Source: Dokdonia sinensis (lineage in GTDB: Bacteria > Bacteroidota > Bacteroidia > Flavobacteriales > Flavobacteriaceae). Taken from it: a stretch of DNA of 64,000 nucleotides. Shown piece after piece: positions 1 to 64,000 of this stretch. Numbering within the stretch: position 1 is the stretch's first letter; the number at the start of each line of letters is the position of its first letter. The position numbers were made by a program, and so were the translations under genes. The stretch lies in the NCBI RefSeq assembly GCF_003688895.1, contig NZ_REFV01000013.1:62001-126000 (forward strand), read 5' to 3'. Under the pieces are notes generated by a model that was not told the DNA's origin, made no database searches, and worked only from the letters and a program-made list of their open reading frames with translations.

Positions 1-2
1 AA

Positions 3-116
3 CAAATGATGGAGACAGATCACAGTTGGGAAAACGCAGCTGGAGAATATGTATCTTTATATGAGCAATTAGTAAAAACGGCAAACAACCGTAAAACCTC
101 AAAAACCAAAAAGTAA
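3..116 (+). CDS. glgA: C-terminal end of glycogen synthase (partial)
   Basis: The reading frame is open from the window edge and ends in TAA at 114-116, giving a tail with W-x-x-A-A-x-x-Y-x-x-L-Y, which resembles the last helix of GT5 glycogen synthases, followed by a basic lysine-rich tail. The stop codon overlaps the start of glgC (TAATG), so the two are probably translationally coupled. The glgA call rests mainly on this position before glgC and glgB; only about 37 residues are visible, so the identification is an inference. Confidence 0.6.
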   Translation, partial: QMMETDHSWENAAGEYVSLYEQLVKTANNRKTSKTKK

Positions 117-1384
117 TGAACAAGAAAGTATTAGCTGTCATTTTAGGAGGCGGTCAGGGCACAAGATTATATCCACTTACGGCACAACGATCAAAACCAG
201 CTGTTCCCATTGCAGGAAAATACAGACTTGTGGATATACCTATTTCTAACTGTATAAATTCTAATATTAAGAGAATGTTTGTTTTGACACAGTTCAACTC
301 TGCTTCACTTAATAAGCATATCAAGCATACCTATCAGTTTTCTTATTTTTCAGAGGCTTTTGTAGATATTCTTGCCGCGGAGCAAACTCCAGAAAATAAA
401 GGTTGGTTCCAAGGAACGGCAGATGCTGTGCGCCAGAGTTTACACCATTTTAAGGGTTACGAGTCTGAGTACATTATGATATTATCTGGTGACCAGTTGT
501 ATCAAATGGATTTTAATAAAATGCTCAAAGCTCATATTCAGTCTGAAGCAAAAATTACCATTGCTTCTTTACCTGTGAATGCTAAGGATGCTACTTCTTT
601 TGGTATTTTAAAGACAGATGACAACAACACCATAACGTCATTCATAGAAAAACCGTCGGAAGATTTACTTCCCGACTGGCAATCTGAAGTGAGCGATAAT
701 ATGAAGGCTCAAGGTAAGAATTATCTCGCGTCTATGGGAATTTACATCTTTAATAAAGATTTATTAATAGAACTTCTCGAGGGAACAGATACAATGGATT
801 TTGGAAAAGAAATCATCCCGCAATCCATTGAGACGCATAAAGTCCTTAGTTATCCCTATGAAGGATATTGGACAGACATTGGGAACATAGAATCATTTTT
901 TGAGGCAAATATCGATTTGACCTCAGATATGCCCCAGTTTAATCTATTTAACAAAGGAAAGTCTGTACTTACAAGACCTCGTGTCCTGCCACCTTCTAAG
1001 ATTTCGGGCACAACCTTAGAAAAATCTATCATTGCCGAAGGTAGCATCATACACGGAAGTCGCATCGCAAATTCTGTGATAGGAATACGTTCCAGAGTAG
1101 GAAAAGGAACCGTAATAGAAAATGCCTACGTTATGGGAAGCAATCGTTTCCTTGATCTGGAAGAAATTAATAATGCACGAGCTACAGGCGTTCCTCACGT
1201 GGGAATAGGCGACCGTTGCTTTATAACAAACTGTATCATTGATAAAAATGCAAAAATAGGTGACGATGTGCGCATTACAGGAGGAAAGCATCTAGATGAT
1301 GTTGAGACAGAAACGTATGTCGTACGCGATGGTATAGTAGTCGTAAAGAACGGAGCAACTATCGAATCCGGAACCATCATTTAA
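116..1384 (+). CDS. glgC: Glucose-1-phosphate adenylyltransferase (ADP-glucose pyrophosphorylase)
   Basis: This enzyme makes ADP-glucose from ATP and glucose-1-phosphate, the committed step of bacterial glycogen synthesis in the cytoplasm. The protein is 422 residues, the usual length. The nucleotidyltransferase signature GGGQGTRLYPLT is at residues 11-22, the SGDQLYQMD metal/sugar segment at 124-132 and FIEKP at 176-180. The last 130 or so residues are hexapeptide-like, as in the family's left-handed beta-helix domain. The start overlaps the upstream glgA stop, and its own TAA overlaps the ATG of glgB, so glgA-glgC-glgB read as a tightly coupled operon. No copy of the abundant palindrome lies in this gene. 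Confidence 0.96.
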   Translation: MNKKVLAVILGGGQGTRLYPLTAQRSKPAVPIAGKYRLVDIPISNCINSNIKRMFVLTQFNSASLNKHIKHTYQFSYFSEAFVDILAAEQTPENKGWFQGTADAVRQSLHHFKGYESEYIMILSGDQLYQMDFNKMLKAHIQSEAKITIASLPVNAKDATSFGILKTDDNNTITSFIEKPSEDLLPDWQSEVSDNMKAQGKNYLASMGIYIFNKDLLIELLEGTDTMDFGKEIIPQSIETHKVLSYPYEGYWTDIGNIESFFEANIDLTSDMPQFNLFNKGKSVLTRPRVLPPSKISGTTLEKSIIAEGSIIHGSRIANSVIGIRSRVGKGTVIENAYVMGSNRFLDLEEINNARATGVPHVGIGDRCFITNCIIDKNAKIGDDVRITGGKHLDDVETETYVVRDGIVVVKNGATIESGTII

Positions 1385-3342
1385 TGGGACACGTACAGAC
1401 ACATAGTTTATTTACAGATTTTGATATCAGCCTTTTTAAGGCTGGAAAACATTTTCGTCTACACGATAAAATGGGAAGCCATATATGTGAGGTGAACGGA
1501 GTAAAAGGAACCTATTTTGCAGTTTGGGCACCTAGCGCAAACCAAGTTTCGGTCGTGGGAGATTTTAATTTCTGGAAAGACGGAGAATATAAACTCAATG
1601 TACGTTGGGATTCTAGCGGTATTTGGGAAGGATTCATTCCAGAAATAGGTCACGGCGAAGTCTACAAATACAAAATTCACTCAAATCATAACGGAGTCAT
1701 AACCGAAAAAGCTGACCCTTACGCTCGCAGAGCAGAACACCCACCACAAACGGCTTCTATAGTCTACGAAACTAGCCATAAGTGGAAGGACAAAAAGTGG
1801 ATGAAAAAACGCCACAAACACAACAGTCTCAACGCTCCATATTCTGTTTATGAGGTGCATTTGGGTTCCTGGCGACGTAAGATTGAGGAAGGAAACCGTA
1901 GTTTAAGTTACTCTGAGCTCGCAACAGAACTTGTAAGCTATGTAAAGGAAATGAACTTTACACACGTAGAGTTTATGCCCATTATGGAATATCCCTACGA
2001 TCCTAGTTGGGGGTATCAGGTTACGGGATATTTTGCTCCTACATCGCGTTTTGGTTATCCAGAAGAATTAATGACACTTATAGATGCTTTGCATCAAAAT
2101 GATATTGGAGTCATTCTAGATTGGGTACCCTCTCATTTTCCAGAAGATGCGCACGGACTAGGAATTTTTGACGGAACAGCTTGTTATGAGCACCCAGATA
2201 AAAGAAAAGGATATCACCCAGACTGGAAATCCCTTATTTTTAATTACGAACGCAATGAGGTGCGTAGCTTTCTCATAAGCAACGCAGTCTTTTGGATGGA
2301 ACACTATCACGTGGACGGACTCCGAGTAGACGCAGTAGCCTCGATGATATATCTGGATTATAGCCGTGAGGATGGCGAGTGGGAGCCTAATGACCAGGGA
2401 GGAAGAGAAAATCTTGCTGTCATCTCATTCCTTAAAGAACTGAATCAAGAGATTTACGGCTCATTCCCAGATACCCAAGTCATCGCCGAAGAATCTACAA
2501 GCTTCCCGATGGTGAGCAAGCCAGTTTTTGCTGGCGGACTCGGATTCGGTATGAAATGGATGATGGGCTGGATGCACGACACGCTAGAGTATTTCCAAAA
2601 AGATACCATATACAGAACACATCATCATAACGAGTTGAGCTTCTCGATGACCTATGGGTTTACAGAAAACTTTATGCTCCCACTTTCTCACGATGAGGTG
2701 GTGTACGGTAAGAAGTCCATTATAGGTAGAATGCCGGGTGACGAGTGGCAACGCTTTGCGAATCTCAGGCTGTTATACACCTATATGTATACTCATCCGG
2801 GAGGGAAGTTACTCTTTATGGGAAGTGAGTTTGGACAAGGAACGGAGTGGAATTTCAAAGATCAGTTAGATTGGTACGTGCTTAAATTTGATATACATAA
2901 GCAAATGCAAACCGCCTTTGCTGAAATAAATAAATTATACACGACCACACCCGCGCTTTACGAAAGACAATTTGAGCCAGAAGGTTTTGAGTGGATTGCT
3001 CACGATGACAGCCAGAATTCTGTGCTAAGCTACATACGCAAAGGTGAGGATGATAAAAAGGTGTTAGTCTGTGTTTTCAATCTCACACCAAACCCGAGAA
3101 CGGAGTATCGCATAGGTTTACCTTTTAAAGGAAGCTTGCGCGAAATATTCAACAGTGACGATACCGCTTTTGGAGGGACAGGCGACTGGAAAAACAAAAA
3201 ACTCAAAGTAACCGCCGAAAGCTGGAACGGAAAAACACATTCGGCCGAAATTACGATTGGACCTCTTGCAGGAGTCGTATTTGAACTCAAGGCATCGGCC
3301 ACGAGAAAACCTTCGACTAGCAAGAAGATTAAGAAAGCGTAG
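1384..3342 (+). CDS. glgB: 1,4-alpha-glucan branching enzyme, GH13
   Basis: This enzyme introduces alpha-1,6 branches into glycogen. The protein has 652 residues, with an N-terminal CBM48 region (AVWAPSANQVSVVGDFN, near residues 47-63) followed by the GH13 barrel. Catalytic residues are visible: the nucleophile Asp316 in GLRVDAVASM, the acid/base Glu369 in IAEEST and the transition-state Asp437 in LSHDEVVYGK. The C-terminus is a beta domain with a Ser/Lys-rich tail. The ATG overlaps the glgC stop by one base, indicating coupled translation. Nothing looks broken. Confidence 0.97.
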   Translation: MGHVQTHSLFTDFDISLFKAGKHFRLHDKMGSHICEVNGVKGTYFAVWAPSANQVSVVGDFNFWKDGEYKLNVRWDSSGIWEGFIPEIGHGEVYKYKIHSNHNGVITEKADPYARRAEHPPQTASIVYETSHKWKDKKWMKKRHKHNSLNAPYSVYEVHLGSWRRKIEEGNRSLSYSELATELVSYVKEMNFTHVEFMPIMEYPYDPSWGYQVTGYFAPTSRFGYPEELMTLIDALHQNDIGVILDWVPSHFPEDAHGLGIFDGTACYEHPDKRKGYHPDWKSLIFNYERNEVRSFLISNAVFWMEHYHVDGLRVDAVASMIYLDYSREDGEWEPNDQGGRENLAVISFLKELNQEIYGSFPDTQVIAEESTSFPMVSKPVFAGGLGFGMKWMMGWMHDTLEYFQKDTIYRTHHHNELSFSMTYGFTENFMLPLSHDEVVYGKKSIIGRMPGDEWQRFANLRLLYTYMYTHPGGKLLFMGSEFGQGTEWNFKDQLDWYVLKFDIHKQMQTAFAEINKLYTTTPALYERQFEPEGFEWIAHDDSQNSVLSYIRKGEDDKKVLVCVFNLTPNPRTEYRIGLPFKGSLREIFNSDDTAFGGTGDWKNKKLKVTAESWNGKTHSAEITIGPLAGVVFELKASATRKPSTSKKIKKA

Positions 3343-3568
3343 CTCTTCTATTTATGGCGAGAGTTAGGTGGCTATTTTCCTAAAAATTAGACTGTTTATG
3401 TAATTACATTTTCTTGCAAATGGAAAGGTGGAGCCGACTAAAATTTTCGCGAAAGCGTAAAAATCAAACTTTTTAACCTTACGAAAACGTTAGCGTTAAT
3501 AACTAATTACGATTTAACACGCTATTTTAAAAGGATAGCGTTTATTTGGATACCCTAATAAAAATACT
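3343..3568. repeat. glgB/GH31 gap with one TTTCGCGAAA palindrome
   Basis: This 226-bp gap separates glgB from the GH31 gene. It holds a copy of the window-wide palindrome (core 3445-3454, extended TTTTCGCGAAAGCG) and otherwise AT-rich sequence. I see no clear terminator or -7 box. The GH31 gene may be transcribed on its own or by read-through from the glg operon. Confidence 0.7.
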
Positions 3569-5971
3569 ATGATTGTAAATACGGAACTGCAACAAAAAGG
3601 CAACCAGTTTCCCAACCGAGTAGTTGACTTTAAGAAAGAAGTTGATACCCTATATTTCACCACCCAAAACGAAATTATTTTAGAACTCACCGTCCTTAGG
3701 GATAGCGTGATTCGCTTTAGATATGCAACAGGCGGTGTTTTTGAACGTGATTTTTCCTATGCGATAGATGAGAATGCCTCTCGAGGTTACAATCATCTTG
3801 AGCTCAAGGATGATAAGGAATACTACCACGTTCATACGTCAAAATTGCATATTCGCATTGAGAAGGAGAGCTTACAGACCGCGATTTATGATACGGATGG
3901 CAACCTGATTAATGAGGATGAAATTGGTTTTCACTACGAGGAGAGCTTCCATTACGGCGGTAATATCGTAAAGATGAGTAAGAAGGCGCAACACGCGGAG
4001 TCTTATTACGGACTGGGCGATAAGCCTATGCACTCTAACTTGAGAGGTAAACGTGTGCAAAATTGGGCTACGGATCAGTACGCTTTCGCGAAAGATCAAG
4101 ACCCTATCTATAAATCTGTTCCATTTTACATCGGGCTTAACAACAAGAAGGCCTACGGTATCTTTTTTGACAATACGTTCAGAACCTATTTTGACTTTTG
4201 TCAAGAACGTATGGGTGTGACCAGTTTTTGGGCACAAGGTGGAGAGATGAATTATTATTTCATCTATGGACCTCAAATGTCTGATGTAGTTACAAGCTAT
4301 ACAAATCTTACTGGAGTTCCAGAATTACCACCTATGTGGGCTTTGGGTTACCAGCAATGTAAATGGAGTTATTTTCCAGAAAGCAATGTAAAAGAAGTTG
4401 CGGCCAAGTTCCGTGAACTTAAAATCCCTTGTGATGGCATCTATCTGGATATAGATTATATGGAGGGTTTCCGTTGTTTTACCTGGAATAAGGAATACTT
4501 TCCAGACCCTAAACGTATGGTTAAGGAGCTGGCGGATGATGGTTTTAAAACTATAGTCATCATTGATCCGGGGATTAAAATAGACAAAGATTATTGGGTG
4601 TATCAAGAAGGGGTCAAAAATGATTACTTCTGTAAACGTGCAGATGGGCCCAATATGAAAGGAAAAGTATGGCCTGGAGAATGTAATTTCCCAGATTATA
4701 CAAATCCTAAAGTTCGCGACTGGTGGGCTGGATTATTTAAAGAGCTTATAAGCGACGTAGGTGTAAAAGGAGTGTGGAATGATATGAACGAGCCTGCAGT
4801 AATGGAGGTTCCAGATAAGACCTTCCCGCCAGACGTGCGCCATAATTATGATGGTGATCCTTGTAGTCACAGGAAAGCACACAATATTTATGGAACGCAA
4901 ATGGCACGGGCGACGTATGAAGGTGTTAAGAAATTTGCCTATCCTAAAAGACCTTTTGTAATCACAAGATCTGCTTATAGTGGAGCGCAACGTTACACTT
5001 CGTCTTGGACGGGAGATAACGTAGCAAGCTGGGAACACCTATGGATCGCAAATATTCAAGTACAACGTATGTGTATCTCAGGAATGAGTTTCACAGGGAC
5101 AGACATCGGTGGTTTTGCAGAGCAACCTACGGGTGAGCTATATGCGCGCTGGATACAGCTTGGTGTTTTTCATCCATTTTGTAGAACGCACTCATCTGGA
5201 CATCACGGAGATCAAGAGCCTTGGGCCTTTGACGAAGGGGTAACAGACATCGCGCGTAAGTTTATAAACTTGCGTTATAGATTACTTCCTTACTTATATA
5301 CAATGTTTTATGAGTATGTAGAGAAGGGCACACCGTTATTGAAGCCACTCGTATATTTTGATCAGGATGATGCACAAACGCACTATCGTACAGATGAATT
5401 TATATTTGGTCATCATATTTTAGTTTGTCCAATTCTGGAGCCAAATGCTAAAGGACGTCGCATGTACGTGCCTAGAGGAAATTGGTACAATTACTGGACA
5501 AAGCAAATGATCGCAGGAGGTAAAGAGCAATGGGTAGATGCAGATATAGATGAAATGCCACTTTTTGTAAAAGAAGGTACCATTCTACCTAAGTATCCTA
5601 TACAACAATATGTGGGAGAGTTAACGATCGAGCAAGTCGAGCTGGAAGTGTATTATGGTCTTGGTAAGAACGCATCAAAACTTTATGAAGATGCCCAGGA
5701 TGGTTATGACTATACAAAGGATCGATATAGCTACCGTACTTTTAAGATGGTAGGACGTGAAAAAGATTGGATCATACAGCAACACAAGCGCGGAGATTTT
5801 ATGACTTCTTACGATACATTTAGAATCCATTTGATCGGACTTCCATTTGATATTAAGGAAATAGAGCTCGATAATGAAGTAGTCTCTTTTGAGGATGTAC
5901 ATTTTGACCCAGTGGCTTGTGCGCTAATCATTAACAAAGATTTCACGGAGTTGCATCTTACGGGAGCTTAA
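3569..5971 (+). CDS. Alpha-glucosidase, glycoside hydrolase family 31
   Basis: Likely hydrolyses alpha-glucosidic bonds of maltodextrins or glycogen-derived oligosaccharides. The 800-residue protein has an N-terminal beta domain, then the GH31 barrel with the nucleophile Asp405 in VWNDMNEP and the acid/base Asp483 in the W-T-G-D-N segment, then GGF and the R-T-H-S-S-G-H-H segment. No signal peptide is visible, so it probably acts in the cytoplasm alongside the glycogen genes upstream. A palindrome copy (core 4084-4093) is read as AFAK in the N-terminal domain before the barrel. Exact substrate linkage cannot be told from sequence. Confidence 0.93.
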   Translation: MIVNTELQQKGNQFPNRVVDFKKEVDTLYFTTQNEIILELTVLRDSVIRFRYATGGVFERDFSYAIDENASRGYNHLELKDDKEYYHVHTSKLHIRIEKESLQTAIYDTDGNLINEDEIGFHYEESFHYGGNIVKMSKKAQHAESYYGLGDKPMHSNLRGKRVQNWATDQYAFAKDQDPIYKSVPFYIGLNNKKAYGIFFDNTFRTYFDFCQERMGVTSFWAQGGEMNYYFIYGPQMSDVVTSYTNLTGVPELPPMWALGYQQCKWSYFPESNVKEVAAKFRELKIPCDGIYLDIDYMEGFRCFTWNKEYFPDPKRMVKELADDGFKTIVIIDPGIKIDKDYWVYQEGVKNDYFCKRADGPNMKGKVWPGECNFPDYTNPKVRDWWAGLFKELISDVGVKGVWNDMNEPAVMEVPDKTFPPDVRHNYDGDPCSHRKAHNIYGTQMARATYEGVKKFAYPKRPFVITRSAYSGAQRYTSSWTGDNVASWEHLWIANIQVQRMCISGMSFTGTDIGGFAEQPTGELYARWIQLGVFHPFCRTHSSGHHGDQEPWAFDEGVTDIARKFINLRYRLLPYLYTMFYEYVEKGTPLLKPLVYFDQDDAQTHYRTDEFIFGHHILVCPILEPNAKGRRMYVPRGNWYNYWTKQMIAGGKEQWVDADIDEMPLFVKEGTILPKYPIQQYVGELTIEQVELEVYYGLGKNASKLYEDAQDGYDYTKDRYSYRTFKMVGREKDWIIQQHKRGDFMTSYDTFRIHLIGLPFDIKEIELDNEVVSFEDVHFDPVACALIINKDFTELHLTGA

Positions 5972-6006
5972 CATTTTCGTAATTTTAGGTAACCTTAAAA
6001 ATCAAG

Positions 6007-6831
6007 ATGATGAAAATGAAAAATACACTATTACTTGTGCTCGCAGTATTTATGCTTAGTGCCTGTAAAACAAGTCCGTTCACGGGTAAAAAGACGCTTA
6101 ATTTTGTGAGTAATGACCAGCTTTTTCCTATGGCTTTTCAACAATATAATCAGTTCCTTTCTGAGAATAACGTTGTAACCGGAACAGCAGAATCTGCGAT
6201 GGTAAAGCGGGTAGGAGAGAAGATTGCTGTGGCAGCAGAGCGCTATCTAACGGCGCTCGGAGAACCTGGATACTTGAATGATTACAGGTGGGAATACAAT
6301 CTTGTACAAGATGAAGCTATAAACGCTTGGTGTATGCCAGGAGGTAAGATTGTAGTGTATACTGGTATTTTACCTATTACGCAGACAGAACGTGGCCTTG
6401 CAATGGTAATGGGTCACGAGCTTGCTCACGCACTTGCAAACCACGGAGCGCAACGTATGAGCGCTGGACAATTGCAACAGCTTGGAGCTCTAGGAACTGC
6501 AGTTGCAGTTTCTGGACAAGATCCTGCAAAACAACAGCAAATTATGCAATTGTATGGTGTGGGTACTACCGTAGGTGGAATGCTTCCTTTTAGTAGAAGC
6601 CACGAGAACGAGGCAGATAAAATTGGACTTTTGATTGCGGCAATTGCGGGTTACGATCCTACGGAAGGAGCAAAACTATGGCAACGTATGAAAGCAGCCA
6701 GTAATGGCCAAGCCCCGCCAGAGATTATGAGCACACACCCATCATCAGACACACGTATTGCTAATCTTACGGAATTAGTTCCCTTTGCAAAACAAGAAGC
6801 GGCAAAATTTGGTGTGACTACATTTCAATAA
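6007..6831 (+). CDS. M48-family metalloprotease, lipoprotein
   Basis: A 274-residue zinc protease resembling LoiP/YggG and BepA-type M48 peptidases that act in the periplasm on outer-membrane or misfolded proteins. The N-terminus is a lipoprotein signal with lipobox L-S-A-C near residue 20. The HELAH zinc motif has His137, Glu138 and His141, and the third ligand is probably Glu200 in HENEAD. The ATG at 6007 is followed by a second possible ATG (M-M-K-M-K); either gives a good signal peptide. A hairpin terminator follows at 6854-6883, so the gene is probably the end of its transcript. Confidence 0.9.
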   Translation: MMKMKNTLLLVLAVFMLSACKTSPFTGKKTLNFVSNDQLFPMAFQQYNQFLSENNVVTGTAESAMVKRVGEKIAVAAERYLTALGEPGYLNDYRWEYNLVQDEAINAWCMPGGKIVVYTGILPITQTERGLAMVMGHELAHALANHGAQRMSAGQLQQLGALGTAVAVSGQDPAKQQQIMQLYGVGTTVGGMLPFSRSHENEADKIGLLIAAIAGYDPTEGAKLWQRMKAASNGQAPPEIMSTHPSSDTRIANLTELVPFAKQEAAKFGVTTFQ

Positions 6832-6853
6832 GAATTAAGAATAATATTTCCTT

Positions 6854-6883
6854 AGAAAAGCTGTGCAGTCGCACAGCTTTTCT
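6854..6883. terminator. Stem-loop terminator after the M48 gene
   Basis: A perfect 13-bp stem (AGAAAAGCTGTGC with GCACAGCTTTTCT) around a 4-base loop lies between the M48 gene and the MFS gene. The T-rich 3' side (CTTTTCTATTTTA) is what an intrinsic terminator needs. Confidence 0.7.
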
Positions 6884-6894
6884 ATTTTAGTAGG

Positions 6895-8211
6895 ATGAAA
6901 GAAGTACTTCCTAAAGGTCATAAGAAATTATTAAATGCTTGGGCATTCTATGATTGGGCAAATTCCGTTTATAGTCTTGTAATCGCTTCGGCTATATTTC
7001 CTTTGTTTTACGGTGCTTTGTTTCGAGGGGCTGGCATTGAAGAGATAGAAGTCTTTGGGATGCTACTACGTCGCAGTCCCCTAATATTTTATACTACTGC
7101 CATTGCATTTCTCGTGGTTGCTATAATTTCTCCTATTCTTTCAGGAGTGGCAGATTATCTAGGGAACAAAAAGTTCTTTTTAAAGCTCTTCTGTTACATC
7201 GGAGCACTTTCAACGATAGGTCTATATTGGTTCAGTCTAGAACATATTTATTGGAGCTTACTTCTGTATCTATTGGGGCTGGTAGGATTCTGGGGCAGTT
7301 TGGTATTTTATAACTCCTATTTGCCAGATGTCGCTTTCCCTAAACAGCACGATGCGATAAGTGCAAAGGGGTATTCATTGGGTTACGTAGGAAGCGTACT
7401 TCTGTTAGTCGTTTGTCTTGCAATGATTCTAGGATACGAGTCTTTTGGATTTAAAGATGAAGCAATGCCCACTCGATTATCGTTCGTACTCACAGGAGTC
7501 TGGTGGATTGGATTTAGTCAATATACATATGCTTATTTACCAAAGGGAAACAAAAGTCGTGGCAAACTTACAAGTACGGTTTTATTTAATGGTTTTAGAG
7601 AGCTAAGAGGTATATGGCAATCTATGCAAAACCAGCTCCGACTTAAAAAGTATTTATATGCTTTCTTCGTATATAGTATGGCAGTCCAGACAGTAATGCT
7701 GGCCGCAGCTTATTTTGGAGAACAAGAATTAGAGTGGGGAAGTGATAGCGAGCGTACCACAGGGTTAATAGTAAGTATCTTATTGATTCAACTCGTTGCC
7801 GTACTTGGAGCAGTTCTTACTTCAAGACTATCTGCGCGAGTTGGAAACCTAAAAGCCTTAGTCATTATTAATATTGTTTGGATTCTCATTTGCGCTTGGG
7901 CGTATTTTGTATATACACCTTTCCAATTTTACTTTACGGCAGGATTCGTGGGATTAGTAATGGGAGGCATACAGTCACTATCCAGATCCACCTACGCAAA
8001 GTTTTTACCAAAAGATACGCTAGATACCACTTCCTACTTTAGCTTTTACGACGTCGCCGAAAAAATAGGAATTATCATAGGCATGTTCCTCTACGGCTTT
8101 GTAGAAGAAATTACGGGCAGTATGCGTTTTAGCATCGTTTTTCTGATTGTATTCTTTGTCGCGGGAGTAATATTACTCAAAAGAGTCCCTAGAGAAAGAA
8201 CTGTTGTTTAG
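6895..8211 (+). CDS. UMF1-family MFS transporter
   Basis: A 438-residue polytopic inner-membrane protein with about 12 hydrophobic segments. The start KLLNAWAFYDWANSVYSLVIASAIFP is typical of the UMF1/Atg22-like branch of the major facilitator superfamily, whose substrates are largely unknown (vacuolar Atg22 exports amino acids). A central hydrophilic loop (near residues 225-250) separates two six-helix halves. The stop codon overlaps by four bases the end of the convergent aldehyde dehydrogenase gene. Confidence 0.88.
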   Translation: MKEVLPKGHKKLLNAWAFYDWANSVYSLVIASAIFPLFYGALFRGAGIEEIEVFGMLLRRSPLIFYTTAIAFLVVAIISPILSGVADYLGNKKFFLKLFCYIGALSTIGLYWFSLEHIYWSLLLYLLGLVGFWGSLVFYNSYLPDVAFPKQHDAISAKGYSLGYVGSVLLLVVCLAMILGYESFGFKDEAMPTRLSFVLTGVWWIGFSQYTYAYLPKGNKSRGKLTSTVLFNGFRELRGIWQSMQNQLRLKKYLYAFFVYSMAVQTVMLAAAYFGEQELEWGSDSERTTGLIVSILLIQLVAVLGAVLTSRLSARVGNLKALVIINIVWILICAWAYFVYTPFQFYFTAGFVGLVMGGIQSLSRSTYAKFLPKDTLDTTSYFSFYDVAEKIGIIIGMFLYGFVEEITGSMRFSIVFLIVFFVAGVILLKRVPRERTVV

Positions 8212-9581
8212 AGCCATTTTGTAAATCGTTTAAGTATACTGAGCTTGCCTTTGTAAGGTGCATAACGTACAGGGACATCCAGCCACGTCCCCCGCTTAAC
8301 AACTGATTTTGCGTGACTAAAAGTGTAGAAACTCTGAGCCCCGTGGTAACTGCCTACCCCAGAATGACCTACACCGCCAAAGGGTAATCTATCATTTATG
8401 AAGTGAATGAGCGTATCGTTCATCACGCCACCGCCATACGAGAACGCGTTGTTAAACCAATTTTTAAAAGACCGCTTTCGCGAAAAAACATATGCACTCA
8501 GGGGCTTCTCAAAAGAGGTAAGGACATTTTCAATATCCTGCTTACTGTCAAACGTCAAAACGGGAAGAATGGGACCAAAAATTTCTTCTTGCATTACCGC
8601 ATCCTGTAATGTCACATTCTCTAAAATCGTAGGTGCGATATATAAATCGGCTTTGTCCGTATTTCCTCCTTTAAAAACGGAAGCTCCATCCAAAAGTTCC
8701 GAAAGTCTCTCGAAGTTTTTTTCATTAATGATTCTTGCAAAATCAGGCGATACTTTGGGATCTGCGCCATAAGCTCTTGTGATTTCTATATCCAGTGCAG
8801 TAAGAAGCTCTTTTTTCTTTGAAGAATGCACAAGGATATAATCCGGTGCGATACACGTCTGACCAGCATTTACAAATTTCCCCCACACGATACGCCTTGC
8901 CGCCTGCTGGATTTTTGCCGTCTCGTCTATGATGCACGGACTTTTTCCGCCAAGTTCTAATGTCACTGGAGTGAGGTGTTCGGCGGCAGCTTTGTATACA
9001 ATTTTCCCAACAGGAACACTCCCAGTAAAAAAGATATAATCCCAGCGTTGTGCAAGCAATTGTTGCGCAATTTCTTTATCGCCTTGTACCACAGTAATAT
9101 GTCCAGGGTCAAAAACTTCACTTATGATTTTAGCCAATAATTCTGACGTTTTTGGTGTGAGTTCGCTAGGTTTCAGCACCGCTGTATTTCCAGCCACAAT
9201 TGCTCCTATGATAGGCCCAACCGCAAGCTGAAAGGGATAGTTCCACGGGGCGATAATAAGTGTTGTACCGTAAGGTTCGTAATAAATGTAATCGCTACTG
9301 GGGAAATTGAGGAGTGAAGCTTTTACCTTCTTCGGTTGACTCCATTTATACACTTCCTTAATTGCCAGATTGAGTTCTTGGTGTACGATACTTATTTCGG
9401 TAGCTACCGTTTCAAAAGGCGGTTTTTTAAAGCCGGCCGTCAGGGCATCTATAATATGTTGCTCGTGCTTTTTTATGCTTTCGCGAAAGCGTACCAAACA
9501 TTCTTTCCTGTAAGCAATGTCCTTAGTTTGACCTGTTTTAAAAAATGCTTGTTGCCGCTCTAAAATCTTTGGAATATTCAA
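8208..9581 (-). CDS. Aldehyde dehydrogenase, class 3 type
   Basis: Oxidises aldehydes to acids with NAD(P). The 457-residue protein matches class 3 ALDH numbering exactly: general base Glu209 in VTLELGGKSP and nucleophile Cys243 in NAGQTCIAPDY. The length is typical for this soluble or membrane-associated class used for fatty and aromatic aldehydes. Two palindrome copies lie inside: core 9479-9488, read as VRFRESI near residue 33, and core 8476-8485, read as FSRKRSF in the C-terminal third. They are decoded in different frames (RFRES and SRKR), so both coding versions are tolerated in one enzyme. Confidence 0.95.
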   Translation of the reverse strand: MNIPKILERQQAFFKTGQTKDIAYRKECLVRFRESIKKHEQHIIDALTAGFKKPPFETVATEISIVHQELNLAIKEVYKWSQPKKVKASLLNFPSSDYIYYEPYGTTLIIAPWNYPFQLAVGPIIGAIVAGNTAVLKPSELTPKTSELLAKIISEVFDPGHITVVQGDKEIAQQLLAQRWDYIFFTGSVPVGKIVYKAAAEHLTPVTLELGGKSPCIIDETAKIQQAARRIVWGKFVNAGQTCIAPDYILVHSSKKKELLTALDIEITRAYGADPKVSPDFARIINEKNFERLSELLDGASVFKGGNTDKADLYIAPTILENVTLQDAVMQEEIFGPILPVLTFDSKQDIENVLTSFEKPLSAYVFSRKRSFKNWFNNAFSYGGGVMNDTLIHFINDRLPFGGVGHSGVGSYHGAQSFYTFSHAKSVVKRGTWLDVPVRYAPYKGKLSILKRFTKWL

Positions 9582-9959
9582 AATGCGATGTTTTACTCAA
9601 AAATAGGTTGTAATCAGTTTTTAATTGTTCCGTTTATCAAAGTTTTAATAATCATACCGCACTTTCTGAGCTATAAAAATACGCGCAACATCATTTGTTT
9701 TATTTACAAAATATATAATCTAGAATATTATATATTTTATGGTTACGTAATTTGTAATAAACCGCTTCTAAATTGGCTAATCCATAAAAGTAATCGTGCT
9801 TTTAACTGCTTTGGGGTAATCATTATATTTATATTAAAACATTGTATTTCAGAGATATAGGTGTTTATTGTCAGGGTTGAGCACCGTGAAGGATTATGAC
9901 GAGGAACGGGATAAGCATTATAATAAATTAATTTTATAACTCTAAAGAGCAATATACCC
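9582..9959. other. AT-rich leader region before ilvD
   Basis: This 378-bp gap separates the divergent ALDH and ilvD genes and should contain both promoters. A long AT-only hairpin lies at 9708-9738. A GC-richer segment at about 9865-9920 follows, just upstream of ilvD. I did not find a recognisable leader peptide, T-box or riboswitch. The open frame at 9588-9860 looks like random AT-rich translation. Confidence 0.6.
9708..9738. repeat. AT-only inverted repeat upstream of ilvD
   Basis: Two perfect 12-bp arms (AAAATATATAAT at 9708-9719 and its complement at 9727-9738) flank a 7-base loop. It is too weak for a terminator stem and lacks a T-tract, so an operator or a DNA-bending site is possible. 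Confidence 0.6.
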
Positions 9960-11639
9960 TTGAAGGAACTTAATAAATACAGCAAAGCGGTCACACAAGA
10001 CCCTACGCAACCTGCAGCACAAGCCATGTTACACGCCATCGGTCTTACCGATGAAGATTTTAAAAAACCACTAATCGGTATCGCCAGTACGGGTTATGAG
10101 GGCAATCCTTGTAATATGCACTTGAATAATCTTGCACTGGATATTAAAAAGGGAGTGCAAACTTCTGATTTGGTAGGTTTAATCTATAACACCATTGGTG
10201 TAAGTGACGGTATATCTATGGGAACTCCAGGAATGCGTTACTCGCTACCCTCACGTGATATCATTGCAGATTCTATGGAAACGGTGGTGCAAGCGATGTC
10301 TTATGACGCGCTAGTTACCGTGGTAGGTTGTGATAAAAATATGCCCGGTGCACTAATGGCACAATTACGATTAGATAGACCTTCTATATTAGTCTACGGA
10401 GGAACGATTGCTCCAGGATGCCACGAAGATAAGAAGCTAGACGTCGTGTCTGCTTTTGAAGCTTGGGGTGAGAAAGTGGCCGGAACAATTACTGAAAAAG
10501 AATTTAAAACTGTAGTACAGAAAGCTTGCCCTGGTGCGGGCGCCTGTGGAGGAATGTACACGGCAAACACAATGGCTAGTGCTATCGAAGCATTGGGAAT
10601 GAGCTTACCATATACCAGTTCAAACCCAGCAGTATCAACTAATAAAACAGCCGAGTGTGCCAGAGTAGGAGCGGCGCTTAGAAAATTAATTGAAAAAGAT
10701 ATCAAACCATCAGATATCGTAACACGCAAATCGTTAGAAAACGCCGTAAAGCTGGTAACGGTTTTAGGAGGCTCGACAAATGCGGTACTGCATTTCTTGG
10801 CGATAGCAAAAGCAGCGCAAATAGAATTTACACTTAAAGATTTTCAACATATAAGTGATACTACACCTTTCCTTGCAGACCTAAAACCTTCAGGTAAATA
10901 CCTTATGGAAGATTTGCATAATGTAGGCGGAGTTCCAGGCGTGTTAAAATATATGCTCGAACAAGGAATGTTACACGGCGATTGTATGACCGTAACAGGT
11001 AAAACCATTGCCGAAAATCTTGCTGAGGTAGATCATCTAAAAGCGCATCAAGATGTAATTCACACCGTAGAAAACCCGATTAAAGAAACAGGGCACATCC
11101 GTATTCTTTACGGAAACATCGCTAGTGAAGGATCGGTGGCAAAAATTACAGGGAAAGAAGGATTGCATTTTACAGGAAGTGCCAGAGTTTTTAATGGAGA
11201 ATATGAGGCAAACGCTGGTATTGGTGCGGGGAAAGTAAAGAAAGGTGATGTAGTTGTAATACGCTATGAAGGCCCACAAGGAGGCCCAGGAATGCCAGAA
11301 ATGCTTAAGCCCACGGCTGCCATAATGGGTGCAGGTCTAGGTAAAGATGTAGCATTAATCACAGATGGTCGTTTCTCAGGAGGAACGCACGGTTTTGTAG
11401 TAGGTCATATTACTCCAGAAGCACAAACTGGAGGGGGAATCGCTCTAATAGAAGATGGCGACACCATCACTATTGATGCAGAAAAGAATACGATAAATGT
11501 AGAAGTGAGCGACAGCGAACTAGCAAAGCGAAAAGCAAACTGGACCGCTCCAGCACTTAAAGTAACACGCGGCTCATTATATAAATATGCACGAATGGTA
11601 TCCTCTGCAAGTGAGGGCTGTGTAACAGACGAATTTTAA
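9960..11639 (+). CDS. ilvD: Dihydroxy-acid dehydratase
   Basis: Dehydrates dihydroxyisovalerate and dihydroxymethylvalerate to the keto acids of valine, leucine and isoleucine. The 559-residue protein carries the three cysteines expected for the Fe-S cluster: Cys51 in GNPCN, Cys124 in GCDKNMPG and Cys196 in [15 protein letters not shown]. The C-terminal [10 protein letters not shown] motif is intact. The start is a TTG codon at 9960, giving [11 protein letters not shown], which matches the usual N-terminus of the family; no ATG fits better. It is the first gene of an ilvD-B-N-C-A series on the same strand. Confidence 0.97.
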
Positions 11640-11798
11640 AGTAGTCGGTAGTCTTTAGACGGTAGACGGTAGTGAATAATTATGTAACCAATTGGACTCC
11701 CTTCCTTTGAAGGAAGGGCTGGGGATGGATGTTCGCAACAGTAAGAATAAACAACAAGATTTCCGCCTTCGCGGAATATTAAATTAAACGCTCAAAAA
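11640..11798 (+). repeat. ilvD-ilvB spacer made of small repeats
   Basis: The 159-bp spacer holds a short direct repeat of GGTAG/GACGGTAG type (11640-11672), a hairpin CCCTTCCTTTGAAGGAAGGG (11699-11718) followed by CTGGGGATGG, and a REP-like hairpin at 11759-11778 that ends 20 bases before the ilvB ATG. Similar pieces recur in other spacers of the window. Confidence 0.75.
11759..11778 (+). repeat. REP-like hairpin upstream of ilvB (truncated copy)
   Basis: Arms ATTTCCGC and GCGGAAT around CTTC. The 3' end diverges from the usual GCGGAAATGAC tail. The orientation follows ilvB. Confidence 0.7.
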
Positions 11799-13532
11799 AT
11801 GGACGTTAAAACAATAGATAAAAAGCAGTCTGCAGCAGCTACGACGACAAAAATGTCTGGTAGCGAGGCATTAATCCACTGTCTGGTGGCCGAGGGTGCA
11901 AACTTAGTGTATGGTTATCCTGGCGGGGCAATAATGCCTTTTTACGATCAGCTACATATCCATCAGGATAAGATTCAGCACGTGCTAACACGTCACGAGC
12001 AGGGTGCAACGCACGCTGCACAAGGTTTTGCGAGAGCAACAGGGAAAGTTGGCGTGGCTGTGGCAACATCAGGTCCGGGTGCAACTAACCTGATTACAGG
12101 TATTGCCGATGCGCAGATAGACAGCACACCTATGGTCTGTATTACAGGTCAAGTGGGTTCGCATCTGTTAGGAAGTGATGCATTTCAGGAAACCGACATT
12201 ATCGGTATTTCTACACCAGTTACAAAGTGGAATTACCAGATTACGAGCGCCAAGGAAATTCCAGAAGTGATGGCAAAGGCGTTCTATATTGCTCGCTCTG
12301 GTCGTCCAGGTCCTGTTCTTATAGACATCACAAAAGATGCGCAGTTTGAAGAGTTTGATTACGCTTACGCGAAATGTGAACACATCAGAAGCTATACCCC
12401 AACGCCAGAAGTTCAGGAAGATCAGTTAAAAGCTGCTGCCGAAGCAATTAACGCAGCTAAAAAACCTATGATTGTTTGGGGACAAGGAGTTATCCTAGGT
12501 GAAGCCGAAGAAGAATTTAAAGCTTTTGTAGAAAAGTCTGGAATTCCAGCAGCTTGGACCATCTTAGGCGTATCTGCAATCCCAACTAGCCATCCGCTCA
12601 ATGTGGGGATGGTTGGAATGCACGGAAACTATGGGCCTAACGTACTTACAAACGAGTGCGATGTACTCATCGCAATAGGTATGCGCTTTGACGATCGTGT
12701 GACGGGAAATCTAGAAACCTACGCAAAGCAGGCTAAGATCATTCACTTTGAAATTGATCCTGCTGAGGTAAGTAAAAATGTAAAAGCAGATTATCCAGTC
12801 CTAGGAAATTCTAAAGAAACCTTGAGCAGAATTCTACCCCTAATAAATGAAAAAACGCATACAGACTGGCACCAGCGATTTAAAGATCACGATGTCATTG
12901 AGTATGAAAAAGTAATCAAGAATGATATCCACCCGACTAAAGAAGGTCTTACCATGGGAGAAGTCATCGAGCTGATTAATAAAAAGACCAAAGGTGAAGC
13001 TATTATCGTGACAGATGTTGGTCAGCACCAGATGGTGGGCATACGATATGCAGATTTTAATCAGTCTAAAAGTAATATTACTTCTGGGGGTTTAGGTACT
13101 ATGGGCTTTGCATTACCAGCGGCGATTGGAGCAAAAATGGGAGCGCCAGACCGTGAAGTTGTTGCAATAATAGGTGATGGTGGATACCAGATGACCATTC
13201 AGGAACTGGGAACCGTATTTCAAACCGAGGCAGCCGTAAAAATAGTAGTCCTTAACAATGAGTTTTTAGGAATGGTACGCCAGTGGCAACAATTGTTTTT
13301 TGACAAGCGCTACGCTAGCACCGAAATGAAAAACCCAAACTTCTGTAAAATCGCCGAAGCCTACGATATCGAAGCACAAAAAGTATCCAAAAGAGAAAAC
13401 CTAGAAGCAGCTGTAGAAAAAATGATCGCCAGTAAAAACAGTTTCTTCCTAGAAGTAATGGTAGAAAAAGAAGACAACGTTTTTCCTATGATACCTACGG
13501 GAGCAAGTGTGAGTGATATTAGGTTAGAGTAG
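11799..13532 (+). CDS. ilvB: Acetolactate synthase, large (catalytic) subunit
   Basis: Condenses pyruvate with pyruvate or 2-ketobutyrate, the first common step of branched-chain amino acid synthesis. The 577-residue ThDP enzyme has the catalytic Glu67 in RHEQGATHAAQG and the ThDP/Mg motif starting with GDGG at 459-462 and ending with the Asn pair at 486-487. The FAD-linked central domain is complete. It is followed by its regulatory subunit ilvN. A degenerate palindrome near 12361-12375 (CGCTTACGCGAAA) is read as AYAK. Confidence 0.96.
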   Translation: MDVKTIDKKQSAAATTTKMSGSEALIHCLVAEGANLVYGYPGGAIMPFYDQLHIHQDKIQHVLTRHEQGATHAAQGFARATGKVGVAVATSGPGATNLITGIADAQIDSTPMVCITGQVGSHLLGSDAFQETDIIGISTPVTKWNYQITSAKEIPEVMAKAFYIARSGRPGPVLIDITKDAQFEEFDYAYAKCEHIRSYTPTPEVQEDQLKAAAEAINAAKKPMIVWGQGVILGEAEEEFKAFVEKSGIPAAWTILGVSAIPTSHPLNVGMVGMHGNYGPNVLTNECDVLIAIGMRFDDRVTGNLETYAKQAKIIHFEIDPAEVSKNVKADYPVLGNSKETLSRILPLINEKTHTDWHQRFKDHDVIEYEKVIKNDIHPTKEGLTMGEVIELINKKTKGEAIIVTDVGQHQMVGIRYADFNQSKSNITSGGLGTMGFALPAAIGAKMGAPDREVVAIIGDGGYQMTIQELGTVFQTEAAVKIVVLNNEFLGMVRQWQQLFFDKRYASTEMKNPNFCKIAEAYDIEAQKVSKRENLEAAVEKMIASKNSFFLEVMVEKEDNVFPMIPTGASVSDIRLE

Positions 13533-13538
13533 CCTTTG

Positions 13539-13562
13539 TCCGTTCGAGCGCAGTCGAGAACT
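13539..13562. repeat. Short dispersed repeat, TTCGAGCGCAGTCGAGAA type
   Basis: One copy lies between ilvB and ilvN. The same unit occurs as two inverted copies between ilvC and ilvA (15951-16022). Confidence 0.7.
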
Positions 13563-13677
13563 ACAATGATTAGGAATATTAAATAGTAGATTTAAGAATA
13601 TAGAGCAAAGATCATAGAATATAGACTTAAGAGAGCATCTATATTCTAAATTCTTTTCTCTTTTATCTATAAGAGTA

Positions 13678-14235
13678 ATGAGTGAGAAAATAAACACATA
13701 CACCGTAACCATCTACACCGAAAATAATATCGGATTGCTTAACCGTATTTCCGCAATTTTTCAACGTCGTAAGATTAATATTGAGAGCCTTTCGGCCTCA
13801 GAGAGTGAGATAGATGACGTCTTTAAATTTACACTCGTGGTAAATATTACAGAGCACCAGATGGAAAAAATAAAAGGGCAAATAGAGCGCCAGGTAGAGG
13901 TGATCAAAGCTTTTTACCACACAGATGAAGAAACCATCTTTACTGAAAGCGGTCTCTTTAAAATCAAATCTGAACTACTTTTTGAAGAGCCACAGATTCA
14001 AAATATCATTAAAGATAGCCACGCACGCATCGTCACCGTAAATCGGGAGTTTTTTGTGTTAGAAAAATCAGGGCGTCGTTCAGAAATTGATTTGGTACAC
14101 CGCGAGCTCAAGCCTTTCGGTATTATGCAATTCACCCGTTCAGGAAGAATTGCGGTAACTAAAACAGAGATGCCTATTTCCACTTTATTACAACAGATAA
14201 AGGATGAGCAGGAGGCTGCTTTCGCGAAAGCGTAA
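13678..14235 (+). CDS. ilvN: Acetolactate synthase, small (regulatory) subunit
   Basis: Binds branched-chain amino acids and controls IlvB. The 185-residue protein starts with an ACT domain (YTVTIYTENNIGLLNRI, residues 8-24, up to about 80) followed by the C-terminal regulatory domain of the long IlvH type. A palindrome copy (core 14220-14229) supplies the last residues, AFAKA, immediately before the TAA stop. The family has no conserved requirement there, so the C-terminus seems to have been extended or replaced by the repeat. Confidence 0.95.
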   Translation: MSEKINTYTVTIYTENNIGLLNRISAIFQRRKINIESLSASESEIDDVFKFTLVVNITEHQMEKIKGQIERQVEVIKAFYHTDEETIFTESGLFKIKSELLFEEPQIQNIIKDSHARIVTVNREFFVLEKSGRRSEIDLVHRELKPFGIMQFTRSGRIAVTKTEMPISTLLQQIKDEQEAAFAKA

Positions 14236-14303
14236 CTGGAAATTAGAAAAACGATACCTCCGAAAAAAAATAACTAAGTAACAAACAAAAGAACTTTCTA
14301 GCT

Positions 14304-14334
14304 TCTCTCCCTCTGGGAGAGATGTCCGCAGGAC
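14304..14334. repeat. Double small hairpin in the ilvN-ilvC spacer
   Basis: CTCTCCCTCTGGGAGAG (14304-14320) and GTCCGCAGGAC (14324-14334) are adjacent small inverted repeats, related in style to the CTCCC/GGGAG hairpins at 11699, 22643 and 30059. Confidence 0.65.
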
Positions 14335-14427
14335 AGAGAGGGCTTAGTCACCCAAGCCAGAATGATATCATTTTTGTTAAGTCAGGAAACTAGTACAAAC
14401 TAATAACAATAGCTGAAAGCGGAACGA

Positions 14428-14452
14428 GATTTCCGCCTTCGCGGAAATGACA
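14428..14452 (+). repeat. REP-like hairpin upstream of ilvC
   Basis: Arms ATTTCCGC (14429-14436) and GCGGAAAT (14441-14448) around CTTC, then GACA. It ends 13 bases before the ilvC ATG. Confidence 0.85.
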
Positions 14453-14465
14453 AAAAGAATTTTCA

Positions 14466-15941
14466 ATGAGCAATTACTTCAACACATTACCACTTAGAGA
14501 TCAACTTGCACAACTCGCAAAATGCCGATTTATGGACGCCTCAGAATTTGGCGATGGTATCGACGCAATTAAGGACAAGAAAATCGTCATCGTAGGTTGC
14601 GGGGCGCAGGGACTTAATCAAGGACTCAATATGCGTGATAGCGGTTGTGATATTTCGTACGCACTACGTGAAGGAGCGATTAAGGAAAAACGCCAGTCAT
14701 TTAAAAACGCTTCTGAAAATGGCTTTAATGTGGGTACGTATGAAGAGCTGATTCCAAGTGCAGATTTAGTATTGAACTTGACTCCAGATAAGCAGCATAC
14801 ATCGGTAGTTAAAGCGGTGATGCCGTTAATGAAAAAAGGAGCAACCTTATCTTATTCTCACGGTTTTAATATCGTGGAGGAAGGAATGAAAATACGTGAA
14901 GATCTTACCGTAATTATGGTAGCACCGAAGTGTCCAGGATCTGAGGTAAGAGAAGAGTATAAAAGAGGTTTTGGCGTTCCGACATTGATTGCAGTACATC
15001 CAAATAACGACCCAGAAGGAAAAGGTCTCGCCCAAGCTAAAGCCTATGCCGCAGCTACCGGTGGTCATAGAGCAGGAGTTTTAGAATCCTCATTTGTTGC
15101 TGAGGTGAAAAGTGATTTAATGGGCGAGCAAACCATTCTTTGCGGAGTTTTACAAACGGGATCTATCCTTTGTTTTGACAAAATGGTAGAAAAAGGAATC
15201 GACCCAGCATACGCAGGAAAATTAATTCAGTACGGCTGGGAAACTATTACCGAAGCCTTAAAACACGGCGGCATCACAAATATGATGGACCGTCTGGACA
15301 ATCCATCGAAAATTAAAGCCTTCAATTTAGCAGAAGAATTAAAGGATATTATGCGCCCACTTTTTGAGAAGCATATGGACGATATTATCTCGGGTCATTT
15401 CTCTAAAACAATGATGGAAGATTGGGCAAATGATGATAAAAATCTGCACAAGTGGAGGGCTGAAACTGGAGAAACGGCTTTTGAAAAGCAAACCATCACG
15501 TCTGATGAGATTTCTGAGCAAGAATATTTTGACCACGGCGTTTTGATGGTGGCGATGGTAAAAGCTGGTGTAGAACTTGCTTTTGAAACTATGACTGCCG
15601 CTGGAATTATTGAGGAGAGTGCTTATTACGAGTCACTCCACGAGACGCCACTTATAGCAAATACAATAGCAAGAAAGAAACTATTTGAGATGAACCGTAT
15701 CATTTCTGACACGGCAGAGTATGGATGTTATTTATTTGATCACGCCTGTAAACCTTTATTGACTGACTTTATGAAGTCCGTAGAGACTGATGTTATAGGT
15801 GCCGCTTTCGCGAAAGGTAATGATGTAGATAACCAAGAACTCATCGCCGTAAACGACGCCATACGTAATCATCCTGTAGAAGAAATTGGGGCTACTTTGC
15901 GTAAAGCTATGGTAGCGATGAAGAAGGTAAAGACCGAGTAG
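14466..15941 (+). CDS. ilvC: Ketol-acid reductoisomerase, class II
   Basis: NADPH-dependent isomerisation and reduction of acetolactate or acetohydroxybutyrate. At 491 residues it is the long, class II (E. coli-like) form. The Rossmann motif [11 protein letters not shown] starts at residue 43, and [13 protein letters not shown] and GEQTILCG mark the conserved core. A palindrome copy (core 15806-15815) is read as AAFAKGND in the C-terminal helical domain. It lies between ilvN and ilvA on the same strand. Confidence 0.97.
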
Positions 15942-15950
15942 AAGTAAAAT

Positions 15951-16022
15951 GTCTGCTCGAGCGCAGTCGAGAGCTCTTTTATTAGGCAAGGGATTGCAAT
16001 TCTCGAATGCGCTCGAACAGAC
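15951..16022. repeat. Long inverted repeat between ilvC and ilvA
   Basis: Two 21-bp arms (15951-15971 and 16002-16022) are complementary with two mismatches and flank a 30-base loop. Each arm is the GTCTG-TTCGAGCGCA-TCGAG unit also seen once at 13539. It could form a large hairpin in the transcript or result from two inverted repeat insertions. Confidence 0.75.
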
Positions 16023-16053
16023 AGACTGATTACTAAGTGTAAAATGCGGATTA

Positions 16054-16103
16054 GATTTCCGCCAAAGTTTATCCTGAGCGACAGTCGAAGGACACAATAT
16101 GAC
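16054..16103 (+). repeat. REP-like element that overlaps the ilvA start codon
   Basis: The left arm GATTTCCGCC is followed by the long-loop variant (GTTTATCCTGAGCG...GTCGAAGG) and a tail ACACAATATGAC. The ATGAC end, which is noncoding in the other copies, includes the ATG of ilvA here. Confidence 0.7.
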
Positions 16104-17364
16104 AATAGAGACCAAAACATACATCCCATCCTTAAAATCTATTACTGACGCGGCAAATCGAGTCAAGGAGGTAGCGATTAAAACGCCGTTTATGCGCAGT
16201 TTTACCTACTCTAGTAAATTTGATGCTGAGGTGTTTTTAAAGCGTGAGGATTTGCAACAAGTGCGCAGTTACAAAATCCGTGGGGCATTTAATAAGATGA
16301 GCACGCTTTCTAAAGCCGAAAAAGATAAGGGAATCGTTTGTGCGAGTGCAGGAAACCACGCGCAGGGTGTTGCGTTGTCTTGTGCAAAATTGCAAATTCA
16401 CGGCTCTATTTATATGCCTACCACCACGCCTAAGCAAAAGGTGGAGCAGGTAGAGATGTTTGGCGGCGATTGGGTAACAGTGATTCTAGAAGGTGATCTT
16501 TTTGATGACGCTTTCGCGAAAGCGTCTGAAGTCTGCAACACAGAGGGAAAGATATTTGTACATCCCTTTGATGATGAAAAAATTATCGAAGGGCAGGCTA
16601 CCGTAGGATTGGAAATTTTGACGCAGTCTGAAAAACCTCTCGATTATGTTTTTGTCCCCGTAGGCGGAGGCGGACTCATAGCTGGATTGTCCAGTGTCTT
16701 TCATCATTTATCGCCTAAAACACAAATCATAGGCATTGAACCTGAGGGAGCACCTGCAATGATGCATTCGCTTTCGCAAAAGGAAAACATCACACTCGAC
16801 GAAATAGATAAATTTGTAGATGGCGCCGCAGTACAACGCGTAGGAGACCGCAATTTTGCCATTGTGGAGCAACTCGTAAGCCGTATCGTAACTGTAAACG
16901 AAGGTAAAATTTGCCAGACCATACTAGACCTCTACAACCGTGACGCCATTGTGGCAGAACCTGCAGGAGCAATGACCCTCGCCGTTCTGGATCAATTTGC
17001 AGATGAGATTAAAGGTAAAAACATCGCCTGCATCGTAAGTGGTAGCAACAACGACATCACCCGTACCGCCGAGATTAAGGAGCGAGCTTTGTTATATCAA
17101 GGTTTAAAACACTATTTCATCATAAAATTCCCGCAACGCGCAGGCGCATTAAAAGAATTCGTTGCCGAAATTCTCGGCCCAACAGATGACATCACCTATT
17201 TTGAATATTCTAAAAAGACGAGCAGGGAACAAGGGCCAGCCATTGTAGGTCTAGAAATTAAGTCTCCCGAAGATTTGCAACCGCTTGTAGATCGTATGAT
17301 CGCGCGTAAGTTTTTTGGGGAGTATTTAAATGATAAGCCGGAGTTGTTTCAGTTGTTGGTGTGA
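16099..17364 (+). CDS. ilvA: Threonine ammonia-lyase (threonine deaminase)
   Basis: PLP enzyme producing 2-ketobutyrate for isoleucine synthesis. The PLP lysine is Lys59 in RSYKIRGAF, and a glycine-rich PVGGGGLIAG phosphate-binding loop follows. At 421 residues it has a single C-terminal ACT-like domain (from about 335; FPQRAGALKEFV), like the Bacillus enzyme, not the double domain of E. coli IlvA. A palindrome copy (core 16512-16521) encodes AFAKA in a loop between the two catalytic subdomains. The ATG belongs to the end of a REP-like repeat. Confidence 0.94.
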   Translation: MTIETKTYIPSLKSITDAANRVKEVAIKTPFMRSFTYSSKFDAEVFLKREDLQQVRSYKIRGAFNKMSTLSKAEKDKGIVCASAGNHAQGVALSCAKLQIHGSIYMPTTTPKQKVEQVEMFGGDWVTVILEGDLFDDAFAKASEVCNTEGKIFVHPFDDEKIIEGQATVGLEILTQSEKPLDYVFVPVGGGGLIAGLSSVFHHLSPKTQIIGIEPEGAPAMMHSLSQKENITLDEIDKFVDGAAVQRVGDRNFAIVEQLVSRIVTVNEGKICQTILDLYNRDAIVAEPAGAMTLAVLDQFADEIKGKNIACIVSGSNNDITRTAEIKERALLYQGLKHYFIIKFPQRAGALKEFVAEILGPTDDITYFEYSKKTSREQGPAIVGLEIKSPEDLQPLVDRMIARKFFGEYLNDKPELFQLLV

Positions 17365-17366
17365 TT

Positions 17367-18197
17367 TTAGAGTTTATAAATCAGTAATTTTTTCTGCCGA
17401 TTCATAGGCAACAACAATAACTTCTTATCAGCGATATAAGCAATATCCCCAACGCTTTGTCCCACCTCAAGAATCTCTTTTGTACTTCCATCGTCTAGAT
17501 TTAAAGTATGAATTTTCCCACTACGCCAGTCTGAGATAATAAGATGATTATCATCATACGGACGGACCCCATCTAGATTGCCTATTTTCTCAGTAAGTGG
17601 AGTGATTTCCTTGGTCTTCATATCGATTTTAGAAACCGCACCACCTTCTTCTGAGCCACCCCAGCTTGCTATATACATTGTGTTATCGTGAATCAGTATA
17701 CCGTTAGGATTATCAAGTCCAGCATCTTTCAGCCAAAGGCTAAAATTTCCTTCTGTGTCTAACTCATAAATTTCTGAAGTACGGGTATCTGTTACATAAA
17801 TTTTTCCATCTGGAGCAATAGTTGCATCATTGAGCATCCCGATACTAGGAAGCGTGTGCCGTTTTAGGATTTCCCCAGTTTTTAAATCGGCTTCTATGAA
17901 GACCGTGTTATCGCCTACATATAATTTATCACCTTGTATCAGGATTCCTTTCGGATCGTCAAGGCCGGAAATAAAGTTTTTATTAACCATTTGTCCGTCC
18001 AGACTTACAGTTGCAATTCCGCCATCACCAGCTTCTCTGCCACCCATATATGAAGTATATATAAGTTCGGTTTCTGGATGGTAGACTGCGCTTTCACAAG
18101 CGGGCAAGTCTATAACTTCGTGAAGGAGTGTAGGCGCTTGGGCAAAGCCAACTAATATGCCTATGATGCATAAAAAAATGGTGTTAATCGTTTTCAT
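17367..18197 (-). CDS. Secreted SMP-30/gluconolactonase-like beta-propeller protein
   Basis: A 276-residue protein with an N-terminal signal peptide (hydrophobic to about residue 19, ending A-Q-A) and repeated blade-like segments such as GKIYVTDTRTSEIYEL and NGILIHDNTMYIAS, as in SMP-30/NHL-type six-bladed propellers. It is probably periplasmic. The enzymatic activity is not predictable: lactonase catalytic residues are not obvious. It ends two bases from ilvA in convergent orientation, and lies downstream of the glycosidase gene on the same strand. Confidence 0.75.
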   Translation of the reverse strand: MKTINTIFLCIIGILVGFAQAPTLLHEVIDLPACESAVYHPETELIYTSYMGGREAGDGGIATVSLDGQMVNKNFISGLDDPKGILIQGDKLYVGDNTVFIEADLKTGEILKRHTLPSIGMLNDATIAPDGKIYVTDTRTSEIYELDTEGNFSLWLKDAGLDNPNGILIHDNTMYIASWGGSEEGGAVSKIDMKTKEITPLTEKIGNLDGVRPYDDNHLIISDWRSGKIHTLNLDDGSTKEILEVGQSVGDIAYIADKKLLLLPMNRQKKLLIYKL

Positions 18198-18238
18198 TGT
18201 GTGCAGTTTTTAATTAGGTCATATTTTATATAATATTC

Positions 18239-20539
18239 TTAGTCATTTTCAACAACAAAACCAAAAGACGCATCGCCCACAATCACTTTCCAACTGCCAG
18301 AATGTTTAACTACCTTCAAAGTATCGTTTTTTGGTTTATCAGCATCATAAAATACGGATATTGAAGTGTCTCCCACTTGAACATTCTCCAAACTTCCCGT
18401 TTTCCACGTACTAGGCATCTGGGGATTGATATAAATAGTTTTGCTCGCTCCATCAGGCTGTATGCCAAAAAACTGCTCTACAATAGGAACAGCATATCCA
18501 TAAATATTCCAAGCCTGGGTAATCATTCCGTAATCTGGAGAGACTTCGTACATACTACCAGGTAAAGCGTAGGAAAAACTACGCGTCATTCGTTTTAAAT
18601 AATCCAAAGCTTTGTCAGGATTTCCGTAGTTATTTTCTCCTATAATTTGCACAGCGGTAGGAAGCGTCATCACCGCGCCTGTATAGGAAAACTGCTTACT
18701 GCCTTTAAATGAACCATCATCTGTTCCTGCACTCTCGTCACGATCTATTCCTGTAACAAATACGCCAAAGGGATTTACAAACCGTTCTGCTGTTTGTAAG
18801 GCTTTTTTGGCTTTATCAGGAGGCGCTATTCCCATTTCCATCGGTGTGTTAACCACCCAATTGTGGTGCAATACAAAAGGTCTCGGACGTGACGAAGGAT
18901 TTTTTAGGATGGCTTTTTTTGTTGCTTTCAGTTCGGCAACAGCCCAAGGTTTATTTAAGGTGTCTGCACGAACGATAGCATCTTCTATAAGGTGTAACGC
19001 TTGCTTATCGGTACCGATAAAGTCGGCATAACTCTGGAACTCTTCACTCCAAAATTCGGTGTTTATTTTGTCCTTTAGCGTTTGTGCGGTCTGCGCATAC
19101 TTTCGCGAAAGCGTATCCATACCCAACACCCGAGTAATTTTAGAAGCATCATCAAAAGCTCTTTGCGTATACACCGCGACATCTATCATCTCGCTGTCCA
19201 AGCCGTGTATTTCCATCATTCCGAAACCGTCAGGAAAGCCATTTCCGTCCTTATCTTTTTCGGTCATTAGCCATTCCAGTCCTTTTTTTATGGTAGGGAA
19301 GTAACGTTCTAAAAATTCCCTGTCGCCATTCCAACGATAAGTATTCCAAATAAGCGAAGCAAATTGAGGCGTTTCATTTATGTTTCCCTTATTAAAAACG
19401 GCGCCATTCGTACTCATTTCGTGCAGGATGCGCCCATTACCGTTTATGGCGTTTGACACCGAATCCAGCAGGGCAATCGTGCTATACACCGCATCGGTTT
19501 GCCCGATGGCCATATAGCCCTTGAGCGCATACTCGCTGTCTACCCCAAACCACCACGGGTAATCAGGAATACCCGCTGTGATGCCTCGGCCTATCTCAGG
19601 TACTTCCTGTATGAGCCAGTCTGAGTTGTACTTAAGCCACTCAAAAGCCTGCTCGATTTTCTTGTCGGGAATGGTGAGTTTGGTCTGATTTGCAAGGGTG
19701 GCGTAGCGTTCTTTTTTTGCTTTCGCGAAAGCGTACGAATTCTCGTGAATAGACTCATAAGTAGCCATTGCTTCATCTTGAGAATGATAACTCCCAGCAA
19801 TCACGAACGAAATTGTTTTCGAACCATTTGCAGGAATAGTGATAGGATAAATAAGCTCACCAGTTTGCTGACCATCCAAAATGTACTTTATTTGATTTAA
19901 TGATTTTTGGTTCGCACCAAATACTACAAACCAAGGGTTATTGACATCTCCCGAAACAAATGCATCTATTTCTCTGTTGTAAGTAATGCTATCTTTAGCA
20001 TTAATCATTCCGGTTTCTTCGCCGAGCCAAGTAGGTCTCAAATCAACAATGCCGATAAAATCTAGTTCAAAAGAATTTAATTCATTCGATGTATTATCAA
20101 TCTTAAACTGAATAAAGATACCTTCTTTTCCATCGGGTACAAATTGCCATCTTGTTATATTTAGATTTGCTTCTTCAATTGTATAACTATGCTTGTTGGC
20201 AAACGGATAATTGGTGAATTGTTTTGCTTCATTCAACCCATAGGCTCCACCATCTTTAAGAATACCTACATCAAACCCGTCCATCAACTTGATAGGATGA
20301 TTCCAAATTCCGCCCATTTCGTCCTTAATATGCCAACCGAGCTCAGGAAAACTACCGTCCTGATGTCCTACCATATAGACACGATCGCCAGCGGTGACCA
20401 TTGGGGAGTTGAGGTAATCGGTCTTTCCTGTAATAGAAGGACTATCCTTTAAAAGTTCGGCAATGTTACTTGTATGCGATTCTTGTTTAGTGCAAGAAAT
20501 AAGGATGGCGACGATAAATAATAGGTATAGTGAGCGCAT
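18239..20539 (-). CDS. Six-hairpin glycosidase-like lipoprotein
   Basis: A 766-residue exported protein with lipobox I-L-I-S-C near residue 16. The N-terminal half is beta-rich; the C-terminal half is an (alpha/alpha)6 barrel with PWWFGVDSEYALKGY, MMEIHGLDSEMIDVAVYTQRAF and RPFVLHHNWVVNTPMEMG, resembling amylo-alpha-1,6-glucosidase/GH63-type enzymes. It probably acts on alpha-glucans or related oligosaccharides at the cell surface or in the periplasm. Two palindrome copies lie inside: core 19101-19110 (read LSRKY) and 19721-19730 (read YAFAKAKKERY). The family assignment at GH level is uncertain. Confidence 0.75.
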   Translation of the reverse strand: MRSLYLLFIVAILISCTKQESHTSNIAELLKDSPSITGKTDYLNSPMVTAGDRVYMVGHQDGSFPELGWHIKDEMGGIWNHPIKLMDGFDVGILKDGGAYGLNEAKQFTNYPFANKHSYTIEEANLNITRWQFVPDGKEGIFIQFKIDNTSNELNSFELDFIGIVDLRPTWLGEETGMINAKDSITYNREIDAFVSGDVNNPWFVVFGANQKSLNQIKYILDGQQTGELIYPITIPANGSKTISFVIAGSYHSQDEAMATYESIHENSYAFAKAKKERYATLANQTKLTIPDKKIEQAFEWLKYNSDWLIQEVPEIGRGITAGIPDYPWWFGVDSEYALKGYMAIGQTDAVYSTIALLDSVSNAINGNGRILHEMSTNGAVFNKGNINETPQFASLIWNTYRWNGDREFLERYFPTIKKGLEWLMTEKDKDGNGFPDGFGMMEIHGLDSEMIDVAVYTQRAFDDASKITRVLGMDTLSRKYAQTAQTLKDKINTEFWSEEFQSYADFIGTDKQALHLIEDAIVRADTLNKPWAVAELKATKKAILKNPSSRPRPFVLHHNWVVNTPMEMGIAPPDKAKKALQTAERFVNPFGVFVTGIDRDESAGTDDGSFKGSKQFSYTGAVMTLPTAVQIIGENNYGNPDKALDYLKRMTRSFSYALPGSMYEVSPDYGMITQAWNIYGYAVPIVEQFFGIQPDGASKTIYINPQMPSTWKTGSLENVQVGDTSISVFYDADKPKNDTLKVVKHSGSWKVIVGDASFGFVVEND

Positions 20540-20613
20540 CTAATAAATTTAGACCTAAAAGTAAGAAAGCCAAGGCATAAAATACCTTGACTTCCATTAT
20601 TTGTATTTCTGCG

Positions 20614-20651
20614 TACGCTTTCCTGCCTACCGGACAGGCAGGCGCGAAAGC
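20614..20651. repeat. TTTCGCGAAA palindrome interrupted by a second palindromic repeat
   Basis: The left half TACGCTTT (20614-20621) and right half CGCGAAAGC (20643-20651) would join to a perfect copy of the window-wide palindrome. Between them sits a 21-bp insert with arms CCTGCCT and AGGCAGG around a CCGG-containing centre. The site lies between two reverse-strand lipoprotein genes. Confidence 0.85.
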
Positions 20652-20663
20652 TGAAACAACTCT

Positions 20664-21566
20664 TTATTTCTTCATTTCAATAACTTCTGCACCGTCAGGC
20701 ATCTCAAAATAAGCGCTCTTTGTTTCAGGGGCAAACGTAATATCAGAAACTTCGATGGTCGTGATATGCTCTCCAGCCTTTTCATCTTCGGTAAGCCAGT
20801 GGGTGTGATAGCCTGTGGCGAGCTCAATGCCGTTTACAATTGTAGTGCCTTGCAATTCCATTAATTTTTCAGGAAGATGACCGCCGTCTGGGAAATATTG
20901 CGGATACGAAACAATATAGCGTATTACCGCTAGTTTGTGATTTTCCTCGCCAAAATACAGTACATAATAATCGTCTGGCGCATCTCCAGTACCTTCGGCA
21001 AAGGTTACTTTTATGGCATCGTACGTCACGTCCTTATGCGTTTTATCGGCCAACTTTTCTAATCGTACGCCTTCACCGTCTAAAATAAACGGCTGACCTA
21101 AAAAGTAGTAGGGTGTAAGCGCCCAGAAACGCATATCAAATGGAAATGCTGTGCTGTCTTTTACTTTTTTCCAGGCTTTCTCACCCGTCCAGCCAAATTC
21201 CTGAGAGCGATCATCTACATTTTGGTGACGAGCTTTGTTGCTCCACGTATCTACGGTTTGATAGGTATTACGACGCGTGCTTCCATCTAACGGCACGTAA
21301 TCAAAATGAAAAGACAACGGTCCGTTCTTATACCAAGTGTCCAGACCACCGTGCGCTTCCATCGCTTGCCAAACGATTTTTCCCGCTTCGCTACTGTTCA
21401 GTTGTTTTTCGGCTTTAGAAACGCGGTCTTTTATCCACGAGTCGGGTTTTAAGGCTAGATTTTCATTTGTGGTCTCTGCTTTATCAGTAGGTTTTTCAGA
21501 CTTTTTTTCTTGGCAAGAAATACAAGCCAGCAAAGCAAAACCTATAACGAGAAATAATTTTTTCAT
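20664..21566 (-). CDS. Unknown lipoprotein of about 300 residues
   Basis: I do not recognise a characterised family. The N-terminus is a lipoprotein signal with C-I-S-C near residue 19, followed by a charged Lys/Glu-rich linker. The mature part (WQAMEAHGGLDTWYKNG, then beta-rich stretches) resembles conserved flavobacterial lipoproteins with a LolA-like style, but this is only an impression. It is upstream of the six-hairpin glycosidase gene on the same strand, separated by 124 bp that hold the split palindrome. Confidence 0.7.
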   Translation of the reverse strand: MKKLFLVIGFALLACISCQEKKSEKPTDKAETTNENLALKPDSWIKDRVSKAEKQLNSSEAGKIVWQAMEAHGGLDTWYKNGPLSFHFDYVPLDGSTRRNTYQTVDTWSNKARHQNVDDRSQEFGWTGEKAWKKVKDSTAFPFDMRFWALTPYYFLGQPFILDGEGVRLEKLADKTHKDVTYDAIKVTFAEGTGDAPDDYYVLYFGEENHKLAVIRYIVSYPQYFPDGGHLPEKLMELQGTTIVNGIELATGYHTHWLTEDEKAGEHITTIEVSDITFAPETKSAYFEMPDGAEVIEMKK

Positions 21567-21800
21567 TTTAATAATTTTGGTTAGTATGCTTATTTCAGTC
21601 TCATAAAGGTCGGCGTTCTTACGGTTTACCTTCTAAAAGTATTCTTAAATATTTATATTCCATTCGATTGCAGGGTATTCTATGGATATGATAATGAGCG
21701 TAGTGTAAAAATGATAATTTGGTAAAAGTTCGGAGGAGCGCTAAAATTTTCGCGAAAGCGTACATCACATTCATATAAGTTTCTATCTTTATCAAACAAA
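21567..21800. other. Spacer with one palindrome upstream of a small ORF
   Basis: AT-rich spacer between the divergent lipoprotein gene and the arginine locus. It holds a palindrome copy (core 21748-21757, TTTTCGCGAAAGCGTAC) about 45 bases before a candidate 36-codon gene. No terminator is evident. Confidence 0.6.
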
Positions 21801-21911
21801 ATGAACAAATTCTTTGCACATATCACATCAGTTTTCTCAGCACTTCTAGCTGAAAGACCCGCTGTGCAATTAATTCCCGTTCCTGTGCGCCGTTTCCGCC
21901 GTCGCCCGTAA
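21801..21911 (+). CDS. Candidate small basic protein of 36 residues
   Basis: The frame runs from an ATG preceded by an A-rich stretch (AAACAAA) to TAA at 21909-21911. The product begins MNKFFAHITSVFSALLAERP, has a Pro/Val-rich middle (AVQLIPVPVRR) and ends in an arginine cluster (RRFRRRP). The composition is unlike noise: an amphipathic start and a strongly basic end. I do not recognise it. It could be a short membrane-associated or nucleic-acid-binding peptide, or chance. Confidence 0.4.
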   Translation: MNKFFAHITSVFSALLAERPAVQLIPVPVRRFRRRP

Positions 21912-22007
21912 GGGTGTTTTTATTTAGGGATGGCAGGTGAGTCCTATCCCATATTCCACTAGGAAACAGCAACTTTTCAAATTTTTATCCAATTTAAAAT
22001 CATCGCT
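21912..22007. other. Leader before the GNAT gene
   Basis: A 96-bp segment between the candidate small ORF and the GNAT gene. It is AT-rich towards the ATG, with no clear -7 box or terminator. Confidence 0.4.
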
Positions 22008-22625
22008 ATGCAGATTGTTGTAGCCACGATTGCACATACGCCTTACGCACAGATTATCTGCGATACTATTGCAGAGTCGTCTAAGGTGCGCGGTACGGGA
22101 ATTGCCCGTAGAACTCCAGAATATATCCTGTCTAAAATGGAGGCAGGCAACGCCGTTATTGCCCTGGAGGGCGATACGTTTGCGGGATTTTGCTATATAG
22201 AAGCCTGGGGACACGGCAAATTTATAGCCAATTCTGGTCTTATCGTCCATCCTGATTTTAGAGGACAAGGACTTGCAAAACGTATAAAAGGAGAGATATT
22301 TACGCTTTCGCGAAAGCGTTTCCCCGACGCAAAAATTTTCGGAATCACCACCGGTCTTGCCGTGATGAAAATCAACAGCGAGCTAGGCTACAAACCTGTT
22401 ACTTTTTCAGAACTCACAGACGACCCAACCTTTTGGAAAGGTTGTCAAACCTGTAAAAACTTTGACGTTCTCACCAGAACAGAGCAGAAAATGTGTCTCT
22501 GTACAGGAATGTTATACGACCCGGCCAAAGCAAAAGCAGATGAAGAAAAAAATAAAGTAAAAGCCCCCGTTTTTAACCGATTAAAAAGAATAAAAGAACG
22601 CTTGTTTTTAAAAAAGCCGAAGTAA
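22008..22625 (+). CDS. GNAT acyltransferase at the head of the arginine locus
   Basis: A 205-residue GNAT-fold protein with the acyl-CoA pyrophosphate loop in LIVHPDFRGQGLAKRIK (near residues 78-94). The following WGKGCQTC segment (about residues 143-150) adds a cysteine pair unusual for GNATs. No other argA or argJ is visible in this locus, and GNATs in this position before argG are known in Bacteroidetes; work in Bacteroides points to an N-succinylglutamate (or N-acetylglutamate) synthase role. A palindrome copy (core 22306-22315) is read LSRKRF just after the CoA-binding helix. The specific function is inferred from context. Confidence 0.75.
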   Translation: MQIVVATIAHTPYAQIICDTIAESSKVRGTGIARRTPEYILSKMEAGNAVIALEGDTFAGFCYIEAWGHGKFIANSGLIVHPDFRGQGLAKRIKGEIFTLSRKRFPDAKIFGITTGLAVMKINSELGYKPVTFSELTDDPTFWKGCQTCKNFDVLTRTEQKMCLCTGMLYDPAKAKADEEKNKVKAPVFNRLKRIKERLFLKKPK

Positions 22626-22642
22626 AGATTTGTGAACAAATG

Positions 22643-22703
22643 GCTCCCCGCCCACTTTGTGGGAGGGGAATGAATTGGCGACAGCCAAGAAAGGGGTGGG
22701 GTG
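22643..22703. repeat. G/C-tract hairpin repeat before argG
   Basis: CTCCC/GGGAG-type arms around CCCACTTTGTGGG, then GGCGACAGCC and a GGGGTGGGG tail. It resembles the hairpins at 11699 and 30059. Confidence 0.6.
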
Positions 22704-22764
22704 TTTGAAAGCCCAATTGTTTTAAAAAGCTCAAGCCGAAATTAATACTAGCATAATAAAGACA

Positions 22765-22876
22765 CCTCCGCTTTTGCGGAAGATAAAAAATAAGATCTCC
22801 GCCGAAGTTTATCCTGAGCGATAGCTGAAGGGCGGGAATGACAAAATGATGAGATTCCCGCCTTCGCGGGAATGAC
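22765..22876 (+). repeat. Three consecutive REP-like hairpins before argG
   Basis: Copy 1 (22765-22782) has arms CTCCGC/GCGGAAG around TTTT. Copy 2 (22794-22842) has the long-loop form with GTTTATCCTGAGCG and ends GGCGGGAATGAC. Copy 3 (22853-22876) has arms ATTCCCGC/GCGGGAAT around CTTC and ends GAC, 14 bases before the argG ATG. All three face the same way. Confidence 0.85.
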
Positions 22877-22890
22877 AATTAAAATTTAAT

Positions 22891-24081
22891 ATGAAAAAAC
22901 TAATCCTAGCATACTCAGGCGGTCTAGACACCAGCTATTGCGTAAAATATTTCACCGCAGATTTAGGCTACGAAGTTCACGCCGTAAGCGTAAATACAGG
23001 CGGATTCTCAGAAGATGAAATCGCCAAAAATAAAGAAAAAGCGCTCGCGCTTGGAGCGACTTCGTATACGAATATTGATGCGGTTCAGACGTTTTACGAC
23101 ACGGTAGTAAAGTACCTGATTTTTGGCAATGTGTTGAAGAATAATAGCTACCCACTTTCTGTCAGTGCAGAGCGTATCGTACAAGCTATTGAGATCGCCA
23201 AGTTTGCCAAAGCCCAAAATGCAGACGCGATTGCTCACGGAAGTACGGGCGCTGGAAACGATCAAGTGCGTTTTGATATGACGTTTCAGACGCTTGTTCC
23301 AGAGTTGGAAATCATAACTCCTATTAGGGATAATACGCTTTCGCGAAAGCAAGAAATCGATTACCTACAAAGCCACGGCATAGAGTGGTCTTGGGAGAAA
23401 GCGCAATATTCCATCAATCAAGGATTGTGGGGGACGAGCGTGGGAGGTTCAGAAACATTGACCTCACATCAAACCTTACCCGAAGAGGCATATCCTAGTC
23501 AGCTTAAGAATGAGGGGACAGAGACTATCAAAATAGGCTTCACAAAAGGAGAGCCTACATCATTAAATGGAGTAGACGATACTCCCGTCGCCATTATAGA
23601 AAAGCTACAAGGCATCGCCAAAGATTACGCCATCGGCCGTGGGATGCACGTGGGTGATACGATTATTGGGATAAAAGGACGCGTAGGTTTTGAAGCATCG
23701 GCACCCCTTATCATTCTAGAGGCGCACCGGACTTTAGAAAAGCACACACTTTCTAAATGGCAATTGCAACATAAAGAAAACATCGCGCTTTGGTACGGAA
23801 CGCACCTGCACGAAGGGTTATACTTAGAACCTGTAATGCGTGATTTTGAAGCCTTTTTACAGAGCAGTCAGTCCAGCGTCACTGGCACAGTAGAAATTGC
23901 TTTGCACCCATACCGCTTTGAGATCATCGGTATTCAATCAGACTACGACCTAATGCAATCTAAAGTCGCCAGCTACGGAGAAGAAAACCAAGGCTGGACG
24001 GCAAGTGAGGCCAAAGGATTTATAAAGATAATGAGTAATCAGGGGAAGATTATTCAGGCGGTTCAGAGTTCAGAGTTTTGA
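22891..24081 (+). CDS. argG: Argininosuccinate synthase
   Basis: ATP-dependent joining of citrulline and aspartate. The PP-loop AYSGGLDTSYC is at residues 8-18. The protein has 396 residues, the usual length, and the citrulline/aspartate-binding segments (AHGSTGAGNDQVRFD) are intact. A palindrome copy (core 23339-23348) is read LSRKQ between the nucleotide-binding domain and the synthetase domain. In Bacteroidetes argG begins the arginine cluster instead of ending it, as here. Confidence 0.97.
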   Translation: MKKLILAYSGGLDTSYCVKYFTADLGYEVHAVSVNTGGFSEDEIAKNKEKALALGATSYTNIDAVQTFYDTVVKYLIFGNVLKNNSYPLSVSAERIVQAIEIAKFAKAQNADAIAHGSTGAGNDQVRFDMTFQTLVPELEIITPIRDNTLSRKQEIDYLQSHGIEWSWEKAQYSINQGLWGTSVGGSETLTSHQTLPEEAYPSQLKNEGTETIKIGFTKGEPTSLNGVDDTPVAIIEKLQGIAKDYAIGRGMHVGDTIIGIKGRVGFEASAPLIILEAHRTLEKHTLSKWQLQHKENIALWYGTHLHEGLYLEPVMRDFEAFLQSSQSSVTGTVEIALHPYRFEIIGIQSDYDLMQSKVASYGEENQGWTASEAKGFIKIMSNQGKIIQAVQSSEF

Positions 24082-24100
24082 GTTCAGAGTAGTAACGAAC

Positions 24101-24156
24101 CGACCTGCGAGGTGTCGTCTGAGGTACGAAGACCTCCTTGTAGGTCTGAATGAGAC
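24101..24156. repeat. Dispersed repeat of about 56 bp with ACCTGCGAGGT arms
   Basis: Starts CGACCTGCGAGGTGTCGTC and ends TAGGTCTGAATGAGAC, with internal CCTGCGAGG- and CCTTGTAGG-type pairs. A close copy lies at 37649-37704. Both stand 30-45 bp before a REP-like hairpin. Confidence 0.75.
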
Positions 24157-24188
24157 GGAAGAAATAATAATGAGTAGTAAAATAATAA

Positions 24189-24212
24189 GATTCCCGTCTT
24201 CACGGGAATGAC
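24189..24212 (+). repeat. REP-like hairpin upstream of argC
   Basis: Arms ATTCCCGT and ACGGGAAT around CTTC (one compensated base pair compared with the usual GC pair), then GAC. It ends 6 bases before the argC ATG. Confidence 0.85.
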
Positions 24213-24218
24213 AAGATT

Positions 24219-25193
24219 ATGGTAAAAGTAGGAATCATAGGAGGCGCGGGCTATACGGCAGGAGAGTTGATTAGATTGTTAATCAACCATCCCAAGGTAG
24301 AAATCGCTTTTGTTTACAGTACAAGTAACGCGGGCAATCGAGTAGGTGATGTGCATCAAGATTTGGCGTGGCTGGATTTAAAATTTACCGATTATGTCCA
24401 AACGGATGTAGATGTCGTTTTTTTATGTCTGGGCCACGGAAATTCAGGTGCGTTTTTGAAAAAGCATTCGTTTTCAGATGGCACGAAGATCATCGATTTA
24501 AGTAATGAGTTTAGATTAAAGGAAGACGCACATTTTCTGGGAAAAGACTTCGTGTATGGACTACCAGAATTGAATAAAGAAGCCATTAAGAAAGCTCAAA
24601 ATATCGTAAATCCAGGATGCTTTGCGACAGCGATTCAGTTGGCTTTGTTACCTCTTGCCCAATCAGGAAAGCTTACCACAGACGTACACGTAAACGCGGT
24701 AACTGGAGCTACAGGCGCAGGGACAAGCCCTTCGGCAACGTCTCATTTTCCTTGGCGTGATAATAATTTTTCGCATTATAAAGCATTCAACCATCAGCAT
24801 TTGGGTGAGATCGGGGAATCTGTAAAGCAATTGCAAAATGACTTTGATAAGGAGATTTTATTCATACCAAATCGAGGCGATTTTTCGCGTGGGATTTTTG
24901 CTACGGCTTATACCGATTTTGATGAGACTCTGGAAGAGGCGTATGAATTATACAATGAGTTTTATCAAGGCTCACCTTTCACGAAAGTGAACCAAAAACC
25001 ATTACACTTAAAACAAGTCGTAAACACAAACTACTGCTTCATTCATCTGGAAAAGCACGGAAACAAATTATTAATCACCAGTATACTAGACAACCTACTC
25101 AAAGGCGCCAGCGGACAAGCAGTAGAGAATATGAACCTCATGTTCGGTTGGGAGCAGACGGAAGGATTAAAATTAAAGGCAAATTATTTTTAA
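24219..25193 (+). CDS. argC: N-acyl-gamma-glutamyl-phosphate reductase
   Basis: NADPH-dependent reductase of arginine synthesis. The 324-residue protein has the Rossmann start VGIIGGAGYTAGELIRLL and the active-site Cys134 in NPGCFATAIQLALLPL. In Bacteroidetes the acyl group may be succinyl rather than acetyl. A degenerate palindrome at 24979-24992 (CTTTCACGAAAG) is read in the C-terminal part. The gene follows argG after a spacer of repeats. Confidence 0.95.
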   Translation: MVKVGIIGGAGYTAGELIRLLINHPKVEIAFVYSTSNAGNRVGDVHQDLAWLDLKFTDYVQTDVDVVFLCLGHGNSGAFLKKHSFSDGTKIIDLSNEFRLKEDAHFLGKDFVYGLPELNKEAIKKAQNIVNPGCFATAIQLALLPLAQSGKLTTDVHVNAVTGATGAGTSPSATSHFPWRDNNFSHYKAFNHQHLGEIGESVKQLQNDFDKEILFIPNRGDFSRGIFATAYTDFDETLEEAYELYNEFYQGSPFTKVNQKPLHLKQVVNTNYCFIHLEKHGNKLLITSILDNLLKGASGQAVENMNLMFGWEQTEGLKLKANYF

Positions 25194-25212
25194 AAATTCG
25201 CAAAGATGACAA

Positions 25213-25261
25213 GATTCCTACCGGAGTTTATCCTGAGCGATAGCCGAAGGGCGGGAATGAC
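25213..25261 (+). repeat. REP-like element with long loop upstream of proC
   Basis: GATTCCTACCGG left arm, GTTTATCCTGAGCGATAGC loop, GAAGGGCGGGAATGAC right arm. It ends 14 bases before the proC ATG. The left arm has decayed. Confidence 0.8.
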
Positions 25262-25275
25262 GAAAAACACCATAT

Positions 25276-26079
25276 ATGAAAATAGCAATCATAGGAACGG
25301 GAAATTTAGGACTGGCCATTGCCAAAGGTTTAGTGATGGGCAACTCGGTGACGAGTTTGTATTTGACGAAACGTGATACGTTAAGTATCGAAAAATGGAA
25401 TGAACACAGGGAAGTTACGGTTACGAACGATAATCGTGAAGCGGTCTCAAAAAGTGATATTATCATTTTTGCGGTGCAGCCCAGTCATTTCTCAAATATT
25501 TTAGAAGAGATAAAAGATTTACTTACGGAGAAGCACATTTTGATCTCGACAATAACAGGTTTTAAAGTACCTCAAATTTCGGCGATTGTGGGTGATGAGC
25601 AATTCATTATTCGTGCGATGCCCAATACGGCCATTGCGGTAGGTCAAAGTATGACCTGTTTGTGTAGTAACGAAGCGGGCAAAAAACGCATCGCGATTGC
25701 CGAAGCTATTTTTAATAAACTCGGTACTTCTATGATCATTCCTGAAAGTCAGATGCAGGCGGCCACGGTGATTTGTGCGAGTGGAATTGCATTCTGGATG
25801 CGCTTAATTAGAGCTACCACTCAAGGAGCAATTCAACTAGGTTTTGATGCGCACGAAGCTCAGGAACTTGCGATGCAAACCTGTCTTGGCGCTGCCACTC
25901 TCGTCATAAAATCAGGCAATCACCCTGAAGCCGAAATTGATAAAGTCACCACCCCAAAAGGGTGCACCATCGAAGGACTTAACGAGATGGAACATTCAGG
26001 TCTGAGTTCGTCGCTTATTAAAGGAATTGTGGCGAGTTATAATAAGATAAATGGAATCGGTAAATCAAAGGAGTTATGA
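25276..26079 (+). CDS. proC: Pyrroline-5-carboxylate reductase
   Basis: Last step of proline synthesis: reduces pyrroline-5-carboxylate with NAD(P)H. The 267-residue protein begins with the Rossmann motif GTGNLG at 7-12 and has the family's C-terminal TTPKGCTIEGL signature. Its presence among arg genes is usual in Bacteroidetes and suggests joint control of the glutamate-derived amino acids. The stop codon overlaps the argD ATG by four bases (ATGA-type), so the two are coupled. Confidence 0.95.
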   Translation: MKIAIIGTGNLGLAIAKGLVMGNSVTSLYLTKRDTLSIEKWNEHREVTVTNDNREAVSKSDIIIFAVQPSHFSNILEEIKDLLTEKHILISTITGFKVPQISAIVGDEQFIIRAMPNTAIAVGQSMTCLCSNEAGKKRIAIAEAIFNKLGTSMIIPESQMQAATVICASGIAFWMRLIRATTQGAIQLGFDAHEAQELAMQTCLGAATLVIKSGNHPEAEIDKVTTPKGCTIEGLNEMEHSGLSSSLIKGIVASYNKINGIGKSKEL

Positions 26080-27218
26080 AACTATTCGACGTATATACAT
26101 TGTACGATGTGACCCCTGTGAAGGCAAAAGGTTGTTACGTTTATGATGAAAAAGGAACTGAATATCTTGACCTATACGGAGGTCACGCGGTGATGTCTAT
26201 AGGTCATGGGCACCCGCATTATGTAAAACGGCTTACGGAGCAATTATCAAATATTGGCTTTTATTCCAATGCTGTTCAAAATCCGCTACAGCAGCAGGTT
26301 GCAGATAAGTTAGGTAGGCTTTCAGGGTGCGAGGGTTATGAGTTGTTTTTTGTAAGCTCAGGAGCAGAGGCTAACGAGAATGCATTAAAACTAGCTTCTT
26401 TTGCCACACAAAAACATAAGGTAGTTGCTTTTAAAAACGGTTTTCACGGGCGTACTTCGGCGACGGTGGCAGCTACAGATAATTTAAGTATTGTTTCCCC
26501 TCTGAATGCTCAACACGAAGTGGCGATTTTGGAACTTGGGGATGTCTCCGCTTTAGAAGAAACCCTTAAAAATGGCGACTGCTGCGCGGTAATTTTGGAG
26601 TTTATACAAGGCGTTGGTGGTCTGGATGAGAGCACGGCAGTATTCTACAAAAATGTGGAGTGCTTGTGTAAAAGGTATGTGGTAAAACTTATTGCAGATG
26701 AGGTGCAAAGCGGTTTTGGCCGTTCAGGTGATTTCTTTGCGTTCCAGAAATACGGGATTGAACCTGATATTATTACGATGGCAAAGGGAATGGGCAACGG
26801 CTTTCCTGTGGGTGGCATTCTTGTACACCCATCAATTAAAGCGAAGCACGGAATGCTGGGCACGACCTTTGGCGGCAATCACCTCGCCTGTGCTGCGACG
26901 CTGGCGGTGCTTGAAGTTTTAGAGAAAGAGCACTTAATGGCGCACGCTAGGGAAATGGAATCACGCTTTCGCGAACTGTGTTCCGAACTGGTTGCGGAAA
27001 GCGCAAAAAAACTCAATCTAAAAGTAAAAGGTCGCGGACTGATGCTCGGCCTTGACTTAGGATTTGATGTGAGTGAACTCCGTAAGAAATTAATTTATGA
27101 GCACTATATTTTTACGGGTGGCGCAAAAAATAAGAATGTATTGAGAATTTTGCCGCCGCTCAATATTAAAGAAGAACATTTTGATGTGCTATTTCAGGCT
27201 TTAAAGAAGGAATTATGA
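26076..27218 (+). CDS. argD: Acyl-ornithine aminotransferase
   Basis: PLP class III aminotransferase of the arginine pathway, 380 residues. The PLP lysine is Lys237 in MAKGMGNGFPVGG, preceded by the DEVQSGFGRSG motif. It probably uses N-succinyl- or N-acetyl-glutamate semialdehyde. It overlaps proC upstream and argF' downstream by four bases each, so proC-argD-argF'-argB-argE form one tightly packed unit. A degenerate palindrome near 26970 (CGCTTTCGCGAACTG) is read RFREL. Confidence 0.93.
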   Translation: MKLFDVYTLYDVTPVKAKGCYVYDEKGTEYLDLYGGHAVMSIGHGHPHYVKRLTEQLSNIGFYSNAVQNPLQQQVADKLGRLSGCEGYELFFVSSGAEANENALKLASFATQKHKVVAFKNGFHGRTSATVAATDNLSIVSPLNAQHEVAILELGDVSALEETLKNGDCCAVILEFIQGVGGLDESTAVFYKNVECLCKRYVVKLIADEVQSGFGRSGDFFAFQKYGIEPDIITMAKGMGNGFPVGGILVHPSIKAKHGMLGTTFGGNHLACAATLAVLEVLEKEHLMAHAREMESRFRELCSELVAESAKKLNLKVKGRGLMLGLDLGFDVSELRKKLIYEHYIFTGGAKNKNVLRILPPLNIKEEHFDVLFQALKKEL

Positions 27219-28204
27219 AAAATTACCTATCCATACATGACATCCCAGACCTTAATATGGCGATTAAGGAGGCGCTGTATATGAAGGAGTTTCCGTACGC
27301 TTTCGCGGAAGCGGGTAAACGCAAAACTTTAGGTCTACTCTTCTTCAATTCCAGTTTACGCACCAGATTGAGCACCGAAAAAGCAGCGCGGAATCTAGGA
27401 ATGAACGTAATGACGCTCAATGTAAACAGCGATTCTTGGCAACTGGAATTTGGAGACGGCGTCGTGATGGACGCAAACAAAGCTGAGCATATCAAGGAAG
27501 CCGCGCAAGTACTGTCGCAATATTGCGACATTCTCGCAGTGCGTGCTTTCCCTGGCTTAAAAAACAAAAGCGAAGACGAATTGGAAATCGTACTGACGGC
27601 TTTTGAAACCTACGCAAGTGTTCCTATTGTCAACCTCGAAAGTAGCACGGCGCACCCTTTACAAGGCTTTACAGATGCGATTACTATTTATGAACTTACA
27701 GAAAAATGCCGAATAGAAAATAGAAAACCTAACGTGGTATTGACTTGGGCGCCACACCCCAGAGCGCTACCACACGCGGTGGCAAATTCGTTTGTGCAAA
27801 CGATGCAACGATTGGATGTAAATTTTACGATTACAAACCCCGAGGGCTATGATTTGAGTTCAGAGGTTCGCAAAGAGACTAAGGTCAGCTATAATCAGAA
27901 TGACGCTTTCGCGAAACCTGCCCTGAGCGGAGCCGAAGGGGCGGACATCGTCTACGTAAAAAACTGGAGTAGTTATGAGAATTACGGTCAAGTAAAATCT
28001 CAAGATAGAAGCTGGATGATTACCGCCGAAAAGTTGAAACAAACGAACAATGCCAAAGTTATGCATTGCCTTCCTGTAAGAAGAAATGTGGTGATTGCAG
28101 ATGATGTGTTAGATAGTGCGGCGAGTGCTGTGATTCAGCAAGCGGGAAATAGGACTTGGGCCGCGCAATGGGTATTAAAAAACATTTTGAAAGATGGTGA
28201 ATAA
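27215..28204 (+). CDS. argF': N-succinyl/N-acetylornithine carbamoyltransferase
   Basis: Carbamoylates the acylated ornithine in the variant arginine pathway of Bacteroidetes and Xanthomonas. The 329-residue protein has SSLRTR (46-51) in place of the STRTR carbamoyl-phosphate loop of ordinary OTCases, and HCLPVRRN near the C-terminus, both marks of the AOTCase/SOTCase type. Two palindromes occur: a decayed copy at 27299-27313 (read AFAEAG) and one at 27907-27916 that is followed by a 24-bp repeat insertion, read AFAK-PALSGAEG-ADIVYV. The insert keeps the frame. The acyl group (succinyl or acetyl) cannot be settled by eye. Confidence 0.93.
   Translation: MKNYLSIHDIPDLNMAIKEALYMKEFPYAFAEAGKRKTLGLLFFNSSLRTRLSTEKAARNLGMNVMTLNVNSDSWQLEFGDGVVMDANKAEHIKEAAQVLSQYCDILAVRAFPGLKNKSEDELEIVLTAFETYASVPIVNLESSTAHPLQGFTDAITIYELTEKCRIENRKPNVVLTWAPHPRALPHAVANSFVQTMQRLDVNFTITNPEGYDLSSEVRKETKVSYNQNDAFAKPALSGAEGADIVYVKNWSSYENYGQVKSQDRSWMITAEKLKQTNNAKVMHCLPVRRNVVIADDVLDSAASAVIQQAGNRTWAAQWVLKNILKDGE
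27902..27943. repeat. Palindrome with nested CCTGAGCG-type insertion inside argF'
   Basis: GACGCTTTCGCGAAA is followed by 24 bp (27917-27940; starts CCTGCCCTGAGCGG, ends GCCGAAGGG) and then GCGGAC. Removing the 24 bp restores GCTTTCGCGAAAGCG. The insert is related to the loop of the long REP-like elements (CCTGAGCGATAGCCGAAGGG). Confidence 0.8.
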
Positions 28205-28979
28205 GCAACAACTTACTGTAGTGAAAATAGGCGGTGACATTGTAGATAATGACCAGTTATTACAAGAGTTTTACAATCATTTTAAAAAGATTTCTGGGCC
28301 TACAGTCCTTGTGCACGGCGGAGGAAATAAAGCTTCGGCATTGCAAAAAGAATTAGGGATTGAACCTAAAAAAGTAGATGGAAGACGCATTACCGATGCC
28401 GCTACGCTAGAAGTAGTAACAATGGTGTATGCAGGTTTACTCAATAAAAAATTAGTTGCTGGTTTGCAAGCCACAGGTAAAAATGCCATTGGACTTTCTG
28501 GAGCAGATGGGGATGCTATACGCGCTCATAAACGCTCTGTTGCCGATGTAGATTATGGTTTTGCTGGCGATATAGATCGCGTAAATTTTAGTTTCATAGA
28601 TGAGTTGCTAAGTGGTGGCTACACGCCGGTATTTTCTGCCATTACGCACGACGGGAAGGGGCAATTATTAAATACGAATGCAGATACATTGGCTGCCAGA
28701 GTTGCCACAGCAATGAGTTCAAAATATAATGTGCAGTTGTACTATTGCTTTACAAAAGCGGGTGTTTTAGAAGATGTAGAAAATGGAGATTCGCTGGTGG
28801 AGCGAATGGATTCAACTATCTACGCCGCAATGAAAAGCGCTGGACAAATTGTAGACGGGATGATTCCAAAATTAGATACTGCTTTTGAGGCATTATCTTC
28901 AGGTGTTCTTCGCGTGCACGTCGGAACCATACAAATTTTAAGTGATAATACCCAAAAACATACGACTTTATGTCTTTAA
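28194..28979 (+). CDS. argB: N-acylglutamate kinase
   Basis: Phosphorylates N-acetyl- or N-succinyl-glutamate. The 261-residue amino-acid-kinase-fold protein has KIGGD near residue 11 and the glycine loop HGGGNK at 41-46, followed by the substrate segment DGRRITD. It starts 11 bases inside argF' and overlaps argE by ten bases. It carries no palindrome copy. Confidence 0.95.
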   Translation: MVNKQQLTVVKIGGDIVDNDQLLQEFYNHFKKISGPTVLVHGGGNKASALQKELGIEPKKVDGRRITDAATLEVVTMVYAGLLNKKLVAGLQATGKNAIGLSGADGDAIRAHKRSVADVDYGFAGDIDRVNFSFIDELLSGGYTPVFSAITHDGKGQLLNTNADTLAARVATAMSSKYNVQLYYCFTKAGVLEDVENGDSLVERMDSTIYAAMKSAGQIVDGMIPKLDTAFEALSSGVLRVHVGTIQILSDNTQKHTTLCL

Positions 28980-30067
28980 AAGAGCAAACAGATTCGGCTA
29001 TTGTATTGCTTCAATCACTTATTGAAACGCAAAGTTTCTCGGGTGAAGAGGACGGTACTGCCCAGCTCATTGCAGAGTGGTTAGAGAGAAATGGAATTAC
29101 GCCCACCGAAGCCAGTTCGGGACGGGTTTCGCGAAAGCAAAATAATATCTACGCGTTCAATAAACATTTTGATGATTCTAAACCATTGTTGCTCCTAAAC
29201 TCCCACCACGACAAGGTTAAACCAAATAAGGGATACAAACGCGATCCGTACAATGCTGAAATAATAGACGGCAAATTGTACGGTTTAGGAAGCAATGATG
29301 CTGGCGCGAGCTTAGTGGGATTGCTTACGGCTTTTGCTCACTTTTACGAGCGCGAAGATTTGAGTCATAATATTGTTATTGTAGCTTCGGCAGAAGAGGA
29401 GAGCAGTGGTCCTAATGGACTGAATAGTATGCTGGCCCATTTACCCGAAATTGAGGTTGCCATTGTGGGCGAACCTACATTAATGAATCTCGCCATTGCG
29501 GAAAAGGGATTGGTAGTTTTTGATGCTGCTGTAAAAGGAATCGCTGGACACGCGGCGCATATTAAAGAAAATATGGCGGTTTATAATTGTATTGAGACGT
29601 TACAATGGTTTCAGGAGTTAAAATTTGATAAGGTCTCTGAAACTTTAGGCGAGACTAAAGTTACGGTCACGCAAATCAATGCGGGCACGCAACACAATGT
29701 TGTTCCCTCTCAAGTAGATTTGGTTATAGACGTGCGTGTAAATGAGCACTATACCAATCAAGAAATCGCCGATTTTATGCAGGAAAACGCACCTTGTGAT
29801 GAGATACAACCAAGATCGTTGCGATTGAACAGTTCGCGTATTGCCAAGGATCACGCTTTAGTTCAAGCGGGAATAGCCCTAGGACGAGAAACCTATGGCT
29901 CACCAACCTTATCAGATCAAGCTTGCTTGTCCTGTCCTTCTTTAAAATTAGGCATAGGCGACAGTACCCGGTCACATATGGCAGATGAGTTTGTATATGT
30001 AAAGGAGATTGAAGAAGGGATTGGGTTGTATATTGAGATATTGGAGGGGTTTTTATCCCACCCCTAG
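28970..30067 (+). CDS. argE: M20-family N-acyl-ornithine/citrulline deacylase
   Basis: Removes the acyl group from the arginine intermediate; with an AOTCase-type ArgF' the substrate is probably N-acylcitrulline. The 365-residue metallopeptidase has His79 and Asp81 in SHHD, Asp110 in GSNDAG, and Glu142-Glu144 in AEEES as metal or catalytic residues. A palindrome copy (core 29127-29136) is read VSRKQ in the N-terminal domain. The last codons and the TAG stop lie inside a C-rich repeat (TTATCCCACCCCTAG), so the C-terminus ends in L-S-H-P provided by repeat sequence. Confidence 0.9.
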   Translation: MSLKEQTDSAIVLLQSLIETQSFSGEEDGTAQLIAEWLERNGITPTEASSGRVSRKQNNIYAFNKHFDDSKPLLLLNSHHDKVKPNKGYKRDPYNAEIIDGKLYGLGSNDAGASLVGLLTAFAHFYEREDLSHNIVIVASAEEESSGPNGLNSMLAHLPEIEVAIVGEPTLMNLAIAEKGLVVFDAAVKGIAGHAAHIKENMAVYNCIETLQWFQELKFDKVSETLGETKVTVTQINAGTQHNVVPSQVDLVIDVRVNEHYTNQEIADFMQENAPCDEIQPRSLRLNSSRIAKDHALVQAGIALGRETYGSPTLSDQACLSCPSLKLGIGDSTRSHMADEFVYVKEIEEGIGLYIEILEGFLSHP

Positions 30068-30088
30068 CCCCTCCCTGAGGGAGGGGAA
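30059..30088. repeat. G/C-tract hairpin over the argE stop codon
   Basis: CCCCTCCCTGAGGGAGGGG hairpin preceded by CCCACCCCTAG, which contains the argE stop. It may serve as a weak terminator or processing site. Confidence 0.65.
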
Positions 30089-30111
30089 CAAAAATTTAGA
30101 AAATAATAAGA

Positions 30112-30178
30112 TTCCCGTCGTCACGGGAATTAAAATTAGCGTAGGTGGGTGAGATTTCCGCCTTCGCGGAAATGACAA
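30112..30178 (+). repeat. Two REP-like hairpins upstream of argH
   Basis: First copy 30112-30132 (arms ATTCCCGT/ACGGGAAT around CGTC). Second copy 30155-30178 (arms ATTTCCGC/GCGGAAAT around CTTC, then GAC). The second ends 13 bases before the argH ATG. Confidence 0.85.
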
Positions 30179-30191
30179 AAAGAGAAGTTTT

Positions 30192-31478
30192 ATGAAAATC
30201 TGGGAAAAGGGAATACCGACTGATCAAAAAATAGAAGCATTTACGGTGGGCAACGATCGGGAGATTGATGGGCATATTGCAAAGTATGATCTGCTCGCGA
30301 GTAAAGCACACGCGCAAATGCTAGCAAAAGTTGGCTTGCTTACAAACGAGGAAAGTTCTTTGCTTTGTAGTGAACTGGATAAGATGCTATCGCTCGAGGC
30401 GAAAGGGGAGTTTGTTATAGAACCTCAATTTGAAGACGTGCATTCTAAAATCGAGCACGATCTTGTGCTTGCGCTTGGTGATACTGGGAAGAAAATACAT
30501 ACGGCTAGGTCTCGGAATGACCAAGTTTTAGTTGCGCTCAATCTTTACTTTAAAGCTGAGCTCTCTGAGATTAAATCAGGAATAGAAAAACTTTTTAAAA
30601 CGCTAATAGATTTAGCTGAAACGCATAAAAATCAACTAATACCTGGCTACACGCACCTTCAGGTGGCGATGCCGTCCTCTTTTGGGCTTTGGTTTTCGGC
30701 CTATGCTGAGTTACTTATTGACGATTTGTATTTGCTCAATGCGGCTCAGCAAGTGGTAGATCAGAATCCTCTGGGGAGCGCTGCGGGGTATGGGTCAAGT
30801 TTTCCTATAGATCGGGAAATGACGACTGAAGCTTTAGGTTTTACAGATTTAAAATATAATGTGATTGCGGCCCAATTATCACGAGGTAAATCTGAACGTA
30901 CAGTTACGCAAGCTGTGGCAAATGTGGCTAATACTTTGAGTCGTTTTGCAATGGATGTGTGTTTGTACTGCTCTCAGAATTTTAGCTTCATAAAATTCCC
31001 CGACGAGCTGACTACCGGAAGTAGCATTATGCCGCATAAAAAAAACCCCGATGTTTTTGAATTATTAAGAGGGAAATGCAACCAACTCCAAGCGATTCCT
31101 CAAGAGATGATTATGATTACTAATAATCTCCCGAGTGGATATCATAGGGATTTTCAATTACTGAAAGAGAATGCGATAAAGTCTGTAGAGGACTTAAAAG
31201 TCGTTCTGGACATTTTTGAGTTTGCTATTGCACAAGTAAAAGTGCAAAAGGTCGATCTGGCAGAAGAAAAATATCAACATCTATTTACCGTAGACGCGAT
31301 AAACGATCTCGTAGCGGCTCGTGTACCTTTTAGGGATGCGTACAGGCAAATAGGAGAGCAGGTGGTAAATGGGACATTTGAAGCTGGCAATACTCGGGAG
31401 CATTCTCATGTAGGGAGCATTCATAATCTTGGGTTGGACAAGATTATGGAGAAGTTTGAGAGGGCTTTTCAGGGTTGA
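30192..31478 (+). CDS. argH: Argininosuccinate lyase
   Basis: Splits argininosuccinate into arginine and fumarate. The 428-residue protein carries the fumarase/aspartase signature GSSIMPHKKNPD and the DVHSKIEHDL and TARSRNDQ segments. At 428 residues it is somewhat shorter than the 450-460 of many bacterial ArgH, mainly in the C-terminal domain, but nothing catalytic is missing. It closes the arginine locus and converges with leuB. Confidence 0.95.
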   Translation: MKIWEKGIPTDQKIEAFTVGNDREIDGHIAKYDLLASKAHAQMLAKVGLLTNEESSLLCSELDKMLSLEAKGEFVIEPQFEDVHSKIEHDLVLALGDTGKKIHTARSRNDQVLVALNLYFKAELSEIKSGIEKLFKTLIDLAETHKNQLIPGYTHLQVAMPSSFGLWFSAYAELLIDDLYLLNAAQQVVDQNPLGSAAGYGSSFPIDREMTTEALGFTDLKYNVIAAQLSRGKSERTVTQAVANVANTLSRFAMDVCLYCSQNFSFIKFPDELTTGSSIMPHKKNPDVFELLRGKCNQLQAIPQEMIMITNNLPSGYHRDFQLLKENAIKSVEDLKVVLDIFEFAIAQVKVQKVDLAEEKYQHLFTVDAINDLVAARVPFRDAYRQIGEQVVNGTFEAGNTREHSHVGSIHNLGLDKIMEKFERAFQG

Positions 31479-31480
31479 TC

Positions 31481-31536
31481 ACGCTTTCGCGAAAGCGAAA
31501 AAAAAACGAAATCAGAATTTCCGATTTCGCTTTTCT
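31481..31536. terminator. Palindrome plus hairpin between argH and leuB
   Basis: A palindrome copy (core 31485-31494, CGCTTTCGCGAAAGCG) stands 5 bases after the argH stop and is followed by A-rich DNA and a CGAAATC/GATTTCG hairpin with a T-tract (31507-31534). Its place between convergent genes and the T/A tracts on both sides suggest a bidirectional terminator, with the palindrome possibly forming part of it. Confidence 0.6.
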
Positions 31537-31557
31537 AATCTCTAATTTTTGCAGTTA

Positions 31558-32673
31558 TTAAATAATCGTACTCTGCCCTACGTGAATATTCTTAAAATTA
31601 CGATTTGTATCCTCTGGGTTCAAAATGTAATCTGCGATAAAGTCACCAACTTTTGAGGTGGACAAAGGATTTTTAGGATTAATATCTACTGTACTAAAAC
31701 CGAGCTCTAGTGATTTTTCAACAGCCTCTTCTACACGATCTGCTTCTTTATTTAAATTAAGATGTCTCAATAGCATTGCAGCACTTAAAATAGATGCCAG
31801 CGGATTTGCAATTCCCTTCCCAGTAGCCTGAGGGAAAGAACCGTGAATAGGTTCAAACAGCGCATTCTCCTTACCCACAGAAGCTGAGGCAAGTAGACCT
31901 ATAGATCCGCCGATAACACTAGCTTCATCTGAAATTATATCGCCAAAAAGGTTTTCGGTTAATATCACGTCAAACTGTTTTGGGTTCAGAATCATCTGCA
32001 TTGCAGCATTGTCTACAAATAGAAAATCTAGCTCCACCTCCTTATAATCATTTGCAATGGCCGATACCGTTTTTCTCCATAATCGGGAAGTTTCCAGCAC
32101 ATTTGCTTTATCTACTAAAGTTAATTTCTTTCTTCTATTTTGAGCTTCTTTAAACGCGAGGTGAGCAATGCGACTTATCTCTTCCATAGAGTAGGTGCAA
32201 CCGTCTGAGGCGACCTGACCATCATCACTCAAGTGCTTATCCCCAAAATAGATTCCTCCTGTAAGTTCGCGATAAATAGACATATCTGCTCCAGAGATAA
32301 TTTCTCTTTTTAATGGAGAATTATCGATGAGTTGCTCGTAAGCCTTTACTGGTCTTACGTTACAAAAAAGCCCAAGACTTTTACGTAATCGTAATAACCC
32401 TTGCTCAGGGCGCACTTTTGCACTTGGGTCATTATCGTACTTAGGATGACCAATCGCACCAAAAAGAATGGCATCAGATTTCTCACAGATGTCAACGGTC
32501 TCTTCTGGTAGTGGGTTTCCTGTTTCATCTATAGCACAAGCACCCATAAGCGCATTTGTATATGTGAAACTGTGTCCAAATTCATCGGCAACGGCGTCGA
32601 GTGCTTTTTTTGCTTGTGCAGTGACTTCGGGACCTATTCCGTCTCCTGGGATGATTGCTATGTTATAGTTCAT
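31558..32673 (-). CDS. leuB: 3-isopropylmalate dehydrogenase
   Basis: Oxidative decarboxylation of 3-isopropylmalate in leucine synthesis. The 371-residue protein has the N-terminal IPGDGIGPEV motif, the substrate arginines in RPEQGLLRLRKSLG, and the metal-site segment FGDIISDEASVIGGSIGLL. It is the last gene of the reverse-strand leuA-leuC-leuD-leuB set. A decayed REP-like hairpin lies 28 bases before its ATG. Confidence 0.97.
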   Translation of the reverse strand: MNYNIAIIPGDGIGPEVTAQAKKALDAVADEFGHSFTYTNALMGACAIDETGNPLPEETVDICEKSDAILFGAIGHPKYDNDPSAKVRPEQGLLRLRKSLGLFCNVRPVKAYEQLIDNSPLKREIISGADMSIYRELTGGIYFGDKHLSDDGQVASDGCTYSMEEISRIAHLAFKEAQNRRKKLTLVDKANVLETSRLWRKTVSAIANDYKEVELDFLFVDNAAMQMILNPKQFDVILTENLFGDIISDEASVIGGSIGLLASASVGKENALFEPIHGSFPQATGKGIANPLASILSAAMLLRHLNLNKEADRVEEAVEKSLELGFSTVDINPKNPLSTSKVGDFIADYILNPEDTNRNFKNIHVGQSTII

Positions 32674-32701
32674 TGTGGTGTGTGTTTGAAATATTCAGGA
32701 A

Positions 32702-32721
32702 ATCCCCGCTTTTGCGAGGAT
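32702..32721 (-). repeat. Decayed REP-like hairpin upstream of leuB
   Basis: Arms ATCCCCGC and GCGAGGAT around TTTT with one mismatch. Read on the reverse strand it has the same orientation relative to its gene as the ilv/arg copies. Confidence 0.6.
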
Positions 32722-32757
32722 CTTCACTTTTTAATTGAGGGAATATAATTTTATTAT

Positions 32758-33351
32758 TTAGACAAATAGGGTTCGATTATTTTCAAATGCCTCTATTTCT
32801 GTTTTCTTACTTAGTAAAAAGTCAATATCATCATACCCATTAATCATACATACTTTTTTGTAAGGGTCTATTTCAAATTCCGCTTTCGCGAAAGCGGTTT
32901 TGACAACTTGATTTTCTAAATCAATTGTAATCGGTAATTCGGGATTTTCTTGAATACCAGTCATTAATTGGGTTAAAAATTCTGGCGACACTTGAATAGG
33001 TAATAAGCCATTATTAAGGGCATTACCTTTAAAAATATCTGCAAAAAAACTAGATATCACAACCTTAAATCCATAACCCACAATCGCCCAGGCAGCGTGC
33101 TCACGGCTAGAACCACAACCAAAGTTGTCTCCAGCGACTAGAATTTTTGCTCCAGCATATTGAGGTTGATTAATTGGGAAATCAGCATTTAACGAGCCAT
33201 CTTTCTCAAAACGCCAGTCTCTGAATACATTATCGCCAAACCCTTTTTTGTCTGTCGCCTTTAAAAAGCGTGCTGGGATAATCTGGTCTGTATCTATATT
33301 CTCTATAGGCAGCGGTACTGCCGTGGTGGTGAGTTTTGTAAACTTTTCCAT
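32758..33351 (-). CDS. leuD: 3-isopropylmalate dehydratase, small subunit
   Basis: Small swivelling subunit of isopropylmalate isomerase. The 197-residue protein shows [28 protein letters not shown] and the family length. A palindrome copy (core 32884-32893, extended CCGCTTTCGCGAAAGCGG) is read [11 protein letters not shown] close to the C-terminus. It abuts leuC: the leuC stop and the leuD ATG share one base. Confidence 0.96.
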
Positions 33352-34739
33352 TAGGCTACGGCTTCTTTTGTGATATCCACTATTTTTCCAGCAATTGCGG
33401 TCGCTGCAGCAACAAGAGGGGAGGCGAGAATCGTTCTCGCACCTTGTCCCTGCCGACCTTCAAAATTTCTGTTTGAGGTGGAAACACAGTACTCTCCAGC
33501 GGGAATTTTATCATCATTCATCGCGAGACAGGCTGAACAGCCGGGCTGTCTTAAGACAAACCCAGCCTCTTCAAACACCTCTTTAAGCCCCTCTTCTTCG
33601 AGTTGCTTTGCTACTTGTTGTGATCCTGGAACGAGCCAGGCGTTCACATTTGCAGCTTTACTTTTTCCGCGTACATAATCTGCGGCGATTCTAAAATCCT
33701 CTATTCTTGAATTCGTACAACTTCCTATAAACACATAGTTTATTGCGGTATCGAGTAATTGTGAACCTTGTTTAAAGTTCATATACTCGAGTGCTTTATC
33801 AAAAGTCATATCTCCTTTTTCGGGGATATTTCCGTTTATTTTTATACCCATTCCAGGGTTTGTTCCGTATGTGAGCATTGGGGCAATGTCTGCTGCGTCT
33901 ATGTGATATTCTTTATCAAATGCTGCATCTTCATCTGTAGGGAGTGTTTTCCAGTAGGAGACCGCTTTCGCGAAAGCGTCACCCTGCGGAGCAAATTTTC
34001 TTCCTTCAACATAGTCAAAGGTAGTTTGGTCTGGCGCTATCATACCGCCACGGGCACCCATTTCGATACTCATATTGCAGACGGTCATACGACCTTCCAT
34101 ACTCATTTCTTCAAAGACGTTACCCGCATACTCACAGAAATATCCTGTACCAGCATTCGTTCCCAATTTTGAAATGATATATAAAATGACATCTTTAGGA
34201 AGAACATTTGGGGCAAGCTTTCCATTGACGTTCACACGTAGACTTTTCGGTTTATTGAGGAGTAAACTTTGACTCGCAAAGACTTGTCCTACTTGGCTCG
34301 TCCCAATCCCAAAAGCAATTGCACCAAAAGCTCCGTGCGTACTCGTGTGACTATCACCACATACCATTGTCATTCCGGGTTGTGTGATACCTAGTTCTGG
34401 CGCCATCACGTGTACGATACCATTGTACTTATGTCCAAGTGCGTATAATGTAATGCCGTGTTTCTCACAGTTTTTTGTAAGTTGGTCCAGTTGATTACGA
34501 GAAAGCGCATCCTTGATAGGAAGATGCTGATTTTCGGTGGGTGTATTGTGGTCTGCCGTGGCGACGATCTGGTCTGGACGGGCAACGGGAATACCACGCT
34601 CTTCCAGCTCATTAAACGCTTGCGGACTCGTAACCTCGTGTATTAAATGCTTGTCTATATATAAAATCTGTGGCCCGTTTTCGATAGTATCTACCACGTG
34701 AGCATCCCAGACTTTATCAAATAATGTTTTTCCTACCAT
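33351..34739 (-). CDS. leuC: 3-isopropylmalate dehydratase, large subunit
   Basis: Aconitase-type [4Fe-4S] subunit, 462 residues. Cluster cysteines are seen in [11 protein letters not shown] and in the pair of [12 protein letters not shown] palindrome copy (core 33966-33975) is read DAFAKAVSY in the middle of the chain, between the first domains and the cluster-bearing segments. It is followed directly by leuD. Confidence 0.97.
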
Positions 34740-34792
34740 TCTATTTTCCGCAGTGCGGTGTGTGTTTAAATAATAAATAAGGTAAGGCCTAA

Positions 34793-35965
34793 TTAAGCCA
34801 GTGCTCCAGCTCTCATCTGGATACGCTCCATAATCATATGGATATCGTCATCTTTGACCTCTTTTTGCCTATCGGCAACGTTGAGGAACTGTTCGTAAGC
34901 AGCATCGAGCTGTACTTTAGTAAGTTCATAACCCACTTTCTTAGAACGGTAAGCAAGTGCTGCTCGTCCACTTCTTGCAGTAAGTACTATTGAAGTTTCA
35001 TTTACACCAACGTCCTGCGGATTCATAATCTCGTAGGTATCACGATTTTTTATCATTCCGTCCTGATGTATTCCAGAGCTATGCGCAAAAGCATTTGCTC
35101 CTACAATTGCCTTATTAGGTTGTACGACCATTCCCATTTTTTCACTCACCATACAACTAGTGTCATAAAGTAGCTGGGTATTTATATCCGTATGTAGATT
35201 GAGGGTAGGATGTTGTTTTAAAATCATTACTACTTCTTCAAGCGAGGTATTCCCTGCTCGTTCTCCTATGCCATTTATGGTACATTCTATTTGACGAGCC
35301 CCGTTTATTACTCCTGAAATACTATTTGCTGTAGCAAGGCCTAAATCGTTGTGACAATGACAAGAAAGAATGACGTTTTCTATTCCTTTTACGTTTTCGC
35401 GCAAGTATCTCATTTTAGCACCGTATTCTTCTGGTAGACAATATCCAGTAGTGTCTGGAATATTCAGTACTGTCGCACCTGCTTGAATCACTTTTTCAAG
35501 TACTCTGGCTAGAAACTCGTTGTCCGTTCTCCCAGCGTCTTCGGCGTAGAACTCTACGTCTTCTACAAAGCTTTTTGCGTAAGCGGTTGCTTTTACAGCG
35601 CGCTCCATAATCTGTTCTGGGGTCGCGTTGAATTTATACTTCATATGTGACTCGCTAGTGCCGATTCCAGTATGAATGCGGGGCCTCACGGCATACGTCA
35701 GTGCCTCAGAGGCTACTTTAATATCATTTTCTACCGCACGCGTCAGACCACAAACGGTGGCGTTCTTTACCAGTTTAGAAATCTCCTGGACCGAAGTAAA
35801 ATCTCCAGGAGAGGAAACAGGAAATCCTGCTTCAATTACGTCTACACCTAGAACATCCAGACGTTCGGCGATGGCGAGTTTTTCTTTTTTGTCTAGTTTG
35901 CAACCAGGGACTTGCTCTCCGTCGCGTAGGGTCGTATCAAAAATTTGAACTTTGTCGTTTTGCAT
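34793..35965 (-). CDS. leuA: 2-isopropylmalate synthase lacking the regulatory domain
   Basis: Condenses acetyl-CoA with 2-ketoisovalerate, entry to leucine synthesis. The catalytic barrel is intact: [12 protein letters not shown] at 10-21 and the metal motif HCHNDLGLA from residue 203. The protein ends at 390 residues, whereas leucine-inhibited LeuA proteins have about 500 or more with a C-terminal LeuA_dimer domain. The frame closes naturally, with no sign of a truncated remnant downstream, so feedback control may act elsewhere. Homocitrate synthase is an alternative for short members, but the leuCDB context argues for leuA. Confidence 0.88.
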
Positions 35966-36011
35966 AGCATAGGTTTATACACGAATTTATAACTTGCTAC
36001 TTGTATTGGGT

Positions 36012-36029
36012 ACGCTTTCGCGAAAGCGG
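36012..36029. repeat. Palindrome copy between divergent leuA and an unknown gene
   Basis: Core 36016-36025, extended ACGCTTTCGCGAAAGCGGT. It lies midway in the 118-bp divergent promoter region of leuA and the gene at 36084. Confidence 0.9.
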
Positions 36030-36083
36030 TTACGATATCAACGTGAATTTTGTTGTATTTAAAATATTGAATATCAATTATTT

Positions 36084-37646
36084 ATGAGAAAAATCATTAC
36101 AACGCTTAATGATCATAATGATTCATTATTTATTTTAATCAAGTCACTTTCCAAAAGTGAAAAGCGCCAGTTTAAGCTCTATGTGGGCAGGCTGGGCGGA
36201 AATAGCGATGCAAAATTCCTGCAACTTTTTGAGTTTATGGATAAGCTTAAGACGTATGATGAACCTGCTATTCTGACCTCTGGCATTGTGACCAAAACAC
36301 AACTTTCTAACCTTAAAGCGCACCTTTATAAACAGATTCTCGTGAGCCTGCGACTGGCACCTGCGCATCAAAACATCCGGGTGCAGATACGTGAGCAATT
36401 GGATTTTGCCACCGTTTTGTATCAAAAGGGTTTGTACAAACAGAGTTTAAAACTGCTGGACAAAGCAAAGTCAATGGCGCTGGAAAATGAAGAAAAAAAC
36501 GTCGCTTATGAAATTGTCGAATTAGAAAAAGTCATAGAGACTCAATACATCACACGTAGTATTTCCACTCGTGCTGATGAGCTCGCCATACAAGCCAAAG
36601 AATTGAGCGAGCAAAATGTGATTACGAGTAAACTGAGTAATCTATCATTGCAGTTGTACAGCATTATGCTCAAGACAGGTTATGCAAAAAGCGAAAAAGA
36701 AAAACTGCAAATCACAGATTATTTTGAGGGTCATCTACCCAAATACGATTATGATACGCTTAATTTCAGAGAGAAATTATGGCTCTATAAAGCGCATTTA
36801 TGGTACAGCTTTTTAATTCAGGATTTTCTTTCCTGTTATAAATATGCAGAAAGGTATATCAGGCTTTTTGACGATAATCCGCTTATGATAAAGCAGAATC
36901 CTGTGTTTTACCTTAAGGGAATGCATTATTTATTAGAGTCACTTTTTTACCTGAGGCACGAGTCTAAATTCAAGGAAGCGCTTAATAAATTATCTGAACT
37001 TCGCGCAAATCCTAACTTTCCCAAAGGAGATAATATAGACACCCTATTGTTTCTCTATATTAATAGTAATCGTTTTAATCATCGTTTTATGTTAGGCAAT
37101 TTTGAAGATGGAGATGCGCTAGTAAAAGATGTATTACTTGGTTTAAAATCACCAAAATATCGTATCGACGAACATCACGTAATGGTGTTTTACTATAAGA
37201 TCGCGAGTTTATATTTTGGCGCGGGAGAGAACTTAAAATGTATTGAATACTGTGGTAAAATAATCAATTCAAAGTCGCTTAAAACCAACGAAGATTTGGC
37301 TTGTTTTGCCAGAATTTTAAATCTCGTGGCGCATTATGAAGCAGGTAAAGATTATCACTTAGAGTCATTGTTAAGGAGTACATATAAGTTCCTAATTAAA
37401 ATGAATGATCTGCACGAAGTACAAAAGGAGATGATCAAATTTGTTAGAAAATTAGGAGATATTTACCCAAGTGAACTCAAAGCCGAGTTCAAAAAACTGC
37501 ACACCACACTTGAGAAATATGAAGACGACCCGTACGAGCGTAGAGCGTTTTTATATTTGGATTTGCTGTCGTGGCTCGAGAGCAAGATAGAAAACAAACC
37601 TGTTGCCGAGGTGATCAAGGAAAAAGCAAAAAGAATTATCAGATAA
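36084..37646 (+). CDS. Unknown helical protein of 520 residues
   Basis: I do not recognise a named family. The sequence has no signal peptide or membrane segment, is rich in Leu, Lys and Glu and looks all-helical. It starts KIITTLNDHNDSLFILIKSLSKSEKRQFKLYVG; later paired helices (CIEYCGKIINSKSLKTNEDLACFARILNLVAHYEAG) look TPR-like. It is probably a cytoplasmic scaffold or regulatory protein. It is divergent from leuA and shares its promoter region, but a functional link is not shown. Confidence 0.75.
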   Translation: MRKIITTLNDHNDSLFILIKSLSKSEKRQFKLYVGRLGGNSDAKFLQLFEFMDKLKTYDEPAILTSGIVTKTQLSNLKAHLYKQILVSLRLAPAHQNIRVQIREQLDFATVLYQKGLYKQSLKLLDKAKSMALENEEKNVAYEIVELEKVIETQYITRSISTRADELAIQAKELSEQNVITSKLSNLSLQLYSIMLKTGYAKSEKEKLQITDYFEGHLPKYDYDTLNFREKLWLYKAHLWYSFLIQDFLSCYKYAERYIRLFDDNPLMIKQNPVFYLKGMHYLLESLFYLRHESKFKEALNKLSELRANPNFPKGDNIDTLLFLYINSNRFNHRFMLGNFEDGDALVKDVLLGLKSPKYRIDEHHVMVFYYKIASLYFGAGENLKCIEYCGKIINSKSLKTNEDLACFARILNLVAHYEAGKDYHLESLLRSTYKFLIKMNDLHEVQKEMIKFVRKLGDIYPSELKAEFKKLHTTLEKYEDDPYERRAFLYLDLLSWLESKIENKPVAEVIKEKAKRIIR

Positions 37647-37648
37647 CT

Positions 37649-37704
37649 CGACCTGCGAGGTATCGTCCGAGGCACGAGGACTTCCTTGTAGGTCTGAATG
37701 AGAC
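37649..37704. repeat. Second copy of the 56-bp ACCTGCGAGGT repeat
   Basis: Matches 24101-24156 with a few differences and likewise ends TAGGTCTGAATGAGAC. Confidence 0.75.
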
Positions 37705-37745
37705 ATAGAGATTTGCAATAAAGATACTGTTAGTAGGATGGATGA

Positions 37746-37790
37746 GATTTCCGCCGAAGTTTACCATGAACGAAGCCTAAGGGCGGAAAT
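37746..37790 (+). repeat. REP-like element with long loop upstream of the EamA gene
   Basis: GATTTCCGCC left arm, a loop with GTTTACCATGAACGAAGCC (a variant of GTTTATCCTGAGCG) and GGGCGGAAAT right arm. A partial second GAAGGGC unit follows at about 37803. It ends 29 bases before the ATG. Confidence 0.8.
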
Positions 37791-37819
37791 TTAATGAAGA
37801 AAGCCGAAGGGCAATTTTA

Positions 37820-38665
37820 ATGAAAAATCAGATCCTCCAAATAAACCTTGCAATGCTTTTCATTAGCACTTCCGGTGTGCTGGGACGTTATATTGCTTTA
37901 CCGCCTATGGTTACAATAGGATTAAGAGCAATAGGCGCTGTGGTTTTACTCGGCATATTTATAAAATGGAGAAAAATTTCATTTACGCTTGCGCAAAAGG
38001 ATACAGGCATCATCATCCTCTCTGGGGTACTTATGGGCGCACATTGGGTTACTTATTTTTATTCCTTGCAACTTTCTAATGTCGCGATCGGGATGTTGTC
38101 CTTATTTACATTTCCTGTAATGACGAGTTTGCTAGAGCCTCTATTTTTCAAAACTTCTTTCTCTAAAATGCATCTCTTTCTAGGATTATTAGTCATTGTT
38201 GGGATTTACTTTTTGGCACCAGAATTCGATACCGAGAATGATTATTTCCTAGCTATTTTGATAGGCTTACTATCTGCATTATGTTATGCGGTGCGCAATC
38301 TTCTCGTAAAGTCAAAAATCAAAAATTATAACGGTTCGGTCGTGATGTGGTACCAAGTGCTTGTAATTGCAGTAATGCTCGTTCCTGCTTATTTTGTTTT
38401 TGATTTGGAGGGTATACAATCGCAATTGCCTTATATCGGTATTCTGGCCTTGGTAACGACTGCATTAGGGCATACGTTGTTCCTATCGACCCTAAAATAT
38501 TTATCTGTAACCACCGCAAGTTTAATGAGTAGTGTACAACCTATTTTTGGAATTATTCTCGGGATTATTCTCTTAAATGAAGTGCCCGGCTGGCGCACGG
38601 TGGTGGGCGGTGCGCTTATTTTAGTAAGTGTGGTTGTGGAGAGTATGAGGTCTGTAAGCAAATAA
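37820..38665 (+). CDS. DMT-superfamily (EamA) transporter
   Basis: A 281-residue inner-membrane protein with ten predicted hydrophobic segments arranged as two EamA repeats; the second ends SLMSSVQPIFGIILGIILLNEVPGWRTVVGGALI, the typical EamA finish. Members export amino acids, nucleobases or other small metabolites; the substrate is not predictable. The stop codon is directly followed by the end of the convergent pseudouridine synthase gene. Confidence 0.88.
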   Translation: MKNQILQINLAMLFISTSGVLGRYIALPPMVTIGLRAIGAVVLLGIFIKWRKISFTLAQKDTGIIILSGVLMGAHWVTYFYSLQLSNVAIGMLSLFTFPVMTSLLEPLFFKTSFSKMHLFLGLLVIVGIYFLAPEFDTENDYFLAILIGLLSALCYAVRNLLVKSKIKNYNGSVVMWYQVLVIAVMLVPAYFVFDLEGIQSQLPYIGILALVTTALGHTLFLSTLKYLSVTTASLMSSVQPIFGIILGIILLNEVPGWRTVVGGALILVSVVVESMRSVSK

Positions 38666-39367
38666 TTAAACTGTAAACGCCTTCCACAAAGCATCCCCTT
38701 CAGGAACATTTGCAACAAAAGTCATTTCTTCTTTTTTTACGGGATGAATAAGAGTAAGCTTTCGCGAAAGCAAACTAATACTTCCATCCTCATTACTTTT
38801 ATCATAACCATATTTTAAATCTCCTTTTATGGCACAACCTATGGCCGAAAGTTGAGCGCGTATCTGGTGATGCCTTCCTGTGTGTAAATCAATTTCTAGC
38901 AGATAAAAAGTCTTTAGCTTTTTAATAATACGATAGTCGAGAATGGCTTCTTTACTATCTGGCACTTCATTTTTGTGTGCGTAACTTTTATTCTGTTTAG
39001 GATTGCGTTTCAGAAAATGTCTGAGCGTCCCACTTTCTGTAGGTGGAGGGTTTCTAACAAGCGCCCAATAAGTTTTTTGGGTTTGCCTTTCGGCGAAAGC
39101 TTTATTGAGCCTCGGTAATGCCTTACTTGTTCTTGCAAAAACCACAATTCCAGATGTAGGTCTATCGAGTCTATGCACAACGCCCAGATAAACCGCACCA
39201 GGTTTGTTGTACTTAATGGCAATATATTCTTTTACCACTTCACTCAGTGGGGTGTCACCCGTTTTATCTCCCTGTACAATGTCGCCACTACGCTTGTTTA
39301 CCACAATGATGTGGTTGTCCTCGTAAATGACTTGAAGGTTTTTTGGGGTGGATAGAATATTGTTCAT
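38666..39367 (-). CDS. RluA-family pseudouridine synthase
   Basis: Isomerises uridines in rRNA or tRNA. The 233-residue protein has the catalytic Asp68 in HRLDRPTSGIVVFARTS and the GRHHQIRAQL segment. It lacks an N-terminal S4 domain, so it belongs to the short RluA/RluC/TruC-type group. A palindrome copy (core 38760-38769) is read LLSRKLTL near the C-terminus. The target base is unknown. Confidence 0.92.
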   Translation of the reverse strand: MNNILSTPKNLQVIYEDNHIIVVNKRSGDIVQGDKTGDTPLSEVVKEYIAIKYNKPGAVYLGVVHRLDRPTSGIVVFARTSKALPRLNKAFAERQTQKTYWALVRNPPPTESGTLRHFLKRNPKQNKSYAHKNEVPDSKEAILDYRIIKKLKTFYLLEIDLHTGRHHQIRAQLSAIGCAIKGDLKYGYDKSNEDGSISLLSRKLTLIHPVKKEEMTFVANVPEGDALWKAFTV

Positions 39368-39388
39368 TTAGAAACGGTCTTGTTGTTG

Positions 39389-39541
39389 ACGTAGGACTTA
39401 TCTCGCTTCGCTCGATTGACATAGGACGTAGGACTAAAAATTCTTTTTGCTCCTTGTGCAATAGTTTTTCAATTATGGATCAGGTTTAGTCTTACGTCAG
39501 CGTGTGTAACACGCCAGTCCTAGGTCTTTTCGCGAAAGCAA
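39389..39541. repeat. Repeat-rich spacer between rluA-type gene and panB
   Basis: Contains a direct repeat GACGTAGGACT (39389-39399 and 39425-39435) around TCTCGCTTCGCTCGAT, and a palindrome copy (core 39528-39537) 8 bases after the panB stop on the reverse strand. Confidence 0.75.
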
Positions 39542-39545
39542 AAAT

Positions 39546-40364
39546 TCAATACTGCTCCTCATCATTAGGAAAATCCTGCGACTTCACATCGTGGCTATAC
39601 TGGCGGAAGGCTTGTGTCATCGCAGTATGCATATCCAGATACCTCCTCAAAAATCGCGGATTAAACTCGTGCGTCATTCCTAGCATATCGTGGGTCACGA
39701 GCACCTGGCCGTCAACCCCAGCACCAGCGCCTATTCCTATAACGGGGATGGTCAAACTTTCTGCTACTTCTTGCGCTAGCTTTGCAGGGACTTTTTCTAG
39801 AACGATGGCAAAACAGCCTGCTCTTTCGAGCATAAGTGCGTCGTCTTTTAATTTTTGGGCTTCTTCTTCTTCTTTGGCGCGTACGGTATAGGTTCCAAAC
39901 TTATAAATACTTTGTGGAGTAAGTCCTAGATGTCCCATCACAGGAATTCCAGCATTGAGAATACGTTTAATGCTTTCTTTGACTTCCTTTCCACCTTCCA
40001 GTTTTATAGAGTGTCCACCAGATTCTTTCATTATCCTAATTGCAGAGCGTAGTGCCTCCTTCGGGTCACTCTGATAACTTCCAAAAGGTAAATCTACAAC
40101 AACAAGACTCCGACTGATACCGCGTACAACAGAACTCGCGTGGTATATCATTTGGTCCAGTGTGATAGGTAGCGTTGTTTCGTGTCCCGCCATCACATTA
40201 GATGCGCTATCTCCTACAAGTATTACATCTATCCCCGCGCCATCTACAATTTGTGCCATGGTGTAGTCATATGCGGTTAGCATTGATATTTTTTCACCTC
40301 GTGATTTCATTTCGGTGAGGGATTTTACGGTAATGCGTTTGTATTCTTTTTTGGCTGTAGACAT
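39546..40364 (-). CDS. panB: 3-methyl-2-oxobutanoate hydroxymethyltransferase
   Basis: First committed step of pantothenate synthesis, adding a hydroxymethyl group to 2-ketoisovalerate made by IlvD. The 272-residue protein shows [33 protein letters not shown] and the EGG and GIGAG segments of the PanB barrel. A TAnnTTTG-type -7 element stands 20 bases upstream. Diverges from the NTF2-like gene at 40425. Confidence 0.97.
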
Positions 40365-40383
40365 TTGGCTATTTTTTCTGACA

Positions 40384-40391
40384 CAAAAATA
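40384..40391 (-). promoter_or_regulatory. Bacteroidetes-type -7 element for panB
   Basis: The reverse strand reads TATTTTTG, an exact TAnnTTTG match, 20 bases before the panB ATG. A TTG-type -33 element is not convincing. Confidence 0.4.
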
Positions 40392-40424
40392 GTAAATTAG
40401 ATACCTATACTTAAACTTCTGGCG

Positions 40425-40931
40425 ATGAGACTTAAATACTTAATTATTCCTATGGTTGTAGTGTTTGCTTTGTTCGCTTTCGCGAAAGCGGAACACACGT
40501 CATCATTTCAAGTCCAAACGGCCGAGAACGAGCAAGAAGTCCAGAAAGTTATTGAAACTTTTTTTGAAGGATTTCACAAGCAGGACTCGACTTTAATCAA
40601 AAAAGTGGTACACGAGAATGTGATGATGCAATCTATAGGAAAAGATAAATTAGGGGAGGTTGAGTTGAGCAAGCAAGACTTTGGTACATTTCTTTCCTCT
40701 ATATGTGCCATCCCTGAAACCACTCATTTTGAGGAGCGCATCGCAAGCTACGAAATTAAGATGGATGGAAAAATGGCAAATGTCTGGACGCCATATGCCT
40801 TTTATATTAATGGTAACTTAAGTCATTGTGGTACAAACAGTTTTCAGCTCTTTAAACGCAATGGAGTCTGGAAAATCTTTTATATCGTAGATACTCGCGA
40901 CCGTGAGGGGTGTGGTAAGATGCGAGGCTAA
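40425..40931 (+). CDS. Secreted NTF2-like (SnoaL-type) protein
   Basis: A 168-residue protein with a signal peptide and an NTF2-like fold suggested by [31 protein letters not shown] and the later beta strands. Function unknown; such domains are often enzymes or ligand binders. The palindrome copy (core 40478-40487) forms the end of the signal peptide: [12 protein letters not shown], with A-K-A at the likely cleavage site. The gene abuts the convergent outer-membrane protein gene. Confidence 0.75.
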
Positions 40932-41663
40932 TTAGTTAAACTTATAAATAAGCTGAAAATCAAGATTAAGTTCAAATCCTAAGCGAGAGCCCTCTCTGTC
41001 GTAACCGCTTATGATAAATCCGTCTGTATCAAATTGGTCAATTCTAGGATTTACTACATTAGTAAAAGAATTATCCTTAAAGCGTATTCCTGCGCCTATC
41101 GTCGTGCGTAAGGCTAACCTACTCGAGAAATTGATATATTCTCCATAATTAATTACAGCGCCGTATTTTGTTCTCTCAAAATCTGCTCGGTCGTAACGTA
41201 TAAGTTCTATAGTGCCACCTTGATCATTTACAGGTTCAAACCTGCTGTTGCGTAGGGTTTCTCTATTTGATATGTAAAAGGTTTCAAGCCCCAGAAAATG
41301 TTGAAAACGACCTCGTTTTCCGAGATTGTAAATGAATTCTGGTCTAATTTCCCAGAGAAAATAATCTTCTTTATATGGATACGTAAGTGCGTTTGTTCCG
41401 ATTCCTACAGAAGCTCCTACGGCAAATTTTTCATTAAGAGATTTTACATAGCCTATATTTATTCTAGGCGTATCTGTGGGCAAAAGGGAAACTAAATTTA
41501 ATGAGATATAATCGTTTACGGGTAAGCTCTGCAGGCTGTCTTTTCTGGCTCTTCTAGCTTCTCTTAATTCAATTCTGAGTTCTTTAGGAGTTTGTGCTTG
41601 AAGCTCCATAAAAATGGGCGTAAGTAAAATCAGGACCAGAAGTATAATTGACTTTTTGTGCAT
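40932..41663 (-). CDS. Outer-membrane beta-barrel protein, unknown function
   Basis: A 243-residue protein with a signal peptide ending around L-Q-A-Q and alternating amphipathic strands (FAVGASVGIGTNALTYPY, RLALRTTIGAGIRFKD), finishing LNLDFQLIYKFN, with an aromatic C-terminal residue region typical of barrel insertion. A Lys/Arg-rich stretch follows the signal. I cannot assign a substrate. Confidence 0.7.
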   Translation of the reverse strand: MHKKSIILLVLILLTPIFMELQAQTPKELRIELREARRARKDSLQSLPVNDYISLNLVSLLPTDTPRINIGYVKSLNEKFAVGASVGIGTNALTYPYKEDYFLWEIRPEFIYNLGKRGRFQHFLGLETFYISNRETLRNSRFEPVNDQGGTIELIRYDRADFERTKYGAVINYGEYINFSSRLALRTTIGAGIRFKDNSFTNVVNPRIDQFDTDGFIISGYDREGSRLGFELNLDFQLIYKFN

Positions 41664-41782
41664 AGTGGCTATTATTTATTTCATCTGTTAGATGGATGAA
41701 ACAATTTTAGGTTGCGTTTTCCTAAAGGCAAAAGAGTGAAGTTTACACAATGATAATATAGGGACTAATAAACAACTGATTA

Positions 41783-43228
41783 TTAGCAATCTGACATTCC
41801 GACATTTATTGCAAGTCCACCTTCTGAGGTTTCTTTATACTTTGTATTCATATCGAGTGCTGTTTGCCACATCGTATCTATGACCTTGTCTAAGGGAACT
41901 TTTGCATTTGCGGCATCTCCGTCTAGTGCCATTTCACAAGCGTTTATTGCTTTTATGGCTCCCATTGCGTTGCGCTCGATGCAAGGTATTTGCACGAGCC
42001 CGCCTATAGGGTCACAGGTGAGCCCTAGGTGATGTTCCATAGCAATCTCACTAGCCATAAGAACTTGTTCTGGTGATCCTCCCATAAGTTCTGTGAGTGC
42101 TCCAGCTGCCATTGCGCTCGAGACACCTATCTCTGCCTGACAACCTCCCATTGCGGCACTTATGGTTGCTCCTTTTTTGAAAAGGCTTCCTATCTCGCCA
42201 GCGGTGAGTAGAAATCTTTTAATGTCATTAAAATTAGCATCGTGATTTTCAATCACCATATAGTACATCATCACGGCTGGGATTACGCCCGCACTCCCGT
42301 TTGTGGGAGCAGTCACAACTCTTCCTAAAGATGCATTTACCTCATTTACAGCAAGGGCAAAGCAGGAGACCCATTTTAATATTTCGCGAAAGCGGACTTC
42401 CGTTCCTCGTATGGCTTCTACCCACTCATACTTATCTGCATAGGCTTTACCCTTTTGTAGTTTGAGGTGCGTATCATAAGCACGACGACGCACATTGAGC
42501 CCTCCAGGGAGTGTGCCCTCTGTGTGGCAACCTACGTACATAGAATCCAGCATCACATCCCAGATTTGCTCTAGGCGTTCATCGATATCTTCTTTAGTAT
42601 TGAGGTAGAGCTCGTTCTCGTAAACGATTTCTGAGATGGACTTGTTCTCTTGTTTGCAATATTTGAGTAAATCTGTTGCTTTCTCAATGGGGCGCGGGAA
42701 GCACTCAAATTCTATTTTCTTACGCGCAGCGCGCTCGCGCTCTTCTTGCACGACAAAGCCACCGCCTATACTGTAAAAGGTTTCTCTAGTCGTTTTGCCA
42801 CCAATTAAGGTTGCTTTAAAACGAATCCCGTTGGGATGAAAATCGAGAAATTTACGGTTAAAGATGATTTGTGTTTCTGGATCAAAATCTATGAAGCGCT
42901 CGCCGTCTAGGTGTACCTTCTTTTGGGTCTTAATTTTGGCAACTTCTAAAGGTATTTGTGCGATGTCGCAGGTTTGTGGGTCTGCGCCTGTGAGTCCCAT
43001 TATAACTGCGACATCTGTAGCGTGACCTTTTCCAGTAAGTGATAATGAACCGTATAAATTTACTTCGATGGATTGTACGAGGTCAAAACGTTTTTTCTCC
43101 TTGAGCTTGCTTATAAAGCGTCGCGCGGCGCGCCAAGGTCCTAGGGTGTGCGAGCTAGATGGTCCCACGCCTATCTTAAGCATATCAAAAACGCTTATAG
43201 CCTCTATTTTTTTAGTCGGTGCGCTCAT
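41783..43228 (-). CDS. sdaA: L-serine ammonia-lyase, single-chain Fe-S type
   Basis: Deaminates serine to pyruvate. The 481-residue protein combines the beta domain (SVFDMLKIGVGPSSSHTLGP at the N-terminus) and the alpha catalytic domain in one chain. Cysteines for the [4Fe-4S] cluster are in AAMGGCQAEIGV and in LTCDPIGGLVQIPCIERN. A palindrome copy (core 42382-42391) is read VRFREIL near the domain junction. The ATG lies inside the end of the upstream GNAT gene (17-bp overlap). Confidence 0.95.
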   Translation of the reverse strand: MSAPTKKIEAISVFDMLKIGVGPSSSHTLGPWRAARRFISKLKEKKRFDLVQSIEVNLYGSLSLTGKGHATDVAVIMGLTGADPQTCDIAQIPLEVAKIKTQKKVHLDGERFIDFDPETQIIFNRKFLDFHPNGIRFKATLIGGKTTRETFYSIGGGFVVQEERERAARKKIEFECFPRPIEKATDLLKYCKQENKSISEIVYENELYLNTKEDIDERLEQIWDVMLDSMYVGCHTEGTLPGGLNVRRRAYDTHLKLQKGKAYADKYEWVEAIRGTEVRFREILKWVSCFALAVNEVNASLGRVVTAPTNGSAGVIPAVMMYYMVIENHDANFNDIKRFLLTAGEIGSLFKKGATISAAMGGCQAEIGVSSAMAAGALTELMGGSPEQVLMASEIAMEHHLGLTCDPIGGLVQIPCIERNAMGAIKAINACEMALDGDAANAKVPLDKVIDTMWQTALDMNTKYKETSEGGLAINVGMSDC

Positions 43229-43745
43229 AGGTTAAGTTTTTACGCATAATATAATCGGTTTGTGGGTCTGTCCCGATGACATAAATATGAGTGTCTATTT
43301 TCTCATATCCGCACCGCTGGTACAACCGTATAGCGTTAGGATTGCGCTCCCAAACGCCTAACCAAAGATACTGCATATCTCTTTCCCTTGCATAGTTTTC
43401 GGCAAAATCGAGCAGTTGTTTTCCTATGCCTTTTCTTTGGTGTTTTGCGTCTACATAAATACGTTCAAGTTCGGCGCTTATGTTGGTTTTGTATTCGTTT
43501 TGGGCGATTTCTGTATTGATTTTAAGGTAGCCTACGTGCTGGTCACGGTAGTACGCAAAAAAGAAGTGGCAGTCGGGATTGGATAGTTCTCTTTGTAGTT
43601 GCGCTTTCGCGAAAGCGTACTCCAAGTACATTTCCAGATCGGCAGGATTGTTATCCTGATGAAACGCTTCATAAAAAGTACGCCGGCCGAAAGTTGCCAA
43701 AAGGTCAAGCTGTGTCTTCTTTATAGGAACTATTTTAAGCTTCAT
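43212..43745 (-). CDS. GNAT acetyltransferase
   Basis: A GNAT protein with the CoA loop in IYVDAKHQRKGIGKQLLDFA and a terminal GYEKIDTHIYVIG segment. I place the start at 43745 (MKLKIVPIKKT, 177 residues), which matches the usual GNAT N-terminus and avoids overlap with the upstream CPBP gene; an upstream start at 43781 is possible. A palindrome copy (core 43605-43614) is read YAFAKAQLQRE in the alpha1-alpha2 region. Overlaps sdaA by 17 bp. Substrate unknown. Confidence 0.85.
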   Translation of the reverse strand: MKLKIVPIKKTQLDLLATFGRRTFYEAFHQDNNPADLEMYLEYAFAKAQLQRELSNPDCHFFFAYYRDQHVGYLKINTEIAQNEYKTNISAELERIYVDAKHQRKGIGKQLLDFAENYARERDMQYLWLGVWERNPNAIRLYQRCGYEKIDTHIYVIGTDPQTDYIMRKNLTYERTD

Positions 43746-43768
43746 CTGTGTGAATGTAGCAAAACTGC

Positions 43769-44434
43769 TTATCTCGCCCAAATCATAATTAACACTACCA
43801 CCCCATTATTAAGGGCGTGTAGGGCGATAGACCAGATGAGATGTTTGTTCCTGAGCTTGAGTAATCCCATCATCCATCCCGAAAGGATACGAGGAACAAT
43901 GAGCATAAAAAGTGCCAGGTCTACTGCAAATTCGTCCACATAATTATTGATGTGTACAAGACCAAAGATGAGTGACGTTATGACTAATACTGCCCAAGCC
44001 TGCCTCTCTAAAAAGTTGCGCAGTCGTAATGTTTTTCTCTCAGGAATACCTTGTATTAACAGGTAATACACCGTAAACAGAAATACCGCAATAAAAACAA
44101 TTTTTACCACCCAATGTACATCCACGGGAATAAACCGATTTACGTAAAAAATGGGCCAAGCTGTGATGAATAACATCAGGTCGTTATGCGAGGGACGAAT
44201 CAAGGTGCGAAACATCATCTCTTCTATAATGGGTGCAAATATCACCGCCAATACAAATAATTGTAACGGACTCTCATCCAGCAATTTCTTAAGGAAGGTT
44301 TGCTCGTAATCCTCGTTCTTGAATTCAGGATAATAGGTTGCTAAAATCCCAAAAGCAATGGCAAACAATATGTAGAGTCCCCAGAGTTTAAAGTAGAAGG
44401 AAAAGAGGCGTTTGAGTTTTGTATTGTCTTGCAA
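43769..44434 (-). CDS. CPBP-family intramembrane metalloprotease
   Basis: A 221-residue polytopic membrane protein with the CPBP/Abi motifs: EEMMFR (EExxxR), FGLVHINNY (FxxxH) and ALHALNNG (HxxxN). These proteins resemble Rce1 prenyl proteases or act in self-immunity to peptides; the role here is unknown. It is followed on the same strand by the GNAT and sdaA genes. Confidence 0.85.
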   Translation of the reverse strand: MQDNTKLKRLFSFYFKLWGLYILFAIAFGILATYYPEFKNEDYEQTFLKKLLDESPLQLFVLAVIFAPIIEEMMFRTLIRPSHNDLMLFITAWPIFYVNRFIPVDVHWVVKIVFIAVFLFTVYYLLIQGIPERKTLRLRNFLERQAWAVLVITSLIFGLVHINNYVDEFAVDLALFMLIVPRILSGWMMGLLKLRNKHLIWSIALHALNNGVVVLIMIWAR

Positions 44435-44509
44435 GAAATGGTTTTGAGGATAAGACGGTAAAGATATTTAGTTGTTACGGATTTTTATGGATTTAAGTGA
44501 AGTTCTAAA

Positions 44510-44541
44510 AAATAAGAGCCTCCCGAGGGAGACTCTTATTG
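44510..44541 (-). terminator. Stem-loop terminator after the small membrane protein gene
   Basis: AATAAGAGCCTCCC and GGGAGACTCTTATT pair over 14 bp with one mismatch around a short loop, about 60 bases after the stop of the gene at 44601-44885 read on the reverse strand. Confidence 0.7.
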
Positions 44542-44600
44542 ATAACTTTTACATAAAACGTCTTAAGAGCATCTCAAAAAAGACGTCGTTTTATTAAGGT

Positions 44601-44885
44601 TTAAAAAATGAGATTACCTAAAATAATGAGTACGTTAACCACCGTACTGATGGTGAGTAAACCGAAAATTAAACTTGGTTTTTGTACAGTAATGATGGAA
44701 CCATTATGAATGCTACAAACAACTACCGTGAGAAACACAAGCAACATTTGTAAAAATGAGTGCCCGTGCATTAATGTTGTCATTATAGCGATTGAGCCTA
44801 AACAGGTAGAGAGTAAAATCCCTAATGAGGAATATCCTAAACTATTTTTGCTGAATTCTTGCGAAAGGTGAGAGTACGTTGTCAT
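44601..44885 (-). CDS. Small membrane protein, 94 residues
   Basis: Not recognised. Three hydrophobic segments (SLGILLSTCLGSIAIMTTLM, FLQMLLVFLTVVVCSI, LIFGLLTISTVVNVLIIL) separated by short loops suggest an inner-membrane protein. A -7 box (TACATTTG) stands 26 bases upstream and a 12-bp palindrome lies behind it, so it probably has its own regulated promoter downstream of the Crp/Fnr gene. Confidence 0.65.
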   Translation of the reverse strand: MTTYSHLSQEFSKNSLGYSSLGILLSTCLGSIAIMTTLMHGHSFLQMLLVFLTVVVCSIHNGSIITVQKPSLIFGLLTISTVVNVLIILGNLIF

Positions 44886-44910
44886 AACACTTGCTTTTTT
44901 GATTATGGTA

Positions 44911-44918
44911 CAAATGTA
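44911..44918 (-). promoter_or_regulatory. -7 element for the small membrane protein gene
   Basis: Reverse-strand TACATTTG, an exact TAnnTTTG match. No TTG at the ideal 19-21 base distance. Confidence 0.4.
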
Positions 44919-44941
44919 TGGAGGTGTCTCAGGGAGAAATA

Positions 44942-44953
44942 TGACAATTGTCA
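44942..44953. promoter_or_regulatory. Palindrome TGACAATTGTCA, possible operator
   Basis: A perfect 12-bp palindrome 24 bases upstream of the -7 box of the small membrane protein gene and 19 bases after the end of the Crp/Fnr gene. Its half-site TGACA also appears as TGACA-CCT-TGTCA before dnaK. Confidence 0.45.
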
Positions 44954-44972
44954 GGTTTTGGGCAATTGACTT

Positions 44973-45650
44973 TTATTCTAGTGCCTTCAGTCCTTCGAGG
45001 TCCAGAATTTTGATGCGCTTTGCTTGCGTTTCTATAAATCCCTTCTTTTTAAAAGTTGCGATATGGCGTATGCAGGATTCTGTCGCTGTACCTATAACGC
45101 TGGCTAGATCTTCTCTTGTGAGTGATAGACTAAGAAAGCCATCACGGTCTTCGCCCGCTTGTGACTTGAGATGGAGGAGGGTATGGGCTAGTCGCTGGGT
45201 CACGGTTTTTGATGCAAAGTCTATAGTGCTGTTTTCTGAATTTTTTAAATCCTGAGCGAGCTGTTGCAGGAGTTCCTTTGTGAACGCAGGATTAGTGTAG
45301 ATTTTGGCAGTAATTTCTTTTTTAGGTATAAAACACACATCCATATCCTCGAGGGCGGTGGCGCTTAGGTTTGCTTTTTCTTCGGCGATTAGGGAACGTT
45401 TTCCTAGGACCTCGCCAGAGCCGGCAATTTTTACGATTTGATCCTTTCCGTTTTCTTGGAGTTTTGAAAGTTTTGAAGCTCCAGAGCGTACGCAGAAAAC
45501 ACCATCTAGCGATTCATTCTCATCAAAGATCTTCTCTCCTTTTTTGATACGTCGCTCCGTTTTTGAATCAGAGATTGCCTTGAGCTCATCTTTTGATAAA
45601 GCTTTAAGGGCGTTTAACTGGCGAATGATACAATTCTCGCAACGGGACAT
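44973..45650 (-). CDS. Crp/Fnr-family transcription regulator
   Basis: A 225-residue regulator with an N-terminal cyclic-nucleotide-binding fold (KKGEKIFDENESLDGVFCVRSG) and a C-terminal winged helix (SLTREDLASVIGTATESCIRHIATFKKKG). The N-terminal CENC pair recalls FNR-like sensors, but I count too few well-placed cysteines for a canonical FNR [4Fe-4S] cluster. Ligand unknown. Lies directly upstream of the small membrane protein gene. Confidence 0.9.
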   Translation of the reverse strand: MSRCENCIIRQLNALKALSKDELKAISDSKTERRIKKGEKIFDENESLDGVFCVRSGASKLSKLQENGKDQIVKIAGSGEVLGKRSLIAEEKANLSATALEDMDVCFIPKKEITAKIYTNPAFTKELLQQLAQDLKNSENSTIDFASKTVTQRLAHTLLHLKSQAGEDRDGFLSLSLTREDLASVIGTATESCIRHIATFKKKGFIETQAKRIKILDLEGLKALE

Positions 45651-45718
45651 TTATTAAGATTAAGGGTGATTTTAGAATACAAGTTACAAAACGGAAATTT
45701 TAGAATTCTTAACAGTAT

Positions 45719-46984
45719 TTAGTTTCTCTTCCTAAAATTCCAATTATAAACATATCCTAGTCCAATTTCTGAAAAATCTGCTTGGCCTCCGTTACCATTT
45801 ATAAACGCACCGATGTACATATTGTGTTTTGGAACATTTTCCGTTGCTTTGAGATAATATTTGATTCCTAATCTTGTAGTAAGAAGTTTTTTTAATTTGT
45901 ACTCGCTATCAAATTCGCCAAATATCCAATAATCTGGTGGGTCACGAGGTATAAATTCCCAACCTCCATTAATACGCCAGTCTATGTCGTATCCTGGTTT
46001 GTGAAAATTGAAACCCGTAAGGATTTCAATACCTATGTGATTTAAGAGCAATTCAAATTTTACAAAAGCTCCATAATTTGTCGCATTATGCCACGGTTGC
46101 TTAGTATAGCTGTTAAATTCTTCGTTTTCGCGAACTAAAAACTCGCCGTTTTTTATGTAATCGTAGTAATGTTCATAATACCTATAAAAACCGCCAATTC
46201 CGATACTCATTACTTTATTAAAAACAAGACCATATTCCCCAGAAAGTGAATACACCCCTTTTTTATCATCTAGCGGGAAACTATCGCCTAGCGCATTGAG
46301 ACCCAGTCCTAAACGTGCGCTTAAGTAGTGGTATATACTTCGCTCCCGCATAATAGGAATTGTTGCAACCGTATTCTTCTCTTTTGACTTGATAGCAGCA
46401 GCGAGACTTAGATGGAAGGTGTTGATACCATCATTAGGCAATCGCGTGTGCCCATTGCTATGATGCATAGCGCCTAGGCCTATACTATAATCAACACGGT
46501 TTTTTTCCAGAAATGTATATTGCAACACAGCTCTATTAGACCAAGTGATATCAGTACTAATGGAGCGATTTTCTATATTATCTTCAATGTCAAATTTATT
46601 AGTAAAATAGGAAGCTCCGTACCCTAACTGGAGCGACCACCTCCTAAGTCTCTTACTTTTTAATACCATAAACCCCATTGCCGAGAAAGCATATCCTCTA
46701 CTGGAACTATTGAAGTCTGTAACTCCTACATTTATTCCAGTATGAGATACAGGAGACCAGTATTCCCAGGCGCTACTATTTGGAATTGGCTTTTTAGAAA
46801 AACTAACCATTACCTGTCTTTGGAAGATACTACTTTTAAGAAAGCCGCTAGATTGAGCTTCTGTTCCTAATGATATTTCTGGTGCAATGGTTAACCCTTC
46901 TTGACCGTAGGATGAACCGCCTTTAAATATACATATAGTAAAAATCAAAAATAGGATTTGAAAATGTCTAGAAGGTAAATTCAT
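45719..46984 (-). CDS. PagL-like lipid A deacylase/acyloxyacyl hydrolase family protein
   Basis: An outer-membrane barrel-like protein with the family's signature MHHSNGHTRLPNDGIN, containing the His-Ser pair of PagL-type lipid A 3-O-deacylases, so it may remodel LPS. I place the start at 46984 (MNLPSRHFQILFLIFTICIFKG, a proper signal peptide; 421 residues). The longer frame to 47119 would begin with a palindrome-derived TLSRKRK segment and two hydrophobic stretches, which looks less natural. The C-terminal half is longer than ordinary PagL. Confidence 0.7.
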   Translation of the reverse strand: MNLPSRHFQILFLIFTICIFKGGSSYGQEGLTIAPEISLGTEAQSSGFLKSSIFQRQVMVSFSKKPIPNSSAWEYWSPVSHTGINVGVTDFNSSSRGYAFSAMGFMVLKSKRLRRWSLQLGYGASYFTNKFDIEDNIENRSISTDITWSNRAVLQYTFLEKNRVDYSIGLGAMHHSNGHTRLPNDGINTFHLSLAAAIKSKEKNTVATIPIMRERSIYHYLSARLGLGLNALGDSFPLDDKKGVYSLSGEYGLVFNKVMSIGIGGFYRYYEHYYDYIKNGEFLVRENEEFNSYTKQPWHNATNYGAFVKFELLLNHIGIEILTGFNFHKPGYDIDWRINGGWEFIPRDPPDYWIFGEFDSEYKLKKLLTTRLGIKYYLKATENVPKHNMYIGAFINGNGGQADFSEIGLGYVYNWNFRKRN

Positions 46985-47305
46985 CTTTTGTTTAACGAAA
47001 TATTTCTTGGGTAACAACGTAATCTGCAAGATAATGGAAATTGAGAAAGAGATTACAATTGGAGTTTTAATATGTTTCCGCTTTCGCGAAAGCGTAATAA
47101 AAAACTTAAGAATACGCATCGTTTGAACTTTCGAGAAAGCGAAAACAATGACCTCATTTCATATTTTGATATACTTGGTAGTTTCGATACGATTTTAACC
47201 TACGCTATTGCTATGGTTAAAATTAATTAACCATTATCTGTAATTTTTTCGTTTTCGCTTTAGCTTTTCCTAGATAGCTATCGGAGTCGAATTCGATTTC
47301 AATTG

Positions 47306-47318
47306 TGACACCTTGTCA
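47306..47318. promoter_or_regulatory. Inverted repeat TGACACCTTGTCA before dnaK
   Basis: Five-base arms TGACA/TGTCA with a 3-base spacer, 13 bases before the -24-like element of dnaK. A binding site for a regulator is plausible. Confidence 0.4.
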
Positions 47319-47330
47319 TACTTTTCCTGC

Positions 47331-47346
47331 TGGCACATTCCTTGAC
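47331..47346 (+). promoter_or_regulatory. Sigma-54-like promoter of dnaK
   Basis: TGGCACATTCCTTGAC matches TGGCAC-N5-TTGC(A) except GA for GC at the -12 element; the GG and GA are 10 bases apart, the exact sigma-54 spacing. Transcription would start near 47357, some 34 bases before the dnaK ATG. I found no TAnnTTTG element in this stretch. Confidence 0.45.
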
Positions 47347-47390
47347 TTATGATAATCGTAAAAATTTTATAACACTTAAATACATATATA

Positions 47391-49295
47391 ATGAGTAAGA
47401 TAATAGGAATTGACTTGGGTACTACCAACTCGTGCGTTGCCGTAATGGAAGGTAACGAACCAACGGTAATCCCTAATGCAGAAGGAAAAAGAACAACTCC
47501 ATCTGTCATCGCTTTTGTAGAAGGAGGTGAGATTAAAGTAGGAGATCCTGCAAAAAGACAAGCAGTTACTAACCCAACAAAAACGGTTGCATCTATTAAG
47601 CGTTTTATGGGAAACAAGTACAGCGAGAGTTCGAAAGAGGCAGATCGTAGTGCTTATAAAGTAGTAAAAGGTGACAACGATACGCCACGTGTGGATATCG
47701 ATGGTCGTTTATATACACCTCAAGAATTATCTGCAATGGTGCTTCAAAAAATGAAGAAAACTGCAGAGGATTATCTTGGACAAGACGTTTCTAGAGCCGT
47801 AATTACGGTTCCTGCATACTTTAATGACAGTCAGCGTCAGGCAACGAAAGAAGCCGGGGAGATTGCTGGACTTAAAGTAGAGCGTATCATTAATGAGCCT
47901 ACCGCTGCTGCATTAGCTTATGGACTAGATAAAAAAGATACCGATCAGAAGATTGTGGTTTTTGACTTCGGAGGAGGAACACACGATGTATCTATCCTTG
48001 AGTTAGGAGATGGTGTTTTTGAAGTACTTTCTACAGACGGAGATACACATTTAGGAGGAGATGACGTAGACCAGAAAATCATTAACTGGCTTGCAGAGGA
48101 GTTCTTAAAAGATGAAGATATGGATCTTCGTAAAGACCCTATGGCATTACAGCGTCTTAAAGAAGCTGCAGAAAAAGCTAAAATTGAGCTTTCATCTTCT
48201 ACACAAACGGAAATTAATCTTCCTTATGTGACTGCTACTGCTTCTGGACCTAAGCACTTGGTTCGTACATTGAGCCGTGCAAAGTTCGAAGCGTTAATTG
48301 ACGATTTAGTTAAAAGAACAATTGAGCCTTGCCAGACAGCACTTAAAGCTGCTGGGTTGAGCACAGGAGATATAGACGAGATTATTCTTGTAGGTGGATC
48401 TACTCGTATTCCTGCTGTACAGGAAGCGGTAGAGAAGTTCTTCGGGAAAGCACCGTCTAAAGGTGTAAACCCTGATGAGGTTGTGGCCGTAGGTGCTGCA
48501 ATTCAAGGTGGAGTACTTACTGGAGATGTAAAAGATGTTTTACTTCTTGATGTAACACCACTTTCTCTAGGAATTGAAACTATGGGTAACGTATTTACAA
48601 AGCTTATCGAGGCAAATACGACTATCCCTACTAAGAAGTCACAGGTATTCTCTACCGCGGCAGATAATCAACCAAGTGTTGATATCCACGTGCTACAAGG
48701 AGAGCGTCCTATGGCAGCAGATAATAAGACAATAGGTCGTTTCCAACTTACGGATATCCCACCAGCACAGCGTGGCGTACCGCAAATTGAAGTGACTTTT
48801 GATATTGATGCAAACGGAATTATCAAAGTAAGTGCTGTAGATAAAGCTACTGGAAAGTCTCAAGATATCCGTATCGAGGCTTCATCTGGACTTTCTGAAG
48901 AGGAAATTGCAAAAATGAAAGCAGAGGCAGAAGCAAATGCTGAGTCTGATGCAAAAGCAAAAGCTACTGCAGACAAGATAAACGAAGCAGATGCAATGAT
49001 TTTCCAAACGGAGAAGCAGTTAAAGGAATTTGGTGATAAGCTTTCTGATGAGAAGAAGAAGCCTATCGAAGATGCGCTTGCAGAATTAAAAACAGCGTAC
49101 GAAACGAAGTCTGTAGATGCAATCACTCCGGCTCTTGATAAAATCAATGAAGCTTGGAAAGTAGCCTCTGAAGAGATGTACAAAGCACAAGCCGAAGCTC
49201 AAGGTGGCGCACAGCCAGGACCAGATGCAGGAGCACAGCCAGAGGGTAATGCAAGTGCAGATGTTGAGGATGTAGACTTTGAAGAAGTAAAATAA
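47391..49295 (+). CDS. dnaK: Chaperone DnaK (Hsp70)
   Basis: Main cytoplasmic Hsp70. The 634-residue protein starts [18 protein letters not shown] and shows [34 protein letters not shown] and [13 protein letters not shown] of the ATPase domain, the substrate domain, and an acidic tail ending [10 protein letters not shown]. The tail contains a Gly/Ala/Gln-rich segment. The body of the gene is free of the palindrome, which instead occurs just after its stop (core 49308-49317) and after its terminator. dnaJ and grpE are not in this window. Confidence 0.98.
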
Positions 49296-49303
49296 GCAGA
49301 GAA

Positions 49304-49321
49304 CCGCTTTCGCGAAAGCGA
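49304..49321. repeat. Palindrome copy 9 bases after the dnaK stop
   Basis: Core 49308-49317, extended CCGCTTTCGCGAAAGCGAAAA. It is followed by a second hairpin, ACCCCGAC/GTCGGGGT (49339-49358). Confidence 0.9.
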
Positions 49322-49388
49322 AAACGCGTGAATCGCTTACCCCGACGTAGGTCGGGGTCCTTAAGACGATAATTTACATATTATAATT

Positions 49389-49423
49389 AAATCCCCGCAA
49401 CTTAGGTTGTGGGGATTTTTTTG
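49389..49423 (+). terminator. dnaK terminator
   Basis: AATCCCCGCAAC pairs with GTTGTGGGGATT around TTAG (one G-T pair) and is followed by TTTTT. Confidence 0.8.
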
Positions 49424-49424
49424 T

Positions 49425-49442
49425 GCGCTTTCGCGAAAGCGT
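49425..49442. repeat. Palindrome copy between the dnaK terminator and the convergent esterase gene
   Basis: Core 49429-49438, extended GCGCTTTCGCGAAAGCGTAC. It overlaps the tail of the terminator. Confidence 0.9.
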
Positions 49443-49446
49443 ACAT

Positions 49447-50088
49447 CTATATAGTAATTAGAAAATCAGCATTCACCTCGTGCACCCCATCAAAAACTTC
49501 CACTTGTAGTCTATTTCCAAATAAAGAATTCCCTTTAATCTGTTGCTCCGTTTTACGAGCTTCGGTTATATATTCATCTTTGTTGCCGTAGAGGTAGGTA
49601 ACGGGAGCTTCTGGAGATAGGAAATGAAAATCGCTAGGTTCCAATTCTTGAGGAATGGCGCCAGAGTGGAGTAGGAGGTAATCACATTGTATTTTCCTAA
49701 ATGCCATCCAGCGGGTAACGATGGAAACGCCTTGAGAATAGCCCATAAATATGAGTCTTACGTTTTGGCCCTTCCATTTTGAACTTTCGGTGTGCCATAC
49801 GGCGTCCATATAATTGTAGATATTTTCCTTTTCGAGGTCTGTATTTTCTTTGGTGAGCCAGCTAGCGCCTACATACTTAAACTTTTTATCTTGGTAGTAT
49901 TTACTGGGAGCTTGGGGTGCGATGATATAGTTTTCTTCTGGGTCAAGATCTTTAAAATACTTAATGAAGTATTTACTCAAATATCCCATTCCGTGAAAAG
50001 CCAGCCATACTGTTGTAGTCTTTTCTGAATATGTATTTAGGGTTGTGTAGGAATTTGTATGATTGTAGGAGACTTGATTCTCTTGCAT
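49447..50088 (-). CDS. Alpha/beta hydrolase (carboxylesterase/phospholipase type)
   Basis: A 213-residue cytoplasmic hydrolase. The nucleophile elbow is Ser118 in GYSQG, with Asp171 in YLYGNKDEYI and His203 in DGVHEV completing a triad, and FHGMG early for the oxyanion hole. It resembles small carboxylesterases and dienelactone-hydrolase-like serine esterases. Substrate unknown. It abuts the GNAT gene upstream. Confidence 0.82.
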   Translation of the reverse strand: MQENQVSYNHTNSYTTLNTYSEKTTTVWLAFHGMGYLSKYFIKYFKDLDPEENYIIAPQAPSKYYQDKKFKYVGASWLTKENTDLEKENIYNYMDAVWHTESSKWKGQNVRLIFMGYSQGVSIVTRWMAFRKIQCDYLLLHSGAIPQELEPSDFHFLSPEAPVTYLYGNKDEYITEARKTEQQIKGNSLFGNRLQVEVFDGVHEVNADFLITI

Positions 50089-50661
50089 TTAAAGATCTTT
50101 AAATTTTGTCGCTTTTATTTCTGGCCATTCTTCTCTTAGGATGCCGTAGCAACAAGAGCTACGACGGATACCAGATTTTGTAATAATGTCCTTGCGTAGG
50201 ATTCCTTCAAGGGTGGCACCTATTTTTTCGACTGCTTTTCGGGATTGGGTATTGCGCTCATCGATGCGAAACTCCACTTTCTCAAAGCTCAATTTTTCAA
50301 AAGCATAACGTAACATCAGGAATTTAATATGCTGGTTAAGTCCACTACCTCGAAAGTCTTTTCCCAACCACGTCCATCCTATATGAACGGTTTTATTCTT
50401 TCGGTCTATATTTCCAAAACGTGTGCACCCAGCAAAACTGCTATATTTTTTATCGAAGATGATGAAGGGAAGGGATAGGCCCTCTTCCCTTTTTGCGAAA
50501 GCGTCATTCATATACTTACGCAATTTATCTGGCGAAGAAATGTCTGAAGCGCCATATTTGTGAAGATCCACTTGCTTAGATAATGGGAGTAAATCTGGAA
50601 AGTGAAAGGTCTCAAGCGCCAAAAGACGCGCGCGATCGTTCTGTAAGATTTTTGCTTTCAT
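50089..50661 (-). CDS. GNAT acetyltransferase, RimJ/RimL type
   Basis: Probable N-acetyltransferase of the ribosomal-protein/antibiotic-modifying group: HIGWTWLGKDFRGSGLNQHIKFLML holds the CoA loop and FRIDERNTQSRKAVEKIGATLEGILRKD is the typical RimL end. I choose the ATG at 50661 (MKAKILQND, 190 residues); an earlier start at 50694 would lie inside the terminator hairpin of the upstream gene. A decayed palindrome (TTTTGCGAAAGCG near 50494) encodes DAFAKREE. Confidence 0.85.
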   Translation of the reverse strand: MKAKILQNDRARLLALETFHFPDLLPLSKQVDLHKYGASDISSPDKLRKYMNDAFAKREEGLSLPFIIFDKKYSSFAGCTRFGNIDRKNKTVHIGWTWLGKDFRGSGLNQHIKFLMLRYAFEKLSFEKVEFRIDERNTQSRKAVEKIGATLEGILRKDIITKSGIRRSSCCYGILREEWPEIKATKFKDL

Positions 50662-50697
50662 AAAAAAAGGATGCTTGTATAAAAATACAAACATCCT
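50662..50697 (-). terminator. Terminator of the lipoprotein gene at 50720
   Basis: 13-bp arms (AGGATGTTTGTAT on the reverse strand with its partner; one mismatch) around a 4-base loop, followed by seven T on the reverse strand. Confidence 0.8.
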
Positions 50698-50719
50698 CTG
50701 AGCTTTAGTCTATTTGGTA

Positions 50720-51253
50720 TTAAATACCTAGGATTTTTGCATCCACTCTAAAAACTGTACGTATGTCTATATTGTGGTCTTCGTCTATGAAACCGTCTGT
50801 TGTGGTCATCGTGCGCAGTGTGTAACTGTCTGCCTTAATATATTCCTTGAGTTCGACGTTGTCCGTTTCCAGCTCGACACGACGTGCACCATTTTCAGGA
50901 AGGTCTGTTGCAGTCGCAATGGCAACTTCAGGAAGACCCTCTGCACGTATGAAGATGGTAATATCGTTTATAAAATTGAAGTTTCCGTCTTCTGGAGTCC
51001 TGAGATTAAGCGTGAGCGTTTTAAGTTTAATACTCTCGATGAGATCCTTGTTCGTGTCATTATTTTCAAACTCCTCTTCGGAGTTTGTTGTGACCTCCGG
51101 AGTGATGATATCAATAGGCACATCAAGAACTGTTGATGCTTGGATGGTATAATTTGTTGTGTAATCGAGGTCAAATTTTGTGAGCTCATCTACCGCGTCG
51201 CAACTTGTAATGGCAACTGTAATTAATACTAATAAAAGTGTCTTTTTAAACAT
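50720..51253 (-). CDS. Unknown lipoprotein of 177 residues
   Basis: Begins MFKKTLLLVLITVAITSCDAV with lipobox I-T-S-C at residues 15-18. The mature protein is acidic and beta-rich (TTNYTIQASTVLDVPIDIITPE). I do not recognise the family. It has its own terminator directly downstream. Confidence 0.75.
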   Translation of the reverse strand: MFKKTLLLVLITVAITSCDAVDELTKFDLDYTTNYTIQASTVLDVPIDIITPEVTTNSEEEFENNDTNKDLIESIKLKTLTLNLRTPEDGNFNFINDITIFIRAEGLPEVAIATATDLPENGARRVELETDNVELKEYIKADSYTLRTMTTTDGFIDEDHNIDIRTVFRVDAKILGI

Positions 51254-51332
51254 AATGATGGGGTTTTGTCTTCTATATTAACGAAATTTGAAAGTAGAAA
51301 GTTTTCTCAAAAACCTTGTTTAACGTGAGTTT

Positions 51333-51755
51333 ATGAAATTAAGTAGAGAAGAAATTTTAGACCGCCTTGCCGCCAGTTGTAAAAACACCTTGATGGAGAC
51401 GCTGGAGATTAAGTATATCGATTTTGGCGAAGATTTTTTAACAGCGAGTATGCCTGTTACACCTAGAGTACATCAACCAGACGGAGTATTGCATGGTGGT
51501 GCGATGGTGGCACTGGCAGAGAGTGTGGGAAGTGCCGCAAGTTTTATGTTTCTTGATAATAAAGAGATGTTTGTGCGTGGTATAGAAATTAGTGCAAACC
51601 ACATTAAGAGTAAAGTCGATGGAATGGTCTATGCCAAGGCCACATTTATACATAAGGGAAGAACCACTCAGATCTGGAATATTGATGTGGTAGATGAGGA
51701 AGACAATCTTATTTCAAAATGTAAACTCACAACGATTGCATTGCCTAGAAAATAA
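51333..51755 (+). CDS. menI: Hotdog thioesterase, probably DHNA-CoA thioesterase
   Basis: A 140-residue hotdog-fold protein with HQPDGVLHGGAMVALAESVGSAAS, the catalytic and CoA-binding segment of the PaaI/YdiI/MenI group. Since its stop overlaps the start of menF (TAATG) and menD follows, hydrolysis of 1,4-dihydroxy-2-naphthoyl-CoA in menaquinone synthesis is the likely job. The fold is clear; the substrate is inferred from context. Confidence 0.8.
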   Translation: MKLSREEILDRLAASCKNTLMETLEIKYIDFGEDFLTASMPVTPRVHQPDGVLHGGAMVALAESVGSAASFMFLDNKEMFVRGIEISANHIKSKVDGMVYAKATFIHKGRTTQIWNIDVVDEEDNLISKCKLTTIALPRK

Positions 51756-52873
51756 TGGACGCTCCAGAGGTTTTTGAACATATTGCAACTCATTTTGACG
51801 AGGCACTTCCCTTTGTGGCGTATCGCAAACCCAATGAGAAGGACCTTAAAGTTTTTCTGCAAGAAGATGACACTTTAAACACCACGACAGATTATGATGA
51901 GAGTGGTTTTGTGTTTGCTCCTTTTGATACCGCTTTCGCGGAAGCTATTTTAATCCCGGATACAACTGCTATAACCGTTTCGCTTTCAGAGTTGAGTTTT
52001 GAAAATGGCGAGCCTCATCATACCCACTCAAATCCGGCCGACCAACAGCGCCATATTGCCCTTGTAAAAAATGGGATTTCATATATAAAGAAGAGTGGGG
52101 TGAAGAAGATAGTGCTTTCGCGAAAGCAAACTATTAATCACGCTTATGAGCACCCAATTGCCATTTTTAAGAGATTATTACACGCGTATCCCACTGCTTT
52201 TGCATACTGCTGGTATCATCCAAAAGTTGGACTATGGCTGGGCGCAACACCAGAAACCTTACTTTCTATAAGCAATCGAAAGTTTCATACGATGGCGCTC
52301 GCGGGAACACAACCATACAAGGATACGTTGAGCGTATCTTGGGGAACTAAAGAAATACAAGAACAGCAATTTGTCACAGATGCTATTGTCCAAAATCTTA
52401 AACCTATTCTTAGTGATATTAAGGTCACCCCAGCGCAAACTCATCGCGCGGGAAGTCTTTTGCACTTAAAAACAGATATTTCCGCTCCATTTAAAAGCAC
52501 TGAAACTTCGCTCAAAACAATTATAGAAGCACTTCATCCTACACCAGCTGTGTGTGGACTACCTCGAAGCGAGGCAAAAGATTTTATACTTAAAAATGAA
52601 GTTTATGAGCGTAACTATTACACAGGATTTTTAGGAGAACTCAATCTCCAAGTAACGCGCAAGCGTTCAACTCATCGTCGTAACATGGAAAACCTCGCCT
52701 ATGGGAGTATACAGAAGGAAAGCCATCTCTTTGTAAATCTGCGCTGCATGGAGATAGATGCAAAAGGTGCACAAATCTATGTAGGAGGAGGAATAACAGA
52801 ACAAAGTAATCCAGAAGCAGAGTGGCAGGAAACGGTAGACAAGCTCAGTACAATGCTACGCGTTTTAGGATAA
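51755..52873 (+). CDS. menF: Isochorismate synthase
   Basis: Chorismate-binding enzyme that starts menaquinone synthesis. The 372-residue protein has GATPETLLS, the HPTPAVCGLPRSEA region and FVNLRCMEI and GGGITEQSNPEAEW at the end, as in MenF/EntC. Two palindromes occur: a decayed copy at 51931-51947 (read AFAEAI) and a perfect one (core 52116-52125, read LSRKQT). It is coupled to the thioesterase gene upstream. Confidence 0.93.
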   Translation: MDAPEVFEHIATHFDEALPFVAYRKPNEKDLKVFLQEDDTLNTTTDYDESGFVFAPFDTAFAEAILIPDTTAITVSLSELSFENGEPHHTHSNPADQQRHIALVKNGISYIKKSGVKKIVLSRKQTINHAYEHPIAIFKRLLHAYPTAFAYCWYHPKVGLWLGATPETLLSISNRKFHTMALAGTQPYKDTLSVSWGTKEIQEQQFVTDAIVQNLKPILSDIKVTPAQTHRAGSLLHLKTDISAPFKSTETSLKTIIEALHPTPAVCGLPRSEAKDFILKNEVYERNYYTGFLGELNLQVTRKRSTHRRNMENLAYGSIQKESHLFVNLRCMEIDAKGAQIYVGGGITEQSNPEAEWQETVDKLSTMLRVLG

Positions 52874-52925
52874 TTCTCATTTCCGAATTCCGAATTCAGA
52901 TTTAGCTTGTATTTTTACATAGTAA

Positions 52926-54644
52926 ATGAAACACTCTAAAATACCCGTTGCCCAGTCCATCGTAAGCCTATGTCTCAGTAAAGGTATAGACCGAGTGGTA
53001 ATTTCACCAGGATCTCGAAATGCTCCATTAACTATTGAGTTTACAAAAAATGACTCTATACAGTCATACAGTATTGTAGATGAGCGTTGTGCAGCTTTTT
53101 TTGCACTCGGAATGGCGCAACAATTGCGTAAACCTGTGGCTATTGTTTGTACCTCTGGAAGCGCACTTCTAAATTACTATCCCGCAATCGCCGAAGCTTT
53201 TTACAGCGATATCCCACTAGTGGTTTTAAGTGCAGACAGACCTGTGGAACGCATTGACATAGGGGACGGTCAAACCATTAGACAGAAAAATGTCTTCGAA
53301 AATCACATCCTCTTTTCGGCCAACTTATATTCTGAAGTTGTTCCTAGCGATGTGGTTGTTGATAAAAGAGTGGCGACCAAATTACAGGAGAGCAGGCGAC
53401 ACAATGAGCAAGAAATAAATAAAGCACTAAATACTGCTATTGAGGACTGTGGTCCCGTTCATATAAATGTTCCATTTTATGAGCCACTGTATGAAATGAC
53501 AGATGAGACTGCACCGGCTCCCATACATATTTTTCCTAAAATTTCTGAAAAAACACTTACTGACTCTGAGCTTGCTTCCTATCAAAATACTTGGAACAAT
53601 GCCAGAAAGAAGATTGTCCTCGTGGGAGTTTTGGCTCCAGATAGTTTGGAGCAACAGTATATAAACATACTTGCTGCAGACCCGAGCGTGATTGTATTTA
53701 CAGAAACAACTTCAAATTTACATCACGACAATTTCTTTACGCGTATTGATAATATCGTAGGTGCGCTGGACGATGATGGCTTTAGAGCTTTGCAACCTGA
53801 GGTACTACTGACTTTTGGAGGAATGGTAATTTCTAAGAAAATTAAAAACTTCTTACGTAATTACCAACCACAGCATCATTGGCACGTGGATCCCAAAAAA
53901 GCCTACGATACGTATTTCTGTCTCAATAGGCATTTTGAGGTTTCGCCCAACACATTTTTTAAAGCTTTTTTCTCTGGAACTAAAAAGGTAAAGAGTGACT
54001 TTCAAGAAGACTGGTTGGCTATCCGGACCTACCGCGATGTATTACATAATAAGTACATAAGCGAGATGCCTTGGTGTGACTTTAAGGCATTTGACGCTGT
54101 ACTTTCGGCGATTCCAGATGGCACTTTGTTACAAGTGGGTAATAGCAGTGCCATACGATATGCACAACTTTTTGACCTCAATAAAACCTTGCCTGTGTAT
54201 TGTAATCGTGGGACTAGCGGTATTGACGGCAGTACAAGCACAGCAATAGGAGCGGCAATAGCACAAGATAAGCCTACGACCCTTATCACCGGTGAGCTCA
54301 GTTTTCTATACGACAGTAATGCGCTGTGGAACAGCCATATCCCCAAAGATTTTAAGATTATCGTGATTAATAATAGTGGCGGAGGCATCTTCCGCATCTT
54401 GCCTAATCGGGATAAGGACACCGATACCTTTGACGAATACTTTGAAACAACGCATAACCTTTCGGCCGTGCAATTATGTGCGATGTATGGATTTAATTAC
54501 CTGAAAGCAGAAAATGAGGAGGAGTGCGCTTTCGCGAAAGCGGCACTTTACAAATCAAACGAGCAACCCACCTTGTTAGAGATTTTTACGCCACGCACGG
54601 TAAATGACGCCGTATTGCTGGAGTACTTTGAATTTATCAAATAA
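52926..54644 (+). CDS. menD: SEPHCHC synthase (2-succinyl-5-enolpyruvyl-6-hydroxy-3-cyclohexene-1-carboxylate synthase)
   Basis: ThDP enzyme that adds the succinyl semialdehyde unit from 2-oxoglutarate to isochorismate. The 572-residue protein shows SPGSRNAPL near the N-terminus, VDERCAAFFALGMA with the catalytic Glu, CTSGSALLNYYPAIAEA and the ThDP segment GELSFLYDSNALWN...INNSGGGIF. A palindrome copy (core 54530-54539) is read CAFAKAALYKS near the C-terminus. It follows menF after 52 bp. Confidence 0.96.
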   Translation: MKHSKIPVAQSIVSLCLSKGIDRVVISPGSRNAPLTIEFTKNDSIQSYSIVDERCAAFFALGMAQQLRKPVAIVCTSGSALLNYYPAIAEAFYSDIPLVVLSADRPVERIDIGDGQTIRQKNVFENHILFSANLYSEVVPSDVVVDKRVATKLQESRRHNEQEINKALNTAIEDCGPVHINVPFYEPLYEMTDETAPAPIHIFPKISEKTLTDSELASYQNTWNNARKKIVLVGVLAPDSLEQQYINILAADPSVIVFTETTSNLHHDNFFTRIDNIVGALDDDGFRALQPEVLLTFGGMVISKKIKNFLRNYQPQHHWHVDPKKAYDTYFCLNRHFEVSPNTFFKAFFSGTKKVKSDFQEDWLAIRTYRDVLHNKYISEMPWCDFKAFDAVLSAIPDGTLLQVGNSSAIRYAQLFDLNKTLPVYCNRGTSGIDGSTSTAIGAAIAQDKPTTLITGELSFLYDSNALWNSHIPKDFKIIVINNSGGGIFRILPNRDKDTDTFDEYFETTHNLSAVQLCAMYGFNYLKAENEEECAFAKAALYKSNEQPTLLEIFTPRTVNDAVLLEYFEFIK

Positions 54645-54721
54645 ATTTTAACGAAAGTTTATTTTTTCTTTTATCTTTAAGGACACAATTAAGTCGAATC
54701 AACAATTATAACTTCAGAACT

Positions 54722-55063
54722 ATGAGCAAAAGAGATGACCTTATCGCAAAGTATGCGGACGATCTTAAAAACAAATGCGGAATGACTCCAGACATGGACT
54801 TCCTTACCAAAGTAACAATAGGCTGCGGTCCTTCAATCTATAATGCAGATGCTGCGACAGTTTCTGGAAGTGATCAAAGTGAGCTGGATACGGTTAAAAA
54901 TAACTTTTTAATCAAAAAATTAGGTCTTAAAGATAGCGCAGATCTTGACAAAGCAATAGCTTCTGTAATGGATACTTACGGAAAATCAAATAGAAACAAA
55001 TACCGCCCAGTGGTATATTATATGCTTGCTAAGCATTTTAAAAAGGAATCTGTTTATAAATAG
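54722..55063 (+). CDS. DUF2853-family protein
   Basis: A 113-residue soluble protein: MSKRDDLIAKYADDLKNKCG, then VTIGCGPSIYNADAATVSGSD and a basic helical tail (KSNRNKYRPVVYYMLAKHF). This looks like the small DUF2853 family of unknown function that is common in Bacteroidetes and Alphaproteobacteria. It has its own terminator at 55091. Confidence 0.75.
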   Translation: MSKRDDLIAKYADDLKNKCGMTPDMDFLTKVTIGCGPSIYNADAATVSGSDQSELDTVKNNFLIKKLGLKDSADLDKAIASVMDTYGKSNRNKYRPVVYYMLAKHFKKESVYK

Positions 55064-55090
55064 TAAACCGATAATTAACCAACCAAAGAA

Positions 55091-55122
55091 AAAACGCTTT
55101 AGTCTAACTAAAGCGTTTTTTT
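55091..55122 (+). terminator. Terminator of the DUF2853 gene
   Basis: AAAACGCTTTAGT and ACTAAAGCGTTTT form a perfect 13-bp stem with a 3-base loop and end in seven T. Confidence 0.9.
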
Positions 55123-55128
55123 ATGAAT

Positions 55129-55536
55129 GCGCGCCAACTTTTACAAGCGTAGCGCAGTAAAAGATGAGCAGCGAATTCATCCCGCTGCATAGCGGGATAT
55201 CTTTAATGGTTATGCGCGCCAACTTTTACAAGCGTAGCGCAGTAAAAGATGAGCAGCGAATTCATCCCGCTGCATAGCGGGATATTTTTAATGGTTCTGC
55301 GCGCCAACTTTTACAAGCGTAGTGCAGTAAAAAATGGCGCTCATTCATCCCGCTGCATAGCGGGATATTTTTAATGGTTCTGCGCACCACTTTTTACAAG
55401 CGTAGTGCAGTAAAAAATGGCGCTCATTCATCCCGCTGCATAGCGGGATATTTTTAATGGTTCTGCGCACCACTTTTTACAAGCGTAGCGCAGTACAAGG
55501 TGAGCAGCGAATTCATCCCGCTACATAGCGGGATCC
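55129..55536. repeat. Five-unit tandem repeat array, period 83-85 bp
   Basis: Units start at 55129, 55214, 55299, 55382 and 55465. Each has GCGC(G/A)CCA, TTTTACAAGCGTAGYGCAG, then TAAAA (TACAA in unit 5), and the hairpin ATCCCGCT-GCAT-AGCGGGAT, ending in a T-rich TTTAATGGTT link (unit 5 ends in GATCC). Units 1, 2 and 5 have GATGAGCAGCGAATTC or a near variant in the middle, units 3 and 4 AATGGCGCTCATTC, so there are two subtypes. Unit 5 is the most diverged and lacks the link. No long reading frame runs through. It lies between two forward-strand genes. Confidence 0.9.
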
Positions 55537-55629
55537 TTCAACTTTCATTGCTTTTTAACTTCATTACTTCTACAAGAACCCGTACTGCTGGACGATGCAT
55601 ATTTAGACAGTAAATTGTTTTAGTAATCG

Positions 55630-55637
55630 TATTTTTG
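55630..55637 (+). promoter_or_regulatory. -7 element for the CvfB-like gene
   Basis: TATTTTTG (TAnnTTTG match) 18 bases before the ATG at 55656. Confidence 0.4.
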
Positions 55638-55655
55638 CACTAAATAATTAAATAG

Positions 55656-56489
55656 ATGCTTAAAATAGGAGAACACCAGATAATGCGTATAGATAGGGAG
55701 ACAGAGCCTGGCCTTTTTCTTTCTAATGAAGAAGGGGATGATGTCCTGTTACCTAATAAATATGTCCCAGCCGAATATAAAATATGGGATGAACTCAATG
55801 TCTTTGTATATCTAGACCACGAAGAACGACCAGTTGCTACACTTTTAGAGCCATTTATTTTGCTCAATAGTTTTGGATATTTGCGTTGTACAACGGTTTC
55901 AAAAATAGGAGCGTTCCTAGATTGGGGACTCGAGAAAGAATTATTTGTTCCTTTTGCACAGCAGGCGAGACCTATGAAAGTGGGAAGCTACTATATCGTT
56001 TATATGTATCTGGATGAAAAGACCAATAGACTTGTAGCGACAAGTAAAACCATTAAGTATCTAAATAATGACAAGCTTACTGTTGAAAAATTTGACAAAG
56101 TTGATATTATCATTTCTCATATAACGGACCGTGGCGCAAATGCCATTGTAAATGGAAAGCACAAGGGCCTGATTTATAAAGAAGATATCTTTGAGGATAT
56201 CCGTACCGGCGATAAACTGGAAGGATGGGTCAAGAAAATACGCCCTGATGGAAAATTAGACATAGTGTTACAAGAAGAGGGTTATCGTAGTATCGAGCCT
56301 AATGCCCAATACATATATGATGAACTAAAGGCTAATGATGGTTTCTTGGCATTGCACGACAAAAGTGCTCCAGAAGATATTCAAGCCCAACTCGGACTGA
56401 GCAAGAAAAGTTTTAAGAAAGCCATAGGCACGCTTTACAGAGATAGAAAAATCCTTATAAAGGAAGATGGTCTCCATCTCACGGAGTAG
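55656..56489 (+). CDS. CvfB/YitL-like S1 RNA-binding protein
   Basis: A 277-residue protein made of S1-like domains: LKIGEHQIMRIDRETEPGLFLSNEEGDDVLLPNKYV, a second beta barrel (FGYLRCTTVSKIGAFLDWGLEKELFVPF), a third (DRGANAIVNGKHKGLIYKEDIFE...GWVKKIRPDGKLDIVLQ) and a C-terminal winged helix (QLGLSKKSFKKAIGTLYRDRKI). This order matches CvfB, an RNA-binding virulence-linked regulator in Firmicutes; here probably post-transcriptional control. Confidence 0.88.
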   Translation: MLKIGEHQIMRIDRETEPGLFLSNEEGDDVLLPNKYVPAEYKIWDELNVFVYLDHEERPVATLLEPFILLNSFGYLRCTTVSKIGAFLDWGLEKELFVPFAQQARPMKVGSYYIVYMYLDEKTNRLVATSKTIKYLNNDKLTVEKFDKVDIIISHITDRGANAIVNGKHKGLIYKEDIFEDIRTGDKLEGWVKKIRPDGKLDIVLQEEGYRSIEPNAQYIYDELKANDGFLALHDKSAPEDIQAQLGLSKKSFKKAIGTLYRDRKILIKEDGLHLTE

Positions 56490-56493
56490 TATA

Positions 56494-56535
56494 AAACAAA
56501 CAAGGCGCAAATCATAATTTGCGCCTTGTTTGTTT
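56494..56535. terminator. Bidirectional terminator
   Basis: A near-perfect 18-bp inverted repeat (AAACAAGGCGCAAAT with ATTTGCGCCTTGTTT) with an A-tract on the left and a T-tract on the right lies between convergent genes. Confidence 0.9.
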
Positions 56536-56550
56536 TTGTAACGTTATTTC

Positions 56551-56982
56551 CTAATTTCCAGATCTCGCGGCGTAAATTGCCGTGCAATAAGCATCTGCTA
56601 TGTTACCTCTTATCGCCGGTTTGTAGGCAATATTTTTCACACCTTTTATATTGTCATCTTTTCCAAAAGCATAAATTTCTTTTGAGTTTAAAGAAGGCAC
56701 TCTCTTATAGTAATCTTCCTGGGTTTCATATCTTACTACTGATGCACGGCTCTCTTCATAAATCATAGGTCCAGAGTATTGTTGCGTCTGTTCCTGAAAA
56801 AGCGGGCGCAAGTCAAAACGCGATTGAAAGGTTTCTTCTTTAAAATTTAATTTCAAAAGACGCTCTGGAGCATCATTCATTGCTACAGCTGTAATTTTAA
56901 ATCCAATACGTGCAAAGTCTTGTGTCTGACTAAAAAGTGAAGACGTAAATATTAATACTAAAGCTGTAAGAAATGTTTTCAT
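56551..56982 (-). CDS. Secreted protein of unknown function, 143 residues
   Basis: Signal peptide MKTFLTALVLIFTSSLFSQ, then a mature domain without recognised motifs (ERLLKLNFKEETFQSRFDLRPLFQEQ). The ATG at 56982 is preferred over a TTG two codons upstream. A single cysteine pair is not present (one Cys, in DAYCTAIYAA). Probably periplasmic. Confidence 0.65.
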   Translation of the reverse strand: MKTFLTALVLIFTSSLFSQTQDFARIGFKITAVAMNDAPERLLKLNFKEETFQSRFDLRPLFQEQTQQYSGPMIYEESRASVVRYETQEDYYKRVPSLNSKEIYAFGKDDNIKGVKNIAYKPAIRGNIADAYCTAIYAARSGN

Positions 56983-57053
56983 AAACAATGATGTGCAATC
57001 GTTTTTGATAAAGATATCAAATAATACAGCACTACAGCCTCGTTACTATAACA

Positions 57054-57464
57054 TTAACAGGCTAGTTTAGAACTGGTGATGTAATCTAATGCTTGCCCCA
57101 GATTATTAAATACTTCTAACTCAAATGGCCAGAAATTACGCTCAAACTGAGCAGATAGTTGACCTAATTCGTTGTGGTGTACAATAGCTAGTCTAGGTTT
57201 ATTAGGAATCAAGTCTTTTAAACGAGGTAAATCGGTAGGGACAAGAGAGTACGTATGAACGCGGTTTGAGATGTAACCAAATGTGGGCTTGTTCCCAAAA
57301 TGTGATAGGACTATAGAGAGCAATATATCACAAGCCTTGTAATCTAAATTGACTCCTTCAACAATTTCTGAGACCATGAAGTTATCATAAATAGTAAATT
57401 TACCAATGTCTAGATTATAAACAGTATCTACTTTTTCCTCAGTACTAAAATGCTCGATATACAT
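57054..57464 (-). CDS. Unknown small cytoplasmic protein, 136 residues
   Basis: Not firmly recognised. The alternation of strands and helices (KFTIYDNFMVSEIVEGVNLDYKACDILLSIVLSHF and later RLAIVHHNELGQLSAQFE) resembles the STAS/SpoIIAA-like proteins found in flavobacteria. No signal peptide. A good TTG-N18-TAnnTTTG promoter stands directly upstream. Confidence 0.65.
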   Translation of the reverse strand: MYIEHFSTEEKVDTVYNLDIGKFTIYDNFMVSEIVEGVNLDYKACDILLSIVLSHFGNKPTFGYISNRVHTYSLVPTDLPRLKDLIPNKPRLAIVHHNELGQLSAQFERNFWPFELEVFNNLGQALDYITSSKLAC

Positions 57465-57483
57465 AAACTATATTTTTATGCTA

Positions 57484-57512
57484 CAAATGTAGTGTCGTAG
57501 TCTAACTTGCAA
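57484..57512 (-). promoter_or_regulatory. Bacteroidetes-type promoter
   Basis: On the reverse strand a TTG (57510-57512) is 18 bases from TACATTTG (57484-57491), 20 bases before the ATG at 57464. This is the best -33/-7 pair in the window. Confidence 0.55.
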
Positions 57513-57603
57513 TAAATCAGTATGTAATCGGTTTTTTCGATAACGTTGTAGTGCATTTGAGTTAATCTATTGTGCAGTTTATCGATAGTAATGCCTGAAT
57601 TTT

Positions 57604-58737
57604 TTAAAAATTTATTTTTTTTGATGTATCCTTGGCAAGACCATTCTTATGCAGGAGCACAGAAATCGCCTTTAGTTTTATGTAAGGAACACTCATGTAG
57701 ACATAGCCATCATATTTGGTACGCCCAGGGTCTGTACCCCAAGAATTTTTTACCTTATAATAGATATTTCCGTTCTGGTCTTTTGCTTTTCCCGTAATAT
57801 GCATCAGGTGATCATCTGTAGTATCGTAATTCTCAAATGCGTCTTGACGATATTGCTGGCTAATCTCCCTTTCAGGTTCTGGGCCTAAGACTGCAATCTT
57901 TTTGTTCTCATCATTTTCAGGAATTACAGCAACTCCGTGTTTTGAAGAAAATGTAGGCTCGCTCACATCGCAATCTAAAGTTACGGTAAACCCTTTTTTA
58001 AGAGCGTTGTCAATATTGTCAACAAATTCTTCTATCGGCACATTATACATCATTCCGTTTGAAAAGTTATCTGGAATGTTCAAGATAAATGATTCATAAA
58101 AAGGAGCGTGCGTAAAGGAAGTAAGTGTGATATAGTCACTAGCTTCTATTTTCATTGTCGAGGCAAACTCGTGAGGAGTGTAAGATTTGCCTTCATAGGT
58201 AAATTGAGTTAAGTTCTTTCCCAGATAGGTGTCGAGTACACTACTCACGGCTGTTTTCCATTTCTTGCTCAGCTGGCGACCGGGGTTTGTGATGTAAGCA
58301 TCTAGCATTGCTTTTACAACCGCGACCATTTCGGCGTGATTGTGTTTATTTTCGGTAGGCGCAAGTCCCGTGTAGGCGTCCACAGGAACGAGCCCGTGTG
58401 TTTTTACACTATTGATTACATCGTGGGCGAGACCGCCTTCAGAGAACTGTGCTTTGCCCTGGCGCATCACATAATTTTCGGCTTTAATGGGATAGGTGTT
58501 CCTTACGGTATACATTTCAGACAGGTCTACACTTTTACCTGTAAGCCTTATGATTTCGCTTTCAAGAAATGATGAGGTAGAGAAACTCCAACACGTTCCT
58601 GTGACTCCTTGACTGATTACCGGGGTGGTTTCTAGGTTTATAATATCGGTAAAAATATAAGGAGCGGTGGTTTCTTGTGCGTAGTCCGCTTTCGCGAAAG
58701 CAAAAACAGCAACCATACAAAGCAGTAATCTTTTCAT
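57604..58737 (-). CDS. Secreted C1-family (papain-like) cysteine peptidase
   Basis: Related to bleomycin hydrolase/aminopeptidase C. The 377-residue protein has Cys49 in GTCWSFSTSSFLESE, His313 in HLMHITG and Asn331 in VKNSWGTDPG as catalytic residues. The signal peptide MKRLLLCMVAVFAFAKADYAQ contains a palindrome copy (core 58690-58699, read AFAKA), so the repeat forms the end of the signal. Unlike cytoplasmic PepC it would be exported. Diverges from menB. Confidence 0.88.
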   Translation of the reverse strand: MKRLLLCMVAVFAFAKADYAQETTAPYIFTDIINLETTPVISQGVTGTCWSFSTSSFLESEIIRLTGKSVDLSEMYTVRNTYPIKAENYVMRQGKAQFSEGGLAHDVINSVKTHGLVPVDAYTGLAPTENKHNHAEMVAVVKAMLDAYITNPGRQLSKKWKTAVSSVLDTYLGKNLTQFTYEGKSYTPHEFASTMKIEASDYITLTSFTHAPFYESFILNIPDNFSNGMMYNVPIEEFVDNIDNALKKGFTVTLDCDVSEPTFSSKHGVAVIPENDENKKIAVLGPEPEREISQQYRQDAFENYDTTDDHLMHITGKAKDQNGNIYYKVKNSWGTDPGRTKYDGYVYMSVPYIKLKAISVLLHKNGLAKDTSKKINF

Positions 58738-58758
58738 TTCTATGAATATTTAATACAT

Positions 58759-58766
58759 TATTTTTG
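58759..58766 (+). promoter_or_regulatory. -7 element for menB
   Basis: TATTTTTG (TAnnTTTG match) 16 bases before the menB ATG. Confidence 0.4.
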
Positions 58767-58782
58767 CTAAAAATAGCATTTT

Positions 58783-59622
58783 ATGAGTCACGCCGAATGG
58801 AAAACTGCCAAAGAATATACAGACATCACTTACCAAAAATCCAATGGTGTCGCCCGTATCGCGTTTAATAGACCCGATGTGCGCAATGCATTTCGCCCAA
58901 AGACTACGAGCGAATTATACGACGCATTTTATGATGCAAATGAGGATACCAGTATAGGAGTAGTCCTACTTTCGGCAGAAGGTCCTTCTTCTAAGGATGG
59001 GGTATATAGTTTTTGTTCTGGTGGAGACCAGAATGCCCGTGGTAAAGAGGGATATGTAGGAGAAGATGGCTACCACAGACTCAATATTTTAGAAGTGCAA
59101 CGACTTATACGTTTTATGCCTAAGGCTGTTATCGCAGTTGTTCCAGGATGGGCAGTAGGAGGTGGGCATAGCTTGCACGTGGTGTGTGATCTCACACTTG
59201 CGAGTAAGGAACACGCTATTTTTAAACAGACAGATGCAGATGTGACAAGCTTTGACGGAGGGTACGGAAGCGCGTATCTCGCCAAAATGGTGGGCCAGAA
59301 AAAAGCACGTGAAATTTTCTTTTTGGGAAGAAATTACTCTGCTCAAGAAGCTTACGAGATGGGAATGGTAAACGCCGTAATCCCGCACGCAGAATTAGAA
59401 GCAACAGCTTACGAATGGGCGCAAGAAATTCTTGCGAAATCTCCTATCTCTATAAAAATGCTCAAGTTTGCAATGAACCTTACAGATGATGGAATGGTGG
59501 GACAACAGGTTTTTGCAGGGGAAGCCACACGACTAGCATATATGACGGAGGAAGCGCAAGAAGGAAGAAACGCATTTCTAGAAAAGCGCAAGCCTAACTT
59601 TGAGAAAAAATGGATTCCTTAA
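58783..59622 (+). CDS. menB: 1,4-dihydroxy-2-naphthoyl-CoA synthase
   Basis: Crotonase-fold enzyme closing the naphthoquinol ring in menaquinone synthesis. The 279-residue protein shows RPDVRNAFRPKT, FCSGGDQNARG and AVVPGWAVGGGHSLHVVCDLTLAS, and the MenB-specific C-terminal FLEKRKPNF. It stands apart from menF-menD by about 4 kb of other genes. Ends by overlapping the convergent SGNH gene by four bases. Confidence 0.97.
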   Translation: MSHAEWKTAKEYTDITYQKSNGVARIAFNRPDVRNAFRPKTTSELYDAFYDANEDTSIGVVLLSAEGPSSKDGVYSFCSGGDQNARGKEGYVGEDGYHRLNILEVQRLIRFMPKAVIAVVPGWAVGGGHSLHVVCDLTLASKEHAIFKQTDADVTSFDGGYGSAYLAKMVGQKKAREIFFLGRNYSAQEAYEMGMVNAVIPHAELEATAYEWAQEILAKSPISIKMLKFAMNLTDDGMVGQQVFAGEATRLAYMTEEAQEGRNAFLEKRKPNFEKKWIP

Positions 59623-60545
59623 TTCAAGTTTTTAATAACCTTATTAAGTGATTGAGTAAATATTTCGGCTCCGCTCGAGTTGAGGTGGTTGTGGTTTGCA
59701 AAATCCTGAAGCTCATAACCTTCTGCGTTTTCTTTATCTAGTATAGTAAAATCATATTCCTTTTGTAAAGTATTTAAAATACTATCCCTGCGCGCTACCA
59801 TTTTAGGGTTTCGAGCCTTGAGATGTTTTTGCGTTACCGGTGTCAAAGCGACGACTATCCGGATGTCTTTTTGAGAGCAGAATTCTAAAATTTGTTTTAG
59901 GTGTTTTAAATTCTGAAACCTATAGGATTCATTCTCATAGTTGCGAATGCTCAATGGTATATTCTGGATTGCGATGGGTTGGTAGTCCGCTTTCGCGAAA
60001 GCGGAACCCGCTTCACTACGAGCGTATCCAAACATATTATAATCAGGCCGTATTTTGTCAATATAATATCTCTCTATCTGGTCTGTATAATAACTAGGAT
60101 TGCTTAAAAACAATAATTTGTCCTTGAAATAGGTGCTTCTATCCCAATTATTCACACCGTAATAATAAAAATACCCACGGTTTTTCCAATAGTTAGTAGG
60201 GTTAGGACGGGTATCAAGATGCGCAAAAGTCATAGGAATCACTACTGTAGTTAACCGCGGAAGGCGAGGAGATAGTTGTGAGAGAAGTGCGAAGTCGGTA
60301 CGATAATCTTGATGACCAGAGGCAAGATTTATTGCAGACGCATCTAGATATTCTGGATTTACGGCAGATTGATTTTGGGATGCTCCGAGCACTAAAACTT
60401 CTATCAAGTCTTCTTGTTCATTTAAATAGTTGCTAATAACACGCTGACTGTTTTTAATATCACGGGTCAGATATTCTATACCCGTATAGATAAGCACAAC
60501 TGGCACTAAAAACAATAGACAATATGAGACGTACTTTTTAATCAT
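59619..60545 (-). CDS. SGNH-like exported protein paired with the MBOAT gene
   Basis: A 308-residue protein with an N-terminal membrane anchor (YCLLFLVPVVLIYTGI) and SGNH/AlgX-like residues: Ser56 in VLGASQNQSAV and His287 in HNHLNSSGAEIF. Such proteins act with MBOAT proteins to O-acylate extracellular polysaccharides. A palindrome copy (core 59991-60000, extended CCGCTTTCGCGAAAGCGG) is read SAFAKADY in a middle loop. Its start overlaps the stop of the MBOAT gene. Confidence 0.75.
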   Translation of the reverse strand: MIKKYVSYCLLFLVPVVLIYTGIEYLTRDIKNSQRVISNYLNEQEDLIEVLVLGASQNQSAVNPEYLDASAINLASGHQDYRTDFALLSQLSPRLPRLTTVVIPMTFAHLDTRPNPTNYWKNRGYFYYYGVNNWDRSTYFKDKLLFLSNPSYYTDQIERYYIDKIRPDYNMFGYARSEAGSAFAKADYQPIAIQNIPLSIRNYENESYRFQNLKHLKQILEFCSQKDIRIVVALTPVTQKHLKARNPKMVARRDSILNTLQKEYDFTILDKENAEGYELQDFANHNHLNSSGAEIFTQSLNKVIKNLN

Positions 60546-61978
60546 TAAAATTGAAAGTAAATGAATTCTTCCTGCGGTCCACCGTAGCGTATGATGAGAA
60601 ATACTAACCCATAATATACTAACCAGCGCACGGGTTTTTTATAATGAGATTCTAGTTGCTGGAGCGGGTGATCCTTTGTTCTGGTCAAATATTCTGCAAG
60701 CAGTAAAATTCCTAGGACTCCTATTTTCCAGCCTATCACAAGATCAAAACCATCTATATCCCACGAAGTAAACATCCTCATTATCATTTCCCAAGCCGAT
60801 GCAATATCTGCCGATCTAAAAAATATCATCCCTATAATAAGCATCAAAATAAAGTGAGTACGACCTATTATCGGGTTCTTAAATAAAAAGCTACGTACAT
60901 TTTTCTTTGTCCCGTTTACTTTTATAGGAATGGATTCAAACCAAAGTATAAGCGCCTGACTAATTCCAAAAAGCAAAAACGTCCAGTTTGCCCCGTGCCA
61001 GAAACCCATAAGTGTCATTGTGAGCATAAGCGCGTTAAAACGGTTAATCTGTGTACGTTTTTTATTTTGTAAAAATGGAACGTAAACATAATCCCTAAAC
61101 CATTTAGACAGCGTGATGTGCCATCTATCCCAGAAACTTGAGACATTCTTAACGAGATAGGGAAGTTTAAAATTAATACTCAACTCAAAGCCGAACATTT
61201 TTGCCGTCCCGCGCGCTATATCCGTATATCCAGAAAAATCACAATACATCTGGAAGAAAAACAGCAACGCACCATAAATGATTTCTGGACTTGAGAAGTT
61301 TTCTGGATGAGCATAAATGGCAAAGACAGCAACGGCGAGATTATCTGCCACGACCATCTTTTTAAAGAGCCCCCATAATATAAGGCGCAATCCTTCGGTG
61401 GCATATTGATAGTTAAACTTTCGTCTGTTTGCAAACTGTGGGAGCAACCTAGAAGCTCTTTCGATGGGCCCCGCCACGAGTTGCGGGAAGAAGCTTACAA
61501 AACATAAAAATTGAAGCAAATTGTCTGAAGCAGAAATTTTTCCTTTATACACATCTACCGTATAACTTATGGTCTGGAAGGTATAGAAGCTCAACCCAAC
61601 AGGAACCAGAATATTAAGTGTGGTAAAAGTGTTCTCCGGAATATCGAAAAGCATTTTTAAATTGTCCAGAAAGAAATTATAATATTTGAAAATAAACAGT
61701 ACGCCCAGGTTCCAAATCAGGCTGGTATATAATATGTAGGTCGCTTGTTTATCTTTTTTACGCTTTCGCGAAAGCGTAATTAATCTGCCCGCACCATAAT
61801 CTACAATAGAGCTCAAGAAAATCAATATAAGAAACCTCCAGTCCCAAACACCATAAAAGAAATAGCTCGCTCCGAGAATGAGCATATTTTGCGCTCGCAA
61901 TCGTGATGGTCCTATGGCCCAATAGAGCAAAAAGACGATCGGGAGAAACAGGCCAAAATCAAAGGAGTTAAATAACAA
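60545..61978 (-). CDS. MBOAT-family O-acyltransferase
   Basis: An inner-membrane O-acyltransferase (AlgI/DltB-like) with about 11 helices and the conserved His in MGFWHGANWTFLLFG. I place the start at a TTG at 61978 (MLFNSFDFGLFLPIVFLLYW, 477 residues), the usual family start; an earlier TTG at 62014 lies in the upstream terminator and would add 12 residues. A palindrome copy (61758-61779, the longest in the window at 22 bp) is read TLSRKRKK in a cytoplasmic loop. Together with the SGNH gene it probably modifies an exopolysaccharide or cell-wall glycan. Confidence 0.88.
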   Translation of the reverse strand: MLFNSFDFGLFLPIVFLLYWAIGPSRLRAQNMLILGASYFFYGVWDWRFLILIFLSSIVDYGAGRLITLSRKRKKDKQATYILYTSLIWNLGVLFIFKYYNFFLDNLKMLFDIPENTFTTLNILVPVGLSFYTFQTISYTVDVYKGKISASDNLLQFLCFVSFFPQLVAGPIERASRLLPQFANRRKFNYQYATEGLRLILWGLFKKMVVADNLAVAVFAIYAHPENFSSPEIIYGALLFFFQMYCDFSGYTDIARGTAKMFGFELSINFKLPYLVKNVSSFWDRWHITLSKWFRDYVYVPFLQNKKRTQINRFNALMLTMTLMGFWHGANWTFLLFGISQALILWFESIPIKVNGTKKNVRSFLFKNPIIGRTHFILMLIIGMIFFRSADIASAWEMIMRMFTSWDIDGFDLVIGWKIGVLGILLLAEYLTRTKDHPLQQLESHYKKPVRWLVYYGLVFLIIRYGGPQEEFIYFQF

Positions 61979-62012
61979 GTGTTCCAATTTGGGTCGCAAT
62001 ATACCCCAAAAC

Positions 62013-62040
62013 AAAAAAAGCCCGAAATGAATCGGGCTTT
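62013..62040 (-). terminator. Terminator of the M42 peptidase gene
   Basis: AAAGCCCGA/TCGGGCTTT stem of 9 bp with a 6-base loop and a run of seven T on the reverse strand. Confidence 0.85.
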
Positions 62041-62058
62041 GTAATCAATTTTTAAACA

Positions 62059-63147
62059 TCATTCGAAGTAACTAAAAGTCTCTCCGTCCTTAATTGTGAG
62101 TAACGTCTCATATATAAGTTTAATGACATTTTCCACATCATCGCGATGTACCATTTCCACGGTAGTATGCATATAACGTAGAGGTAAAGAGATTAAGGCA
62201 CTCGCCACACCGCTACCACTATAGGCAAAAGCGTCTGTGTCCGTACCTGTAGCTCTGGATAGTGCCGCACGTTGGAAAGGGATTTTATTCTTTTCGGCAG
62301 TTTCTGTAATTCTATCACGTAGTTTTTGTTGTACGGCAGGAGCATAGGCTACAACAGGGCCTTTACCTATTTCTGCATGTCCTTGTTTTTTCATTTCTAT
62401 CATCGGAGTGGTCGTGTCGTGTGTTACATCTGTCACGATGGCAACATTGGGCTTGATGCGCTCTGCGATCATCTGTGCCCCGCGTAGACCTATTTCCTCC
62501 TGAACAGAGTTTGTGATGTACAGCCCAAATGGTAATTTTTTCTTGTTCTCTTTTAATAAACGCGCTACTTGTGCAATCATAAACCCACCTGCACGGTTAT
62601 CAATTGCGCGACATACAAATTTATCGGAATTGAGTATATGGAAAGAATCTGGGTAGGTAATCACACATCCTACGTGAACACCCATTTTTTCTACTTCAGC
62701 TTTGTCCTTTGCACCTATGTCTATAAATATATTATCAGGTTTGGGAGCTTCTTCCTTTGATTTGTTACGAGTATGAATCGCTGGCCAGCCAAAAACACCT
62801 TTTACAATACCGTCTTTAGTATGTATATCTACAATTTTAGAAGGGGCAATCTGGTGGTCACTACCACCGTTGCGTATTACATAAATGAGACCATTATCAG
62901 CGATGTAGTTAACATACCAAGAAATTTCATCTGCGTGTCCCTCTATAACAACTTTGTATTTTGCTTTTGGATTTATGACCGCGACTGCAGTTCCATAAGT
63001 ATCTGTTATAAACTCATCTACGTATGGTTTCAGGTAATCCATCCATAATTTTTGACCATCCCATTCATAACCGGTTGGTGCAGCGTTGTTTAGATAACGC
63101 TCTAAGAAGTCGAGTGACTTTTTATCAAGAATACTTTTTTTTGCCAT
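62059..63147 (-). CDS. M42-family aminopeptidase
   Basis: Dinuclear metalloaminopeptidase, 362 residues from the ATG at 63147 (MAKKSILDKKSLDF); the longer frame to 63186 adds 13 residues without family resemblance. Metal and catalytic residues are visible in EGHADEISW (His), CRAIDNRAGG (Asp), SVQEEIGLRGA (Glu-Glu), TDVTHDTTTP (Asp) and YMHTTVEMVHRDDV (His). Cytoplasmic peptide degradation is likely. It neighbours a DUF4294 gene transcribed away from it. Confidence 0.92.
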   Translation of the reverse strand: MAKKSILDKKSLDFLERYLNNAAPTGYEWDGQKLWMDYLKPYVDEFITDTYGTAVAVINPKAKYKVVIEGHADEISWYVNYIADNGLIYVIRNGGSDHQIAPSKIVDIHTKDGIVKGVFGWPAIHTRNKSKEEAPKPDNIFIDIGAKDKAEVEKMGVHVGCVITYPDSFHILNSDKFVCRAIDNRAGGFMIAQVARLLKENKKKLPFGLYITNSVQEEIGLRGAQMIAERIKPNVAIVTDVTHDTTTPMIEMKKQGHAEIGKGPVVAYAPAVQQKLRDRITETAEKNKIPFQRAALSRATGTDTDAFAYSGSGVASALISLPLRYMHTTVEMVHRDDVENVIKLIYETLLTIKDGETFSYFE

Positions 63148-63215
63148 TGAATTAATTTTTTCTAAAAGTACATATATTATAGACAATGTCTTTTCGTTAT
63201 GGGAGGAACAATGTT

Positions 63216-63223
63216 TAATTTTG
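63216..63223 (+). promoter_or_regulatory. -7 element for the DUF4294 gene
   Basis: TAATTTTG (TAnnTTTG match) 31 bases before the ATG at 63255. An imperfect TTTTCGCTTAAAGCGAAAG inverted repeat follows at 63231-63249, between the box and the gene. Confidence 0.4.
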
Positions 63224-63254
63224 GTATAGTTTTCGCTTAAAGCGAAAGAGAAAA

Positions 63255-63947
63255 ATGCGTAATCAACTCCTGTATATAGTAACCTTCTTGCTTCCCTTTT
63301 TAGGAATTGCTCAAGACACCATTGTCTCTCCAGACAATAATGAGTATGAATACTATATTATACAAGGCGATACGATCCCTCGGGATTTCATCGGGCTTGA
63401 GGAAGTCATTATATTTAAAAAACTTAAGTTTGATGGTAAAGAGGATCGCCGTCGCTATCTAATTCTCCGTAGGAAGACCCGTAAGGTATATCCCTTTGCA
63501 AAACTCGCCTCAGAGCGGTTAACCGAACTTAACAATCGTCTGGATAGTATAGAAGGTAAGCGCGCAAAAAAGAAATACACAAAAATTATCCATAAATATC
63601 TCGAAGGAGAATTCTCAGACCAGCTCAAGAAGCTCACCCGTACAGAAGGTCAGATTCTTGTGAAGCTCATCCATAGACAAACTGGAGAGACCACATTTGA
63701 TCTCGTAAAAAGACTGCGTAGTGGTTGGAAGGCATTTTGGTATAATACTACGGCTAGTATGTTTGATATTTCGCTGAAGGAAGAGTTTAACCCCAAGGAA
63801 GTCGAGGAGGACTATCTTATAGAAGATATTTTGCAACGATCATTTCAATCGGGTATTTTGAAAGCTCAGGAAACAGCTCTTGATTTCACCTATATAGAGT
63901 TGTCTAATAAATGGAAGGACTTGCCCATAGAGAAGAATAAGGAGTAA
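63255..63947 (+). CDS. DUF4294-type secreted protein
   Basis: A 230-residue protein with signal peptide MRNQLLYIVTFLLPFLGIAQ followed by YYIIQGDTIPRDFIGLEEVIIFKKLKF and a very basic helical stretch (RRRYLILRRKTRKVYPFAKLASERL). This resembles the Bacteroidetes DUF4294 family, of unknown function. Complete in the window. Confidence 0.75.
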   Translation: MRNQLLYIVTFLLPFLGIAQDTIVSPDNNEYEYYIIQGDTIPRDFIGLEEVIIFKKLKFDGKEDRRRYLILRRKTRKVYPFAKLASERLTELNNRLDSIEGKRAKKKYTKIIHKYLEGEFSDQLKKLTRTEGQILVKLIHRQTGETTFDLVKRLRSGWKAFWYNTTASMFDISLKEEFNPKEVEEDYLIEDILQRSFQSGILKAQETALDFTYIELSNKWKDLPIEKNKE

Positions 63948-64000
63948 TTCCATAATTTTAAATCCTTTTCCCCGCTTTCACGTAAGCCCTTTTAGGTTTT
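63948..64000. other. End of window after the DUF4294 gene
   Basis: Short spacer with a decayed palindrome (CCGCTTTCACGTAAGC, about 63972-63987). No gene. Confidence 0.5.

What the first reader, a model, noticed from the sequence alone, without database searches (positions are those of the whole stretch)
3445..61773. TTTCGCGAAA is a hyper-abundant palindrome, one per 2 kb
By eye I count 31 perfect copies of the 10-mer, with cores starting at 3445, 4084, 8476, 9479, 14220, 15806, 16512, 19101, 19721, 21748, 22306, 23339, 27907, 29127, 31485, 32884, 33966, 36016, 38760, 39528, 40478, 42382, 43605, 47082, 49308, 49429, 52116, 54530, 58690, 59991 and 61764. About 14 extend to CGCTTTCGCGAAAGCG and one to 22 bp. 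For DNA of about 40% GC chance predicts roughly 0.1 copies, so the excess is several hundred-fold. Decayed copies (12361, 16770, 24979, 26970, 27299, 46121, 47130, 50494, 51931, 63972) suggest birth and loss. The pattern recalls HIP1 (GCGATCGC) of cyanobacteria, but the sequence differs and I know of no assigned role. A protein-binding, chromosome-organising, uptake or methylation site, or a tiny mobile element, are all possible.
Basis: seen in the sequence. Interest (0 to 1): 0.92.

Follow-up and report, generated by a model that had tools for sequence, protein, structure and literature searches.

The report
Evenly spaced palindrome tiling marine bacteria
Dokdonia and two related groups of marine bacteria carry hundreds of copies of one perfect DNA palindrome, evenly spaced, strongly conserved and set in lopsided flanks, so it looks like a genome-wide signal that the cell reads but whose reader is unknown.

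Summary
All 31 copies of TTTCGCGAAA are where stated (shuffles give 0.19); 14 extend to the 16-mer, one to 22 bp. The genome (Dokdonia, Flavobacteriaceae) has 630 exact 16-mers, the reversed control none. The 12-mer is hyper-abundant in all 18 held genomes of this genus, all 23 of a second genus and the one sampled of a third; the other 391 sampled family genomes have at most 21.

It does not behave like a mobile insert or neutral debris. Copies are kept far beyond matched 10-mers, often arise by several substitutions in place, are 5-7 times denser between genes, and are spaced too evenly for chance (few pairs under 1 kb, few gaps over 8 kb). Each lies in about 30 bp of symmetric C-poor, G/T-rich flank, which 13 other palindromes lack. 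Some phage contigs carry it at near-host density.

None of three methylase families tested, nor a second ParB, tracks it. I file it as HIP1-like: a new sequence in another phylum, without HIP1's methylase link as far as tested. The mechanism is inferred: I favour a bidirectional, Chi-like self-DNA or recombination signal (about 0.35) over an uptake signal or a chromosome-organising site.

The parts
3445..3454 (.). core; right arm GCG only; between called genes
4084..4093 (.). core; left arm CGC only; coding, AFAK frame
8476..8485 (.). core; left arm only; coding
9479..9488 (.). core; 14-bp palindrome; coding, RFRE frame
14220..14229 (.). core; 14-bp palindrome; 3' end of ORF 13678-14235
15806..15815 (.). 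core; left arm only; coding (ORF 14466-15941)
16512..16521 (.). core; 20-bp palindrome; coding
19101..19110 (.). core; right arm only; coding, LSRK frame
19721..19730 (.). core; 14-bp palindrome; coding
21748..21757 (.). core; right arm only; between called genes
22306..22315 (.). core; 18-bp palindrome; coding
23339..23348 (.). core; 14-bp palindrome; coding (argG-like)
27907..27916 (.). core; left arm only; coding (argF-like), in an insertion absent from the orthologues shown
29127..29136 (.). core; right side GCA only; coding (argE-like)
31485..31494 (.). core; 16-bp palindrome; between called genes
32884..32893 (.). core; 18-bp palindrome; coding (leuD-like)
33966..33975 (.). core; 16-bp palindrome; coding (leuC-like)
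36016..36025 (.). core; 16-bp palindrome; between called genes
38760..38769 (.). core; 14-bp palindrome; coding
39528..39537 (.). core; right side GCA only; between called genes
40478..40487 (.). core; 16-bp palindrome; coding
42382..42391 (.). core; right arm only; coding, RFRE frame
43605..43614 (.). core; 16-bp palindrome; coding
47082..47091 (.). core; 16-bp palindrome; near the called start of an ORF
49308..49317 (.). core; 16-bp palindrome; between called genes, downstream of dnaK
49429..49438 (.). core; 16-bp palindrome; between called genes, 121 bp from the previous site
52116..52125 (.). core; 16-bp palindrome with GCA ends; coding
54530..54539 (.). core; 16-bp palindrome; coding
58690..58699 (.). 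core; 14-bp palindrome; coding
59991..60000 (.). core; 20-bp palindrome; coding
61764..61773 (.). core; 22-bp palindrome; in a called ORF
27298..27313 (.). degraded copy, one mismatch to the 16-mer
51931..51946 (.). degraded copy, two mismatches to the 16-mer

Best explanation
Shown: a highly iterated palindrome, core TTTCGCGAAA with at least one GC(G) arm in 442 of 443 sites examined, kept well above matched 10-mers, evenly tiled at about one per 3 kb in the stretches examined, each inside about 30 bp of flank that is C-poor and G/T-rich when read 5' to 3' towards the site, on both sides. Inferred, most likely reading: it is a self-DNA signal that works in both directions, comparable in use to Chi. 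A sequence-specific factor reads the duplex palindrome, each arm serving an approach from one side; the strand that runs 5' to 3' into the site becomes single-stranded for some 30 nt during DNA-end processing or recombination loading, which is why its composition is constrained. Selection acts on distance to the nearest site, so sites repel each other below 1 kb and long gaps are filled. Phages living in these hosts gain by carrying the signal. I put about 0.9 on the first part (a selected, distance-dependent HIP-class signal) and 0.35 on the Chi-like mechanism.
For: Abundance and restriction: 18 of 18 genomes of the genus, 383-937 12-mers; 23 of 23 of genus g11, 297-879; 6 of 397 family-sample genomes high, all in three genera, the other 391 at most 21; phylum sample of 395, only the own genome high, the others at most 11. 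Maintenance: kept in 92%, 91%, 88%, 55%, 52% and 20% of comparisons at identity bins 90, 85, 80, 75, 70 and 65, against 49%, 39%, 20%, 8%, 6% and 3% for control 10-mers (comparisons are redundant among related pairs). Even spacing: 18 pairs under 1 kb against 58 expected, 4 gaps over 8 kb against 13; 33 stretches of 20 kb around one chromosome hold 4-11 sites each, dispersion 0.52; short-range repulsion also in another genus, 5 against 18.7. Flanks: G-C skew 0.43 towards the site, 13 other palindromes -0.05 to 0.06, TCGCGA outside the motif 0.02; flank bases are no better conserved than farther ones, so it is composition, not a longer motif. Direction: the skew is stronger beside the good arm of one-armed sites, P about 0.03-0.04; all five strictly one-armed pairs under 500 bp have the arms facing outward. 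Phages: a phage contig with 7 cores in 27.9 kb held and flank skew 0.23 at 42 viral sites from 20 of the 41 viral stretches. AddAB-like nuclease family present in all 33 genomes searched.
Against: No known Chi is this long or palindromic (recalled), and the perfect palindromic core looks like a site for a dimeric duplex-binding protein rather than a sequence read on one strand. No orientation bias with replichore was seen among one-armed sites. The nuclease family is present in HIP-positive and HIP-negative genomes alike, so it does not explain the restriction. The two Nonlabens phages examined have no copy. The viral contigs were picked because they hold a 16-mer, which biases their density upward, and several are GC-rich with a single copy. 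One-armed pairs at 573 and 639 bp have the opposite order. A first test of arm and flank coupling gave only P 0.066. No reader protein was found.
Confidence: 0.35

Rival explanations
1. DNA-uptake (self-recognition) sequence: a competence receptor prefers DNA with the palindrome, and recombination of taken-up alleles spreads it.
For: Same order of abundance, spread through coding and intergenic DNA, placed in weakly constrained codons, births by substitution, conserved positions. Even spacing was claimed for Haemophilus uptake sequences by Karlin et al., as cited in passages of PMC1939737.
Against: Uptake sequences are stated not to be palindromes and not as evenly spaced as a compaction signal would be (PMC1939737 passages). 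Copies in phages give no obvious uptake benefit. Competence genes were not examined.
Confidence: 0.2
2. Binding site of a dimeric nucleoid or chromosome-organising protein that must sit every few kilobases.
For: Perfect palindromic core with two arms, at least one of which is nearly always present (442 of 443); even tiling.
Against: No origin-terminus gradient seen in 33 stretches of one chromosome, unlike parS or matS (recalled). No extra ParB-domain protein tracks the motif: 2 of 17 positive and 3 of 16 negative genomes have more than one. Position-free compositional flanks are not what a duplex-binding protein usually needs. Gives phages no clear reason to carry it.
Confidence: 0.2
3. HIP1-type by-product of a cognate methyltransferase and methylation-dependent mismatch repair, as Elhai proposed for cyanobacteria (PMC4390886).
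For: HIP1 also is an iterated palindrome, deviating mostly at its outer bases; here too most one-off copies differ at the outermost base. Elhai's model also saturates with distance (PMC4390886 section 18).
Against: C5 methylase family PF00145 absent from 10 of 17 positive genomes and present in 8 of 16 negative ones; PF01555 over its cut-off in 2 of 17 against 5 of 16; PF02086 in 10 of 17 against 5 of 16. G003, G006, G014 and G258 have none of the three over the cut-off. The sites need 10 bp plus an arm, longer than a usual methylase site; TCGCGA outside the motif is not enriched (45 of 162 outside in 400 kb). Other methylase families (e.g. type I) were not searched.
Confidence: 0.12
4. Mutational or repair bias without function (the sequence is simply generated and restored).
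For: Five of the seven differences between G003 and G006 are single C/T or G/A changes at the core CpGs; a repair that favours C there would restore sites.
Against: It predicts no even spacing, no lopsided flanks and no multi-base births.
Confidence: 0.05
5. Tiny mobile element.
For: Many copies; outward-armed pairs could be read as an insert with a 10-bp target duplication.
Against: No clean insertion among 7 differences; no sequence shared beyond the arms; in leuC, argG and the 22008 gene the peptide replaces residues without a gap.
Confidence: 0.02

Closest known systems
HIP1 (GCGATCGC) of cyanobacteria and the alternate HIPs of Elhai 2015 (PMC4390886)
   Same: One palindrome, far over chance, in a few genera; births by substitution (title of Robinson et al. 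1997 seen in the reference list); most deviations at the outer bases.
   Different: Different and longer sequence, other phylum, about one per 3 kb rather than about one per 1 kb, no cognate methylase found in three families, symmetric lopsided flanks. Those flanks and this test of spacing were not compared in cyanobacteria here.
Chi recombination hotspots
   Same: Similar density (E. coli 1008 copies, in a table of PMC1939737), self-DNA, distance matters; G/T-rich strand next to the site (Chi and RecA preference recalled).
   Different: Chi is short and not palindromic (recalled); here a 10-bp palindromic core plus arm.
DNA uptake sequences (Haemophilus, Neisseria)
   Same: Abundance, coding plus intergenic placement, conservation.
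   Different: Not palindromes; less even spacing (PMC1939737 passages); not known in Flavobacteriaceae to my knowledge.
parS, Noc sites, matS
   Same: Palindromic sites for dimeric proteins; TTTC..GAAA halves resemble parS and Noc sites (recalled).
   Different: Hundreds of copies, no gradient seen, spacer of 2 not 4 bases; no parS-type palindrome found in the four stretches searched.

Membership tests
HIP (highly iterated palindrome) | Palindrome hyper-abundant genome-wide against a control | tested here: met
   630 16-mers against 0; 41 further genomes of two genera and a third genus
HIP (highly iterated palindrome) | Spreads by substitution rather than insertion | tested here: met
   0 clean insertions in 7 differences; bimodal 1-2 or at least 3 mismatches in 275 ungapped non-conserved comparisons, but 157 more have gaps
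HIP (highly iterated palindrome) | Cognate DNA methyltransferase in the genome | tested here: not met
   PF00145, PF01555, PF02086 do not track it; other methylase families not searched. The Elhai abstract treats this as general but not as definition.
HIP1 proper | Sequence GCGATCGC | tested here: not met
   0 in the window, 1 in 400 kb of C1
Chi | Attenuates an end-processing nuclease | not testable with these tools
   needs biochemistry
Chi | Directional, orientation biased with replication | tested here: not met
   palindrome; one-armed sites show no bias, small numbers
DNA uptake sequence | Enhances uptake of conspecific DNA | not testable with these tools
   needs transformation assay
DNA uptake sequence | Over-represented, in coding and intergenic DNA | tested here: met
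REP/MITE mobile repeat | Clean insertions at empty sites | tested here: not met
parS/Noc/matS | Regional clustering at origin or terminus | tested here: not met
   4-11 sites in each of 33 stretches
parS/Noc | Cognate ParB-family reader tracks the sites | tested here: not met

The most novel reading that the evidence does not exclude
A palindromic, bidirectional self-DNA signal that tiles the chromosome every few kilobases and constrains some 30 nt of the incoming strand on either side, read by a factor of a kind not described, and adopted by the phages of these hosts; HIP1 of cyanobacteria may be a second instance of the same kind rather than a methylation by-product.
Probability: 0.3. Interest if true: 0.92.

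Novelty: new variant of a known kind. Interest (0 to 1): 0.78.

Why it matters
HIP1 has been unexplained for some thirty years, and its best model ties it to methylases. Here is an unrelated iterated palindrome in another phylum with no link found to three methylase families, and with two properties that a mechanism must explain: distance-dependent spacing and strand-lopsided flanks. If Chi-like, it would be the first palindromic one known to me.

Tried and rejected
Cytosine, N6/N4 and Dam-type methylases as cognate enzyme: not supported. Second ParB as reader: not supported. AddAB-like nuclease as discriminating gene: present in all 33 genomes. Terminator or operator role: density is similar in tandem, convergent and divergent gaps, 1.39, 1.14 and 0.97 per kb. 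Origin-terminus gradient: none seen. A DnaK tree of 21 genomes left the branching of the three positive genera open, so whether they form one clade is unsettled. Sites between the two close genomes are somewhat rarer in unaligned (accessory) DNA, 5 in 26 kb of each, 0.19 against 0.30-0.32 per kb, too few to weigh. Two long site-free gaps in C1 were read by eye without a family search and gave no clue. Enrichment of coding sites in the first 60 bp of genes (33 of 181) may come from my crude ORF starts. No Rfam family (at gathering thresholds) or tRNA in the window.

Literature: searches (10 papers holding TTTCGCGAAA, all listed; titles and abstract starts seen; 70 papers with longer strings, 30 listed; Dokdonia, Nonlabens, Flavobacteria with palindrome or related terms; HIP terms) showed no paper whose listed title or abstract start describes this motif. 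The library holds open-licence papers only.
Full report
1. What is there. All 31 cores are confirmed. Beyond the core, the consensus in 148 own-genome sites is (T)(A/C)CGC-TTTCGCGAAA-GCG(T/G)(A), with information falling outwards. Distances to the 16-mer are bimodal in 464 kb: 87, 26, 27, 32 and 41 sites at distance 0-4, against 0, 0, 0, 7 and 45 for the reversed sequence. The 8-mer TTCGCGAA hardly occurs outside the 10-mer (121 against 117 in 400 kb) and TCGCGA outside it is near its composition expectation, so the unit is the 10-mer plus arm. Of 443 sites in 14 genomes, 224 have two GCG arms, 86 have one GCG and one arm not starting GC, and one has neither arm starting GC.

2. Where it occurs. 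The genus is Dokdonia by its best named relatives; one genome of the genus set (G017) has a contig of the same length as a named Dokdonia contig. Among 80 named loci from the argF search, six hold a core: four named Dokdonia, one named Nonlabens (5 cores in 21 kb) and a Cytophagaceae MAG with one; a fifth named Dokdonia fragment of 5 kb has none. The 12-mer count is 383-937 in 18 of 18 genomes of the genus, 297-879 in 23 of 23 of genus g11 and 445 in the one sampled genome of g191. I could not name g11 or g191. In the family sample the other 391 of 397 genomes have at most 21; in the phylum sample, which overlaps it, all but the own genome have at most 11. Some low-count genomes have copies clustered in one stretch, as if imported.

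3. Maintenance and birth. Between G003 and G006 (92.5% identical over 234 kb), 67 of 74 sites are shared. Control 10-mers of equal GC are unchanged in 57% of cases (64% for the 276 with two CpGs). The 7 differences are substitutions: five single C/T or G/A changes at core CpGs, one C/A and one unalignable stretch. Over more distant pairs the sites persist far above controls; non-conserved ungapped comparisons are either 1-2 mismatches away (62 of 275) or 3 and more (213 of 275), so births often took several changes; 157 further comparisons have a gap near the site. In six genes compared with 26 HIP-negative loci, the site peptides replace variable residues, without a gap in leuC, argG and the 22008 gene; argF, argE and leuD involve length differences.

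4. Placement. With a simple ORF caller, density is 0.20 per kb in coding DNA and 0.97-1.39 per kb between genes; coding frames are AFAK 99, LSRK 49 and RFRE 33 (G003 and G006 are orthologous, so counts are partly redundant). No preference for convergent or divergent gaps.

5. Spacing. In the window, C1 and G003, pairs under 1 kb number 18 against 58 expected, pairs at 2-4 kb 102 against 55, gaps over 8 kb 4 against 13; the spacing CV is 0.56-0.64 against about 0.97 at random. Degraded sites also keep away from intact ones in C1 and G003, median 1,484 and 2,121 bp against about 914 and 966 for random points. In 33 stretches of 20 kb of G003 the count is 4-11, dispersion 0.52, with no gradient seen. 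With 12-mers alone, G789 (g11) and G001 show 5 against 18.7 and 6 against 23.6 pairs under 1 kb, though with CVs of 0.81 and 0.77 and gaps up to 20 kb. Selection or drive must therefore feel the distance to the nearest site, which plain mutation bias does not.

6. Flanks. Reading 5' to 3' towards the site on either strand, C falls from about 0.20 to 0.10 in coding and from about 0.16 to 0.07 in intergenic DNA, T and in coding DNA also G rise, and the effect fades by 30-40 bp. Skew is 0.43; 13 other palindromes give -0.05 to 0.06 and TCGCGA outside the motif 0.02. Flank positions change as fast as farther ones (7.3-7.9% against 6.8%), and orthologues lacking the site have more C and less G (0.177 and 0.191 against 0.150 and 0.223). 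The effect is weaker beside a bad arm, P 0.03-0.04 in the larger set, 0.066 in the smaller. Strand-specific but position-free composition suggests that single strands are exposed there; this is inference.

7. Direction. Strictly one-armed pairs under 500 bp are all of the form CGC-core ... core-GCG (5 of 5); at 573 and 639 bp there are two of the opposite order. Small numbers, but it fits two one-way sites doing the work of one two-way palindrome.

8. Viruses. The 16-mer is on 41 stretches of 30 IMG/VR contigs. Contig 3300040781_000495 is a phage by nine of ten proteins with PHROG matches, among them terminase, portal, major head and sheath; its terminase is closest to that of Winogradskyella phage Peternella_1, 54.5% identical, which carries a Mu-type transposase. 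It has 7 cores in 27.9 kb held. Of ten proteins from ten other contigs, eight match a PHROG, five with a hallmark function. Peternella_1 and two phages of a Nonlabens-type host have no core; that host's own genome was not seen. Seven contigs with G+C above 0.5 have a single core, which I do not explain.

9. Reader. Families tested on 17 rich and 16 poor genomes: PF00145 in 7 and 8; PF01555 over cut-off in 2 and 5; PF02086 in 10 and 5; PF02195 more than one copy in 2 and 3; PF12705 in all. None tracks the motif.

10. Reading. The palindrome, arms and spacing fit a duplex signal whose value depends on distance; the flanks and one-armed pairs suggest that it is used from both sides with strand exposure; the phage copies suggest that DNA inside these cells profits from bearing it. 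A bidirectional Chi-like self signal explains most of these at once (0.35). Uptake signal (0.2) and organising protein (0.2) remain. Elhai's paper was read in abstract, outline, section 7, part 1 of section 18 and passages; Bakkali's in passages only. Facts on Chi, RecA, parS, Noc and matS are recalled.

Noticed in passing
L041, L043, L047, L058, L059, L061, L063, L065, L069, L081-L083 (Pontibacter, 251 kb pooled): The palindrome AACTATAGTT occurs 18 times (0.29 expected) and CAGGTATAGC or its complement 44 times (0.48 expected), perhaps another iterated element; the loci are orthologous, so copies may be shared by descent.
   Followed up: no
G353:C5:46470-79676, G029:C18:74148-174380, G095:C1:2826986-2837723; pairs 933 bp apart in G118, G231, G104, G177: Motif-poor genomes with clustered copies, some with the same spacing, as if one piece of DNA from a motif-rich donor had spread among genera.
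   Followed up: no
L007 (leuD region, opposite L005:16646) and window 27907-27950: A different repeat-like string of the type CTGAGC...GTCGAAG sits at or beside palindrome positions: in leuD of one Dokdonia MAG in place of the palindrome, and next to it in the window's argF.
   Followed up: no
L075, L046, L068, L078 (Rufibacter, 84 kb pooled): AAACCTGTGA occurs 15 times (0.15 expected); loci are orthologous.
   Followed up: no
L087, L091, L107, L108, L119, L120, L123: GC-rich viral contigs with a single exact 16-mer, unexpected by chance and unlike the Dokdonia-type phages.
   Followed up: no
window 9960-35965: Gene order suggests ilv, arg and leu biosynthesis genes close together, judged from protein starts and the argF, argG, argE, leuC and leuD comparisons; not confirmed by a family search.
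   Followed up: partly
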